Positions 1 through 64,000 of a stretch of DNA of 64,000 nucleotides are shown one piece after another. Positions within the stretch are counted from its first letter, which is position 1, and every line of letters starts with the position of its first letter. Made by a program: the position numbers and the translations under genes. The notes beneath the pieces were generated by a model, which saw only the letters and a list, made by a program, of their open reading frames with translations, was not told the DNA's origin and did not search any database. Origin of the DNA: Ulva prolifera. Lineage: Eukaryota; Chlorophyta; Ulvophyceae; Ulvales; Ulvaceae. The stretch lies in the NCBI GenBank assembly GCA_023078555.1, contig CM041196.1:4723658-4787657 (forward strand). Reading direction: 5' to 3'.

Positions 1-2
1 AG

Positions 3-221
3 CACAAGGAAGAGGCCATCGCTGCAATCTCGACGCAGCTCTCCATAAGTTTCTCGGACACAGCCTATTACGAAGTACAGAGGTGGGAGAGTGCACACGG
101 TGAGCGACTGCGGTCCGACACGGTTGCTGAAGCCGTACTCCGTGACCATCGCGCTGGGCGTTCTAGACATTGGCCGGTCCTGGGCGTGACATTCCCCGCT
201 GGCGCTCTGATCGACACCGAT
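3..221 (+). other. open frame at window edge, unrecognised
   Basis: A frame open from the window edge encodes about 72 residues (starting HKEEAIAAIS, ending AGALIDTD) and stops with TGA. It has ordinary amino acid composition and could be a last exon or chance. I do not recognise it. It does not resemble the part of a starch synthase that should precede the exon at 481, so it may belong to another gene or sit in an intron. Bases 222-480 hold no coding sequence I can support. Confidence 0.25.
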
Positions 222-480
222 TGAACCTCCAACATAATAAAATATATTCAGGTCGTTACATGCCAGCTGATGACTCCTTAAAAATTTTTCCACAGTCTTG
301 GCACGCGCGTTGTGCTTGCATGAATGGGACAACGACATTGCAGACGCAAACGTGAGCGTGCACGACACTTCTGTTCATGAAAGACCTGTGCATTGACGTA
401 CTTGGCACGAGCAGCGACGCTGCCGTCGGCATGAACACACCTTTCGAGCCTCCGGTGATCAGAACGCACTTCCTGTCCAG

Positions 481-3400
481 GTTGGGGGCTTGGGTCGGGG
501 GCCCCCGGCGACTTGCGCGTCGGGCCGGCGGCGGCCGTCGTGCGCTTCGACGAGCGCCTCGCGCACCGCGGTACCAGCACTGAGTTGTCCTTACCCCGGC
601 CTTATTGCGTCATTATACTGTCCTTATATGGGGCGTAGGGACAATATAAGGCGAGAATAAGGCTCGAATGAGGATTGGGGGCAGCCGCCTGTCCTTACTT
701 AATGACATCAAAGGACACTATAAGACACGAAGGATTCTTCCTTATAGTAAGGACATCTTAACCTAATATGTTCCCGAATGAGAGGACACCGTTAGGACAA
801 ACGGCGGGACACCATAGGGACAGTATAGTCCTCAGTAGGCAATATCAAAGGACTGTGTAGTGACGGTGTATTGGTGTATTGCTCTTGCTCACATATTGCT
901 CATGGGGTGTATGGTGCATCACGTACATGCCATGCTCGCATTATGTATTGTCTGGTTGATTGGCTGGAGGGCTGCCGGTGGGCAGCAGGCTGCACAGGGC
1001 AAGCATGCCATGCCCTTCAGCATGACCACACATGGCTATGCTGAAGTACATGACAAGCTCTTCCCCCTCAGTAGCACTGCTCACTGCACCGCTGCTGCTC
1101 ATAGCAGTAAGCTGCAACCTCGTTGTTTTGTCTTCCCACTCTGGTTATACTAGTGGCTGATGTAACAGGAATGTCGGTGCAGTGCAGAACATCTCATCTG
1201 ATCATGCACAGTCATCTCCACATGGTGTCAGCGCCAGATCTGCACCCATCCACATCATTGACGCACATTAGATGCAAGCAGCAGATGCAGTTGAAAGAGC
1301 ACCATTCCATTCGCAGAAGTGTGACTATCTCAGGCAGCTGCGATAAAGTGAGTCTTAGTATTGCACAGCACCAATCCACATTGCAACATTAACAATACAT
1401 TGCTACCCTGCTTCTCCGCTTGGCCGTGTGTACCTAGGTAGCTTCCAATACTCGTGAAACTTAGTGTACGACCATGGTGGGTATGCTGCAACTGGTTGCA
1501 TGGTGAAATGAGTCTGCTCGTTCCTTGTATGGGCTGGAGCGAGTGGGTCACCATGGAAGATACAATACCAGCTACAGATCCGACGGAAAGTCAACTTGAG
1601 TGCTTCATCTCGCTATGAATGTAGGCCGCCGTAGGCCGCGGACGTGCTTGAACCTGTGCTCTCACTAGTCACGGCAATATTGTTCAAATTGAGTGGCTGC
1701 CCTCGCTGAAACGGAAAAGAAACTTACAAGTCACGAGATAATTTTGATCGCACTTCATGACCAGACCGATGTGATGTTTTGAGCGTGGACAATTGTGCAT
1801 GACTGCATCTCCGTCGGGCGGACGTCTGTGCGCTATCACATACATCAATCAGCCGTACTAATCTGCTGCAACATGATGTCATACCTTGATCCATATACGA
1901 AGTTGCACACTGTGGCTGTGGCGTCGATGCAGCGTCTTTTTTGGCTGCTGCTAACAATCGCGACACGAAACGACTCGCGAATCAACGACCGTAATCGCTT
2001 TACTTAAGTAAATTAGTACCGCTAGCCGGCTACAGATGAGAAGAAGAAGCAAATCGCCAAGACACATGAGAAACCTTTCTGCGATCGCAGCCATTCGTCC
2101 CACCTCGTTGTGCGCAGCCATCCCAGATGAATTCGCATGCAGGCGCTACACCTGAATCCTTGCATACATATTATGGACGTAATACTTATTTTGTTTCGCA
2201 TCCGTGCCGTTTATGTCATTTCCAGCGCCGTTCGAACTCATAGTTCATGCATCCGTGCGTGGCTGCAGGAGCACCGAGCCACACCCGGCGTGCCTGTGCA
2301 CCGCCAAAGCCCGCATCATTGACTTGCGGAGCAGCATTCACTGTCAGTTGACACATGTGATGATGCAACGTGTCTGTGCCTGAGGCGTAAGCTGCAGGTC
2401 TAGCATTCTAGCGCCTTGCAGCCTAGGAGAAACAGCAGCACAATGGGCAGGCAAAGCAAGCGTCCGATCACGTTTCGCACAGTCTACTGCATGTCGACAT
2501 CGATGCTTGTGTGAAATGTCAATGCTCTATGAACGAGGCTGTCGGAGTCCGAATGTGTGATCTGCTGCGCATTCGACATCGGTCCGGCTGTATCGCATCA
2601 GCAGGGGCGCAATTTGTTGAGTGCAAGCTATCCGCCGGAAAAAAACTAAAGAGGTGATGATTTTGTATGATATCATATCACCATTCTTCCGACGCCGTGC
2701 TGCTAGCACTGGATTGTCACGCAAGTATTACCGCTCACGGGCATCACCCAACCCAGACCTGTTGTCGCGGCTCCACACCATAAATGTGAATGCCGGAAAG
2801 TCGTAACGTGACCTTCACTAGAACGTTGGCGACCACATCTGACTCCTGACATGCCTCGTGTACCCCCATTGCAGTCCGTACATTGGCATCACAAGATAAC
2901 AGCACTGTAATCACAACATACAACACAAAATGATCATTCTGATTCACGATTTATCTATGCATCTCCAGGAAATACGGTTCCCTGCCAAACGGCCGCGTGT
3001 AGATGAATGGGCCCGGCTAGCCAAGATGAAAGACGCGGTCACAGAGTCCGAGTAGCTGTGATGTATCTAAATCAACGAAAATATTTCGTGAGTCGGCTTG
3101 ACAAGCTTGAAATCACATGTGCCCGTGGCACAGGTCATGCTCTGTTGTTTTGAACAGCAACATGTGACAGCACTCATAAGGACCTTTGCACAAATATGGT
3201 TGGGGTACCCTCTCCTCAACATCACTCAGTCCAATACGTATAATATCAGCCTAATGGTCATCTCTGCTGCCTATCCAGTTCGGGTCATTACCGTGTCCTT
3301 ACACACCAGCTCCTCCTGACCAAAGCCAAGCCCAAGACAATCCTTACATTAAGGACACAGTCAGGTGTCCTTACGACCATTGTGCCGTCCTGGCCCCCCT

Positions 3401-4298
3401 CATAAGGACAGTGTTATTCACAAGGTGGCAGTAAGGACAACATAATGCTGCCTCACCGTAATGCTCGCATATGGAGTGAATAAGGTCAACTCAGTGCTAC
3501 TAGCACCGCCTCGTGGCCGCCGCCGACATCCTGGTTGTGCCGTCGCGCTTCGAGCCGTGCGGCCTTGTCGCGCTGGCCGCGCTGCGCTACGGTGCGGTGC
3601 CGGTGGTCGCTTCGACCGGGGGCCTCCGGGACATCGTCGCCGGGCGCTTCCTTCTATCAGGTACTAACCGCGGCCAGGTACGGCCGCTGTGCTGCGCCAT
3701 TCTGTGTGCTGGTTGTGGGTTAATCGTGACTTGATCTGCATGGGATTGGTGTTACAAGGATAAAAGTGGCAAGGCGGGCAGCACCGGGAAAGCAGCAGTC
3801 CGCATGTGAATCGTGTACCGTGAGAATGGTGGCAAACTCATGCATGCGATAATGCTTCAGCGCGGCCGCTCAACTTGTGTCGATGTTAGGGTTGGGTCTG
3901 TCCAGGGGCCCCTTGGAGCACCGCTGCCGGTGACGGTAGACAAGCCCGCCGCGCGTGCCTTTGGATACGAGGCCGGCCGCATCAGCATCGGCGGCGACGC
4001 GAGCGAGGCGGCCGCGAGCGTGATGCGCCTGCGCCGCGCCCTCGACCGCGCGATCGCCGAGGTCGGCACCGCGCGGTTCCGCCGCATGCAGCAGGGGGGC
4101 ATGCGCGCCGCCGTCGGCTGGGACGCGCCCGCCGCGAGCTGGCACGAGCTCATCACCTCTGTCGCCGAGGGCTTCCTAGAGAGCTCCGATGATGACGGCG
4201 GGGAGGGGCCACCGGTAGTAGCGGAGCGCGTCGATGATGCGGACGCGCCGGCGCAAACACAGGGGCCGGAGGCTGTTGATTGCGAGGGGCAGCGCTGA
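481..4298 (+). CDS. starch synthase (GT5), 3' part of the gene, split by an inserted element
   Basis: C-terminal half of an ADP-glucose:alpha-1,4-glucan glucosyltransferase, which elongates starch chains in the plastid. Exons read: 481-570 (LGSG, then [11 protein letters not shown]), 3504-3677 ([19 protein letters not shown], then [15 protein letters not shown]) and 3906-4298 (C-terminal helices, acidic tail, TGA stop). PSRFEPCGL and STGGL are the signature nucleotide-sugar loop of GT5; the Glu of FEPCG is the conserved catalytic-site residue. Intron 3678-3905 (CAG/GTACGG to TCCAG) is phase 0 on both sides. The exon at 481 follows a TGTCCAG acceptor; earlier exons lie outside the window or were not found. 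Between AHR and LVAAAD lies a 2.9 kb element: fusing base 569 to 3510 gives an unbroken motif, but the nearest GT-AG pair (571/3503) leaves 7 extra bases and shifts the frame. The allele may be broken. Isoform not assigned. Confidence 0.85.
585..850. repeat. left subterminal GTCCTTA/TAAGGAC motif cluster
   Basis: Roughly ten copies of the heptamer GTCCTTA or close variants occur in both orientations within 270 bases. They mirror a similar cluster at 3295-3450 at the other end of the same inserted element. Such clusters are normally where a transposase binds. Confidence 0.55.
3295..3450. repeat. right subterminal GTCCTTA/TAAGGAC motif cluster
   Basis: Dense copies of GTCCTTA and TAAGGAC, including a CATTAAGGACAC stretch and AGTAAGGACAAC near the right end. 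Counterpart of the cluster at 585-850. Confidence 0.55.
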
Positions 4299-5053
4299 GG
4301 GGTGAGCGCCCACGGCAGGACAGCCTCAGCGTGGTGGTATGCACGGTTCATGCGCCAGTGGCCTGTATTGGGGCCTGTGACGGCGGCGCGAGTGGCGCAT
4401 GCCGAGCCGGTGGCTGCCGCTGGCGCTGGCTTGATGAGTCTGCCATTGCCTACCACCGTCGCCACAAGGATGCGCTCACCGTGTTGATGCGCTCACCGGC
4501 CTGTGGCCGGCCTGTGGCCAGGACTCCCAGACTGCATTGCCAGGGTTGTGCCGTGTATTGGATGACTGCGAGCTTTCCGAGAGAATTTTTCGATTGACAA
4601 ATCGTTTCGTTTTTCTTCTGTGCGTCACTGTATGGTTGTGTGGGTGCCTGATCGTTGGCTATGCTGAGCAGAGGCCGGCATGGTTTTCAGTCAAGTATGA
4701 GAGCCCTCATTTCCTTTTTTTCTTTTCTTCTTTTGTGGTGCATTCACAGACCTGATGGCCAGCACTCACAGAGACTACAGCCTACTCTACTCACCTGGGT
4801 GCGCTCTCTTCCCAGGTGCGCGAAGCGTGGGTGAGCGACACAGCAGCTTGGTCTGAAAGTGTCAAAATGGTGCTATGCTGGTAGGAGGGTGACTGTAGTG
4901 TGCTGTGTTGCTATTTTGGAGCTATGTGATGTCCACATCCCTCTAATCTGCGATGTTCTGGTGGCTAGTAAGTTGACTTTGCGCACCATCGCAGGTGCGC
5001 ACGGTGCACGGGTGAGCGGCCAACAGGTGGGGAGCGTGGCAAGGGTCGTGTAA
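4299..5053 (+). other. starch synthase 3' UTR with TGTAA signal
   Basis: No coding sequence is visible after the TGA stop. The first clear TGTAA is at 5049-5053 and is taken as the polyadenylation signal, giving a 3' UTR of about 750 bases. The region contains several GGTGCGC and GTGAGC motifs (4780-5035) that recur farther right and may belong to a neighbouring mobile element rather than to the UTR. Confidence 0.4.
5049..5053 (+). promoter_or_regulatory. TGTAA polyadenylation signal, starch synthase
   Basis: First clear TGTAA downstream of the starch synthase stop; TGTAA is the usual chlorophyte signal. Confidence 0.45.
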
Positions 5054-5862
5054 CCTTGCGTGTGTGTTTACATGCGGATCAAGCAATGTCTTTAGATATA
5101 TATGCGAGCGCCTGGTCGGCTTGAAGTTAAAATTTATTGCAGCTGGTGAGTTTTGAGCTGGAGGGCGAGCTCACCGGGTGGGCGCGCGGCCCTGCTTGGT
5201 GTGCAGAGCTGGGTGCGCGCACGTTGGGAAGTCTGCGTTGCCCGATGGACGTGATCCTAGAACTCCCCGCCTTAACAAGTCATGTATGCCGTCCCAACTC
5301 ATATCCTTCGTGGGCCGGTTGTGGTTTGAATTCGCGTTGGTGCAAACGCCTCGGCACCAGTGTTCAGAGCGGTGCATCAAAGGTAGATGGACGGTGCGGT
5401 ATGTTCGACTGCTTCGTATCCGAGGCTCTCAACTTTATGAAGAAAGTATGAACCGTGGCAGTGCGTGCGCAAGCATGGGTTGTGCAATGTCATGCACTGG
5501 GTGCTGTATGATCGGGGTACACTGCGTCTGGTGGCTCCGTTAGCTAGCTAGATTCTCCTTGCACGTGAGCTGACATGCCAGACATATGGCCTGTACATGT
5601 CGAGCCATTCAGCGGATCCGATCGTCTTGACCTGCTGTCTTCGGAAGGCATGCCACTGCTGCATGGGATGCACGCGTGTAATGGGCTCCCTCGTTGCTCG
5701 GCACGCTGCTGTATTTTGCCAATCGGCCACCGGCCTTAGTGCAGTGCGACGCGTGTCAGTCGGCATATGTATCATGCGTAAAAATTGTGTGGAGGACAAC
5801 ACAGACTCATCGTGCTGCTCGTGCTGATCCTCTTCGTTAGCGGGCGTCCCGTCGAGCGTAGG
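5054..5862. other. gene-free stretch upstream of transposase gene 1
   Basis: No supported gene. It contains more GGTGCGC/GCGCGC and GTGAGC motifs around 5100-5225. It must contain the promoter of the transposase gene that starts at 5863, and perhaps one end of its element, but I found no terminal inverted repeat. Confidence 0.3.
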
Positions 5863-8800
5863 ATGCAAGGGAAACGGGCCCGAGATTACTTCGTAGAACT
5901 GCCCTTTAATTGGTTCCATTGCACATTCTGTGGGCTTCAGTTCAAGTATACCAAACATTTGTCAAGGCACCTCAATTCGCCTGGTCACCGAGACACAGTC
6001 GCCGCTGCATTAAGCTCTAGTAATCCAGTGTACCATCCACCGCCGGACCTTGTCACACGCCAAAGTTGTCGCTACTCCGTATCTGCTCCTCATGACGTCG
6101 ATCGTGATGCTCGACCATTGCTAGATGGAGGGCCCGCTAGTCCCGGGCTTGCTTCAGGAAGCGATGTTGCAACGATCCCAATAGATCATTTGAATGTTGC
6201 AGTATACAACGATGACTTTGATGTTGACAGAGACGACCCCACGCTGGCGCCACCTAGGATTCCCCTGGTGGATGAGCCAACAGAGGGTGAAGAACGTGGT
6301 CCATTCGTCTGGGAGACAAATGACATCGAAGACTCCATGTCTCAGCTGAATCTCTCCCAATCTGCTGAGTCCCATGTTAACGCTTTTGCGGTGTGATCTA
6401 CAGCTGCTCATGCTTGCGGACATGTTGTTCTCTCATCCCCCGTGGACATCAGACTGCGGAATCCATGTTGATCCACTCTTATCCATGCAGGACATAGGAG
6501 AGCTCATCGCTTTTGGGGAATCTGAGTGGCGTACACGTGGAGGTGTGGACGCAGATGCTGTATTGATGGCTGCTATGGATGCAGGATTGTATGTGTCTCC
6601 TGACCTTAGTATGGAGGTGCTGCGGGCCGAACTTGAGGCCCGGATGGAGGAACAGAGAGCACATCAATTGAATGACCACAGGCCTCCTCCTGTCCCCTAT
6701 ACCGTGAGATGGTACCAGGAAAACGCCCATGAGCTCATATCTGTTGAAAGCAATGTCACTGTCTTGCAAGCATGTTTTGTTCTGGCTGCCCTGAAGCTCC
6801 GTGGTGGGATGACGGGACAATGTCTGGACAGCTTCTGTAAGCTCCTTTCTTTCGGTGGGTTATTAGGAGGGGATTGTAATAAGATGCCTAAGTACGCGCT
6901 ATGCACCTGTCTTCCAATGCAGTGATCGGTAGAACCTGTAGCAGTATCCTTGTCTATCACATCTCCGGGGTGTGCTGCAGATCTCAACATATCGTCAATG
7001 GTGTGCTCTGCCTACAGAGCCCGGACATGTATGCCTGGGACATGTGTGATAATGGGCAGTGTCCCACTGTCTATGGGCCTCAATTGCCAACGACCGATAG
7101 ATTGAGGAGGCAGGGCCAGAGGTGCGAAAGATGTGGCAATTTCCGGTATGTGAAACGGAATAATCAAGTAAAGGCAGCCCGTAGGTATGAAGCTCCACTA
7201 CGACTGTTACAGAAAAGCATGCTCATCTGCTTCATCGGTTCGGTGCGGTGCAGTGCATACATCCTAAAGCTAGCGGACGTTATTCGTCACTTGTTTGGAG
7301 TGGAAGCATTTGCCAAGTTCGCTGGCACCCGTACCCATGCTTTTCTTGACTCTGACTTTTACCAGCACTTGGACCACACCCACAACGGAGCCATATCTGC
7401 CCTTTCACCAGGCTCAGCAGGTCAAACGCGGGGAAACAACTCAAATGTTGCTTTGGGCGCTGCATCTCCTGCTTCTCCTTCCAGTATTGGTGCCTGTCCA
7501 ACAACCGAGGTGCCTGACTCTGTAAATGCAGATCCCATCGATGAGGTAATGACTGCAAACGGGGATACCATGACCTTGTTTTTTGCCCTGTTTGTGGATG
7601 GCGTGCAATTACATGCTCACGGAAGGGCCACCACCACTGTCGTGGGAGTCAAGTGTCTTGATCTCCCGGGCTTCCTGTGTAACACAGATCTGGCCAGCTA
7701 TCCGCTCGCGTTCATCGGCGGGAGTAAGGAGCCCACCAACATGTCAGAGATCATGGCCATCATCCTCAAACAATTCAAGAACCATGAGCCCGACGGATGG
7801 GTAGATGACAAAGGCATGCTTCCTTACTACTTCCCATACTGCCCGTCAGTCACACAATCTGTGTCTGGGGCCCGAATGGGCAGTGGATGATGTTCTCAAG
7901 CTGAGTCTTCCAGCGTTGGTTTCGGTCATTTGATTCCTGATGCTCCTCCTTTGTAGGTGCCATCCATGTCAGAGGCGACCCAATAGAAGTCTATGCCAGT
8001 TACAGGAAGAAGCTGCGCAAAGTTTTCCCTGTGTTTGTGTTCGCTTTCGCTGACACACCGGCCCGGAGGAGCTGGAACCTCACTATTGGCGCAACCGGAT
8101 TCAGTGGGTGCGACAAGTGTGGGATCAGAGGCACACGTTCTTTGCCAGATGGTGTTGAGATTGGCTGGACAGCCTTTACTGGATACAAGCGGCCATGTGA
8201 AGCCGTCGTCTTGAATGCAGACAAGAAGGTATTGTTTGTCATACTGCTTGTGTAGTGTTGACACTTGTGTCACCGGTTCCTTGTCCAAAACTGCCTGCGT
8301 ATCCTTGGCTATTTGTGCAAGTTCGATTGTTTGAGGATTGCTCTTGTCCGTACTGTGTTGTGGACGTCGTTTTACCAACTCAAGTAACCGGACTCATGTC
8401 ATGCGCAGCTGACATTGACCCTTATGTGCACCTATGCAGAAGTGGGACACTATCACAATCCAACTGGGCAAGAATGGGGTGCCGGATCAGGCTGCACTGG
8501 CCAAGATCTTGGTAACCGATGACAAGCATCGCATAAGGAGCACGCAGGCTGAGGCCTTCACATGTACCGCTGAAACCAAATACCCCCTACCTGCGCAAGC
8601 CCGATGTGGGGGTGCGTTAGGCAGTGATCCCAACACAAAGGAACAATTCAGGCTCACACGAGGTAGACTCTCTCTTGTGTGATCTCAGTCATGGGGTGCA
8701 CTATGTACAGCATTTGAGATCTGCTGGTTACATATGCATGGAGTGGCAGTGACTTCGAATGTGAACGACCACCCCGCATCAATTTGTGCCTGACTCGGTA

Positions 8801-10724
8801 TGCTCTCATAGACTGTGAGATCAAATGGGAGTCTCGGTACAACTGGGCAAACGAGAAGCACAAGGAGATCGGCTGCAGGGGCGTGAACCCCTTTCAAGCC
8901 AGTGGCCTGAAGTCATATGAGTGTGATTCTGTATCCTGGCACCACTAGCTTTTATAGCGGTCCCTCCATACTCCTGGAACCTGATCGTGGTGTCTTGCAG
9001 CTTTCAATTGACTTTTGTAGAGCCGATGTCCCATTCCATCCTATATAGTTTGGTCCGCGGATTCTTGGAACTCATATGTCATACCGCTAATGGATACGAG
9101 ATTGGAGGTCGCAGCTTCTGTTTGTCATCTGATCTACAGGATAGGATGGACCGTTTTTCAGATAAGATTCAATACCCCAGTGCATTCAACCGCCGTCCCC
9201 CGAAGTTGCGCAGGTGCGTGCTCTTAGATGATTCACAGTCTTGCAATGGTACACGAACATATGTCGAACGTTGCAGTTCCGCATCCAACCACGTCAGCCA
9301 TATGTAGGGGTGTGCCCATCTCAAAATGGCTATTTGAGGAACTCAATACATTCGTGGAAGTCACGGGAGCTGCATGTTTTTACGTTGCCAGGAAAGAAGT
9401 GCATCCTGGAGTCATGAAAATGTGGAGTCATTTGCGTAAGTTCACTCTATACTTTTTGCATTACCGGTCCGGCCAACACACAGAAGCACAAGTTCTGGCA
9501 GCTCAACAGGAAATATTCCAGTTTGGAGAGTATGCTAAGCAGCATCTGCATTGCAAGACTTTGACATGCTTGGTACATCGATGCTATGCTCACATTCCAC
9601 TTCATGTCCTTGCAACGATGCCAGGTGCTTTCCTTCGTGAAGAAACGGGGGAAAGGCTAGTGCGCCGAACCAAGAGCCGCATCACAGGGCACTCGACACA
9701 GCAGGCAGCAAGAGCCTCGGCAGATGTCTGTCTCACAGAGATGGGGCTCCGCCTATCGCAACACAAACATCCTGGTATTGACGGCCCACTTTTGAGGATA
9801 CGTCCGGTTGCAAGGTCCCGGCCAAGTGACAACGGCGACAGTTATGGGGTACAACTTCATCAGCTACTGTCTGCCTACACCGGAGAGGAAGGTGATGTGG
9901 TGTGCTTTTAATCCTATCAACTACACCGAAGGTGTATGTGCTTCGCGATCGCGGTGAATGCAACGCTGCTCCATTGGTATTGAAGAGGGGCACTGGTCGT
10001 GTAGGTTAGCACGTTAGTGAGCCATTTGCAGTGCATGGCCGATAAGGCTGTGCGAAGTCATCGAGTCCAGGGTGAACTAGAACTTGCAGGCATTCTCACA
10101 CCTAAAGAGATTCAAGGCGAAAGGTCCGCAGTTACAGGCAAAATCGTGCATACCGATGTGACCAACGCGCCTATGGTGTACCATGCCCATTCAGCTACAA
10201 TCTCGCATGGGGCTTTCGTTGTGCGCACTGACAGCGGGTCCTCCATGCACGGGCAGACCCACACAGATCAGTATGTATACATACCATTCAGATCGGGTAC
10301 AACTCACAACGCGTGCGTGATGAAGATAGAGAAGATTGTGCTTGTGTGCCGGGAGAATATGGGGTGGCCAAACAACGAGGCACGATTGGCCGTAGGAGAG
10401 ATTTGGGACCATTTGAGGATTGGTAACGGGGCAGCTCTGGAGACCATGTTCAATGATGACCCTGTCTATGGTTCGTGCTGTGTGCCCAGAGTACTGTTGC
10501 GCACTCCGTCCAAACGGAAGGCTGGGTACAAGTACGTCGTGCATCTAAGACAAATCCGTTGTCCTTGTGTGTATATACCTGATAAGGCTGGCGACATGTT
10601 TATTACATTGAGCAAAATGGGGTTTCATGGTAGGACGGACATGTTATTTGAGGCTGGTGTGGCAGAGCCGGATGCCGTAGGTGGATCATCTCGAGATGAT
10701 GCACGAACTGACACTGTTTTGTAA
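5863..10724 (+). CDS. element 1: TNP2/CACTA-type DDE transposase, multi-exon
   Basis: Cut-and-paste DNA transposase of the TNP2 (EnSpm/CACTA) clade. The start ATG at 5863 precedes a C2H2 finger (FHCTFCGLQFKY then HLSRHLNSPGH). Next come an acidic linker, a helical domain (about 6420-6890, LKLRGGMTGQCLD), a CxxC-type zinc element (QRCERCGNFRY, about 7110), the first catalytic Asp block (FVDGVQL, D at 7598, followed by CLDLP), the second (FADTPARR, D at 8052, followed by CDKCGIRG), the MSHSILYSLVRGFLEL block (about 9020) and a DUF4218-like helical domain (MWSHLRKFTLYFLHY, about 9420). The last exon (10017-10724) ends in TTGTAA, so the stop overlaps TGTAA. Frame changes near 6390 and elsewhere were not all resolved into clean introns, so some damage is possible. 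It is clearly diverged from the two later copies. Exon limits are approximate. Confidence 0.75.
10720..10724 (+). promoter_or_regulatory. TGTAA overlapping the stop of transposase gene 1
   Basis: The last codons are TTG TAA, so the stop is part of TGTAA. Confidence 0.4.
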
Positions 10725-11903
10725 GGTCGGTGAGGATCTCAAGTGATATTGTCTTCGTGTTGTATGTACATGCACGCACATGTCATGAGCCACACATAAG
10801 TGTTGCAATGACACAGTACCTGCTACTATTTTTTTTCAGTGCATTGTCTACGTGGGGGCATACATTGCAGCAAGTTCTAATTAATTTAATGTACTGGCTT
10901 TGCAGCTGCAATTGGGCAATGGAATACATTATGAACAGTAGGAAGGCTGCTGAGTGTCCAAAGGTGAGCCTCATCAGAGCTGTGGTTCAGCACAGCCATA
11001 TGCCAATAGATTGGCTTGTGCATTCATTCTGCAACATGAACATGAGTGACACTATCTTCCAGGATGCATCAGAAGACACTCAAGTCAAGATACAACCCAG
11101 CGGATTGCGGTGAATTTACCCGGTTTGTCATGAACAAGTGTAATACATTTAGCAGCTGCACCATTTGCTACCGCCAACAACCACCACACACATCCCATCC
11201 TTCTGCACTTCTTCTGCATTTTCACCTGTGCGGCGAGTTAATGGCCGTAAGGTATCAGAGACGTCTCCTGTACATGAAAACACTGTCTGGGGAAGGGGTG
11301 ATGTCTGCAGACTTGCAAGGCCGGACTGGCTACTCAGAGATGGTGAACATTACAGATTGCTCAATAATATTAGTAAGGATCCCACCGTTCGAAAGTAGTG
11401 GGCTGGAGGACACCCTCGACGAACTTAGCTACGCCACTCCTCTGCTCTGGACCCAGCACGGGCAATAGGGCAGGCCTGTCCTCAAGGGACATCCCAGAGG
11501 CATGCAAAATATTTATACCAACGAGTAGATCATGGCTGGAATGATTTAGGTAATACGGGGAAACATGGGTTCCAGCTCCCACGAGAGTCCTATTTGCAGC
11601 CCCCTGTTCGTCCAGCGACATGCACATATTTACGAGTGACTAAGAGATAAGGATATGATTACACTTTATGTCGACTAGACACTACTGTGCGAAGAACTGA
11701 AGTCGACGAAGGGCAAGTCATGCCGCAGCCGCACTGTGTCTACAGGGCACATGCTCTGTTCAGATATCGGGAAGCGCCTTTTTTGAAACGCGGTTGGTCA
11801 AAGCAGGAATATGAAATCAGGATGTTTACGCGATGCGCGCTATCGGACACTTTGTTGCGGAATCTAGCGTGACCATTCGATAGCTTTAATTAGGCACAGA
11901 ACG
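10725..11903. other. spacer between the two genes of element 1
   Basis: No supported gene. Several short open frames occur on both strands, but none resembles a part of the other element copies. The 3' part presumably holds the promoter of the gene starting at 11904. Confidence 0.3.
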
Positions 11904-14569
11904 ATGTCTGAACCAGTGCAGGTAGCCGTGCGAGACTTACAGGCCTTGTCGGTCTACATCGACGACAAGTCGTTCCAATTGCCTCTCCGAAAGAGGGAGT
12001 CGGTATCGTTGGCACACTTTTTCGACGATCGACAGGAAGAATTCACGCGGAGGGTCCACAAAATCACAACCCGCCGGTTTCATAGCGTCGCTGGCGCGGC
12101 GGCCTTAGGCGATGATAAAACAGAGGACGTATTCGAGGCTATCTACATCATTCCGTACGAGAATCGCGAGATATGGACAGGCGCCGTTCGGGACAAGACT
12201 GGCGTTATTCGGTTGGAGCCCTCCCGCTCCGGAGAGCAAACGGCCACCACATCGAAGGGTTCCAAAGGACGAGGTGAAAAAAATGTCAGGACTATTACAA
12301 AGGTAAGCTGAGCCCTTGCTTTGACCGGTGTTGTTCTGTGCGACAACTCGCGACATTGTTATTCCGCCAAACCAGAGCATGTCATGCCAGGTCCACCTGA
12401 TCGCCTCTCCTTCTGCAGGCAGAGACGCAGCTGCAGAGAAACATTGGAATACTGATGCCACGAATGACGCCTGAGGCTCGCCTGCACGTGCTAGCGACCA
12501 TGGGAATTGATGCACTCAAGAAAGGCCCGTCATTGTCATTGGGCGCCGTGATTTCCAATCGCATCCGGGCTCTGCTCCGACATGTGGATGTAGACGGCTG
12601 GCGCCTCTACGAAGCAGAATTGGTGTGTATCAATCCGGTTATTAGTTGTGAAAACACACAGGTGGCACCAGACTCACACCACTCCGCTATATGATACCTT
12701 TTGGCGACTGCAGGACGAGGAAGGAAAGATACAACTGCGACATGCGTTTATGTTGAAGAAAGCAAAGACAGAAGTATTCCGGCTGGTGTACAGTTACATC
12801 CGCCGCGTATCAGAACAGACACACACCCCCGCTGCTGCAGCTCAAGCTAAAGTTGTATTCAACAATATCTCCAAATCCGACGACAGCAACAACGCGCGAA
12901 AGATTAGAGCTTCAGAGGACTTGCTACTACTGTCATGGGCATATGACATGAAGAAGTCTGATGATCTTGAAGGAGTCCTCGTAGGCGAGCCATCACAGCT
13001 CGATGCAGAGGCTCTGGAGCTCTTCAAGACAGCTCTCCAAGGTGCTGTGGACACCAGTGCCGAGGTCGGGAAGGGCGAAGACGCCAAGCAGTACAGAATT
13101 GCCCTGCGTACAGCTCTGGCCGGAATGGCTGCTTCAGAATCTACAGAAATGGTGTGTCCCGATGCAAACGCAGTTTGTACTTGCAGCAAAGTCGCACAAG
13201 GGCGCATTGAATTGCATGCAAAGATCCGAGTGCACAATGCTATTCGACTGAACTACATGTGCATGCACAATCATGAACACTTGCTACATGGCAGCACCAT
13301 GCAGGGTCTCAGAGCGTTGTATCTCGCTTTCATCGAGACGTTTCTGGAGGACACTACCATGGACACGCAACGGGTGCACACCATGCCAGAAGTGAAGGGG
13401 TGTGACAGCGCTCTGAAGTATGCAGACTTGCTGCTGTGGCCTGTGGAGTGGGGAGCCCTCGGCGACAACTCGCCGGAGTCTCCCTTTGCTTTCTGGCATT
13501 CTGATCGCGCCATCCCCAAACCCGAGAACCAGACAGACAGAGCCCTTCTGGCGAACAAGAAGCATTGCACCCTTGCCAAATTGTTCATGGCCCATGGTGA
13601 AAATGCACCCGCAGGGTTCCACCTCTTCCGTGACTTACACAATTTGCTTGTTTGGAGGGTGCCCCTTCCTGACCCAGCTGAGAAGACATGTGTGCCGGTC
13701 GACAAATCGCAAGAAGAAGCAGGCAACGAGACCGACGAGGCCACAGAAGAGACGGGCAACGATGCCACCGACGTGACACCTGTGAGTCTGCATCACCCGG
13801 CAAAGAAGTCAATTGTGGACATTGAAGTCAAGGGGCCCAAGAGTGGCTACATGCTCGTTGCGGGCGTCCTGATGCTCGTGGAGATGATGCCCTTTGTGGT
13901 CAGCCCCCTCCCCTACGATGCTACGGACCGGCACTCGGCATCTTGCTGAATTTGGTCAACCCTTTCATGATGCAGGAGGAGCTATTCGAAGCCCATGGAA
14001 TGCCTGCCCCCACACAGCTGCAGACTTTCATCGAGCTTCTGGCCCACACTACCCCAGTCCAAGCGGGCGTGGTTATCCAGGAAGAGGCTGATGATCTCGA
14101 AGACATAATGCCATCAGACCAAGAGCTGGACTCGGGCGATGAAGCCGAAACACGAGGTGGCGCTTCAACCAGTGCCAGAGCACAGCGCGTCCAACGCAGA
14201 TCAGAAACTGTTAAACAAGGCAAACGGGCGCTGCAGCAAGGATCGTCTTCTACACATTTCACCGAAGTCGCCGCGTCCGAGAAGCTGGAATCGACACATG
14301 AACCAGAGACAGCTGGGTTATCAGCTACAGGCATATCAACCGAGGTACAACTCCAACTTGCTGATGCATGCGGTTGCTTATGACTGTAAGGTGTGACAGG
14401 ACACTGGCTCCAATCAACAAGGGAGTTGTGCTGGCAGGTGGCAGCAACGGCCGCAGATCAGGCACACCAGGCTGTCGAGGACAATGCTTCACCTCCCGTT
14501 GCCCCCAAGCGCAAACCACGCAACCAAGGAAAGACAGAAGCCAAGAAATCCAGACGTTCGCGCAAATGA
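11904..14569 (+). CDS. element 1: second transposon protein (ORF-C-like), function unknown
   Basis: Starts MSEPVQVAVRDL. Exons read: 11904-12302 (ends in a Ser/Gly/Lys-rich stretch before GTAAGC); about 12420-12622 (NIGILMPRMTPEARLHV to LYEAEL before GTGTGT); about 12714-13920 (DEEGKIQLRHAFM, long helical central domain with a CxC pair, CTCSK, near 13175); about 13920-14380 (LLNLVNPFMMQEELFEAHG, acidic tail); and about 14428-14569 (basic, nuclear-localisation-like PKRKPRKQGK and KKSRRSRK, TGA). A frame change near 13918 was not explained by a clear intron. TGTAA follows at 14947. Position beside a TNP2 transposase, the N-terminal layout and the basic C-terminus match ORF-C of the elements at 44720 and 63553, though identity is low. 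A role as a DNA-binding partner, like TNPA of plant En/Spm, is inference. Confidence 0.55.
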
Positions 14570-17500
14570 GGTCTGCAGAGGTAAGCAGATACCCCTTGTA
14601 CGTAATGTTGGGGAATGAAGTTCTCGTTTACGGCACGATTGCTATTTGTTCGACATCTGACCGTACTGTGACTCTTATGCTTATGCAGGTTGCCAAGACT
14701 GCTCAGATTATATCTACTTTTTTTATCATTCATACGGTGCGTCAAGACGACACTCTTCAGGATTGATCCTACCTCACCCAACTTGGCAGTGGTTGTCCAT
14801 GCGATGTTAGTGGGATTGTGTGTTGATTGATAAATTCCCCTTGGTAGCTGTAGATGTGTGCGATGGATAGCTGCTGCCCCGCGATTGGACTGGTACCACG
14901 GCCTGGCCGATGATGGGTGATTGGGTGGATGGCTGACAGTGGTCAATGTAAATTTGACTACCGAGTGTACATGTGGTAATGCTACTGTATGAACCACTGA
15001 ATTATTTCATCAATTGTACTGTTGCTGTTGGCTCACCTGAATCGTGCACCCTGCTGTCGTGCAGCTCACCGCGTAGGTGCACCCGTCTAAATGTGGGGAA
15101 GGCAGATACACAGGGTGAGCAGACAGCAGGTGCGCGAGCCATGCAAGTGCACAAACACGACCCGCGAGTCAATTCCTTTCACCAAGTAGAGTCTGTATGC
15201 AACACACGGACACCGATTCAGCCGGGCGGGCGGTGTGTCCAGCCCCAAGGCACCAACACAGAGTAAACGCGAATGAAGCAGGTGACACACACGGCCGCGA
15301 AGTCAGCAGTCCCGTACACTATACCATCTGATAGTGCCATTAGTCGATATGTTTGAAGGACGGCGTGCGGGGGTAGCACAGGGCTCCTAGCTGCGCTGTG
15401 ATACGTGCAGAAGATTGCGCTGATCTGACAACACGGCACGCCTCAGCGTGGCACTGACACCATCTCAGGAAGGACGTACCGCTGAAAAACAAAAATCAAT
15501 GGAAACACATCCGAGTGACGACCAGTGGGAGAGGATGACGCCGGAACATTGCTTCGTAGGCGCCATGTCTTGTATGGCGGGCACTATCTGCACATCACTC
15601 CCTACTACCAAACAAACCCCAACTGACTGCGATAGAGACGTTGTGCCATCTACAGAGTAATATGTTAAGAATACCACCCGCTGATGCCGACTTCAGTAGT
15701 TATGCTGCAACGTGTGGCAGCATCACTCAACCACAACAGCCAAGACACACGCTAGATTCCAACGTACATACCGAGCATACACTAGCCCTCGGTCCCAATA
15801 GCTTCCAGCAAGTCACACTGTTGCTTAAGGATCGGTGCGCGACAGTTCTAGCGCGAGAGGTCTTGCAGATACCGCGAACAGGGGCTACCTGGTTCAGATC
15901 GCCTCACGCATGTAAGTGCCCAGGCGCCCACCAACCGGCACCCGAACGCACACAGACGACATCATCGCCTATCTCAAAGTCATCAGGGTCGTATCTGCAT
16001 CCCCGGGCTCGCCTTTTGGGGCTGATATGCCGGACAGCCGAAACGAGGTGATTCATAATAACGTTCGTAACTTGACCAAATGGGACCCGATCGACCTCAG
16101 AATTGTTCCATGTTACACAGAAGAGACATATAGACAATGTAGACGTGTAATTATGCCATTTGGAGCTCTTTTCGAAAACTTTTGATTCGCATTTCTATCG
16201 CGCACCAACAGTCGCGCACCCCGGGTGCGCGACTTGGCGGTAGGCCCTGTGCTGGCTTGCCGAACTGAGGCGGGCAAAGCCAAGCATGCACCACTCGCGT
16301 GATGTGTGAGTATTCAAGGTAGTGTCAGTGGGCGTGCTCGTGATCCATGGCGTGGAGCTGGTCACGCACCGTTGGTAGGAACAAATGATGCAGAGTCATG
16401 CTATTCAACACCATGTGCACAGTCCGCTTTGCTCGTCACCTGTGGTCACGTATGAAAGCCTGCCCTGAGATTTTGTCCACGTTCGAGCCTGCCTGTTACG
16501 CTCTAGCTGTCATTGGCTGATACAAGTGCCACCTGTCGCCGTCCTGTAATGAGGCGATCTCAAGATTTCCGAAACGGCCCGGCGATGGATGAGTCCTGGT
16601 CAGCGCAGCAGACCCAATCACATCTCGCCTCTGGCAGGGGCCACGGTGCCAGACACAATGGCGGGCAAGGCAGACAGATCGCACGTTTCGAATTCCCGCT
16701 CGACAGCTCCCCAGTGCCTTGGGCTCGACCAGATCTCTAGAATTCCTCACAGAATCAACAGCCACCTCATACCACCGCCCGGCGGGTGTGCAAGCAGTAC
16801 GTGTGTTGCCCAACTTGCAGTGCGCTGCAGCCATGGTTGCAAGCTGTATGTGGGCCAGGGGGAGCACGCTGTGCACATGCATTGCTGTCCTGCTTTTGTG
16901 AATGCACGTCACTGTTTCCAGGAGAATGTTGTCGGTGGCTGTTCGTGGTGTTGCTATTGCCTGGGTGCACGTGCCACAGTGGCTGTACAGGAGGCAGTTC
17001 TGGCTGGGGCTTTCCATGATCTTGGCGCAGCACACGAATGGAGCCGCTGAGAAAGCAGCAGACTTCCACCTGCAAACAAATCACACAAGCTCTAGCCGGA
17101 CTGAGGTGTTGGTGCGGTTGTAGTGTGATCGTGTGTGAATGTGTTGCTGTTGCTTCGGATGAGATTCGGTTTTGGTGTTTGTCTTGTCCCGTTCACTCTT
17201 TTGTAAAGTTAAACCACCTCCAGCCATTGCATGGGACGCAGCCTGCCGCGATCACTCAACAGGGCACAACTTCCTGTCAGCGCTATGCATGCACTGTGGC
17301 GTTGCTTCACACCGCGTTACCGCGCTTGAGGGCGCAAGCGTAGTTGGCTCTTGCCCGACGTCGGCTTCGACGCTGTCCCTGCTGCATCATAAATGTGGCT
17401 GTCTCGGGTGCACGAGCATCATATGCATGAACTTCTCGTTCGCTCCTTCACGCAGCGGCGCTCTCTCGCCCATTGTCGACTGACATCGTCGAGACAAGTG

Positions 17501-17809
17501 TAACGCAGATGGCTGTGGCTCGGGCCCGATGGGATGATTTCGCGCACTGATTGAGTTTTGTGCCTTCAAAGGTGACCGAGGTACGTTTTCAGAACGTGCC
17601 TGGCGACCGCGGGACTCGCTCCCGGTACCGTATGCGTATGATGTCGCTGCGTCTGCAGCTGCAGCTGTGAACGCGGCAGGCCTGCAGAAAGAGTGAGAGC
17701 TGTGACAAATACCCATGACAATGGCTCCTTTTGTGCTTGGGTCGTATGCTGAGCTGCTACACTTCTGTCGGAGGTTTCACTTGCACGCGCGCAAAGCCTC
17801 GTTCCTGAT
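14570..17809. other. gene-poor DNA with GGTGCGC/GTGAGC motifs
   Basis: No supported gene; open frames here are short and have unremarkable composition. GGTGCGC, GCGCACC and GTGAGC motifs recur at about 15030-15130, 16200-16230 and 17820-17845, similar to those at 4780-5230. One imperfect inverted copy sits at 16199-16235 (GCGCACC and GGTGCGC around CCCGGG). Confidence 0.3.
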
Positions 17810-18546
17810 ACGCCCTCACTGGCAGTGGCGCGCCAGGTGCGCGCCGCAGCTCCGCTGATGGCACGTCACGCGGGCAAGGCAGTTTTGGCGGGACTCACAG
17901 TCCCGTCTGATGACCTCTCGCCGCTTACAGGCCATCCGGCCTGAGCGGTGGGGTGCCCCTTGGGCGCCCCGTCCGCTTGGCGCCACCGACCTGTGGCCTC
18001 TGACTCCAGCTAGGCCGGGTCCGATGGGTGTGCGGGATGCCTTCGTTGGCATGTGCGGGGACTGCGGAACGGCTTGGGCGATGCAGTGTCCTAGGTGCGG
18101 TGCGGCGTGGGCCGGCGGGGCTGCGCGGCGGTGTGCCGGGCTGGCGTGGTATGCTGTGGCTTGGTGGGGTGGGGGTGGGTCTTGGGGCCAGGGCGGCCCC
18201 CGGCAATCGGGCGGCCATGATGGGCGGCCTCAGGCAGCAGTGTGTTGGGTTTGGCCCTGTCGTACGGCGGCGGGCGTTGTGGTGCTGGTGGTTGTGATGT
18301 TGTGTGTCGGCCGTGGGGGTTTGTGCGTGCGCGTGTGTGGGTTTGGGTTTGTGGGTGTGTGGGTCTGTGCGTGTGTGTGCTGGTGTGTGGGTGTGTGCTT
18401 GGCGGTCTGCGGATCTGTGTCGCTTGCTGCGCCGGTGATGGGTGCGATGTTCGTGGGTGTCTTGGTGTTTGCTTCGTCTGCTTGCTCCTTTCGCGGTGCT
18501 GCCCGACTTGCTGCCTTTGTCCTTGTAACACGCCCTCACTGGCAGT
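17810..18546. repeat. 704-bp stretch between 17-bp direct repeats
   Basis: ACGCCCTCACTGGCAGT occurs at 17810-17826 and again at 18530-18546 in the same orientation. The DNA between is GC-rich, then strongly G/T-rich with GTGTGTG runs (18300-18420), and ends CCTTGTAAC. The repeats could be a target duplication from an insertion or a chance segmental duplication; no coding capacity is visible between them. Confidence 0.35.
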
Positions 18547-20694
18547 CCAGGAGGGCCCGTCATCGTACAGCACTGTCAGGTTACCTAGACATCGAGATTT
18601 GTATATGTGAAGCTCGCAAAGCTGGGCAGAACCAGACTTTCGAACGTTGTGCTGTCGATTGCTCTGCGGAGCCACAGGAGATGCAAACGGCCAGCGTCGG
18701 GTCTAGCGCGGGACAGGCACACTTCTCACGGGACCCCGCTGGTGACACTTCTCACGGGGCTCACTCTTCTTACCTGCCTTTCTTTCCTTCATTCGCGCAC
18801 TGGCTTCGGCTACATTTCACTGGCTTTCCAGCGGCCGATCGCGAATCCAGGTCGACAGATTCGGTTCAGAAGAAAAATTGATTCACAGGACATAGACAGC
18901 GCTTTGACCAGATGATCAGCAAGCTCAGCTGCCTTGTGAGGGAAGCTTTCATGATCACGAGCGTGCCGAACCAGCTACACATCATGTGTGATTGCACATG
19001 CTCCATTCGTGACCACCTAGGAGAGCTCCGCTTGTCCTCCACTGCAGCTGCTTTCCACATGCTAAACAAAAGAGTGAACGGGAGAAGACAAACACCAAAA
19101 CCGAATCTCATCCGAAGCAACCGCAAAACACACATACACACACGATCACTCTACATCCGCACGCACACATCAGTCCGGCAGGATCCACATGCCAAATGTG
19201 ATGTTGAATACCCGTCCACCCTACCGTCATCCTGCGGCGCCGACATCACAACTAAACATGTCTGCAGCATACTACATGTAGTACAACTGCGATCTGCACC
19301 TTGCAATGTTGCTGCTCAGCACCTCCGCTGAGTTGCCAGGATATATATGTATGGTCGTGTCGAGATTTCTACAGCATCTGCACATCGCTCAGGATGCTAG
19401 GGCGCTTGCCTGTTTGCTGTCCAATTTCTGCATGCTCACACTTGCCCGATCGACGTGTGGCTATCATATGCATGGCAGCGCTGCAGTCCCGGTGGTTCTG
19501 TCGATGTCTCAGTGATGCGGCGGGGCGCGCGCCATCCCGAGCCGTGCAATTGCGATACAACAGAGGGCACACCACTACACTGCCACCATGTGACACAGTG
19601 CCACTCGCGAGTGTGATGCTGCAGGACTGAGGGTGCCTGGCGAAGCCCTTCCGGAGCCCGCCGGTGACAGTCTGTGTTTCTTGACTGTACACGTGCCGTT
19701 CCAATCTGAACCGCCCCTCTCGATTTCAAACTGAAACAACAGCGCTTGAATCTGTGTTTCGGCCACATTTTTTGTCAGTTGGAAGACGCCAATTGCCAGG
19801 TATGCATGCATCCGCCACATGCACATGTGTCCGCAAAGCGGCATAGTGTATTGTATGTATTTGTAAATATGCCACTTGATGAGTTTGAATTGCGCAGGAA
19901 TGAGATTGCAGTTGTGGTGCCAGCCAATGCAGCTGTGCCATGGCGCCAGGGGCTCAATGCAGCGTTCAATCCATCTTCAGTTGGGATATGCATCCGCCAT
20001 GATACATTGAGATGCCAAATATGGCGGAAAACCGCATTGCTAGATTCGATCCTGCTGTGCAACGGCGGCTGGGTGCCCCTGACCGCCGCAGCCTGTGCAG
20101 GCTCTCTCAAGCCCCACTTGCACTTGGTCCTGCATCTGCCGCTACTGGCTCAGAGGTGCCCCACCCAAACCTCTCCCGCCCCCCCTCCCACACACACGCG
20201 CCTCCAAGTTCTCTGGAGGGAGCGACACCTCAAGTGCGCACCAAGCCAGGCTGCCCCCCCCCCCCCCCCCCCCCCCCTCCGGCACCGCCGCGCAAGTTCT
20301 GCATACTGCCGCGCTTGACCGAGGCCCCAGCGTGAGGTGTGTTCTGCATGCATTCATGCATGCACCGAAGACTACCGCAGCGTGCGTAGGCCCGGGGTGA
20401 CGTCACGCCACGCGACCGTGCAGCCATCTGGTCCTCATGCATGGCTCTACGCATGGCAGGGCAGGCTGCGTATACATTCTGACCACGCGCGCTGAGCACT
20501 AACGCTGGGTATCCTGCCTTGCATGCATGTGTGCTGGGCCGATGCTGCAATACTCTGGTGCAAAATACGCAACGCAATCCACATCTTGGCGCGACCTGCG
20601 ATGGATCCACGGTGTACGGTGCAGTCAAGTCATGGCGAGTTGCGCAGCGGACACATCTATGCCATCAGTGACGTAGCTAGTGCATTCGAGTGGG
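18547..20694. other. gene-poor DNA with a C24 tract
   Basis: No gene supported. A 24-base C run lies at 20254-20277 inside C-rich DNA. A 13-base direct repeat, CACTTCTCACGGG, occurs twice at 18720-18757. An open frame at 19746-20318 (ending with proline-rich sequence) has no recognisable domain. Confidence 0.3.
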
Positions 20695-20702
20695 TACGCC
20701 AC

Positions 20703-21152
20703 CAGAGTTCCATTAATACGCGTATCTTTTGATTTCAGTACGTTTAATACGCGTATTTTATTCTAACGTACTTTATCAGCGTATAGTACGCGCGTACGTT
20801 TCGGACTTCAGCGTTTTGAGAGAGCCTGGAGCTCTGCAGTGTGGTGCACCTCTAGCCACAAGTCCAAAGGAGGTTTTTAACATCCCTTGCATTGCATGAT
20901 GAACCTGAGCAACCTGGTCATCTAATTGACTGTTAGTATATTGGACTGTTCTCTACAATAGTGTGCCTAAGCACAGATGACAGTGACCGTGGCACTACCA
21001 AGTCTGGCCATGACCGGCTTGGCGACTCAGGCGCCAAGCCAGTGATGTAGCCTATACAGCGTACTTTTCAACCCCCCAAGATTGCAGCCAACGTACCATA
21101 CGCGTATTTTTTCTTAACGTACTTTATCACAAAACGTACTAATGCAACTCTG
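20703..21152. mobile_element. 450-bp hAT-type MITE
   Basis: Terminal inverted repeats read CAGAGTTCCATTAATACG on the left and CAGAGTTGCATTAGTACG on the right (reverse complement), 16 of 18 matching. The element is flanked by a perfect 8-bp duplication, TACGCCAC, at 20695-20702 and 21153-21160. An 8-bp duplication with CA(G) termini is the hAT hallmark. TACGCGTATTTT and ACGTACTTTATCA occur in the same orientation near both ends. There is no coding capacity, so it would need a transposase from elsewhere. Confidence 0.88.
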
Positions 21153-21219
21153 TACGCCACAGAACGTCCAACCGGCCTCATCAAACCTAGCAGGTGTACA
21201 ATGGCAGTGGCAACGGCAG

Positions 21220-21276
21220 CACACGGTTGAGTTGCTGCTGTAAGGCTGCCACTCAACCGTGTGCAGCCTTACAGCA
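21220..21276. repeat. two mutually exclusive hairpins
   Basis: CACACGGTTGAGT (21220-21232) pairs perfectly with 21251-21263. TGCTGTAAGGCTGC (21236-21249) pairs perfectly with 21263-21276, and this second stem extends outward with one mismatch or bulge. The stems interlock and cannot fully form together. They lie about 400 bases upstream of the NLR reading frame. Function unknown. Confidence 0.5.
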
Positions 21277-22229
21277 TCAACTCAGCTCATATGCATGCAC
21301 TCTCCGCAGGCTCTGTGCCCTACTGCCTTTGGAACCCTGTTCCCGTTTGCCCTGGCGTGGGAGTGATGGTGCATGAGTGGGGAGATCCGCAACACGGCCG
21401 CCGCGGCTCATCACCTTCACTCGCTGCCTATAGGCTTCCTCTTATCAGTACATGTGCAATACTTCAGTGTCAAGGTGACAGTACAGTCATTTGTAACCTC
21501 GCCGGCCCAGATTCTTCTCATCGCCAGCATTGCCAGCATCGCCGATGGTGTTTCGCAGCACACACCGCACGCCGAATTGTATTGACGCCAATTCGTCCAA
21601 TGTCCCAAACATGAGTCAGGCTGGTGAGCGAACTGCTTGACGGCCAGGTCGTGCGGTGCATACACACACGTGTGGCCATGCATACTAGGATGCACCTCGA
21701 TCTGAAAGCAGATGCCATGCAGGTGATGTTTTGTGGGAAGGAAGCACGCAAGAAAGCAGGCGAGAATGCAGGCAAGGCTGCGGGAAAGGCAGCTGGCACC
21801 GCCATGAAGACAGTCATTCCCCTGCCGATCGTCAGCGATGCCGCAGGCTGGGCTGTTGAGGAGTCAATTCAGTGGCTGGTGGATCGAGCGATAACGATCG
21901 CTGGCCACCCGAAGCAATGCCAGAAGCTGCTCGATCAGCTGAGCGACGAGGCTCTCCTGACAGCCGCACATGCCCTTGACCAGCTGACAGATCTGCCTGA
22001 CTTTCAGAGCCACCGGCCTAGGTATGAGGACCTGTGTGACACGCTGCAGGAGGCCGAGGCGCTCTTGCTGCATGTGCAACACAATCCACAGAGGTGGTGG
22101 CAGCGAGTGTTCTACAGCAGCAGACCCAAAGAATTACGCTCTTTGCCGCAGAAGTTCTGTGAGCTGGACACAAGTATGAAGCTGTTCTCAGAGCAGGGCA
22201 AGGTCTTTGCCTGAAGCACACCGCATCCG

Positions 22230-22277
22230 CTTCGGCAGGCTACCCTCAATGCATGCATTGAGGGTAGCCTGCCGAAG
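22230..22277. repeat. 48-bp perfect palindrome
   Basis: The left 24 bases (start CTTCGGCAGGCTACCC, centre ATGCAT) are exactly the reverse complement of the right 24. It lies between the N-terminal domain and the P-loop of the NLR gene, right after an in-frame TGA. Perfect, spacer-free palindromes of this length are unstable and usually young. Confidence 0.9.
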
Positions 22278-22284
22278 GGCCCGA

Positions 22285-22318
22285 GGGCCCGCGTGGTTGT
22301 GCACAACCACGCGGGCCC
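22285..22318. repeat. 34-bp perfect palindrome
   Basis: GGGCCCGCGTGGTTGTG followed directly by its exact reverse complement. It starts 8 bases after the 48-bp palindrome ends, and both remain open in the NLR reading frame. Confidence 0.9.
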
Positions 22319-22581
22319 ACCAATCGAGCTGCCGCAGTGCGGTGAGCCTGATCATGACCTGCCGCCGCATGTCTTCCAGCACTGTGACAACCTGGTGCCC
22401 CTGATCGATGAGCAGCTGCAGACCACGCGCAACATCGGCATCGTCGGCGCCGGCGGCATCGGCAAGACGACCATGCCCATGCAGTGTTTGAGCGCGCCAG
22501 GTCTCGCTTTGATGCTGCGGTGTGGCTTACAGTCGGGAAAGATGCTGATGACGACCAGATGCTAGTTCCACTACAGCTACG

Positions 22582-25500
22582 GTAAGCGACCCAAACAGTA
22601 CCTCGAAAGGTGCCTTGATGCCTTTCGGTACCCCATGCGTGCCCCACAGGCGTGTGCGAGGTATTATGCGCGATGTCGATAGCAAGGTACCCCGTGACGC
22701 CAGGTACCGTGCAGGCTCCCGCAAAAATTTTAAACATTTTTTATGTTAACATAGCACGTGAATCAGCGGCCTCGTCAGAGATACGCCCTTACAGCCGGCG
22801 GCGGCGTATACTATACTACCAGCGCCCAGAGGATACCGACAGCCGTGCCAGGAATCCATGCTGGGACATTTGTCGGCGTAGCGGTGGACGTCCGAGTCTC
22901 AGTGTCGAGCTGATCATCGTCGACGTGGTGCATCTCAACCGGACTGAAGCTCCCCACATGCATGGGTCACGGAAGGAAATGCAGCACGTAACACATCCAA
23001 GAATTCAGGAGGCAAAACTGATCGCAGAGCATCTATAGATAAAGGTCTAAGCATCTGCGCAGTAGCGCGCCTCGTCGCGACGCAGCCGCAGATCTGCATG
23101 CTCGTGTAGTCGGGCTCTCGGTGCAGCTCCAAGTGGGGCCCGAGACCAAGTGCACTCAACAATCCATATCTCAGTGCATACTTCTCGGATTTCGGTATTT
23201 TTTGGTTCCCTGGATCCGCAACAGTCCTCCCAATTAGCTGGCGCTAAGGAAACGGTGCTAGGCATAGTCTAGGCCCAAAAAACTGCTTTTTCGTCATTGC
23301 AGGCTCCAGCAGAGAGATACAGCCACTCAAAGGTAGCCCTTGTTCAAGGCCATGGGTGAGGCATGCCAGCCCTTCGCTGCCTCCAACTCTGTCAGTCAAG
23401 TGCCAACACATATTCCTGGTGCCTCGGGAAGTGGAATGTTGACTGCCACACTGTAATGGTGACCATACTGATTTCCCTGAGCATATGGCAGGTGGCCCAT
23501 GCATGCCACATGTATTGAGCAACACGTTGTCACGACAGCAGCTCAAGTGCGGCTGACACGATCACGTTGTCGAAATTCATCGGTTGTGATGCCGCAGTCA
23601 AGGCTGCCTTGCGGCTGCAGGTGGATCTTACCGCATAAAGTAGCTTTTCAGGTGTCACGTTCAAACAAGGGGGGTCGGCACTCAGGCCTCATTCACGTCC
23701 AATTGAACCGCGAGCACCTCAGAGCGCTCCAGAACACAAGGAAAAGTCCTATAGACTCGTAATAACCTTCTGAATCGATTGTAAGTAGTGTGGGCGAAAC
23801 AGGTGAAAACGCCCAGCGAAACCGGGATTTTTGGACCAAAAAGCCCGTTTTGCCCAGCGACGCCTCAGATGGCCTCAAACGGTGCCCAGCGCATGCCCAT
23901 CGTGCTCAGTGGGCAGAGAACACTCGAAAAACACCATAATATGTTGCCCTGATGTTCAACTGGCTGCCACCTCGACTTGTGTCACCGTGCGGTGTTCGCG
24001 TCCGACCAGCGTCATGGCGGGCGTCTGTACTACCGGGAAACATCCCATCGATAACCATGATTTCGACTAGCTTACCGGACTATTGGCACATATGCAGCCG
24101 TCTTGTGTGGTGATCAAAGAGCAGGTGGGCGACGTGCTCCTTGCTGAGACTCTCAAAACATCGCAGCAGCTCCAGTGTTGTGAACTTCATCTTAAGATGG
24201 CATTGTTGTGAGACTACCCACACTTTGATGCCTGCCCATACGGTACCGAGTGAACCTCCGGGTCAGTCAGTGTAGCATGCTACACTGCATAGCAGTGCAC
24301 CTTTGCACCTTGAGATCGAAGGGACAACAGATATGTTCTTCGAAAGCGATCAGGATACAAATATGAAATGTACATGCCTATCATCAGCATGGTCTGCAAG
24401 CAAACACCATTCTACAGAATGGAAGGCTTGCGTAGGCACGTCATTGGTCGCCTGAATCCACACCATCATGCAGTAGATCCACGCACAGTGTTACCAGAGA
24501 CAGTCTGCCATGGTCCTTAACAGTCTGCCATGGTCCTAAACATGCCTGATCTGTTGACGAAGGCGATACACTGATTTTTAGTGGTACAGAGTCACACATG
24601 TATGCAACCAGGTCGTCACACACGCTGGATGGAAGGACAAGTATCACACATGCTATCGGGACATGGCAATCTGATGTGCTGCAGAACCTGTGCTTGGCTC
24701 TGTTGTGATCAGCTGTTGACAACGCCCAGCGCTGTGGAGTACAAATTGCAGCAGCCAAGCTGCCCCCCAGCAAGATCGGGCAAGCAACAGTCTCGCCAAA
24801 CCCGGAAAGCCATCTCAACTATCTTCGGTAATTATTCTGTGCGTAACAGCTCCTAGCGACGCGGTCGATGGTGTCCAAGGGAAGCAAACATGGCAGAGCA
24901 TGTACTAGTACCGCCCGCAGCAAAACAATAGACCATTTATAACGCATCAGGATGCATTACAGGCATATCAGGGTGTTCTGAAGCCATTGGGCATGCTTCC
25001 GGTCCCGCTGGGCGCGTTCTCGCGCTCGCTGGGCAGAATGGGGCTTTTTGCCTAGCCATGCACACGGATTTCGGGCCAAAGGTCCATTTCGCCCAGCGAA
25101 TTTAAACAAAGATACAGCAGCATTCAGAAGGCTATTGTGAGTCTATAGACGTTCCCAGCGATGTCTCGAGCGTTCTGAGCTGCTCGCGGTTCAATTGGAC
25201 GTGCATGAGGCTTGAGTGCCGACCCCCCTGTTCAAACCGTGAGTTTCCCCGCACGCCACGGAATGCGTTACCGCAGCTGAGCAAAATCAAGCAGTACACT
25301 CGAGCATTGTTCAAGCGGGAGCACAAATAGTTCGGGATAGGCCTTGCCGATATCTTGCCCAGGTCTGGATGCGTAACGTCCGGGTGATCATTGCAGAATG
25401 TCGATCGCGGCAACTGCTATGTTTTTGCGGCACCCAGTGCGTGGCCCGGGGTACCCCGCGCATGCCGTGCGTAAAGTTCGCGGTACTCTGCGGGGCAAGA

Positions 25501-28500
25501 ATGCAAGTCACTTTTACTCACGCGACTGTAGTGTACCTCACAAGTAAAGTCGGAACGTACGCCGCGAAAACTGCCGGGTACATTGCAGGGTATGTTGTGC
25601 AGTGTCCACGATTCCTGGCTGCTACGAGGTATCGCGCGCGGTAATGAGAGGCCCTTATGCCCAACTACCTTACAGCACGTATCATTGCACTGTGTCACAC
25701 CCGTACTTTCGGTGTGCCGCAGAGTGCCCGTCATGGCAACCGCGGATAGGACACTGCAGCTGGCACATTGTTTGCTGAGATCGCCATGTAGAGTGGCAGT
25801 TTCTCTGCATCAGCTACCTGGTCAAGGACAGCTGAGACTCAATTGTTCTTGCAAGCAAGCATGTCTTATTCTTAGCAACGACGTGGGCCCATGGACACGA
25901 TAATAATGCACGAGCTCGAGCTCGGACAAATTGAAGCAGCAACAAATCGTGGGACAAGTGCATCAAGGTGTAATGCTCGCTTTGGACACGAGGATTGTCG
26001 CCTTCTGGTGACAAGCATCGCCAGAGATATTCAATCGCAAGCAGTGGCTGCGCTTGCACAGCATGCTAGCGGGCAGTCTTGAAACTGGACGCACAGCAAT
26101 GTGTAAGATCGCAACAATCATTGAAAAATCTCATCGACAACACAATCAGAGACCGTGACTGTCAGCGCCGGGAGCCGGGGAGGAAACTGGCTGGTGCTCC
26201 ACGCATGTTGTGGCGGACAGTGCGGTGGCCAACAACGGCTGCAGATCAGCTGCATGCGTTTGATGGCCAGATCAACGCGGCAGTCAGCTATATATATGCT
26301 ATAAACGCAGTTTATGCTGCTTAAGTGTATGTTGTTCACCCGCGATGGTGGCATCTGTTTGCTTTGCTAGACTGCGTAGTTGCAGGGCCATCAATGATGC
26401 CTGCTTGGTGTACTTTGCAGCCATGCGAAATACTGCGATCAACACTGAACCATTGACAAAATACTCTACGTTTCGAAACAGTCTAAAAGTGTCAGCTCTT
26501 GCTTCGTGGCGTCTGTGGCAGGCGTGCTTCGTCCGGCCAGTGACCGCCAAGTCCCTCGGCTGCTACAGCTGATGCACCAGCCGTGACGTTTGTGTGCATC
26601 GCATCACCATCATTTCGAGTAAGTAGTTTGATCAGGCATAACGTCGCTTTCATCTCGTATCGTGACTTCGACTAGGAAACAGGCTTCAGTGCTGCACTGA
26701 AACCACGCTTGAACCGTCGGGCATGTCCCACGCACGGGCTACAGATGTACATAGCATGGACATGCACCATCGTGTACGCATTTCGTCGAAGGAAAAAGCG
26801 GATAGGTACAGTCGCGACCACGCAGATGGTGTGATCTGGGCCGTCCAAAGGTATGTCTTGTCACTGTGTACATTGTTGTGCTACATTGTAATGCACACAA
26901 TGCAGCCATGAGGATGTCCGTACATATATTCTGACGCGTTGCAGCCTGCAGCTGAGTCAATGTTCTCTGCTGTGCGCATGCTTCCCCATGCTGCCTGTCA
27001 GCAGTCTTGCTGGCAACCACATTGCATGTCGGCTGCCACATTTTTGTTCTCTCTTTGGCATCTCCTTTATAGGCATTCGAATAGGATGCTGCTCACTGCT
27101 GAGTGTGCCACTATGCTCGTGTGCCAGTTCACTTTGAGTGTCGCATGTTGCGCAATCGTCGGCTGTGGCTACTGTTCCTGCTGACTGTGTCCTGCAACGA
27201 TTATGTCATTGTCATGCTGATGATCATTCTGATATGAGCTCATCAGTGATGCCGCAGCCTGCCTGAACTGAGGCAGCCTGCCCAAGCTCGCAGCTTGCCT
27301 GAGTTGATGCATGTGGACATGCAGGTGAACACACAGCCCACACAGCCCGCCATGGCAAACAGTCACACGCTCGACTCAGACTCGGTCGCAGATCAGACTC
27401 GGTCGCAGCTACACCACATCTCACCGCCAGGTGTATGCCCGTCATGCGCCTTCAGCATGGCCATGAGTGGCCTTGCTGGAGGGCATGGATGGCATCCTAC
27501 CAGCGGTCATCAAACACCATGAACTGTCACAGACATCATGAGGACTGGCGTATGGCCATAGGCTAGGCCGTAAGGTGTCACACAGTGGTGTGAGGTACTC
27601 TGAGGCTGCCAGGCCGAGGGAGGTGTGCCCGCTCAGAGGGTAAAGTGCGAGGTGCCCTGCGCCTGTCCCGACGAAGCGTGCTCGCGCAGTGCTCTGCGTA
27701 ATTGCACGGGGTAATAGCATCTCCAATGGCGCAGCCTGCAGGGTAGCTTGCGGGGCAGTTTGATATACCGCGTGAGGTACCCCGCTTAGTTGGGAGTACT
27801 GCGAAGGTATCGTCGAGGTACATCTATAATACCCTACAGTGGCCGCCATACTACCTTGCCAGATGATTCGTGACCCCACAGAGTATCGCATAGTACATCA
27901 CGAGGTACCCCGCTTAGTGGGAAGTACTCAACCAGTACCTTCCGGTGTACCTTACAGTTGGCTGATTTTACCTTTTCAGTTACCCCGTGACTTCACGAAA
28001 GGCAGCAATCTTACCTCGTGTGACGATACGTCACACGCATGGAGATGCATGGCTTAGAGTATTCTGGAAGCCTCCGGAATGTCCCGTCAGTCCACGTGAC
28101 CGTGGCTGGCAGTACGGGACTCTGTTAACAGTGGTCGCCAGACTCGTCCTGCTGACGCAGGCGAGCCATCGAGGCACTGCTCTGGAATTCTCCAGAAGCA
28201 TTGCGAATGTCCGGCGTATAGGCGCACACGATGGGAGCCTCTGGTGTGTACGGGGCCAGTGTGCTGAGCACAGCGCACTGTGGCAGGTGTCGTACACAGG
28301 CTAGCTTATAGTATATAAGCAGCTGGACCTTAAAGGGTAGTCGACAGATCTCACACTCCATGTCTCTTGACTAACAGTCTTTACACCTCGCGAGGTACCC
28401 CCCAGCCACGCTGGTGCCCGTGCACACTACCTCACAGGTTACTATAGACGAATCGATATTACCACACAAGGTATACAGCTCTACCTCACGACATACCTTA

Positions 28501-28642
28501 GGACCTGGCCGTAATACCATGCACGTTACCTCTCGCGCAATACGAAAGTGCCCTGTCACTACCCCGCACGCTGTCACTACCCCGCACGTAGCTGTAGTGT
28601 TCTGCTGCGGTCTGCGTTTGTCAAGCTGTATCCCAGCCACAG
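22582..28642 (+). other. 6.1 kb intron of the NLR gene, filled with repeats
   Basis: Bounded by CG/GTAAGCG and CCACAG/CG, phase 2 on both sides, joining the RNBS-A-like exon to the kinase-2 exon. Both ends (22590-22725 and about 27720-28540) are dense in GGTACC, GAGGTA and TACCTC motifs, suggesting that most of the intron is one transposon with subterminal repeats; its exact ends were not found. An inverted-repeat element sits inside at 23655-25250. Short tandem duplications occur at 24508-24540, 27377-27410 and 28552-28590. No gene on either strand was recognised. Confidence 0.55.
23655..25250. mobile_element. 1.6 kb inverted-repeat (foldback-like) element in the NLR intron
   Basis: About 130 bases at 23655-23790 match the reverse complement of 25126-25250 (shared blocks GGGGTCGGCACTCA, CACGTCCAATTGAACCGCG, CTATAGACTC and CCTTCTGAAT). 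Farther inside, both arms carry several GCCCAGCG motifs (23800-23900 and 25000-25100). No coding capacity in the loop. Outer limits and target duplication were not resolved. Confidence 0.6.
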
Positions 28643-29217
28643 CGTGAAGTTCGACAATGTGACTGACGGACTGGAGCAACTAGCGCGGCTGACGCATGGT
28701 GAAGATCCCCATGCAGAGGCAGCAGCGTCGTCCGCTGACAGGCCGGGCTCTCACAGAAACGGCAAGACAGTGCTGCTAGTGCTTGACGACCTGTGGCAGT
28801 GTTCAAATAGCCGACCGCTGCAGCTGGCTTCTCTGAACTTTGCTACGCGTCCTACCGTGCGGAATGACGACAGTAGGCTCATAGTGACGACAAGGGCCGG
28901 AGACTCTCTCAATTGCGCCCCGCAATCCGCGCACACATAAAGTCACGCACATCGACGAGCTGATAATTTACAAGCCTGGTCTCCTCAAAGAAGGGCCTGC
29001 GAAGCAGCTGTTCTACTACCATGCCTTTGGGCCGGCCAAAGCAGAGCCGCCGGAGTATGTACTTGCCGATGCATGTTCAAAGCTGACTCAAAGCTGTGGC
29101 GGCAACCCCCTCGCGCTGAAAGTGCTCGGCAGCGCACTGAAAAATAGGAAGACAGCGGAGGAGTGGGAGGAGCTCTTGCAAGTGCAGCATCCGTGGAAGG
29201 TGATAGGTGATGATGAA

Positions 29218-29493
29218 GTAAAGTAAAGTAAATCTGAATTTACTGAGCCGTATCCTATTGGACATTGACAACTCCGAATTAACGGGACCACATATGCCGA
29301 AGGGGTAAACCACCTGGAAACCCCCCTCAGACGACCGTACGCAACTCACAGGGCCTCCTCCTGTGCTAAGCGAGGTGGTCACGTACGGCCGTTTCGATTC
29401 CCCAAAGCGCACGCAGAATGGAACCCACGACCTCCTGAAACGGAGGGGGTAGCTTTTAATCCGTCCCCAACCCATTGGACGTAAGTCACCGAG
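29218..29493 (-). repeat. tRNA-derived SINE within the NLR gene, minus orientation
   Basis: Read on the minus strand, it has a tRNA-like 3' half: anticodon-type stem CCTCC...GGAGG, then TCGTGGGTTCCATTC resembling the variable loop and B box (29415-29445). It ends in a (TTTAC)n tail at 29217-29232. On the plus strand the same interval is bracketed by GTAAAG (29218) and an AG at 29492-29493, and removing it joins GDDE to KCAKGV in phase 0. It could therefore be spliced as, or lie in, an intron. Target duplication is unclear (GAAGT at both sides is possible). Confidence 0.6.
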
Positions 29494-30228
29494 AAGTGTG
29501 CCAAGGGCGTCTACATCTTGCCGCCGTCACTGAAGGAGTGCTTCATAGACTTTGCGGTGTTCCCTGAGGATGAAAAGGTGGGGGAGGAGGCTCTGCTGCA
29601 TCTCTTTGCGGCGCATGCGCCCCTGCACACGGCCGCCAGCGTTAAGGCAGCCGCCGCCAAGCTGGACCAGCTTGTGAGCCGCAGCCTGGTGTCCAGGGTC
29701 GCAGCACCACGGATCATGAAAACATCCTACATGACAGGCGATCACATGCAGAGTCAAGCTCATGTGTACTACGTACACGATATTCTCCGAGACATTGCGC
29801 TGCGCATGTCGGGTTCAGAGCCCGGGTGGTGGCTCTCAGGCAGTGCGTACAGCCATGCGCCCTCGCCCGTGCGATACATGAGCTCGCAGAAGCCAGCTCA
29901 TGCTGAGGTGGATGCAGACGTTTTGAAGCTCGAGAGCTACGGTTTGACGCATCTGAGAGCCTTGATGATGGGTGATGTGGCCACACTATGCTTTTGCGAT
30001 CGGTGGCGACGCTTGTGCATGCCGAGGCTGCAGTGGCTGTGGCTCGACATCAACGCAAATCATGATACGGCTGCATTCACCACTGGCGCTGAGACACTGG
30101 TGGTCATGAGAAAAGTAGCAGTCCAGTACCGATGCTGCTGGCCCATGCTGAGGTTCCTGAAGCTGCGGTGCTAGGACCCTACCGCGCCTGAGCTTCAGGT
30201 GCAACTTGAAACCGGGGACAACCTGGTG

Positions 30229-30870
30229 CACTTGGACCTCAGCAGCTGCCAGTCTTTGAGACTGCCGCCAGAAGGCCTCGGTAGCTGCAGCCAGCTTCGG
30301 TGCCTCGACCTCGGTAGATGCCGAAGCCTTACACATCTGCCTGATGAAGTCAGTGGTTGTATTCAGCTGCAACGTCTTGACCTCAACAACTGCAGCAGTC
30401 TGACACATCTGCCAGAGCACATCAGCGGCTGCAGCCAGCTACAACACCTCAACCTGAGCTGGTGTCACAATCTGACGCCTCTGTCAGAGGGCATCAATGG
30501 CTGCGGCCAGCTACAACACCTTAGCCTGAGCATGTGTAACAGCCTGGAAGAGTTGCCCAAGGGCATCAAGGGCTGCAGCCGGCTGACACACCTCACTCTT
30601 TACGGATGTGATCGGCTGAGACAGCTGCCGGAGGGCATCAGCGGCTGCACCAAGCTGCAACGCCTCAACCTCAACAGCTGCAGCAGTCTGACACATCTGC
30701 CTGAGGGCATTGGAGCCTGCAACCAGCGTGTAGTTCTCAACCTCAGCAACTGCCGGAGTCTGAAACATCTGCCACAAGGCATCAGTGCTTGTACCCAGCT
30801 AAAACACCTCCGCCTTCGCAGGTGCTTCAGTCTAGATCTGGACCAGCTCCCACAGGGCAATCAGCTCATC
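30229..30870 (+). repeat. nine leucine-rich repeats of 24 residues
   Basis: Each unit follows LxxLxLxxCxSLxxLPxGIxxC, for example LQRLDLNNCSSLTHLP. The pattern is the plant-specific NLR type with a regular Cys in the strand segment. The 72-bp periodicity is visible at DNA level (repeated AGCTACAACACCT and CATCTGCC words), suggesting recent unit duplication. The last unit is irregular (DLDQLPQG) and is followed by a short non-repeat tail. Confidence 0.85.
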
Positions 30871-30987
30871 CAACGCAGTGTTCATGATGCTCAGAATGCT
30901 CAAAGCACGTCTGAGTCGCGGCTTGTTACGAAATTTGGTTTGCGGGACAAAAGCGCTATAGCTAAAACTTTTGTGAGAGTTGGTTGA

Positions 30988-31860
30988 GCACCAGAATCGT
31001 TGTCTACTATCAACGGACAATGCGCTTCCGCTATGGTACTTCCCCTCTGAGTCATTGGCTGCTGATCATCGGAGTGCTGCTCCTTCGGCGCGAAGACTTT
31101 CAATGGGCTTGCACAACTGCCTGTCTATCACGTTGAATGGAAACGAACATGCTGCGTGCAGTTCGGCTGAGCCAAGATCTGCAGAGAAGCGCGACGTTGG
31201 TTTGGTTTGCAAGGGCGTGGATGTCACAGACGACCTTGAGGGACAGGTGCATGACTTTGGATGATGTGCGGGCCTGCACCCCTTGCAAGGTCAAGCCCTG
31301 TAGCTAGGCTGCCATGTTGCACACCATTCCAGCCACGTCATGGGCCGTCAGGGTGAGGTGTATCAGCTTAAACTTGCTTCGCGTTCTTTCAGCTTCAAGG
31401 CACCAACATGCCTTTGTGCCAGATCTACAGGTGCTAGTTACATGGACGTACGCTTGAAGATTTGAAGGCGATGAAGTCGGATCAGCCTTCCCTGTAGCGG
31501 CAGTAGCCACTGCGGACGGGTTGTATTTGAAAGCCTTATCGTTGATGTTGATTATCTGCTCGTGTGTACTGGACCGGCTTGTCGAGTAGTTTGGAAACGA
31601 CCCGCTATGAGCTGCAAAACTTTCTCAACCGACAAGACAAAGAACGAAGACTACCCACTGTTCACCATGGCTAGGGGGTCATGAACTCCCGCTAAAGGGT
31701 GGGACCAGTACGAGAGCGCAAAATCGACCGCAAATTTGACGCATTGGGCATGCTTTTGACTATTGTCTATGTCTGTTGAATAATCCGGGAGGTCTAACTC
31801 ATACGATTGGGGAAATCGGCCCGTATCCGCTGATACGGCTTCTTGGGTCGCCAGTTGGCT
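30988..31860. other. sequence between the NLR gene and the CACTA element
   Basis: Holds the presumed 3' UTR of the NLR gene. No TGTAA is close to the stop, and no other gene is supported. Confidence 0.3.
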
Positions 31861-31863
31861 GGC

Positions 31864-32110
31864 CACTAGGAGAATGGTGACATTCCGGGGCGGAACCGAA
31901 GGCGTTCCGCTGACAGAGGAACGTTCCTACGAGGCTGTTGACCTTCCGCCCGCGTGCGTATGCTTCACAAGGAACGATGGTAGCGGAATGTCCTATGGCT
32001 TCCTTGGTGGCCGCGGAATGTCCGATGGCTTCCTTGGTGGCCGCGGAATGTCCTATGCTTTCCTGCTGACAGGACTGCGGGCTCTTCCACGGCGAGGAAC
32101 AGGCCGCCCG
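31864..32110. repeat. left terminal and subterminal repeats of the complete CACTA element
   Basis: After the CACTA terminus come GGAACG/CGTTCC words and three copies of GCGGAATGTCC (about 31984, 32011 and 32041) with TATGGCTTCCTTGGTGG between them. Such repeats bind accessory transposase proteins in plant En/Spm. Confidence 0.65.
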
Positions 32111-32351
32111 CGCAGGTGAGAACCAGTGGGAAGCCATGGCATGATGAGCCTGTCGCGCACAGGTTGGACCGGCAGTCTAAGCGTGGGAATGTTCATGGAT
32201 AACGCAGTGCACCTATAGCAGTGGAGTTTGGAATGAATTGTGGAATGAATTGTGTACTTTAAGCTGTAGATGCGATGCGCACAAGCGACGCGGAAACGCC
32301 GATCTACAAGCGTGAGCCCTTATCGATAAACGAGCCCTCATCGATAAGCGT

Positions 32352-32694
32352 GAGCCCAATCGGCGCCATCGTGGAATGGTTGGTGGGCCACCAACCATTC
32401 CGCATGCGAGCAATGCATGAGCCCAGGCAGCGCCATCGTGGAATGGTTGGGGGCCCACCAACCATTCCGCATGCGAGCAATGCATGAGCCCAGTCAGCGC
32501 CATCGTGGAATGGTTGGTGGCCCACCAACCATTCCGCATGCGAGCAATGCATGAGCCCAGTCAGCGCCATCGCGGATTGGTTGGTGGCCCACCAACCATT
32601 CCGCATGCGAGCAATGCATGAGCCCAGGCAGCGCCATCGTGGAATGGTTGCTGGCCCACCAACCATTCCGCATGCGAGCAATGCATGTGCCCAG
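32352..32694 (+). repeat. palindrome array 1: five 67-bp units upstream of the protease gene
   Basis: Five imperfect or perfect palindromes built on GAATGGTTGGTGG at 32373, 32440, 32507, 32574 and 32641, exactly 67 bases apart. The spacers contain GCATGCGAGCAATGCAT and CAGCGCCATCG. The array ends about 210 bases before the protease start codon. The same unit occurs in inverted orientation at 39680-39981. Confidence 0.9.
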
Positions 32695-32902
32695 CACGGC
32701 TGAAGTGTCTACATGATGCCCGCGTGCACAGTGTCGATGCTGTGACGTCCTGTGGAGCTCGCCAAGGCCAGCCTGGTTTCTAATGGACACGCGCTTCTCA
32801 CACGCGCTGTATCCATATACCTCCTTTACAGTACACCATGCGCCTAGTATCACCGTGGATCATTTGACGCGAACCTGGTCGTGCCTACTCTGCAGTGTCG
32901 CA

Positions 32903-35409
32903 ATGAGGATAATTACCAGGATCAGTCCGGCGAACGTGTCGCATTACCTCGCCGTCCTTGAGGGAAAAAAACAATACGAGCCCACATTTTTTGAATTCGT
33001 AAAGGTAGCAGCGCGGGGCAATTGGTTACCAGGGCAGAGTATACCGCGACTGGTCCAGTACCGACCACTCGGTTTTCCAGTCGACTTGATGGAATGCGGG
33101 TGGCTGTTAACAGCTTGCGATGTAGCCACAATAGATAGCATATTAGCCGGCGACGAAGCAGCGGGGCCCCGGATGATGGCAGCCTTCGAGGCAATGCGAC
33201 GAATGCTGACGACGGAGTACATGGAGGCGACGACTGAGTACAGCGCTGCGAGCATCCACCTCAAAATGTTATGGGTAGTGCTTCGTGAAGGCGCTTTTAA
33301 GCGGGCGGTTCAGACCGGAGCCCCATGCGGGCCACCGGAGATCCAGCTGTACCGGTCCATAGCCACGACCCAGGGGTTCGACGAGGACATGGGGGGGATG
33401 CTCCTGCGAATCCAGATGACAGTCGGAGGGGCCCCGATTATAGCATGGTGGGGAATGCTGCAGGATAGCGAGCCGCAGACCACCCCGATGTGGCCGAGAG
33501 AGCCAGTCATTGAGCACCCTCTCTCGGCCCCAGATGTGCCGGCCCAGCTGGCGAGCATGGGAGGGCAGCCATCGGACTCACGTGGAGGGGTGGTCGGCGC
33601 AGCCCAATCGCCGGCCCCCGTCAGGGCGCCGATCCAGCAGGCGGAATCCTCAGGGCAAAGTGTTGTCCACGAGTCCACCTTGCGAGTTCGCACAGGCGGT
33701 ATTCCCGGGTCACGTGAGACCCGGACACGTGATCCAGGCGCTGCTGGACGGAAAGAGGGAGCGGTGGGGGCGGAACGAGGGGGCAGCGCCGGCCCCACAG
33801 TGGCGGGGGGGGCTGCAATCGGGCATCCACTGATGCAGCCCGCCGTCCCCCGCCGGCGGGCCCACGGCGCAGCACAAGCTGCGGCTGCAGTGGTCCCCCC
33901 AGAGCCACCTCTGGGGCCGTCGCGCCAGGATGCCGGAGGTGCCACGCCTATGGAGGTGGACACCCCAGACGGTGGGGAGGCCGCTGCAGGCCCCTCGGCA
34001 GTCCAGCCAGGGACGCTGTCTCCAGCGTGCTTGCTGCCTCCGGGTAGCGATGTTCGGAGGCAGCCTCTAGTCCAAGCCCTGGAGAGGGCTCAGACGCGCC
34101 CGCTGGTGTGGCTGGCAGCCGAACCTTCGCACGACGACCCCACAGGGGTACGCCTCCGCGGCCAGGTGTTCGGACCGGACGACATTGAGGGTTGTTCAGG
34201 ATCCTCATTTATCAAGGGTGTAGGGGTGCAGCTCGGCAAATTTGAGGACGCGACGGTCTCCATCACCGTCTCTGTGTTGCACTTCAGGGATTTCTGGGTG
34301 GCGGAGTGGTTCAGCAGCACCTCAGTCCAGTATGGGGTAGTCAAGGCTGCAGTCTTGGCCGGAGGGGGGGTCATTGCCGTCCCGTCCGACCACCTGAAGG
34401 GCCTGGCCAGTCGGGACCCCAGCAACGACGCAGAGGCCCGCGCGATGCTCCAACACCTCATCGCGTGGCTGAAGAAGGCGAAAGCACTAGCAGCGAGGTG
34501 TATCCTCATCCCGGTCCCCACCGGGAAGCACTAGGGACTTGCAGTGGTGTACTCGCCAGGTGCGGCTCCAATGACCCTGACTGCATTATGTCCTTGGTGT
34601 TACCCCCACCATCCACAACGCAACGGGGGGCTGATACATCACATGCCGATTCGCAGGACTCTTGCTGTCAGCAAAGAGCCCTACAATGAGCTGGTATGAC
34701 TCCCTGCCGAGCGCCTCGGGAACCGCACCGACCGCTATCAATGAGGTGATGAGCGTGGCTCTGTGTCAGTGCCTTGACGGCGCCCCCGCCCTCCCCCCCT
34801 TGCCCAAGGTTCAGTCGGGTGGTCGGCCCAGGGTTCTGCCAAAGCGGGGCGCCAAACAGGGGAATGTGCCAGCATTGATGCCGAAGCAAACACTAAACCT
34901 ACGCATGGTGTGTCCTACTCGGCAGTCGCCGCCTGACACTGTAGGAGGGGTTGCATCCCGGTTTGACATACAACACCTGGGCAGACGTAGGCTCAGCTCC
35001 CATACACAAGGTGGGTGTACAGGTGAAAGACGTCCCACAGCAGCGGAACACGTACGACTGCGGCGTTTTCACGTGCCTGTATGCAGAGACTGTGTGTGAC
35101 GTAATCAAACAGGTGGACAACAAACGCAAGGACGAGACGCCACTTCAGCTCAGAGATGGCAGCAGCGTTGACCGGTTGGTCGTCGGTAGACTGAAGGCGC
35201 TGAAGGCAGAGGAGGTGGTCCTGTATCGGATCCTCATGGCACGATCCGTGATTCAAGAATGGGAGAAGAGAGGGCGTGCAGGCGACGACGCGGGTGACGT
35301 TGGGGTGGCGGAAGCTCGGAGAATCCTGACCGACGCCAGATGGGACATCAACCTGGATGATGCTATCTGCCCAGACCAGTCAGAAGAAGAAGTGAGGTAT
35401 AGACCCTGA
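32903..35409 (+). CDS. CACTA element: Ulp1/C48-type cysteine protease gene
   Basis: Start ATG at 32903 (MRIITRISPANVSHYL), matching the copy at 58124. It has a conserved N-terminal domain (FVKVAARGNWLPGQSIP, GFPVDLMECGWLLTACD), a long Pro/Ala/Gly-rich linker (33480-34080) and a C-terminal Ulp1-like peptidase. Catalytic parts: His in PVPTGKH (about 34530), Asp in SWYDSL (exon from 34672), Gln and Cys in VPQQRNTYDCGVF (about 35029-35067). It ends SEEEVRYRP with TGA; TGTAA follows at 35675. The residue after the catalytic His, Trp in the other copy (GHWALAVV), is TAG here at 34532-34534, while the frame continues GLAVVY; this copy is probably inactive. Ulp1-like domains cleave SUMO-type conjugates; a role in transposition is not known. 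Exons: 32903 to about 34560, 34672 to about 34870, about 35023-35409. Confidence 0.78.
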
Positions 35410-36017
35410 CAAACTTTGCATTTCACCAGGTAGGCAAGTGCGACCTCCTTCCATAGCTGAATCACTCAATGTTGCAGGCACCTATTCCAGACGACACTGT
35501 GGCCCGACATACTCCGCAGTGTTCAGAAGCCGGATGGAGTGTTCGGGGCTCAGTACAAAGCTCTGTTCAAGACGCCACTGCCGCCGCTCAATCGAAAGAC
35601 ATAGCAGGTATACAGGCGTTTTTATAAAAGCATGGCTGCGGTCAGGCGTAGGTTCTTGTCAGGGCGGCAGCGGTTGTAACATATCGTGTGGAAGCTCGAG
35701 TGCATAAGCTGTAGTGTGTAATGCTAAGCGGACACGGGGTACAGGGGACTTGATGAATCCGTAGCCAGATCCGACACTACACAATACCGTACTTGCCTAG
35801 AACCATGTGGCGTGGTGGCTCCAGCACTGCTGAATGGCACCACGTATCCCCCAACTGTCGTACACGCTGCACGACAGGCCACCCCAACCCCAGACCCCTG
35901 CCTCAACATGGAATCTACGAATCTTCGACAGCTTGATCTCCAGGTGCGGCCAGTAGGTCTAGCGTCTCCAGTAAGTCCCCCACGTCGTCCTGGGGAGTCT
36001 GCACAGGCGCCAAGTTG
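35410..36017. other. spacer between convergent protease and ORF-B genes
   Basis: No gene supported. TGTAA at 35675-35679 fits the end of the protease transcript. The 3' end of ORF-B lies at 36018. Confidence 0.4.
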
Positions 36018-36022
36018 TTACA
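36018..36022 (-). promoter_or_regulatory. TGTAA overlapping the stop of ORF-B
   Basis: The last codons are GTG TAA on the minus strand. Confidence 0.4.
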
Positions 36023-39000
36023 CTGCCCCTGATTGTCTCACTCCGTAATCCCATGCACATCGATGAGGACATACAAAGCACCGTGATTCAGGCCCCGGAG
36101 CCAGCATGCGACACACCTCCTGACTTAGTAGGATAACCTCGTCCATAGCGGCAGGATCAGGGATCAGGCCGTGCCCAGAGATGACCATCATGAGCATGAT
36201 CCTCTGGTCATCACCGGGCGACTGGAGCCGCTGGTTGCAACGCGTCATGATGCGCCAGGTGGCGGCGGCACAATGCAGGAGAGTCTCCCTGCTGCAGGTG
36301 GTGTTCCCGGACGGAGGCAGCTCGTCGTCTATGGTTATGACAATTTGCCGACTGTTATCCTGCGTGTTAACAGAAACCCCGACCGACGGAACCAGAGCGG
36401 TGGAGGGGTCGAAGCTAGGAAGCACCTGCCCGGATGCAGGGTTATATTGCGGGCCGAGAGCAGGGTCATGTGAGTTGAAGGGCAATCCACCGCTTGCAGG
36501 CCCCCCCCCCCGCCCCGTCTGCGACCCCGGTGGAGGGGTCTTGGGGGGGGCTGGCAATCCCAGAAACTCGGGCAAGAGTATCCAGGAGGGTTCCCCCATC
36601 AGGCCACCTAGCGGCGTTGCGTCCATACAGGCTCGAGGCGACCCCCCATTCCACACTCCCACCATCCCACCCCCCCTCGGAAGAGGACAGCGATGGCCCA
36701 CTCCCGTCACCCGTGGCGCCATGAGAGGGCTTGGCCTGATCAGCAGCGCCGGCAGCGGCACCCCCGGCCGCGGTGGCGGGGTCAGCCCCACCAGCACCCC
36801 CAGCACCAGCCGCTGACTGCCCCACCACCACACCTGTGGCGCCATGACGGGGCTTGCTTCCCTTACCGGGCGCGACATCGAGATCACCTCTGTCCCGCTT
36901 GTCGCCAGCCCCTACTCCCCATGGACTGTCGTCTGTACGCGTGCGACTACTGCCACCCACCTCGGCAGTAGACACCTGCGGTACACGCTGTGAACCGGGG
37001 GGGAGCTGCTGCAGGACGCAGTTAGGGATGTGGCTGAACTCGATTCTGGATAATCAGAGCATGCGTTACAGCCGACTGTCCTAAAAGCTACAAAACACCG
37101 ATCCGATACAGCTGTAGTATGATGGGAACTTCCCCAAACAGCGTGTAGGCACATCCGCACACCTGGAGCAGACTTCATTCTGTAGGCCCATGGCGATGGC
37201 TCTTGTAGCCAGAGCAGTGGCCCCGTTGTACCCCCAGTCGTCAATGTCCTGGAACGACGAGGGCACCAGGGTCAACCACTTGGCTTTCTTCTTCACCCCA
37301 CCCTGCTCTTGGGCAGCCGGGGTTGCAGAGACGGTGCAAAGGTACCGCCACGCCCTCAGCCCCCAATGCCAGAGTGTATCTGGCGGGCACAAGGGAATGA
37401 GGAGGCTGGTGAAGTCTTTCACGGGAGCCCCGACGCCCCAGGCGGTCAGCCCTGCATATCGAGCCGTGTACCCGGTCACTTACTCGGGGAGGCAATCCCA
37501 ACACACCATGATTTGGATACGTCATCCTCAGTACATGGGATTGGATGGGAAACCCCAGGTGCGCACAAGAGGTGTTCACGGCGGTGACGAATATGGCCGC
37601 ATAAAGAGGGTCCTCGAAGCAGCGGCTGTCCAAACGATGAGCTTCAAGCTGCCAGTTTGGCAGCCGAGCACTGAAATCCGGGTCTGAGTGCGCCGATCCG
37701 TACACCATAACCTGGTAGGATCGGATGCACAGCTGCAGCCCGGAGTCGCAGGTGGACCGGCCCTTGCGCACTGGCTTGTACGAAACAGCAGCGTTGAGGA
37801 TGGCTAGGTGAAACGCCCCGACAGATGCGAACCACGGACACAATATCACAGACACATCGGTCTCCTACAAGGCAGATCTGTTATGGAAGCGCCAGTCGAT
37901 TGGTGAACGTGTAAACTCATCATCAGCGTGGCTACAGCACGATACATGTCCATAGGGGCCGCACCGGCGCCGGTTTGATCAGAGGATGCGTCGCAGCGTA
38001 CTGCACTACGAAAGGCGCAAGATTTGCGACGGCTTCCACAAAATCCCCGAGGGTGTCCATGTCCTGGAGACAGAGGGAATGTAAGCCAAAAGCTACCCCG
38101 AGTCCACGACCGGTCTAACTGATCAATTGTTAGTCAGAACGATGGACAACACCAACAGGCTACCAGCGAGTATTACCGGACCTCGATAATCTGGGTGACC
38201 ATGCATGCCTGACACGAGTGGGGTTCCAAGGGGGGGGGGGGGGCACACATAAACTTCAATCAGAAGAGGGAAGTAGATGTGGATCTGGTACAGGAGATTA
38301 CTGGCGGCGGAGAGCTGTGTCACCGTGGTAGAGGGGGCGCCAGCATGCTGTGCAAGCACGGCGCGGCAGGAGGGTTGCAGGTACACCCTCTGCGCCAGCT
38401 GCTGGCTTGGGGTCAGATCGTCTTCACCGCAAAAAGTGTGGGCCAGTGTCTTCTCGGTCAAGAACAGGGTGCACAGCGGATTCATGCCGACAGGCACATT
38501 ACAGGTGGGCTCAGCCACCTTGGTTTTGCCTATGGGCTGTTGACTGTCCGTCTCCGCCCCGGTTTTCTGCCGCTTGTTGGACGGCACCCTCATGGGCTGG
38601 GAGTCAGGGTGGATGCGACTGAAAAAAAAGCACCAGGCCCATAGAATGGACCGGGGGCCGGTCACCGCATACTCCACAAAACCTGCATTCGTAACCCTAC
38701 GGCTGCACAAGTCGGGCGACAATGCATGACTTGGCATAAACCCAATACTGAAACGCACCGGTGTCTGCCTTCGGGGCAGGGTCCGCCTCCTTCCGCTTCT
38801 TGGTTTTCGGCAAGGACGGGACCCCAAGCACCGCCCTATCGCTCTGCTGCACTGTCTCGGAGCCGGCAGGCCCGGCGCGACCCGAATCCGAAGCCTGTGC
38901 GGGCGCCGGTGGGGCACGCGGGCGCACATGTCCACTGACCAGTTCCTGCATGCTCGGAATAACCTCATGAGGTCGAAGGCCCCGACAATGGGCCGGCGTG

Positions 39001-39514
39001 GCGGCCGGGCATGGGCGCTAGGAGTGCCCTCCAAGGGGTCCTGTAGCAGAGCCGACGGGATCAAAATCACTTGAGATGGGCACACCTTCCTCCTACCATA
39101 CAGCTTGACCCAGGCCAAAGGGGCGTCACATCCAGGCGGGGGTGCGGATAGTCCCTCCCATGCGGGCACCAACATCCTCTCCTGCTCGCGCAGCCACCCC
39201 CCGAGTTGCAGGCAGGCGATGACTATTGCATACTTCACGTATGCAACGCTCTGATCTACGGTTGTTTCGACCCGGTCTACGACCTGTAGCCCGACGTCAA
39301 ACCAAGCATCGCAAGCAGCGTGGGAGTCGGGCGTCCCTTTGGGCCCGACCCGCCCCACATTGGTGAAATGACCTGACCTAGATATTAATGTCCCAATAGC
39401 GGGCAATAGCGCCGCCCGCAGACGGCTATGCGGGATGGTTACTGTGACGCTGGTGTCAGGCTGGACATCCCCTTCACAGCAGGCAACAGCACCCTCGCCG
39501 CCTACGGCCGACAT
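36018..39514 (-). CDS. CACTA element: ORF-B, large conserved protein of unknown function
   Basis: No known domain recognised. ATG at 39514 (MSAVGGEGAVACC). Conserved blocks shared with the copy at 49763: PAIGTLISRSGHFT (about 39420); WLREQERMLVPAWEG (about 39180); GMNPLCTLFL (about 38490); DTLGDFVEAVANLAPFV (about 38055-38005); FEDPLYAAIFVTAVNTSCA (about 37620-37560); PLCPPDTLWHWGLRAWRYL (about 37390-37340); DIDDWGYNGA (about 37240); a Gly/Ala-rich stretch (36500-36950); and a helical C-terminus (IVITIDDELPP to EVCRML). It ends SGAV with GTGTAA, so the stop at 36018-36020 overlaps TGTAA. At least seven exons. A frame change near a C-run at about 36500 may be real or a homopolymer error. The gene shares the transposase's strand and is convergent with the protease. 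Confidence 0.6.
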
Positions 39515-39679
39515 CTTCTGTAACACTAATTTAACGGCTCGCGGGTATTGAACGGGACGCAGTACGCGCTTGGGTACTGCCGGCGTCAGTAGCCGAGGGA
39601 CAATACCGCGTACGTACACACAGGTCAGAGTGGATATCGATGCAGTGAAGACACGCGGGGCCGACGATGCCCGGGGCCG

Positions 39680-39981
39680 GCGATGGCGCTGACTGGGTAC
39701 ATGCATTGCTCGCATGCGGAATGGTTGGTGGGCCAGCAACCATTCCACGATGGCGCTGACTGGGCACATGCATTGCTCGCATGCGGATTGGTTGGTGGGC
39801 CAGCAACCATTCCGCGATGGCGCTGACTGGGCACATGCATTGCTCGCATGCGGATTGGTTGGTGGGCCAGCAACCATTCCGCGATGGCGCTGACTGGGCA
39901 CATGCATTGCTCGCATGCGGATTGGTTGGTGGGCCAGCAACCATTCCGCGATGGCGCTGACTGGGCACATGCATTCCGCAT
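39680..39981 (-). repeat. palindrome array 2: four 67-bp units upstream of ORF-B
   Basis: Palindromes start at 39718, 39785, 39852 and 39919. Unit sequence is that of the array at 32352 in reverse complement (ATGCATTGCTCGCATGCGG, then the palindrome, then CGATGGCGCTGACTGGG). It lies between the transposase stop (40017) and the ORF-B start (39514), so both arrays point the same way relative to the gene they precede. The minus-strand frame that runs through it is an artefact of the repeat. Confidence 0.9.
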
Positions 39982-40016
39982 GGTGGTCCCATCCCGCCAT
40001 CTGGGGGATGACCTGT

Positions 40017-40021
40017 TTACA
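40017..40021 (-). promoter_or_regulatory. TGTAA overlapping the stop of transposase gene 2
   Basis: The last codons are GTG TAA on the minus strand. The palindrome array begins about 36 bases downstream. Confidence 0.4.
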
Positions 40022-43000
40022 CAGTACGCCCGGAGGCCTTATTCGCTGTCTGCCAGTACTGAACACCTCCTGCCGTCCGTTTCACCGGAACCAGCTGCCC
40101 GGCCATAGCATCAATGTTCACTACATACCGGCCAGTATAAGCCGAGGAACGGTGATGCACCCCATCCACCCTGTAAAACTCGGGAGCGCGGTTCAGCTCC
40201 TCATCCGCCTCCCTGCATCCGGGTGTATAGGGTGTACTACAGTCGTACACGTCTGTCACACCGAGGTACAGGTCTCTGGCCTCGACAATGCAGGTTCTAC
40301 AGATACCAGACCCATCTGCCGTGCTGAGCCTGGCACGGACAATGTACTGCAAGTCGCCCACATAGTACCGATCCTGGCCCACATTCGTACCCTCCTCTAC
40401 TACATGGTACTTCAGCAGGCACCATCGATTGTCTTTCTTACCCTGACCAGTGTGATGCGCACAGGTCAGGACATCCCCTACCAAAGCCCGCCCTCGCAGG
40501 AATTTTCGCAGGTGCACCTCACAGAGCTGCCGCTCAGCAACAACCTCCCCAGCGACCGGCAGCCCAAGCGCCCGCATGATGGCCTCTCTCCTGCCGTAGC
40601 CCGCACCCAAGACCCGCTGGGTCGGCCACCCTGCCTCCTGCAGGGCGTCCTGGTGGTAGAGCAGGTAAGGCAGCCCGGACAACTCACCAACCCCCGTGTA
40701 CCCCAGCGGCATCACTTCTTTCTTCTCTTCGGCGTCGAGGTCCTTACCCGCCCCAAACACCCTGTCGTCATCACCGTCATCAGATTCAGTGTCGCCCACA
40801 GCGGCCCGGACCTTGCGCCGTTTTGACCGACGGCGTTTCTCTGAGGCCACGGCCTCTTGCAACGTGCGCATGGCCGCCTCAACCGTCTCGCTGCTGTGAA
40901 GCAGTCTCATGCATGTGCGCCGCAGCAGCTCATCGTTGACATACACTTTCTCTGGTGATTTGGTGGAACGATATTTGATCAGCCGTTTGAGTAGCTGCAC
41001 CATGCGTTCGATCCAGAACTCTAGACAGAAGAAGGAAGGCCCACAGCATCTCACCTGGTCCGGTAGGTGCCAGGCTGCAATATGAAGCTTGAAGGTGCAG
41101 ATCACCTCCCCCCCAAAGAGATCTTCTGCCATCGCGCCGTACTTCATCAACGCGTCTTGAGCTGCTTTGATCCGGGGTGCGGTATGCTGGAGCTCCTCGT
41201 ACCGCAGGAAGTACAGGGTGCCTGCCCGGAGGTGCGTCCACATCTCCTCGAACACCAGCCGAACATCCTCCTGGTCGGGCTCCCATCGGAGGTCGTGCAG
41301 CAAGTACAAGGAGAACGTCTCAGTGAACGCAAGCCAGTCCTCCATGAGCCACCGAGACCGGTGCCTGCAGCAGTGCAAACTTGAAGCGAGCCACCTGCTG
41401 GCCTCCACAAGCTGTAAGGTTCACGACACGTGTGCATGGGACAGCTGCCAGCAGTAACCTGTGACCGCTGCCGTATTGTGGGGGGCAGCGGAAACGCACT
41501 TGGTGATGTCGGTGTACACTTTCTTGAACAGATAAGTGTGCATGATGTGGGACGCGCGGGCAGCGATCTGGGCCACCACCTCTTTAGGCAGCTGATACAA
41601 CCGCCTGGGGCCTGCTGGGCGGGCTTTCTTACGCCTCTTCGAACTCGGCAGCCACTGATTCCAGAAGTCCATGAGGAGGCCAAGGAGGAACACATGCGCG
41701 ACACCGTACCGGAAGAAGTGGCATGGACTGCAGAAACAACATCCGTCACAGTGAATTCATGGGTCCAGATGACGGTACGGCAGCTGACCTGTGGCAGGGG
41801 TGCGCTGCGCACTTGAAGTATGAAAGGGTGCTGAACAGGGAAGACCCTTTCACCCCCAGGCGGATGTGCTCCTTCTTCGCAAGTTTCTGCCGTTCCAGCA
41901 GGGTGTCTTTGGCGGTGTAGCGGTCCAACGTGGGGCTGGTGGTCTGCATGCAAGCCACCTGGTGGGCGTATTGGCAGAACATCGACCATGCATGCTAGCA
42001 CATGGGCCGCATGACAGAGGAAAGATTCAAATACAAGGGTAGCCGCACCTGATCAGTCAACTGGTCTGCTGTGTGGCCGCGAGCGCACATCTCTGAAGCA
42101 GAGTACTTCAGCCGGCAGTCCTTTGCCAGGGTCGCCGGGTCGATGGTGGTAACCTCGGACCACTTCGTGCGAGGGGGGGGGGGGCCCGGGGTCTGGTTCC
42201 AGGCTGCCGGGCACCATCCTTGGCACCGCCCCCGCGGCAATGTCCGTCTCTTGCGCCACTGTGAGGGGCTTTCCTTGATCGGGCCCCGCAGCGTGAACCG
42301 GCTGAGGCTGGATGACCGGGCCGTGGAACCCAAGCCAGCTGCACGGCGGATGTCTGATAAGGACAGTAGTAAGCCCCCCAGCCAGGTTGGAGGGGGTGGC
42401 GGAGGCGGGCTTGGCAGGGATGCCAGGGGTAAACAGGGGTGGTCAGAGGCAGCATGGCGACGGCACGGCAACTGGAGCCAACATACCGAACTGTGTTGGC
42501 AGCGAAAACCCAGACGCCGTTCTGGGCGCAACGGAAGCACGCCCTCTTGCCGCCGTGCCCGATGCTGTTGGTCAACTTCTGCATCCACGGAATGTCGCCC
42601 TCCACACAGCAGAGCACAGGCCAGATGCGCAGAACTGTTCCGTCAGGCATCTCGACTTTGAACGCCTCGATCCCGTCCTCCCCCTTCCTGGCTGCATCAT
42701 AGGGGGTTTATAGTGAACACAGCCACATCAAGCACTGGCCGGACATGAGTGTGCGTTGGGTACACACTCGCCAGACTGACACGTACCTGGGTCATGCTTC
42801 TTGAAGAACTCGAGCACCTGTGCAAGGATGCTGTCCATGTTCGTGGGTTCAGTTGGGCCCTCGACTACCCCAAGGGGGATCCAGGCATCATTGCAATGAG
42901 ACAGATGAGGGGGGAGGTCCAGCAGGCGGATGCCCCAGATTGTGGTCCCGTGTTGCTTGTTCACGTACAGTTGGGCGCCGTCACCCCCTGCAAGCGGGCT

Positions 43001-44388
43001 CAGTGTCGGGGAAAGGCTACTGCAGACCCCACTGGACCCAGACGATATCGATGGCCTGGCAACTGAGTGACGCAGGATAGGTCGAAATCAAGCCGAGCGC
43101 ACCCAAGCTGAAAAGCAGTGCAATTTCGTCCGGGTCAGCCTTGTCGAAAATCCCGCCGCATGCGGCGTTCAAGGCACGTCCGGCAGGGGACTGCCAGAAA
43201 CCGGCGGGATCCAGTAGGGCGTGCACTCGATGAGCACGAACCGCGGCTAGGACGCCGGGTTGCAGAATCAGGTCTTTCAGCGATTCGGCCTCCCCAAAGT
43301 AAAAGACACTCCGGCAAGGTGCACCCTTGCCTGCCAGGTCCGCCTCGAAACGCTTCTGGGTGCACCCTGGGGTGTTGCAGACGTCGTCCAGGTGGTGGGT
43401 ATGATCACACGGCTTTATACCTGGGAAGAGAGTCCAGCACTGTGGGCACACGTGCCGGGTCACCGAAGAGACATCTGGTACTGCCAGGACAGCCTTGACC
43501 AGGTGGAAGGAGGGGGGGAACATATTCCCATCTGGTAAGAGTAGATAATGCACAAAACGACACCACATGTCCACCACAACATCACTCATCCGGAACATGC
43601 TTTTCAGGCTGGCGATCTACATTGATACAGTCAACATTGTGAGACGGCAGGTGTCGGAGACATGATCCATCCGTCTCTGACGCCACCATGCGGCAGTCCC
43701 CTTCACGGCTGCAGCCTCGGCTGGGACCTGTGGACCCTCGCGGTCGTCGAGCGAGTCGCTCTGCACATATTCACCAGCCATTTACACCGACAGGGAGCAG
43801 GGGGTGGGTGCCCAGCACAAGACCAAATCGGACAATCAGGCTGCGTCGGGAGACACCGAAAGGACAAACCTCAGTAGAGTCTGTGTCCCAGTCATCTCCT
43901 GACAGGCTGGAGAAGACACTGCTGGCGTCGTCGTATAGGCTGTCCGCATCGTCGTCTCCGTAGTCTTCTTCGGATACGTCGGAGCCCTCAGGGACCTGGC
44001 CACAGGACACCAATCACGATCACCAGATAGTCAGCACTCGGAGAGCAGACGAGGTGATCAGGGACAGGCACACCTCGAAGAGGACCTCGTCGACTCGACC
44101 GAGGTCGACAACGCCGGGAGGCTGGTTGCCCGCCACTGGCTGGTTGCCTGTGTCATCTCCAGTGCCCTCGTCACGAGTCTGAGCGCGCCCCGCGGCTTGT
44201 CCCCCGGGGCAGGCGCGGGGGTGATTCTGGGCAGTTAGAAGCCTGTCAAACGGTTTACTACATTTAGTGCACTTGTATAGCAACTTTCGGTCCCCATCAC
44301 GAAGTGGAGGATCAAGGCGCAGCACGCCAACGAGTGCAAGGTCGTCGTCGACAGCACGCTTGGCGGTGCGAGGCCTACGCGGAGCCAT
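40017..44388 (-). CDS. CACTA element: TNP2-type transposase, about nine exons
   Basis: DDE transposase. ATG at 44388 (MAPRRPRTAKRAV). Order: C2H2 finger YKCTKCSKPFDR then QNHPRAC (44285-44220); acidic Ser/Asp exon (about 43990-43870); VVDMWCRFVHYLLLPDGN and zinc element CPQCWTLFPG (43580-43430); first Asp block GDGAQLYVN (D at 42980-42982) followed by GIRLLDLPPHL; second block CCVEGDIPW then CFRCAQNG (about 42610-42540); DFWNQWLP exon (about 41670); long last exon from about 41400 with the DUF4218-like TFKLHIAAWHLPDQV and LEFWIERMVQLLKRLIKY; C-terminus ANKASGRTV with GTGTAA (stop within TGTAA). Aligns block for block with the copy at 58452-63245. Apparent frame changes around the G-run at 42173 may be assembly errors. 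Starts 331 bases from the divergent ORF-C. Confidence 0.85.
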
Positions 44389-44719
44389 TATCTGCACAGT
44401 AAACGTCGATGAACTCTGCCTGCATGAATGGAAAGACGTTGCCGCAAGCGAGCGGCGTGGTATGAACGAGGCTCAGGCGTAGTGCAAGCGTCCTCGGGGA
44501 CGAGTTGAGTGGCGTGGGATAATCATGCGGTGGGGATGTAACGAGGGAGTGTCCCTGTGGCCAATGGCCGGGCACCAACACGGCACTGTGTTTTCAAAAG
44601 GTTGGATATCAGCATCGACGGATAGGCTTTGCCAAGTACCAAAGAAGTTGGAGTTACTGTTAACGTATTGGCTGCTAAGTGTCTGTTTGGTTCCGGTCCT
44701 CTCTGGTGTATACGTCGCG
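44389..44719. promoter_or_regulatory. bidirectional promoter between transposase and ORF-C
   Basis: 331 bases separate two divergent start codons. The arrangement is repeated in the second element at 63246-63552 (307 bases), so it is an ancestral feature of the family. I see no clear TATA box common to both. Confidence 0.6.
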
Positions 44720-47700
44720 ATGTCGGACAGCCTTCAATTCCAGTTCAAGCGAGATGCCGCGATCGTCGTCGACAAAGAGACAGCGGACGACGATTCTGCG
44801 AATGGGATGCTGGATGTGCTAGCGAGGAGTATCTGGAGAAGGGGAGGGGGGTCGGACGGCATGACACTGTCGTCGGCCAACGACAACAAGGCCACATTGG
44901 ACGTCGACAACGTGGAGTCCCTGAAGACATGTATTTCTTTCTACTTCCAGAAGGGGAAGATCGCTGGCGGCATCGAGCCCCCGGTGCTGGTCCAGCCCAT
45001 CAACCCCCGGAATCGAGGCTCCGCTCCAGGGGCGTCGGCACGCACAGCGGGCTCCACTGCTACCGCTGCGACGGGCGACAGCGATCATGTATGGGAGGTA
45101 CTACAGTCGGGAGTGCTGATGTGGACTGACAAGTTGTCGGCGATCCTAGGCCAGATGAGGGACGAGGACAAGGCGTCTCCGCTCATGCAGGCGCTGCTGA
45201 AGGACACCTGCGACCCAAAGCTGCGGATGTATGAAGGAAGTATGCTGATGCATCAGCACGTTGGTGCGATCGCAGCGGCAGCAGCGGGGGTACGCTCGTG
45301 CTAGCCTGCTAACAACTTGACTCTGTATCGCCGGGCGGACTTGCTGGGGCGGTTGCCATACGGTAGTGTGAAGATTACGGTGGATTGGGATGATTTCGTG
45401 TTGTGTTGTATGGCTGAGCGTGTAGTGTGATTGACCCAAGTGCTGTTTTCGTGCTGGAAGTGGTCGCCGCGGACCGTGCGCCGCGGGACGCAATGGCCAC
45501 CACAGTACATCGATGACGACCAGACTTGATTGACTTATGCAGGCGGGCAAAGAGGGGACGGCGTACACGGCTGCGAGGAACATAGTAAAAGCATTTCGGG
45601 GCCAGAAAAGCATGTTGAGGGACGCGAAGTACAAGTACGTTTCCTCTCGAGCATGCGACATCACGACTGTGTCAGGATGCACATGTTCGGCCGTAATCGG
45701 TGGTCATCCTGTGTTCGTGTAAGCACACACGCACAGTCGTGATCAACCTTTTCTTGCAGCGGTTTCCCTCGACGAGCCTTTGATCACAACAAGAAGATGC
45801 GGCGGAGCGAGCGAGACCGCAAGGACCCGAGAGTGACCGCGGCAGTGAAGGACGTAGAGGAAGAACAGGCGCGTGCTTCTTGCTCCCGGATCGTGACGTA
45901 CATGCAGGACTGCTCGGAATGGTTGGTGGCCCACCAACCATTCGGGGCGCGTGAATACTGACATGCATGCATGCCCGAATGGTTGGTGGCTCACCAACCA
46001 TTCGGGGCCCGTGGATAGTGAGATGCATGAATGCCCGAATGGTTGGTGGCCCACCAACCATTCCGAGGCGCGTTAATAGTGACATGCATGCATGCCTGAA
46101 TGGTTGGTGGCCCACCAACCATTCGGGGCCCGTGGATAGTGAGATGCATGAATGCCCGAATGGTTGGTGGCCCACCAACCATTCCGAGGCGCGTTAATAG
46201 TGACATGCATGCATGCCTGAATGGTTGGTGGCCCACCAACCATTCGGGGCCCGTGGATAGTGTGATGCATGAATGCCCGAATGGTTGGTGGGCCACCAAC
46301 CATTCCGAGGCGCGTGAATACTGACATGCATGCATGCCCGAATGGTTGGTGGGCCACCAACCATTCCGAGGCGCGTGAATACTGACATGCATGCATGCCC
46401 GAATGGTTGGTGGGCCACCAACCATTCCGAGGCGCGTGAATACTGACGTGCATGCCTGCCCGAATGGTTGGTGGCCCACCAACCATTCCGAGGCGCGTGA
46501 AAATACTGACATGCATGCATGCCCGAATGGTTGGTGGCCCACCAACCATTCTCGTGCTCCGCGCCTAACTGACCCATCTGATGTGGACGTTTTGCTACTG
46601 CACAACGAACACATTAGGCAACAGCATCCTAGTGCACGCGACAAGCGCACGCCACTGACACATCACCTATACATGCAGCTGTCCAGAATCGGAACCAGGA
46701 CTGCTTACGGCGATGGCACGATGAAGTCGGCCGCGCAGTGGGCACGGGAAGACGGAGTGTACGTGGCTGACAACCACTACTTTAGGGATTTCATCCTGGG
46801 TGAGATGAAAAGGGAACAGACAGCGGAATCTCCGTTGCGTCCCACCCACCGGAGGAGCCAACAGGGTGGCCGGGTACGTCTTCGCGGCCATGCTGTACAT
46901 GACGCAGGAATATTAAAGCGATGTCAGCCGTGGAAGTCGCGTCGATACAGAATCGCGACATGCTTTGCTACGCGGGCCGAGACCAGCAACGGCGGGAGAC
47001 GCGCCCGCAAGAGAGGCAGCGACAGGTCAATCGCCGATCTCCCCCCTTCACCTCCGATTCTCAACCGAACACGGAAGGATGTACCTCCGACTGACAGCGA
47101 TGACGTAGAACTCGAGGTCCTACCCCACATAGTGGCAGCCGCCCTGGAAGTTGCGGACGACGAGATGCCACAGCCCAAGACTCGGCGATGCGGCCCAGCA
47201 GACATGGACATACAGGAGGATGAACCGGTACGCCTTGATATGTACATACCTCCACAAGGTTGACATAAACTGTGCTATCATAAGCCCAGGCTCATGTACG
47301 CGCGTTCATGATGATGCAGTGCGCTTGCTGATGCATCAAAATCGTATATATGCTGGTCATGTTGTTTCCGTAGGTGCGAGAGATCGTGTGACAGCATCGT
47401 TGTTCTGCAGAAGGCAAAGAAGAAGGATACGCATCCGGCTCTGGAGAAGCGCCAGGCAGAGGCCGACGAAGAGTCTCTCAGGCATGCCCTCAAAGTTCTC
47501 AATGAAAGAATAGCCAAGTCTGAGGACGAATTAGCGAAGCTGGCATCCGGCCCCGCCCGCAACCGGAAGGGTCCGGCGGCAAAGAAGCTCGATGAATCAA
47601 TCAAACAGGACAAGGTATGCCACAGTAAATCTCAACAAGTATATCTCAATATGTGTGTACTGTCAGCGGTATGATACAGCGGCGGGGCGTGCAGGAGGAG

Positions 47701-47742
47701 GTCCGGGACCTTCAACAGACCTTGATTGAGATGCTGTCGTGA
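44720..47742 (+). CDS. CACTA element: ORF-C, unknown protein, interrupted by palindrome array
   Basis: ATG at 44720 (MSDSLQFQFKRD). First exon to about 45290 carries the block shared with the copy at 63553: MLDVLARSIWRRGGG, SDGMTLSS, LKTCISFYFQKGKIAGG, PVLVQP. Later exons: about 45541-45640 (TAARNIVKAFRGQKSML), about 45763-45916 (charged, DPRVTAAVKDVEEEQAR), then after the array about 46556-47261, about 47412-47615 (coiled coil, ALEKRQAEADEESLRHALK) and about 47690-47742 (EEVRDLQQTLIEML, TGA). TGTAA follows at 47940. No known domain recognised. The coiled coil and basic patches suggest a self-associating DNA- or protein-binding partner of the transposase, which is inference. Eleven palindrome units sit at 45917-46551 inside the gene; whether they are spliced out is unknown. 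Confidence 0.6.
45917..46551. repeat. palindrome array 3: eleven units, about 61 bp apart, inside ORF-C
   Basis: 27-bp palindromes (GAATGGTTGGTGG, one G or C, then its complement; most are perfect) start at 45917, 45974, 46037, 46098, 46158, 46219, 46279, 46340, 46401, 46462 and 46525. Two spacer types partly alternate: one with GGGGCCCGTGGATAGTGAGA and ATGCATGAATGCC, the other with CGAGGCGCGT and ATGCATGCATGCC. The core is that of arrays 1 and 2 but the spacers differ, apart from ATGCAT. Confidence 0.92.
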
Positions 47743-48082
47743 GGTGAAGACTCAGGTTGAAGATGTCTGTCTATTAGTTGGACACCAACGGGGGCTGAGA
47801 AGAAACTGTCCCTGAACACAGGCGGTCGTGACCGAGTGTATGAGTGGGGTATATGACATGTTAGACGTGGCATGACTTGTTATAGTAGTAATGTCGTTCC
47901 GTATGGACATGCAGAGGTCACAAGGTGAAGGGATCTCAATGTAAGCAATGTCAATAATAGTTTATGATTGCCTATGCATGACCGCCTGCCTACAAACTCG
48001 TGTGAACACATCAACAAAGCTGTCTTGTTTCGGAACCACGGTGTACATGCTGCTTGTATACATGAATATAGTTTCGCGGTCG

Positions 48083-48226
48083 AACGAGAATCGCGAATGG
48101 TGCGCACATGACATACGGTCTTGCGGGAAAGGCAGTTTTGCGTACGCATATCATCATGAACGCGTACGCAAAAGTGCCTTTCCCGCAAGACCGTATGTCA
48201 GGTGCGCACCATTCGCGATTCTCGTT
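48083..48226. repeat. near-perfect 65-bp inverted repeat (hairpin)
   Basis: Arms 48083-48147 and 48162-48226 match in 63 of 65 positions (outer end AACGAGAATCGCGAATGG, inner end TTTTGCGTACGC), with a loop of about 14 bases. It lies between ORF-C and the right end of the CACTA element. It could be a small foldback MITE or the source of a long RNA hairpin. Confidence 0.85.
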
Positions 48227-48419
48227 GAAAACTTGGTGCACCTGTTAAAATAGAGTGAATGGGAGAGAACAAACACCGATACCGAGTCGCATCCGTATCA
48301 ACGGCAACATGCACGTGGCACACATGTAAAGGAGGCCTCGCTGACCTCACCACGTACGTACTCTGCCTCCGGCACGATCGAACAGAGAGTAACCAAGTAA
48401 TAACCCCTCATGAACCAGC

Positions 48420-48772
48420 ATGTTCGTCCAGGCTTCTGGACGGCTTCCGCAAGGCTCTGCCGGAACGTCCCCGGATCCGAAATCATTCCGAAATTTTAAG
48501 CATTCTTCCTCAAGCAATCCTCTGGATGCATTGCGGATCCTTCCCGCGTTCCGGCACCACTCCGGAAACGTTCCGGCGGAACACCCACGTGGAGTGCACT
48601 TGGAACCCACCCGGTCGGAACGCTCGCGGAACTTCCGCCCACGCTCCGGGCTGCCTTCCGGACGCTCCGCCAACAATCCTTTCGCCGTTCCGGGGGCTCC
48701 GCCACGCATCCACCCCTCTTCCGCGAGCCGTCCTCGCACGTTCCTCACCACCACGTCACCATTCTCCTAGTG
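48420..48772. repeat. right terminal and subterminal repeats of the complete CACTA element
   Basis: About 350 bases dense in TTCCGG, GGAACG and CGTTCC words, for example CTCCGGAAACGTTCCGGCGG near 48570, ending with the inverted CACTAGGAGAATGG terminus. It is the counterpart of 31864-32110, though longer. Confidence 0.65.
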
Positions 48773-48775
48773 GGC

Positions 48776-48905
48776 GCGGCTCCCCAATCCTCCCCAATCG
48801 CTCGTCCGCTTGCTCAATCTTTCCCATACCGCCTCTGTGTAGGCTATTATTACATTTAGGACATTTAGGAGCCCCTGGGGGGTCGCGCCTGTTTATGTGG
48901 CCCCT
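48776..48905. other. 130-bp spacer between two CACTA elements
   Basis: Host-like DNA left between the GGC duplication of the first element and the CACTA terminus of the second. No feature seen, apart from a CATTTAGGACATTTAGGA direct repeat (about 48852-48870). Confidence 0.5.
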
Positions 48906-49466
48906 CACTAGGAGAATGGCGACATTGCGAGACGGATCCGGGTGTCGTCCGACAGATTCGGATAGGCCGTTGACTCTCCGTCATTTCTCGGCAGCGTTCC
49001 GATGTCACCGGATCCGAGGTGCTTGGACTTTGGCGCCGTATTATCCGTTGACACGCCCATTATCTGCCGGACCGTGCTCGTATACTTGGCATCTGCTGGT
49101 CAATGCGGGCGATGCTGTCATGCTACGAGGCCACGTTGGACCACGCTATTGCGCACAGTGGATGGGCAGATACAATATTACTACGATTCGTTTTGCATCT
49201 TAGATTGCTAGTACCAACGACGGTGCTATAGCATGTTCGAGTTGGACGGCATGAACCAGACTTTGGGCAGGTGACGTTGTGGCCAGAACTTGGAGGCGGC
49301 GGGCACTGTATTCTTGGATGTTTTATTTGACCAGGACGAGTGGTCTGCAGTTTTGGCGCGGCAGCAGGTAAAACAGTGTTATGCGAGGGTCGTCGCGCTG
49401 CGAATGCCATGCGAGTGGTGCTGAGGAGGTTCCAATCTTTTTCCAATAACGCATGCATGCGCTGGT

Positions 49467-49499
49467 CCAGAGTGGCCATTCGGCGAATGGCCACTCTGG
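49467..49499. repeat. 33-bp palindrome upstream of ORF-B, second element
   Basis: CCAGAGTGGCCATTCG, one centre base, then its exact complement. It is preceded by GCATGCATGC. It sits about 260 bases before the ORF-B start, the position where the first element has palindrome array 2, and shares the inner GAATGG word with that array. Confidence 0.7.
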
Positions 49500-49762
49500 T
49501 GTAATGACGTCAGCCACCCATCCGAGAGAGCACGATGCAGCTGCTTTGGTGCCCTCGAACCTGACTCTTGCAGAAGGACAGGATAGATCTATCTAGAGCC
49601 TGTTGAGGCAGGATTGTATTGATCGCGTGCGTTCTTAGCAGACCTGGTGTTGCAGTTTGAGGCAGTCGGAAGGACGTTGAGTTTAAACGCATATCTGCGC
49701 AGCTTGTGTGTAGTTACCGCTGATGCGAAAAAGCGTTTGATCTCCTACTGTGGCCTTTAGGC

Positions 49763-52700
49763 ATGGATCCGCGCCATTCTGCAGCTGTGGCAGGCCTGCC
49801 AAGTACCCAACATGGTGTGACTTCCGCGCGCAGCGCAGACTTACTGGTCGGCCGCATGCGCACTAGGAGAATCCCAGTAGTGGGATCGTTTATTACTAGA
49901 GACGGGCGTTTTACGGACCGTGCCCGCGTCGGTGGCTCAAGTGGTCCAGCATCCGGGCCTGGGGTTGAGGTGTGGTGGGGCCTGGGGTTGGTCTTGCGGG
50001 ACGCCGTGGTCGTCAGTCGGGACCAGGAGCTGGGTACGGCCAAGGAGGTGATCATTACAGCCTGTCTCCTGTTCGCCGGCTGGCTCCACGAGCAGACTCT
50101 GCTCGTGTCCTCGTGGGAGGGACATGGGAAGACCCCAGTTGGGTGTACGGAGCCCCGGAGGTGGAAGCCTCTGAAGGGAACGACGGAGGTGTGGGCCTGT
50201 TGGGCACGTGGGCGGTATCACATGTTCATGACCTGCACCCTCGCTCTGCTGCGACCGCCTGTTTGACTGACACCGCCTGTTTGACTGACAAGGGGCCCAG
50301 CCGACGTGCGGAGTGGGTGAGGAGTTAGTGCCACCACCTGTGCAGGTTAGGGTGACCGGCCAGGTAACCGATTCAGGCGTCTGGACAACAGCAATCACCG
50401 AGGCAAGAGATCCGGAGCTGGCCCAGCGCTATGAGATTCCACATGCCAACGTGGGGGATAAGCGCAAAGGCCCGGACCCCCCGCCTCCTGACGGTGTGCT
50501 CACGTTCCATCTGCGGCAGTCAGTCCCTTTGGCACCCCGCGTGCGCGCCAACACCACCGCGTTTGTACATAGTTGAAGTACCTGTAGTTCATTGGCGTGT
50601 CCCAGAGGTCCCGGGTAAGGCACTTAATCGGAGTCGTCGGTGCAGTTTTCTGGTGCTCAACACCCCGACACATTGTGTGGGCATGGGCTTCGTACGTCTC
50701 CGGCCTGTCCCCACATGCCACAACACTGTGGACCGCCGGGAAGCAGAGTGCCGCGGAGGGGGGGGCCGAGGCAGGCCGGAGCAGGGAGAGACCCACCTCC
50801 AACCTTCCAGAGGGACTCAACCCTCTGGTAGCGTTGGTCCTGTATGAAAACGCACACTGCAGCCGTTTCCGCAGCGTGAATGAAAAGCTGCTCCAGCCGG
50901 CCGATTCGGTAGCCCGGCACATTGGGGACCGGTGTCACGCTATGCTGGCCAACACAAATGGGGTCCCTGCCACCCCGGTGTACCAGCTGACCTCGGGCGC
51001 TCCGGTCTTAGCGGACATGGACGCCTTCCACTCTGACCTCATCCACGCGCTCGTGCGCTCCTGCGACTCTACACTTTTGCGGTGTTGTTTGGCAGCATTG
51101 CATGTATGCGTGCGGGTTGTTCACAGGGCTTGCATGCACCCGCGCATGCATGGTAGTGGCTGTGGTGTCACCGTTACGGGTGATACCTCGGTCCTGCCCT
51201 GTCACAGGGCTGCGCTCGAGTTGTCCAACAGGCCTCCTTGCGTGCAGGATGTGAAATGCCTCGGCGACTTCGTCGCCACTGTATCCACTCTAACACCCTG
51301 GGTGTTGGCTTATGCGGCGGAGCACCCGCTGTTCGATAGGTCAGGGGTGCGATGCGCCAATGTTCTGTAAGTGTCAGCTTGACCTGCGTGACTGCGTTCT
51401 GCTATGGCTTCCACCAGTTTGTCCATCCCCCCGGGCTGGTTAACACCTTGTTCCAACCGTGCAGGGAGACCGAGTTGCCCGAGCCCTCCGCCCCAAGTGG
51501 AGCTCTGTCCACAACTTCTACTCCCACATTATGGGAGCATGTGTAGGGCTGCGGCGAACCACCGAGGACCTGGCGGCATTCGCCGAAAGTGGTGTCCACC
51601 TGTTCATGCATGCCTACCGGCGCCTCGTCGCTGCGGCAGTGACCGGCCACCCTGGGGCGCCTGTCCTGGAAACGCGGTGCCAAGAGGACAGTCCAGCGAT
51701 GGAGCCCACCCTCCTGGATCCTGCCTTTGCCGCCATCCTGGTGTGCGTGGTGAATACCAGCTGTGCGCAGTCTCCTTTTCTTTTGCCATTGTGCCTGTGC
51801 ACTGTACAGTGCTGCCTTGTAGTAGCCCCTCGTGTGGGGCAAGCCAATACTGAGTAGGCGTTGCGGACACCTGAAGCACACGGCGCGTGCAGCCGTGGTG
51901 AAGTCGGGGTACGGTCTTCCCGTCAAGAAGTTGGTGGGCGAGCTGCTGCCCTTGTGCCCTTCCCACACGCTGTGGCACTGGGCGCTCCGGAGCTGGCGGC
52001 ACCTGAGTGTGGCGCATAAAGTCTCCGGGGGGAGCAGTTCGGGCAGGCCGGTCTCCACGACCGCCGTTCGCCTAAGGCCAGGGACGTTCCCTGAGATCAA
52101 GGACTGGGGATACGCCGGCGCTGTGGAACTGGCAAAGCTGTCAATCGCCAAAGGAATGCAGAGTCCAAGCTGCTACAAGTGCGCACACCCCGTAAGCCGT
52201 GTGTTTCTGTGTCAGCGGGTATCTGCTTACTAAATTGCTGTGTCTATTGCCTGTACCATGTGTCTCAACTTGTTATGAAATACCCTGTGGCCACTTCAGT
52301 GTATCTTTCTTTGGGTGCAAATCTGGTACTTGTGCAGTGCCGAGCTCGTCCACATACCCGCGGGCATCCTCGCCGCTCTCCCGGAGGACAGCCGCCACCC
52401 CCCTGTCATACCACCAAGTGCGGGCACGGGGGGGGTCGGCGTCGGGCGCAGTGCAGCAGAGAAGGCTGCTGCTGACAAGCGCGATCGTGTAGCCGGTGGG
52501 AAGTCTGGAGTGGGGAGGGTTACCGGCGCGGGACGCACCGGTGCACGCGGTAAGGCTTTGTTGCTGCGCAAACTGGGCGCCCGGAAAGCCGAAAAGGGAG
52601 CCACGGCTGCCAGTGCCCCCACGGACAGCGACAGCGACACAGAGGAGTCCGTTGGGCGGGGGGGGGACCCTGGGCCGTCCAACCGGGGGGTCAGCGGCTC

Positions 52701-53926
52701 CTAAGCCGCTCGGTAGCGCTGATGCAGTTGTGTCCGGGCAGGGAGGACCAGCTCCGCAGCCGGGGGATGGCGGGGGGGCAGCGGCTCCCAAGCCGCTTGG
52801 CAGCGCTGACGCAGCTTTGTCCGGGCAGGGAGGACCAGCTCCGCAGCCGAGGGAGGGCGGGGGGGCAGCGGCTCCCAAGCCGCTTGGCAGCGCTGACGCA
52901 GCTATGTCCGGGCAGGGAGGACCAGCTCCGCAGCCGAGGGAGGGCGGGGGGGCAGCGGCTCCCAAGCCGCTCAGCAGCGTTGACGCAGCTATGTCCGGGC
53001 AGGGAGGACCAGGTCCGCAGCCGAGGGAGGGTGGGGGGCGTGAGGATGGCCTGGTGCCTGATCCAGCAGAACCCGGAGAGTTGCAGTCCACAGTGGCAGC
53101 AGCCGGCGGGCCGCCCAAGTCGCTGGCTCCTGTCAAGCCGCCGGGCCTTGCAGCGCCGTCTGCTGTACCTGCAGCACTTCCGTTGGATGGGGCATGTGCC
53201 CCAGACGACCTGGGATGGGGTCTCATGAGGCCGGTCCGCCCGAGCGAGGTGAGTGCCGTGCCTACTGCTGCACAGCCGGGTGGGGCCCCAAGCCGAGTTG
53301 CATCGGCAGGGCCGGGTCTGGCCAACCCATCTTCCCCTCAGGCGGGCCCTGGTGATTTCCCCTACCCCGTGCAAGCGGCGGGGGTGACACTCGGACCGGC
53401 TGCATTAGGGGCAAGGGAAGCTGTCGGTGGCCATGGCGATGGTGTTGATACTGCTGGTGCCATCACCGACTATGCATCAGCCATCGCCTTCGCTGTTCGG
53501 CTTTCAGATGATGCGTCGGACGGTCTTTCCGGTCTGGGCCTTGAAGGTGATTCGGATGATGATCAGGCGGGTGAGGAATTCACACCTGGGCCCCCGCCAT
53601 CCCAGGGCATCCACCTGCAGGATGACGAGGGCAGCCTGCAGCTGACTGTGGACCAGTGTCCCGCAGCGCGGCAAACCCACCTGCGGGTGGACGCCTACTT
53701 AGACATCTCGCAGGCACACGGAATAGGGCGCCCTGCTCAACTGCGGCTCATCGTGGTAGCCTGCCAAATCATGATGTTGAGTAATCCCAGGCTGCAGTGG
53801 GATCCGGAAGCGCTGACTGCCAGCCTTCGGTCGGTGATTCAACTGTATGGGCTTCTGCCTGACGATGCCACTGTCAGTGAGATCATCCAGCTTTTCCAAC
53901 TGGTATGCTCCGTCATTCTCTATTAA
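49763..53926 (+). CDS. second CACTA element: ORF-B, conserved unknown protein
   Basis: ATG at 49763 (MDPRHSAAVAGLP). Blocks matching the copy at 36018-39514 in order: PVVGSFITRDGRFT (about 49875), WLHEQTLLVSSWEG (50080), GLNPLVALVLYENAH (50815), CLGDFVATVSTLTPWV (51258), LLDPAFAAILVCVVNTSCA (51714), PLCPSHTLWHWALRSWRHL (51950), EIKDWGYAGA (52095), a Pro/Ala/Gly-rich repeat region (52690-53040) and a helical C-terminus (LQLTVDQCPAARQ, RLIVVACQIM, to about 53900). About seven exons; TAA at 53924 unless a further exon follows. TGTAA at about 54096. Conservation of many spaced blocks between diverged copies argues for a functional protein. No known fold recognised. Confidence 0.6.
52692..53040 (+). 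repeat. 87-bp coding tandem repeat, four units
   Basis: Four units of 29 residues with the core APKPLGSADA, SGQGGPAPQP and GGG occur within ORF-B of the second element. The first element has a low-complexity Gly/Ala stretch at this position but not this repeat, so it arose after the two copies separated. Confidence 0.85.
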
Positions 53927-55015
53927 CTTGCCCTGAACGTGACAGCTGTTTGCCCTAGCCCCCCACTGTTGCAATTGCTCCCCCAACCCATAACCTGTAC
54001 CGCCGCTCCGCCCAGCCCCTTGTCCTCTATCGGTAGTTGCTACGGCGTGACACGCTTCTCCAAGTGCAGGGACGCCAGACTACCTAGGGGAGGACTGTAA
54101 GGGAGTGCCCGGCGGTCGATGACGCACTACAGGGGGGGGTATGTGGGCTTGCGGCAGGGTTCCGTGACTGGGTTCGGGGAGCGGTGTTGGGGGGGGGGGG
54201 GGGGGGGGTGGTTGGGGCTGTGTGATTGCAATCTCGTTTCCCTGACGTGCGGTTGAGCCTTGATTTGTTGGGCGTATGGATGCAGTCATTCTGTGCTGTC
54301 GATGCTGGTTTCCCAGTGTCTGATGATGGTCCTTGGGGTATTAACGAAGGCCACCTGTTGGCATGCTGTACCTCAGTACATATGTGACAGATCGGCTGCG
54401 TGAGCCTGGGTATCAAATGTGGAGCTTTTCTTATGCCTCTACAGATGTACTCAATAGACTGCGAACCCGCTACCCTTCGTCCTGCATATTATAGCCGATG
54501 CGTATCGTTTCTGTATTGTCGAGTGTACAAACTGTCCAAAATGTGACATGGTACAAGTAATCCTATCGCAAATAGACAGGTTCAGCACTCAGTGTACAAC
54601 TTCCGGTGTATCCGTTGTAACGGTAGGCAGTCAACCACCCTAGGTCGAGATTTGACAGGTCTACCTCTACAGTAGCCCCTTCGCCAAAGGGACCCTGTGG
54701 CCACCGCCCCATGGTCTCCGCGTTCCTACGACCTACAGTAGCAGTGGCACATACAGGACCCCTGCCACCTGACTGGCGAGCACACCACCTGCTGCTTGGC
54801 TATGACAGTTATCCTACCGGCGATGATGTCCACGTCTACATGACTCAGCAACGCAGTTGCATGTTCTTGGCCATTAACTGGTTGTATTGCCTGCAGATTG
54901 TTTTGACGTGCGGCTTTGCTTCCTCCATGAAGTCGTCAAAACTCGCTTGGAGATACCACAGCCTGCAGTCAGGTAGTTCCTAGTGTGAGACTTATTTGAT
55001 ATTGCGGCGTTGCGG

Positions 55016-55052
<37 letters not shown>

Positions 55053-55102
55053 GCTCTTCCGAGGTTCTGAATACGTAATGGGACTGCTACCCCTGTGGAA
55101 CC
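53927..55102. other. spacer between convergent ORF-B and protease genes, with long G runs
   Basis: No gene supported; an open frame at 54711-54983 has no recognisable domain. Runs of about 20 G (54189-54208) and 35 G (55017-55051) occur here and could form G-quadruplexes or mark assembly trouble. Confidence 0.4.
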
Positions 55103-58100
55103 CTACTGCGCCGAGATGCATCGAGGGAAACAGGTAGCCCTGCTCATCACAGTTGGGTGTGGAGGTGCATACCTCAACTCTTCTTCGGACTTGTCTGAAA
55201 AGGGCGGAGACTGGAGGTGGCGGTCCCATCTCGCGTCGGCTAGAATGCTGGTGGCATCTTCCGCGGATAGGTGGCCCAGCACATCGCCACCTCTCCCACC
55301 CCGGTGCCACTCTTGTATGAGTGCCCGGGTTAGGAGGATACGGTACAAAACCGCGTGTTGCACGCTGATGCGCTTTGTGCGAACAATGACCCTTCGAGTC
55401 ACTTCCACGCCGTGCTCATCACTGCGCACCATGTTCCCCCCCTCCTGTCGCATCTCGCTCATAGCCTGGCATACCGCGTCGGCCATTACAGCTGTGTAGA
55501 CCCCGCAGTCGTGGCCGTTCGGTTGCTGCGGGACTCCGGCGACCTGTACTCCACAGTGGGGTCTGGTGGGGGACTGAGGTGACAGCGGGTAACCGATGCA
55601 ACGTACGGTCCAGAACGATGGTACGGCCCAGTGGGGTGCTGTCAGGGGTGGGGCCGGGATGCGGGTTGTTAACAGGGCTACAAGGTAATTTGATGCTTCA
55701 TCCGACTCGCTGTACGCATATTTCAGGGACTGCTAGGCCTCGTTCTAAGCAGCGTGTATAACAGTGAGATTCGAACCTTCGTCAACTTCAGCATTATCCT
55801 CGCCGTAGCTTTTGTCGGTCGGGTGACCAATCTCAGGTTGTGTCGCCGGCTCTGTCCTGCCGGTAGTGACTGGGGCTTTGGGGGGGGGTTGGCATGAGCG
55901 GGGGCCCTGCCCTCCGCCTTGTCGAGAGCCCTGCAGAGGGCCTCGCTTAGGGCGTCCTGCACCCGCTCAGCTGTGCCCGGCCCGGCTTCCGTAAAGCTGT
56001 CAAAAAATAACATACTCGGGGTCTTGTCTTGTAGCATGAGCCCTGCATCAAGCCGACACAATGCGCGTTGACAGTCAGGGGCCTCCCCGCCGGGTGAGAG
56101 GACGATATGCCCACCTAACACTCTGCACAGGCATGGTCAGGTGAGGGAGCGTACATGGATGCCATACGACAGCCAGCGCCCAGTGGCCGTTCCGCGGGAC
56201 TGGGACGAGCATACAATCGTGTTCGAATGCATGAGCTCCGTGCAGCCAGCTCCCCAAGGCGACGGTGCGGCTATCAGTCCATTCTGCTCCCGAATCCCCA
56301 ATGCACACCCTAGCCATGTTCTGGCTGGGCACGGCGATGACACCCCCACCTGCCAGCTGCACACATCTAGCGCACGCATAATCTACGTGGGACGACTCTA
56401 GCCACTCCTCGGGCCACCCTCTGCCGAGGGTTTCCAAGCTCACTACCACAAATACCCTAGCTTCCCCGAAGTGACCCAGCTGCACCGACACTCCCCCCGT
56501 CGGTGGAGATGGCTCGTCGTCTTCGCCGGAGGAAATCTCCGTCGCAGGTTCCCCCTCATGCAACTGTACGGCGCCAGCTCCTGGAGCAATGGGCGACCAC
56601 AGCTGCTTCAGTTTCGCCCGAGGCTTGGCTGGCAGGTTTGAAACCCACGCCGGAGGATCAGGCGAAGGCGGGGCCAGATGTGCGACGGACAACACCCCGC
56701 CACCTTCAGCCATGGTAGCAGCATCTCGGCCGGCCGCACCCGGGTGGGGGGCAGGCAACCTCGGTCCCACCAGTCCGGGGGTAGCCCCAGATGGGTCGGC
56801 GTGTGGCTGCGCCGTGGGGTCTGCGCCGCCTAGGATGGGGGTGGCCGCGCTGTACCCGGCCGCATTGGGGGGAATGGGGCCAGGCCCGGCAGACGGGCCC
56901 GCGCCCGCTACCACCCTACCACCAGGGTGGTGGGGGGCGTCGCTGTGACTGTCGTCCTCTCCTGCTGCTGGGAGAGGCTCTGTGTTGGACGCACCTGGCA
57001 GCACAGACTCCTTGGGCGCGGGCGGGGCGGCCTGTGATGGAGCGAGGCCCTCTATCGGTGGGGGCAGACATCCGGTGGTCCTGGAGGGTGGGGAGGCAGG
57101 GGCCTCTAGGGTGCCGGGCTGTAGTTGCTCAGGCGGCTCTGCTGTCTGGGGCCCCCCATCGGCCCGGGGGTTCGCGTGCTCCCCCCCTTCGGCTGGCTGA
57201 CTTCCCAAGGCCCGCTCTACTGCGGCAGCACCCCCTCGCCTGCCACGATGGGCCCCCCTTCGCAGCTGTGCTGGCTGTTGTAGGCTCTGCCCACGGCTAA
57301 GGGCATGCCCCCCCCGAACCGGCCTCCCCCCGTGCCGCCAGAGCCGCTGCCCACGCCGGCCCCTGGCCCCGCCCTCCGATGCACTGCCGACGCTGGAATC
57401 AGCCTGCACCGAAGCACGGTCCTCCTCGGGTTCCGGGGATATGGCGTGCCTCGGATCTCCCACCGGACTCGAGCGAGTGGCGTCCCCCAGATCGATCTGC
57501 AATGCCATCAGCGGTGCCTGTAGCGGGGACTCCGTTACCGCAGCCGCTGGCCACTTCGGTGCCGGATTCCGCGGAGCCGTGGACTCCCGCTCTACCCATT
57601 CCTTTATCCTCTCTGTCCCGCCTGTGAGCAGCACACGCTCGCGGGCGCCGCCGACGTCCTCCGCCACTCCCACCGTGTCCAGGCACGATCTATACAACAC
57701 AACCTCAGGGGGCTCGCACGGGGCCTCGGTACGGACTGCGCGCTCGAACGCGAGTGCTCGAAGGTCATGCCACAAGGACACCATCTTCCATTCTACGTAG
57801 GAGTCGTTGTCCGTCGGGGTCACTGCGTCTGCCGCTTCTTTCATCGCCTATATCGAATCAAGGTACGTCTCCAGCCCATCCCCTCCGGCAGCTACCACAC
57901 AACCCACCATGGTAATGTCTACTGCTGTAAGAACGTAGCCAAGACCCATGAGATCGACGGGGAATCCCGGGTCCCGGCCGCATAGCGATATCTCAGGGAT
58001 GGGTTGCCCAGGCGTCCACTTCCCTCTCTCTGCGGCCTCCACGAATCGATAGAAAGACTTCTCATACGACTCATGACTGTTCAAGTTAGCTAGCAATGTC

Positions 58101-58124
58101 CGTAAGGCCCCATCCGATATCATA
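55103..58124 (-). CDS. second CACTA element: Ulp1/C48-type cysteine protease gene
   Basis: ATG at 58124 (MISDGALRTLLANL). The N-terminal domain matches the copy at 32903 (FVEAAERGKWTPGQPIP, GFPVDLMGLGYVLTAVD), followed by a long Pro/Ala/Gly-rich linker. Complete Ulp1-type catalytic set: His-Trp in PVPRNGHWALAVV (about 56190), Asp in SMLFFDSF (about 56010), Gln and Cys in GVPQQPNGHDCGVYTA (about 55545-55500). C-terminus VLYRILLTRALIQEW to SEEELRYAP matches the other copy; TGA or equivalent at 55103. One in-frame TAG at 57848-57850 lies between the N-terminal domain and the linker (DSI, stop, AMKEAAD) with the frame continuing. Exons: 58124 to about 56130, about 56090-55750, about 55560-55103. 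Probably an acquired SUMO-protease-like domain now fixed in this transposon family. Confidence 0.8.
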
Positions 58125-58430
58125 CTTGCACACGACAACAGTACTCTGATATTCACCGCGAATTGAAACCTCACTCCTTCGTCAATTTCAACATAGACTG
58201 GCAAAGACGATTGCACAATCATCAGGTAGTATACTGTGCAATGGAGACGACATGCGCTAGCGATTGCGACGCCGGTGGTCGAAGAAGGCCACATGTGGCT
58301 ACACGCGCACTGAGTACAGGGACTGGATGAGGCAGGTGACCACCGGTGTACATATGTTGACGCTGAACACGACCCGACTCGGTCCAACTTGGCCCCAAAT
58401 GACCCGTCCCCCAGGGACAGAAGGGATAGC

Positions 58431-58435
58431 TTACA
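58431..58435 (-). promoter_or_regulatory. TGTAA 17 bases after the stop of transposase gene 3
   Basis: Minus-strand TGTAA shortly after the TGA at 58452, as expected for a compact transposon 3' end. Confidence 0.5.
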
Positions 58436-58451
58436 TGACAGCAAGGGTCCT

Positions 58452-61400
58452 TCACACGGTGCGGCCTGATGCCTTGTTGGCAGTCGCCCAATACTGCACA
58501 CATTGTACACTACTTCTGACGGGGACTAGTTGGCAGGGCACAGCATCCACGTCTATTACGTATCTGCCTTCATACGCCCTGGACCCAGGGTGTGCACCCG
58601 CCACACCAAAAAACTCGGGGGGCCGCCCCAACACGGGGTCCGGCGCGCGGGCTCCGGGTGTGACTGGCTCCGTACTCCTATACAGGTCGGCAACCCCCAG
58701 ATACAAGGGGTCGGGCTTGTGCACACATGACACGCAGGTGACCCCGTCCCGGGGCTGCAACGTCGCCCGCATCAAGTACTGCAGCTCCCCTACGTAGTAC
58801 GTCACTGTCGCTCCGCCCTCTCCCCGACCCCCCTCAATGAGGTACTTCACTAGGCACCACTTATTATCCTTCTTTCCTTGTGTCGACTGCTGTGCACTGC
58901 TGAAGACGTCCCCCACGCGGGACTGTACCCGTTGGAATTTGCACAGGGTCACTGTGCCCTCCTTGCGACATTCATCTACAGAACCTGACACTGGCAACCC
59001 AATAGCCCGGGTGATAGCCACCCGGCGGGCATGGCCCGCCCCCAGGCGACAGTGCGTAGGCCAGCCCTCTTCCTGGAGGGAGTCCTGGTGGAGGAGGAGG
59101 TACGGCAGCCCGGAAATGGCCCCTCCGTTGAAGTCCGGAGGGAGCACCTCGGCTGACTCCGACAGAGACAGCTCCCTGCCAGCACCATGCACCCGGCCGG
59201 TAACCCGGTCAATATCAAGTGATTGCTCGGGTGCTGACCTGCCACTGCGCGTTCGCGCCCTCCGGCGTTTTTCGGTGGCAATGGCATCCGACAGAGTTGT
59301 CATGGCTGCATTCACTGTGCCAGCATCGTGCAATAACCGCATGCAAGTCCGACGAAGCAGTTCATCGTTCACATACACCTGTTCTGGACAACGAGTGGAA
59401 CGGTACTTGATCAGCCTCTTCAGCAGCTGGACCATCCGCTCTATCCAGAATTCGAGACTGAAGAAGGCTGCACCGCAACACCTCACCTGATCTGGGAGGT
59501 GACAAGCCGCCAGATGCAGCTTGTAGGTACTGATAGCAGCTCCCTCGAATGTCTCCTCCGCGAGTTTGGCGTACTGCAGCAGCGTCCCCTGGGCCTGTGT
59601 GATCCGGGCTGGTGTGTGCTGCCCCGGTTCATATCTGAGGAAATACAGGGCCCCTGCTCGCAGGAGCCCCCACATCTGCTCAAACACTTTCCGAATTGGC
59701 AACTCGGACGGCTTCCACGGGAGATTGTGTAGGAGGTACAGGGAGAATGTCTCAGTAAAGGCCAGCCAGTCCTCCATGAGCCACCGACTGCGGTGCCTGC
59801 AGCAAACGATTCCGTTGAGCTACCCGTGCGGATGGGGTACCGCGGCGATGACCTGCTACAAGCGGGCCCCTCGTGGGCAGGGGGAGTATCAGCCCATCCA
59901 AGGAACCGACAACTATGGTGACGCACTTGGTGATGTCAGTGTACACTTTCTTGAAAAGGGACGTCTGCATGATATGAGGAGCTCTGGCTGCGATCGCATT
60001 GACCACATCAGCAGGCAACCGGTACAGGGCGCAGGGTCCCATCGGGGGGGCCTTCTTAGATTTCTTCCTGCCTAGCGGAGGGAGCCACTGGTTCCAAAAG
60101 TCCATCAGAACGCCAAGAAGGAAGACGTGCGCCACTCCAAGCCGGAAAAAATGACAGGGGCTGCACGCGACGCATGATGGGGTGCACAAAATTGACTCGA
60201 AGGCAAGGCAGGGAGCAGCATGCGGCAGAGGGTGCAGGGCGAACTTGAAGTAGGAGAGGATGCTGAACAGCGGGGACCCTTTCACACCCAATAGCTTGTA
60301 CTCGTCCTTGGCGAGCTTAGCCCTTAACTCCGGCGTGTCTTTTTTGCAGAATCGATCCCAGGTCGGAGTGTGTTCGAATGCAAGCGCGAGTGGAAGCGTC
60401 ATACCGTAAGTTTAGTTGGGCGAAATGTTAAGTATGTGTGCGGAGTACTTAGCACATGACGCCTGAGATCTGGGATCACACCTGCATGGTTAGTATCTGA
60501 GTCAGATACTTGAGCCATGACCTTGTTCGACCTATACAGAGAGCTGGAATGCGTCTTCTCATTCGCGGGCTGGTGACTGCCACGTGTCACCCCGTGCGTG
60601 CATTCGCATGTGCACCTGCCTTGTGCGCTACGAGGCACTTTCACAACAGAGTGTGCACCTGAACGCCCACCCATGCATTGGGAATTCCTGCGGGGTGCAA
60701 TGGCACTCCTTCTGCGCCACCTGCTAGTTGCATTGGTCAGACGGCTTTTAGGTCGTGTTGGCGACAGTACGCTGAACATCGAGAAGGAGTGGCCACAAAG
60801 CGATCAATGCAGTAGTCCGGGAATGGGGAATAGGGGCCGAGCACACGAAGCTGCACCTGGGCGGTGATCTTGTCGCCCTTTCTGCCCCTGGCCATGATCT
60901 CCGCCGCCGAATACTTCAGTCGGTTGTCTGACATCCAAGAACTCGGTGGCACCGGCTGCGGTTCGGTCCACGCAGTCCGCGGGGGGATGCCCCCTGAGTC
61001 GGGTTGCACACTCCCGGCCACCATCCGCGGGGTTGCCGTCGATGCTGCAGCTTCCTCCTCTGGAGTGAGAGTTTTCCCCTTCAGAGGCCCGTTGACATAG
61101 CAAGGGGCGGGCTGCTGCAGAGGGCGATGGTGTCCCAGCCACCTGCACGCAGGTGAGGAGTGGTTGGAAGGTAACGTTTGGGCCAAGACAGGCAGGTGTA
61201 GGATGTGACTGGACGCTGACACTACGCACCTCACAGGGTTGGCGGAGAACACCCACACGCCGTTCTGTGCGCATCTGAAACATGCCCTCTTGGCCGTATG
61301 ACCGATGCTGTTAGTAAGCTTCTCCAGCCAGGGGATATCCCCCTCCACACAGCAGAGCACCGGCCAAACGGACAGTACCTCGCCCCCTGGCAGTGTGATT

Positions 61401-63245
61401 TTGAGTGCCTCACCCCCAGCTCCTGCATTCAAGCCCTCACCTGGTGCGGGGGCCAGACACTACGTGATCGGGAACTGTACAAATCACGCGACAGTGACCA
61501 GGTAGGCAAGGTGAGTGCGCGCCCCGATCATGCTTCTTGAAGAACGCCATCACGGACTCCAGAATGCTGGCCATGCATGTCGGCTCGGATGGACCCTCCA
61601 CCACACCAAGGGGAATCCAGGCCTCATTAGTACATGCGAGATGGGGCGGGAGATCAAGCAGGCGGATCCCCCAGATCGTGACGCCGTGCTGGTTGTTGAC
61701 ATACAGTTGTGCAGCATCCCCCCCTGCAAGTGAGTGGTGAGGCAACCAAGGGACACAATTCACTGCGTTTTCCAGTAAGCAGAGCGACAGAGATGGGGAG
61801 GGCTGAACACACCGAGACCGAAAAGCAGAACGACTTCCCCGGCAGCTGGGTTCGTAATCTTGTTCCCATATGCTTCGTCCAGGGCCTTTCCTGCAGGGGA
61901 GTTGATGAAGCTGGTCTTGTCCTCGATCGCTGCTGCCCTGGCTTCTTGGATGCTCATCAGCAGCCCCGGTTGCAGCAGGAGGTCCTTCAGTGACGCCTCT
62001 TCACCAAAGTAGAAGACAGAGCGGACTGGGACACCCTTTCCCGTGAGGTCGACGTCGAACCGTGGCTGTGTACATCCAGGTGTGCCACAGGTGTCCTCCA
62101 AGTGATGCTGATGGTCACTTGGATCAAGCTCAGGAAACAGTTCCCAGCACTGGGGACAAACGTGCCGCGTCACAGACGACACATCCGGGACATCCAACAC
62201 TGCCTTGACGAGGTGGAACGACGGTGGGAAAAAGTTGCCATCAGGTAGCAGGAGGTAATGTATGAACCTGCACCACGTATCGACGACCACGTCTTGTATG
62301 CGAAAGAGGCTCTTCAACTGGGCAATCCACATGCACACCGTAAGTACGGTGAGGGCGCTCCCGGTGTATATGTGTTTCTTTCGTTGCTCATGCCACCAGG
62401 CTCCTGTGCCCTTCCGGGCCCCGGAGGTGGGGGGGGGGGGCTGTCGACGTCATCGTCATGCAAGAGGGAGACACATGCCACATGGGAAATCAGCACGCCA
62501 GGGGAGACACGACGTAACAGACCGATGTTGAAGTTGCCACACCTCGGACCCGTCCGTGCTGTATTCAGATTCGGACGAGGAGGGGATGGAGGAAGCGTCT
62601 GAGAAGTAGGAGTCCGAGTCTGAATCCCGGGCGGGGTACTCGGCCTCGTCGATGTCGGAGGGTGGGGGCAGCTGTAAAATCACGCGAATGAGTGCAGTAG
62701 CTGCAGATGCAGGTATGGGCAGCCGCACCGCCCGTCCTGGAACCACAGCGGGCCCACACATGGCCCACATCAGTCACTGGCAGACCAAACAACAGCAGGC
62801 AAGGCACGCGGGCATCGAGCAACAGCATGCATGGAGGGGTTCGCACAGCGAAGAGGTCGTCAGAGTTGACGGGATGGTTGGGGTGGCAAGCCAGCGCAGG
62901 GGGTATGGGCTGTGGCGAAGAGGGGCCGGCCCCATCGGGAACCCCGCTGACGTCAGCCCCAAGGGTAGCGGAGGAGAATGGCGTAGGTGGCCGCGAGGAT
63001 GGACCTGCCCCATCGTGGCCACCAGCGGCTCCCGGGGCACGGGCCGCGGCGGCCTTCCTCAGGCGCTTTTGGCAAGGCTCATAGTGGTTTTGAGCGGTGG
63101 TATGTCTGACGAACTTCTCACCACAGGCTTGGCACTGGAATTTAAGTGTATCCTTCCCCACACGCTCTGGACAGAGTAGACGCTTACAGTTAACCTCTCC
63201 CATCAAGGCATCGACCTCATCCCTCGTCCTTCTGGATCCGGCCAT
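58452..63245 (-). CDS. second CACTA element: TNP2-type transposase
   Basis: ATG at 63245 (MAGSRRTRDEVDAL). Order: C2H2 finger FQCQACGEKFVR then QNHYEPC (about 63150-63080); Pro/Ser-rich linker; acidic Ser exon (DSDSDSYFSDASS, about 62620); VVDTWCRFIHYLLLPDGN and CPQCWELFPE (62290-62130); first Asp block GGDAAQLYVN (D at 61716-61718) then GIRLLDLPPHL; second block CCVEGDIPW (D at 61337-61339) then CFRCAQNG; RLKYSAAEIMARG (about 60900); FFRLGVAHVFLLGVLMDFW (about 60150-60090, aligning with the TNP2 'MH' block); DUF4218-like TYKLHLAACHLPDQV and LEFWIERMVQLLKRLIKY (59530-59400); C-terminus ANKASGRTV and TGA at 58452, with TGTAA at 58431-58435. All main blocks are present and largely in frame, so this is the best-preserved transposase in the window. 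Confidence 0.85.
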
Positions 63246-63552
63246 CTTCTGCGGCCGGCATAAAAGGGTGGAAAGGCTACCTGAGTCTCTGGCACCTGCT
63301 GTGCGGACAACCGCATTCAGGTCGAAAGAGTACAGCGACACGTACACAGAACCACGGCGACGGGACGTGCGCCGGGATATCGAGGCAGACCGGTATTCGA
63401 AAGCAGACACCGCTACGACGCTTGACTACCTTACCAGTGAAAGCGCGGCACAGCACAGCATTTCAGGACAAATATGTGTGATACTGATTCACAATAACAC
63501 CTACTGCCGTTGCGTATCTTACTGTCTAAACATCTACGTCGATTACCGCAGT
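63246..63552. promoter_or_regulatory. bidirectional promoter, second CACTA element
   Basis: 307 bases between divergent start codons of the transposase and ORF-C. A TATA-like CATAAAAGG lies at about 63259. It is not similar at base level to the promoter at 44389-44719 by eye. Confidence 0.5.
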
Positions 63553-64000
63553 ATGACCAACCTGCAGTTTAAATTTCTTCGCGCCTCGCCGGTCGTGATC
63601 GAGCAAGAAGTTGTAGATGATGTAGAGGTCGGAGGAGGGATGCTCGATGTGCTGGTGAGCAACGTATGGAGCAGAGGCGCCGGCGTCGACGGTTTAACTC
63701 TGGCGTCGACCGCTGACAAGGACAGCACCGTAGACATCGACAGTCAAGATAAACTGAAGACTTGCGTGTTGTACTTCTTCAAGAAAGGCACCATAGCCGG
63801 TGTGCTTGTGTCGCCCGTGCTCGTGAAGCCGTTGGGGAAAGGGAGAGGGGGCTTGGCAGCAGCGCCGACAGCGCAGGGCACTGCCTGTTCCACCGCCACG
63901 GCTGCGTGCGGCGAAGATCACGAGAAGTGGGAGCGGATGAAGGATGGGGTACTGATGTGGACGGCAGGGATGGAGAAAGTAGTCGCTGGCATGGCGGAGG
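63553..64000 (+). CDS. second CACTA element: ORF-C, 5' part, cut by window edge
   Basis: ATG at 63553 (MTNLQFKFLRASP). The open frame runs to the window edge. Aligns with ORF-C at 44720 throughout: MLDVLVSNVWSRGAG, VDGLTLAST, LKTCVLYFFKKGTIAG, PVLVKP, and DGVLMWTAGME near the edge. No known domain. Spacing and divergence from the transposase are as in the first element. Confidence 0.75.
   Translation, partial: MTNLQFKFLRASPVVIEQEVVDDVEVGGGMLDVLVSNVWSRGAGVDGLTLASTADKDSTVDIDSQDKLKTCVLYFFKKGTIAGVLVSPVLVKPLGKGRGGLAAAPTAQGTACSTATAACGEDHEKWERMKDGVLMWTAGMEKVVAGMAE

Follow-up and report, generated by a model that had tools for sequence, protein, structure and literature searches.

Two adjacent CACTA-type transposons

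The window, meaning the whole 64,000-nucleotide stretch of Ulva prolifera DNA that was analysed, contains two CACTA-type transposons that carry the same four genes, designated TP, g1, g2 and g4. Element 1 occupies positions 31864 to 48772 on the + strand (16,909 bp) and belongs to family A, with a type 1 cassette. An earlier note on this DNA had described its termini and a GGC target duplication, and both were found again as exact CACTA ends with GGC/GGC flanks. Element 2, a member of family B, starts at 48906 on the + strand, fills the window to position 64000 and continues to 66759 in window numbering, giving 17,854 bp with a CCT/CCT target duplication. Exact CACTAGGAGAATGG ends lie at 31864 (+), 48772 (-) and 48906 (+), and the mutated right end of element 2 at 66759 reads CCCTAGAAGAATGG. 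With up to two mismatches, CACTAGGAGAATGG has four matches in the window against 0.5 expected. The termini thus have the inverted 5′-CACTA..TAGTG-3′ arrangement of CACTA/EnSpm elements.

The genome holds 105 forward and 94 reverse copies of the exact 14-bp end. Identical 3-bp flanks are present in 14 of the 15 copies read to both ends, the exception being C1:4665834 (CAG/CCC). Short subterminal repeats differ by family: the outer 600 bp hold 8-10 of the 16-20 GGAACG copies in family A, and 9 of the 33-34 CGGAT copies in family B. Together, the ends, the duplications and 66 complete loci across the genome rule out chance or artefact as the source of the pattern. The host is photosynthetic, with 38 genomic matches to chlorophyll a/b-binding proteins. 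Nuclear phycobilisome genes gave no match in the genome search, which is not decisive; such genes are usually plastid-borne.

Gene organization and damage

The gene order of the unit is g2(+) g1(-) TP(-) g4(+). This is the orientation seen in element 2, where g2 (lifted exons) spans 49856-53917 (+), g1 55163-58129 (-) and the nine exons of TP 58455-63242 (-), while g4 begins at 63562 (+), has its first exon in the window (to 64000) and extends to approximately 65831. Compared with element 2, element 1 has the g1-g2 block inverted in one piece. Its Peptidase_C48/Ulp1-like g1 lies at 32926-35595 (+), with exons 32926-34559, 34657-34907, 35023-35396 and 35478-35595 lifted from copy c2_5101; the start codon and the end of the last exon are uncertain. 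The g2 gene follows at 36071-39517 (-), its exons running from 39517 down to 36071, and encodes a repetitive Ala/Gly-rich stretch. TP, the CACTA/CMC-type transposase, occupies nine exons within 40020-44388 (-), with a zinc-finger-like segment at the N-terminus and a DUF4218-like part at the C-terminus. The g4 gene spans 44732-47539 (+) in exons 44732-45259, 45543-45634, 45760-45897, 46687-46894, 46976-47227 and 47426-47539, the first donor being ambiguous between 45259 and 45289. The g2 and g4 products are the two proteins that the earlier note listed without a name.

Both window copies are defective, in TP and in the protease gene. In element 1, g1 has a stop codon at 34532, directly past the catalytic His, and TP has a stop at 43619 together with a 1-bp indel in exon 42338-42049. 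In element 2, g1 is interrupted by a stop at 57850 and TP by a 2-bp indel in exon 62457-61813. As lifted, g2 and g4 showed no stop in either element. The spliced coding sequences of copies c2_7381 and c2_7139 are free of stops in the chosen frame. All four genes of element 1 align exon by exon with those of element 2 and of its close relative c2_7139, at family A versus B amino-acid identities of approximately 60% for TP, 36% for g1, 35% for g2 and 39% for g4.

Protein identities

The g1 product is a Peptidase_C48 (Ulp1/SENP) protein by its sequence. The Pfam model was matched at E 5.3e-9 and 6.4e-7 in copies c2_5101 and c2_7139, with scores of 36.7 and 29.9 bits against a cut-off of 20.7. The catalytic His, Asp, Gln and Cys are present (GKHW, YDSL, VPQQ and DCGV in c2_5101, and similar in family B), and the closest solved structure is SENP1 (E 2.7e-4).

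For TP, the sole Pfam match among the chosen exons was DUF4218, below threshold at E 0.0099 and 0.067. An unscored, by-eye alignment of the three families shows that GD(G/A)..., GDIPW followed by CFRC, and HLPDQVRCCG...FWIER are all kept; to the eye these motifs look similar to TNP2. Of the identities proposed in the earlier note, the four shared genes are borne out by the exon alignment and the C48 peptidase by Pfam, while the name TNP2 is left unconfirmed by a domain model.

The same note had looked to profile methods to name its ORF-B and ORF-C. Run on g2 and g4, the Pfam search named neither, with zero families above cut-off. A SET_TTL match to g2C fell below threshold (E 0.0023), and the structure prediction for g2 exon 1 was uninformative (pLDDT 40). 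The model of g4 (mean pLDDT 59, approximately 65-84 across residues 1-100) weakly shows strands and helices arranged as in a beta-grasp across the N-terminal ~95 residues. For this region the Pfam search gave no match and the fold search none at E <= 0.001, the best being a PB1 domain at E 0.036. The best g4 match in a PDB profile search, a designed beta-propeller (E 0.0019), covers 26 residues and was judged to be chance. Viral contigs yielded zero relatives of TP or g4.

Retention of and selection on the four genes

The four genes are kept together across the genome. At 87 TP loci, g1 was found in 78, g2 in 71 and g4 in 82; all three partners lay on the expected side in 66, at least one was missing in 21, and none of the loci had TP without any partner. 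These genome-wide lists used one query exon per gene, and the counts are lower bounds. Copies bounded by exact ends were sought among the first 100 of the 199 ends, which lie on three contigs: among the 30 listed, 16 had exactly one of each gene, 14 had none of the tested exons, and 0 had a partial set. Two of the 14 were read, and both retain the ends, the arrays described below and a g4 fragment of 61-66 aa, so they are deletion derivatives and not gene-free elements. A lack of ORF-B, ORF-C or the protease in most other copies, which the earlier note would have counted against a functional gene set, was not found.

Each gene is under purifying selection. Between family A type 1 and four type 2 copies, dN/dS is 0.23-0.28 for TP, 0.32-0.34 for g1, 0.39-0.40 for g2 and 0.41-0.42 for g4 (exon by exon). 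Between families B and C, the values are 0.17, 0.34, 0.42 and 0.39, respectively. Near-identical pairs, with few changes, give noisy ratios of up to 0.91 (g4, c2_6984) and 0.85 (g1, element 1). Neutral ratios had been named in the earlier note as evidence against joint function; every gene instead falls at 0.17-0.42 in two independent comparisons, and joint selection is therefore shown.

These results bear on the reading that g1, g2 and g4 are captured fragments of host genes carried as passengers. Gene capture by CACTA and MULE elements does occur, and in the available part of one report their ULP domains were first read as transduplications (PMC2528002). Against this, families A, B and C share the same genes in the same order, selection is purifying in both comparisons, and partial sets are absent among the 30 end-bounded copies listed. 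Selection and all-or-none content contradict the passenger reading, to which we give a very small probability.

Exchange and inversion of the g1-g2 cassette

Family A contains two versions of g1-g2 behind TP genes that are approximately 96% identical, and the family-A ends are alike whichever version is present. Synonymous divergence (dS) between c2_5101 and four type 2 copies is 0.075-0.081 for TP and 0.21-0.22 for g4, but 0.82-0.85 for g2 and 1.01-1.04 for g1. Modules of the same two elements thus differ approximately 13-fold (p 1e-88, approximate Fisher test with back-calculated site numbers), which rules out differences in rate in place of exchange. Cassette typing covered 32 of the 87 TP loci, all in family A. 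One of the two versions was found inverted at every one of 11 loci, and the types of g1 and g2 agree in 25 of the 26 loci having both; the odd locus, with type 1 g1 and type 2 g2, is degraded (TP 76%). The g4 classes b and c each occur with both cassette types. It follows that g1-g2 travels between element lineages as a cassette, which in one subfamily has become inverted.

The cassette breakpoints coincide with palindromic minisatellite arrays or adjoin them. In element 1, the left array (32363-32694, +; 67-bp unit) and a second 67-bp array (39680-39982, -), inverted relative to the first, flank the inverted cassette. A third array with a 61-bp unit (45917-46551, +) resides within a g4 intron and has the same palindromic core as the left array, GGTTGGTGGSCCACCAACC. 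The array motif differs by family, being GGTTGGTGGSCCACCAACC in A and CCATTCGSCGAATGG in B and C. The family-A palindrome has 517 sites genome-wide and 0 in the reversed control, and all 50 of the sites listed (50 of 517) fall within element copies, deletion derivatives included. Retention of the arrays may be mere linkage, since the deletion derivatives keep the g4 fragment that adjoins an array. In the uninverted type 1 copy c2_3718, the right breakpoint has no array.

The same divergence pattern could arise without a swap, if two old whole-element lineages had their TP, g4 and termini homogenised by gene conversion while g1-g2 was left divergent. Low dS in TP with high dS in g1-g2 is equally expected either way. 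The TP stretch of element 1 also differs in ancestry from its flanks: compared with c2_5101, the g1, g2 and g4 stretches are approximately 99% identical and the TP stretch 95-97% (p 1.8e-11 for TP versus g1, approximate Fisher test with back-calculated site numbers). On the other side, identity rises from 0.60 to 0.95 in a single sharp jump at the TP-side array, and the g4 classes pair independently with the cassette types; block exchange suits both observations at least equally well. We consider conversion rather unlikely. The choice between swap and conversion has no effect on the functional reading.

Proposed functions of the two modules

That g1-g2 is uncoupled from TP and from the ends suggests two functional modules instead of a single one. 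The proposal in the earlier note that all four genes serve the life cycle of the element is supported with regard to joint selection; a joint function of the four in transposition is conjectural. Our tentative interpretation, to which we give slightly less than an even chance, is that the window holds two copies from a young, multi-family CACTA (EnSpm) lineage with an autonomous unit of four genes, in which g1-g2 forms a separable, host-facing module. TP would recognise the subterminal repeats particular to each family (GGAACG in A, CGGAT in B) through its zinc-finger-like N-terminus, then cut and paste the element, with g4 as an accessory protein in the TP module. At the element DNA, chromatin or defence proteins may have their SUMO or SUMO-like tags stripped off by the Ulp1-like protease g1, and silencing would thereby be countered. 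Counter-silencing is the favoured, though conjectural, function for g1-g2. In the host genome, 8 exon matches to C5 DNA methylase exceed the cut-off. The palindromic arrays could serve an element protein as docking sites specific to each family, like VANC targets in the VANDAL elements of Arabidopsis, and recombination between arrays could produce cassette swapping and inversion.

A different arrangement would have all four proteins act in transposition, with g2 and g4 binding DNA or forming a complex with TP, and the protease processing or de-SUMOylating the transposase complex. In En/Spm, TnpA partners TnpD. All-or-none gene content and purifying selection on all four genes would suit this arrangement. 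However, cassettes with dS of approximately 1 work behind near-identical TP and ends, which is unexpected if g1-g2 must closely fit either. We regard it as rather unlikely.

A bolder version of the host-facing interpretation is more doubtful still. In it, a transposition module (TP, g4 and the ends) and a counter-silencing cassette (g1 and g2) would be interchangeable, swapped or flipped at docking arrays, and the g4 N-terminus may be a ubiquitin-like substrate or bait. If true, a CACTA lineage would have evolved a VANDAL-like escape from defence independently, and would shuffle it as phages shuffle modules.

Comparison with known systems

ULP proteases occur in several unrelated plant transposons, and gene capture was the first interpretation. 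In this genome, young copies number in the dozens and fall into at least three families, all retaining the protease and two partners under selection, and there are natural chimeras in which transposase and ends are separated from the protease cassette. The chimeras and the arrays predict which module acts on the ends and which on host chromatin, making the question of the protease testable.

CACTA elements with a ULP domain have been published, including grapevine Cactavine-2, -3, -4, -5 and -13 and rice proteins with Tnp2 and ULP1, and the available part of that source describes the plant domains as transduplicated (PMC2528002). The elements reported here similarly combine a CACTA-type transposase and a ULP/C48 domain. 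They differ from the plant elements, as described there, in having a separate spliced protease gene, two further conserved genes, selection and cassette exchange. In the red alga Chondrus crispus, EnSpm/CACTA elements of 16-20 kb with 4-5 ORFs are recorded in the accessible text of PMC6431247 (citing Kojima, Bao and Jurka 2013); the likeness lies in superfamily, large size and ORF number, the comparison being by size and ORF number alone. The earlier note's view that a 17-kb, four-gene CACTA with a SUMO-protease-like enzyme is unusual is tempered by what is available of these two sources. No description of a four-gene CACTA with cassette exchange was found in the one open-licence library searched.

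Fungal EnSpm, Plavaka and KDZ elements resemble those described here in joining a DNA transposon to an extra enzyme thought to oppose silencing, but theirs is a TET/JBP dioxygenase, and the word "protease" occurs zero times in the portion of the text available (PMC12730594). A likeness also exists to the VANDAL and Kaonashi (KIU) non-TIR MULEs of Arabidopsis, which are multi-gene, carry ULP1 in some cases, contain noncoding tandem repeats of short motifs and have a proposed counter-silencing function. Tandem repeats are also the targets of VANC, according to the parts available of PMC5735166 and PMC10398659. Counter-silencing has been tested in VANDAL/KIU, whereas in the present elements it is a proposal. 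As the VANDAL/KIU transposase is MuDR-type and the present elements have CACTA ends with 3-bp duplications, the parallel is one of kind and not of descent. The Ulva elements add to these systems a clear eukaryotic example of module exchange within a DNA transposon.

The two elements and their genes

The second half of the window holds two complete-looking CACTA elements arranged head to tail. Element 1 (31864-48772; family A) has exact CACTAGGAGAATGG ends and GGC flanks, which confirms the termini and target duplication described in the earlier note. Element 2 (48906-66759, past the window edge; family B) is flanked by CCT, and its right end is mutated. The 14-bp end occurs in 105 forward and 94 reverse copies genome-wide (88.9 Mb, 44 contigs), with matching 3-bp flanks in 14 of the 15 copies read to both ends. 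A complete four-gene family-B copy elsewhere, L011-L012 (C1:4665834-4683436), has mismatched flanks (CAG/CCC) and may therefore have arisen by recombination between copies. Element 1 also contains, in its right part, a near-perfect inverted repeat (48083-48226; 65-nt arms, 97%, 14-nt loop).

Comparison of families A (element 1), B (element 2 and the copy c2_7139) and later C, using a purpose-written spliced codon aligner, yielded four multi-exon genes: the transposase gene TP (~1,155 aa), g1 (at least 756 aa), g2 and g4. TP and g1 bear disabling changes in both window copies and g2 and g4 are open in both; the joined exons of all four genes have a stop-free frame in c2_7381 (family A) and c2_7139. 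The proposed C48/Ulp1-like peptidase is borne out, as g1 matches Peptidase_C48 above the Pfam cut-off with catalytic residues present, and its nearest PDB relative is SENP1. No domain model confirms the naming of TP as a TNP2 transposase, its only Pfam match being to DUF4218, below cut-off; its elements are CACTA-like in ends, target duplications and subterminal repeats. The two unrecognised proteins were recovered as genes g2 and g4, neither with a family match above cut-off. The N-terminal ~95 residues of g4 are predicted to have a beta-grasp (PB1/ubiquitin-like) strand order; a fold search with this modelled N-terminus gave no significant match.

A short way to the left of element 1, at 29518-30987, lies a host-like gene whose leucine-rich repeats (Pfam LRR_4, E 9.5e-17) follow a weak match to a disease-resistance winged helix (E 0.0067, below cut-off). 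These domains would make the gene NLR-like, here in the genome of a photosynthetic host. Two inverted-repeat pairs, at 17131-19139 (74-nt arms, 92%, span 2.0 kb) and 23655-25242 (79-nt arms, 86%, span 1.6 kb), are perhaps small DNA transposons. The ORF at 5785-6396 matches a C2H2 zinc finger weakly and below cut-off.

Gene content and selection

A genome-wide search with one query exon per gene gave, as lower bounds, 92 matches for TP (87 loci once pieces were merged), 92 for g1, 95 for g2 (93 loci) and 102 for g4 (96 loci). Partner genes were scored within 20-22 kb of TP on the expected side, where the chance of encountering g1 is ~2%. All three partners stood beside TP in 66 of the 87 loci, and none of the 87 had TP without any partner; incomplete loci lacked g2 only (7), lacked g4 only (5) or had g4 as sole partner (9). 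Most copies thus do not lack the partner genes; the opposite result is what the earlier note would have counted against joint function. The dN/dS ratio, its other measure, lies well under 1 in each of the four genes between types 1 and 2 of family A, and likewise between families B and C. Among the first 100 of 199 ends, adjoining ends less than 40 kb apart formed 30 pairs, 16 with exactly one of each gene and 14 with none of the four exons; no partial gene set was found in these 30.

Exchange and inversion of the g1-g2 cassette

Element 1 carries its g1-g2 block in the opposite orientation to families B and C and to other copies of family A. Family A is a mosaic: behind a 96-97% identical TP lies one of two g1-g2 blocks (types 1 and 2), mutually only 66-77% identical. 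Comparison of the family-A copy c2_5101 with the four type 2 copies read gives a dS of about 0.08 for TP, 0.21 for g4, 0.83 for g2 and 1.0 for g1. Across 32 family-A TP loci, type 1 blocks were inverted in 11 of 11 cases, type 2 blocks were uninverted in 16 of 16, and the single type 1' was uninverted; g1 and g2 were of the same type in 25 of 26 loci, and g4 classes were found with both cassette types.

Between c2_3718, also of family A, and c2_7381, identity rises from 0.60 to 0.95 just beyond g1, at the 67-bp minisatellite of c2_7381; the left breakpoint is bracketed by the outer ~200 bp on one side and the left array on the other. Element 1 and c2_5101 differ by 3-5% over the TP stretch, with most of the remaining sequence 99% identical. 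The inverted block of element 1 is bordered by mutually inverted copies of one minisatellite array, the arrangement that a flip of the block by recombination between arrays would be expected to leave.

The core of the family-A array is the palindrome GGTTGGTGGSCCACCAACC, found in as many as three noncoding positions within an element. It has 517 sites in the genome and none in a reversed control. Fifty of the sites were listed; copies that have ends or TP account for 40 of these, and sequence sharing 96% identity with a deletion derivative accounts for the other 10. In families B and C the corresponding intron of g4 holds another palindrome, which C also has at the left. Two of the 14 end pairs without any of the four exons were read; both are derivatives of 6.3-6.6 kb that keep the ends of family A, the arrays and a short piece of g4. 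In the derivatives L031 (1286-2900) and L032 (1286-2436) there is a 94-bp minisatellite with as many as 17 units, which does not figure among the arrays that scanning of full-length copies reported. The right end of another (L035 and C1:2827563) is ~11 kb away from its array cluster, which suggests later insertion or rearrangement.

Proposed roles and known systems

CACTA elements with ULP domains (PMC2528002) and large CACTAs with several ORFs (PMC6431247) are already in print. The earlier view that a four-gene CACTA with a protease is unusual therefore needs tempering. The open-licence papers searched did not yield a four-gene set with joint selection, all-or-none gene content, or exchange and inversion of a protease cassette at palindromic arrays.

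Two modules are proposed, in which TP, the ends and g4 would act together and g1-g2 would form a second unit that need not match the ends. The chief rival for g1-g2 is direct involvement in transposition. Counter-silencing is the favoured reading, at somewhat less than an even chance, and draws on the presence of DNA methylase genes in the host genome and on a likeness to VANDAL elements. In these, VANC proteins, some of which have a ULP1 domain, remove silencing by acting on noncoding tandem repeats of a motif (PMC5735166, PMC10398659, PMC13317346). Where VANDAL elements pair VANC with tandem motif repeats, the elements described here pair a SUMO-protease-like enzyme with family-specific tandem palindromes.
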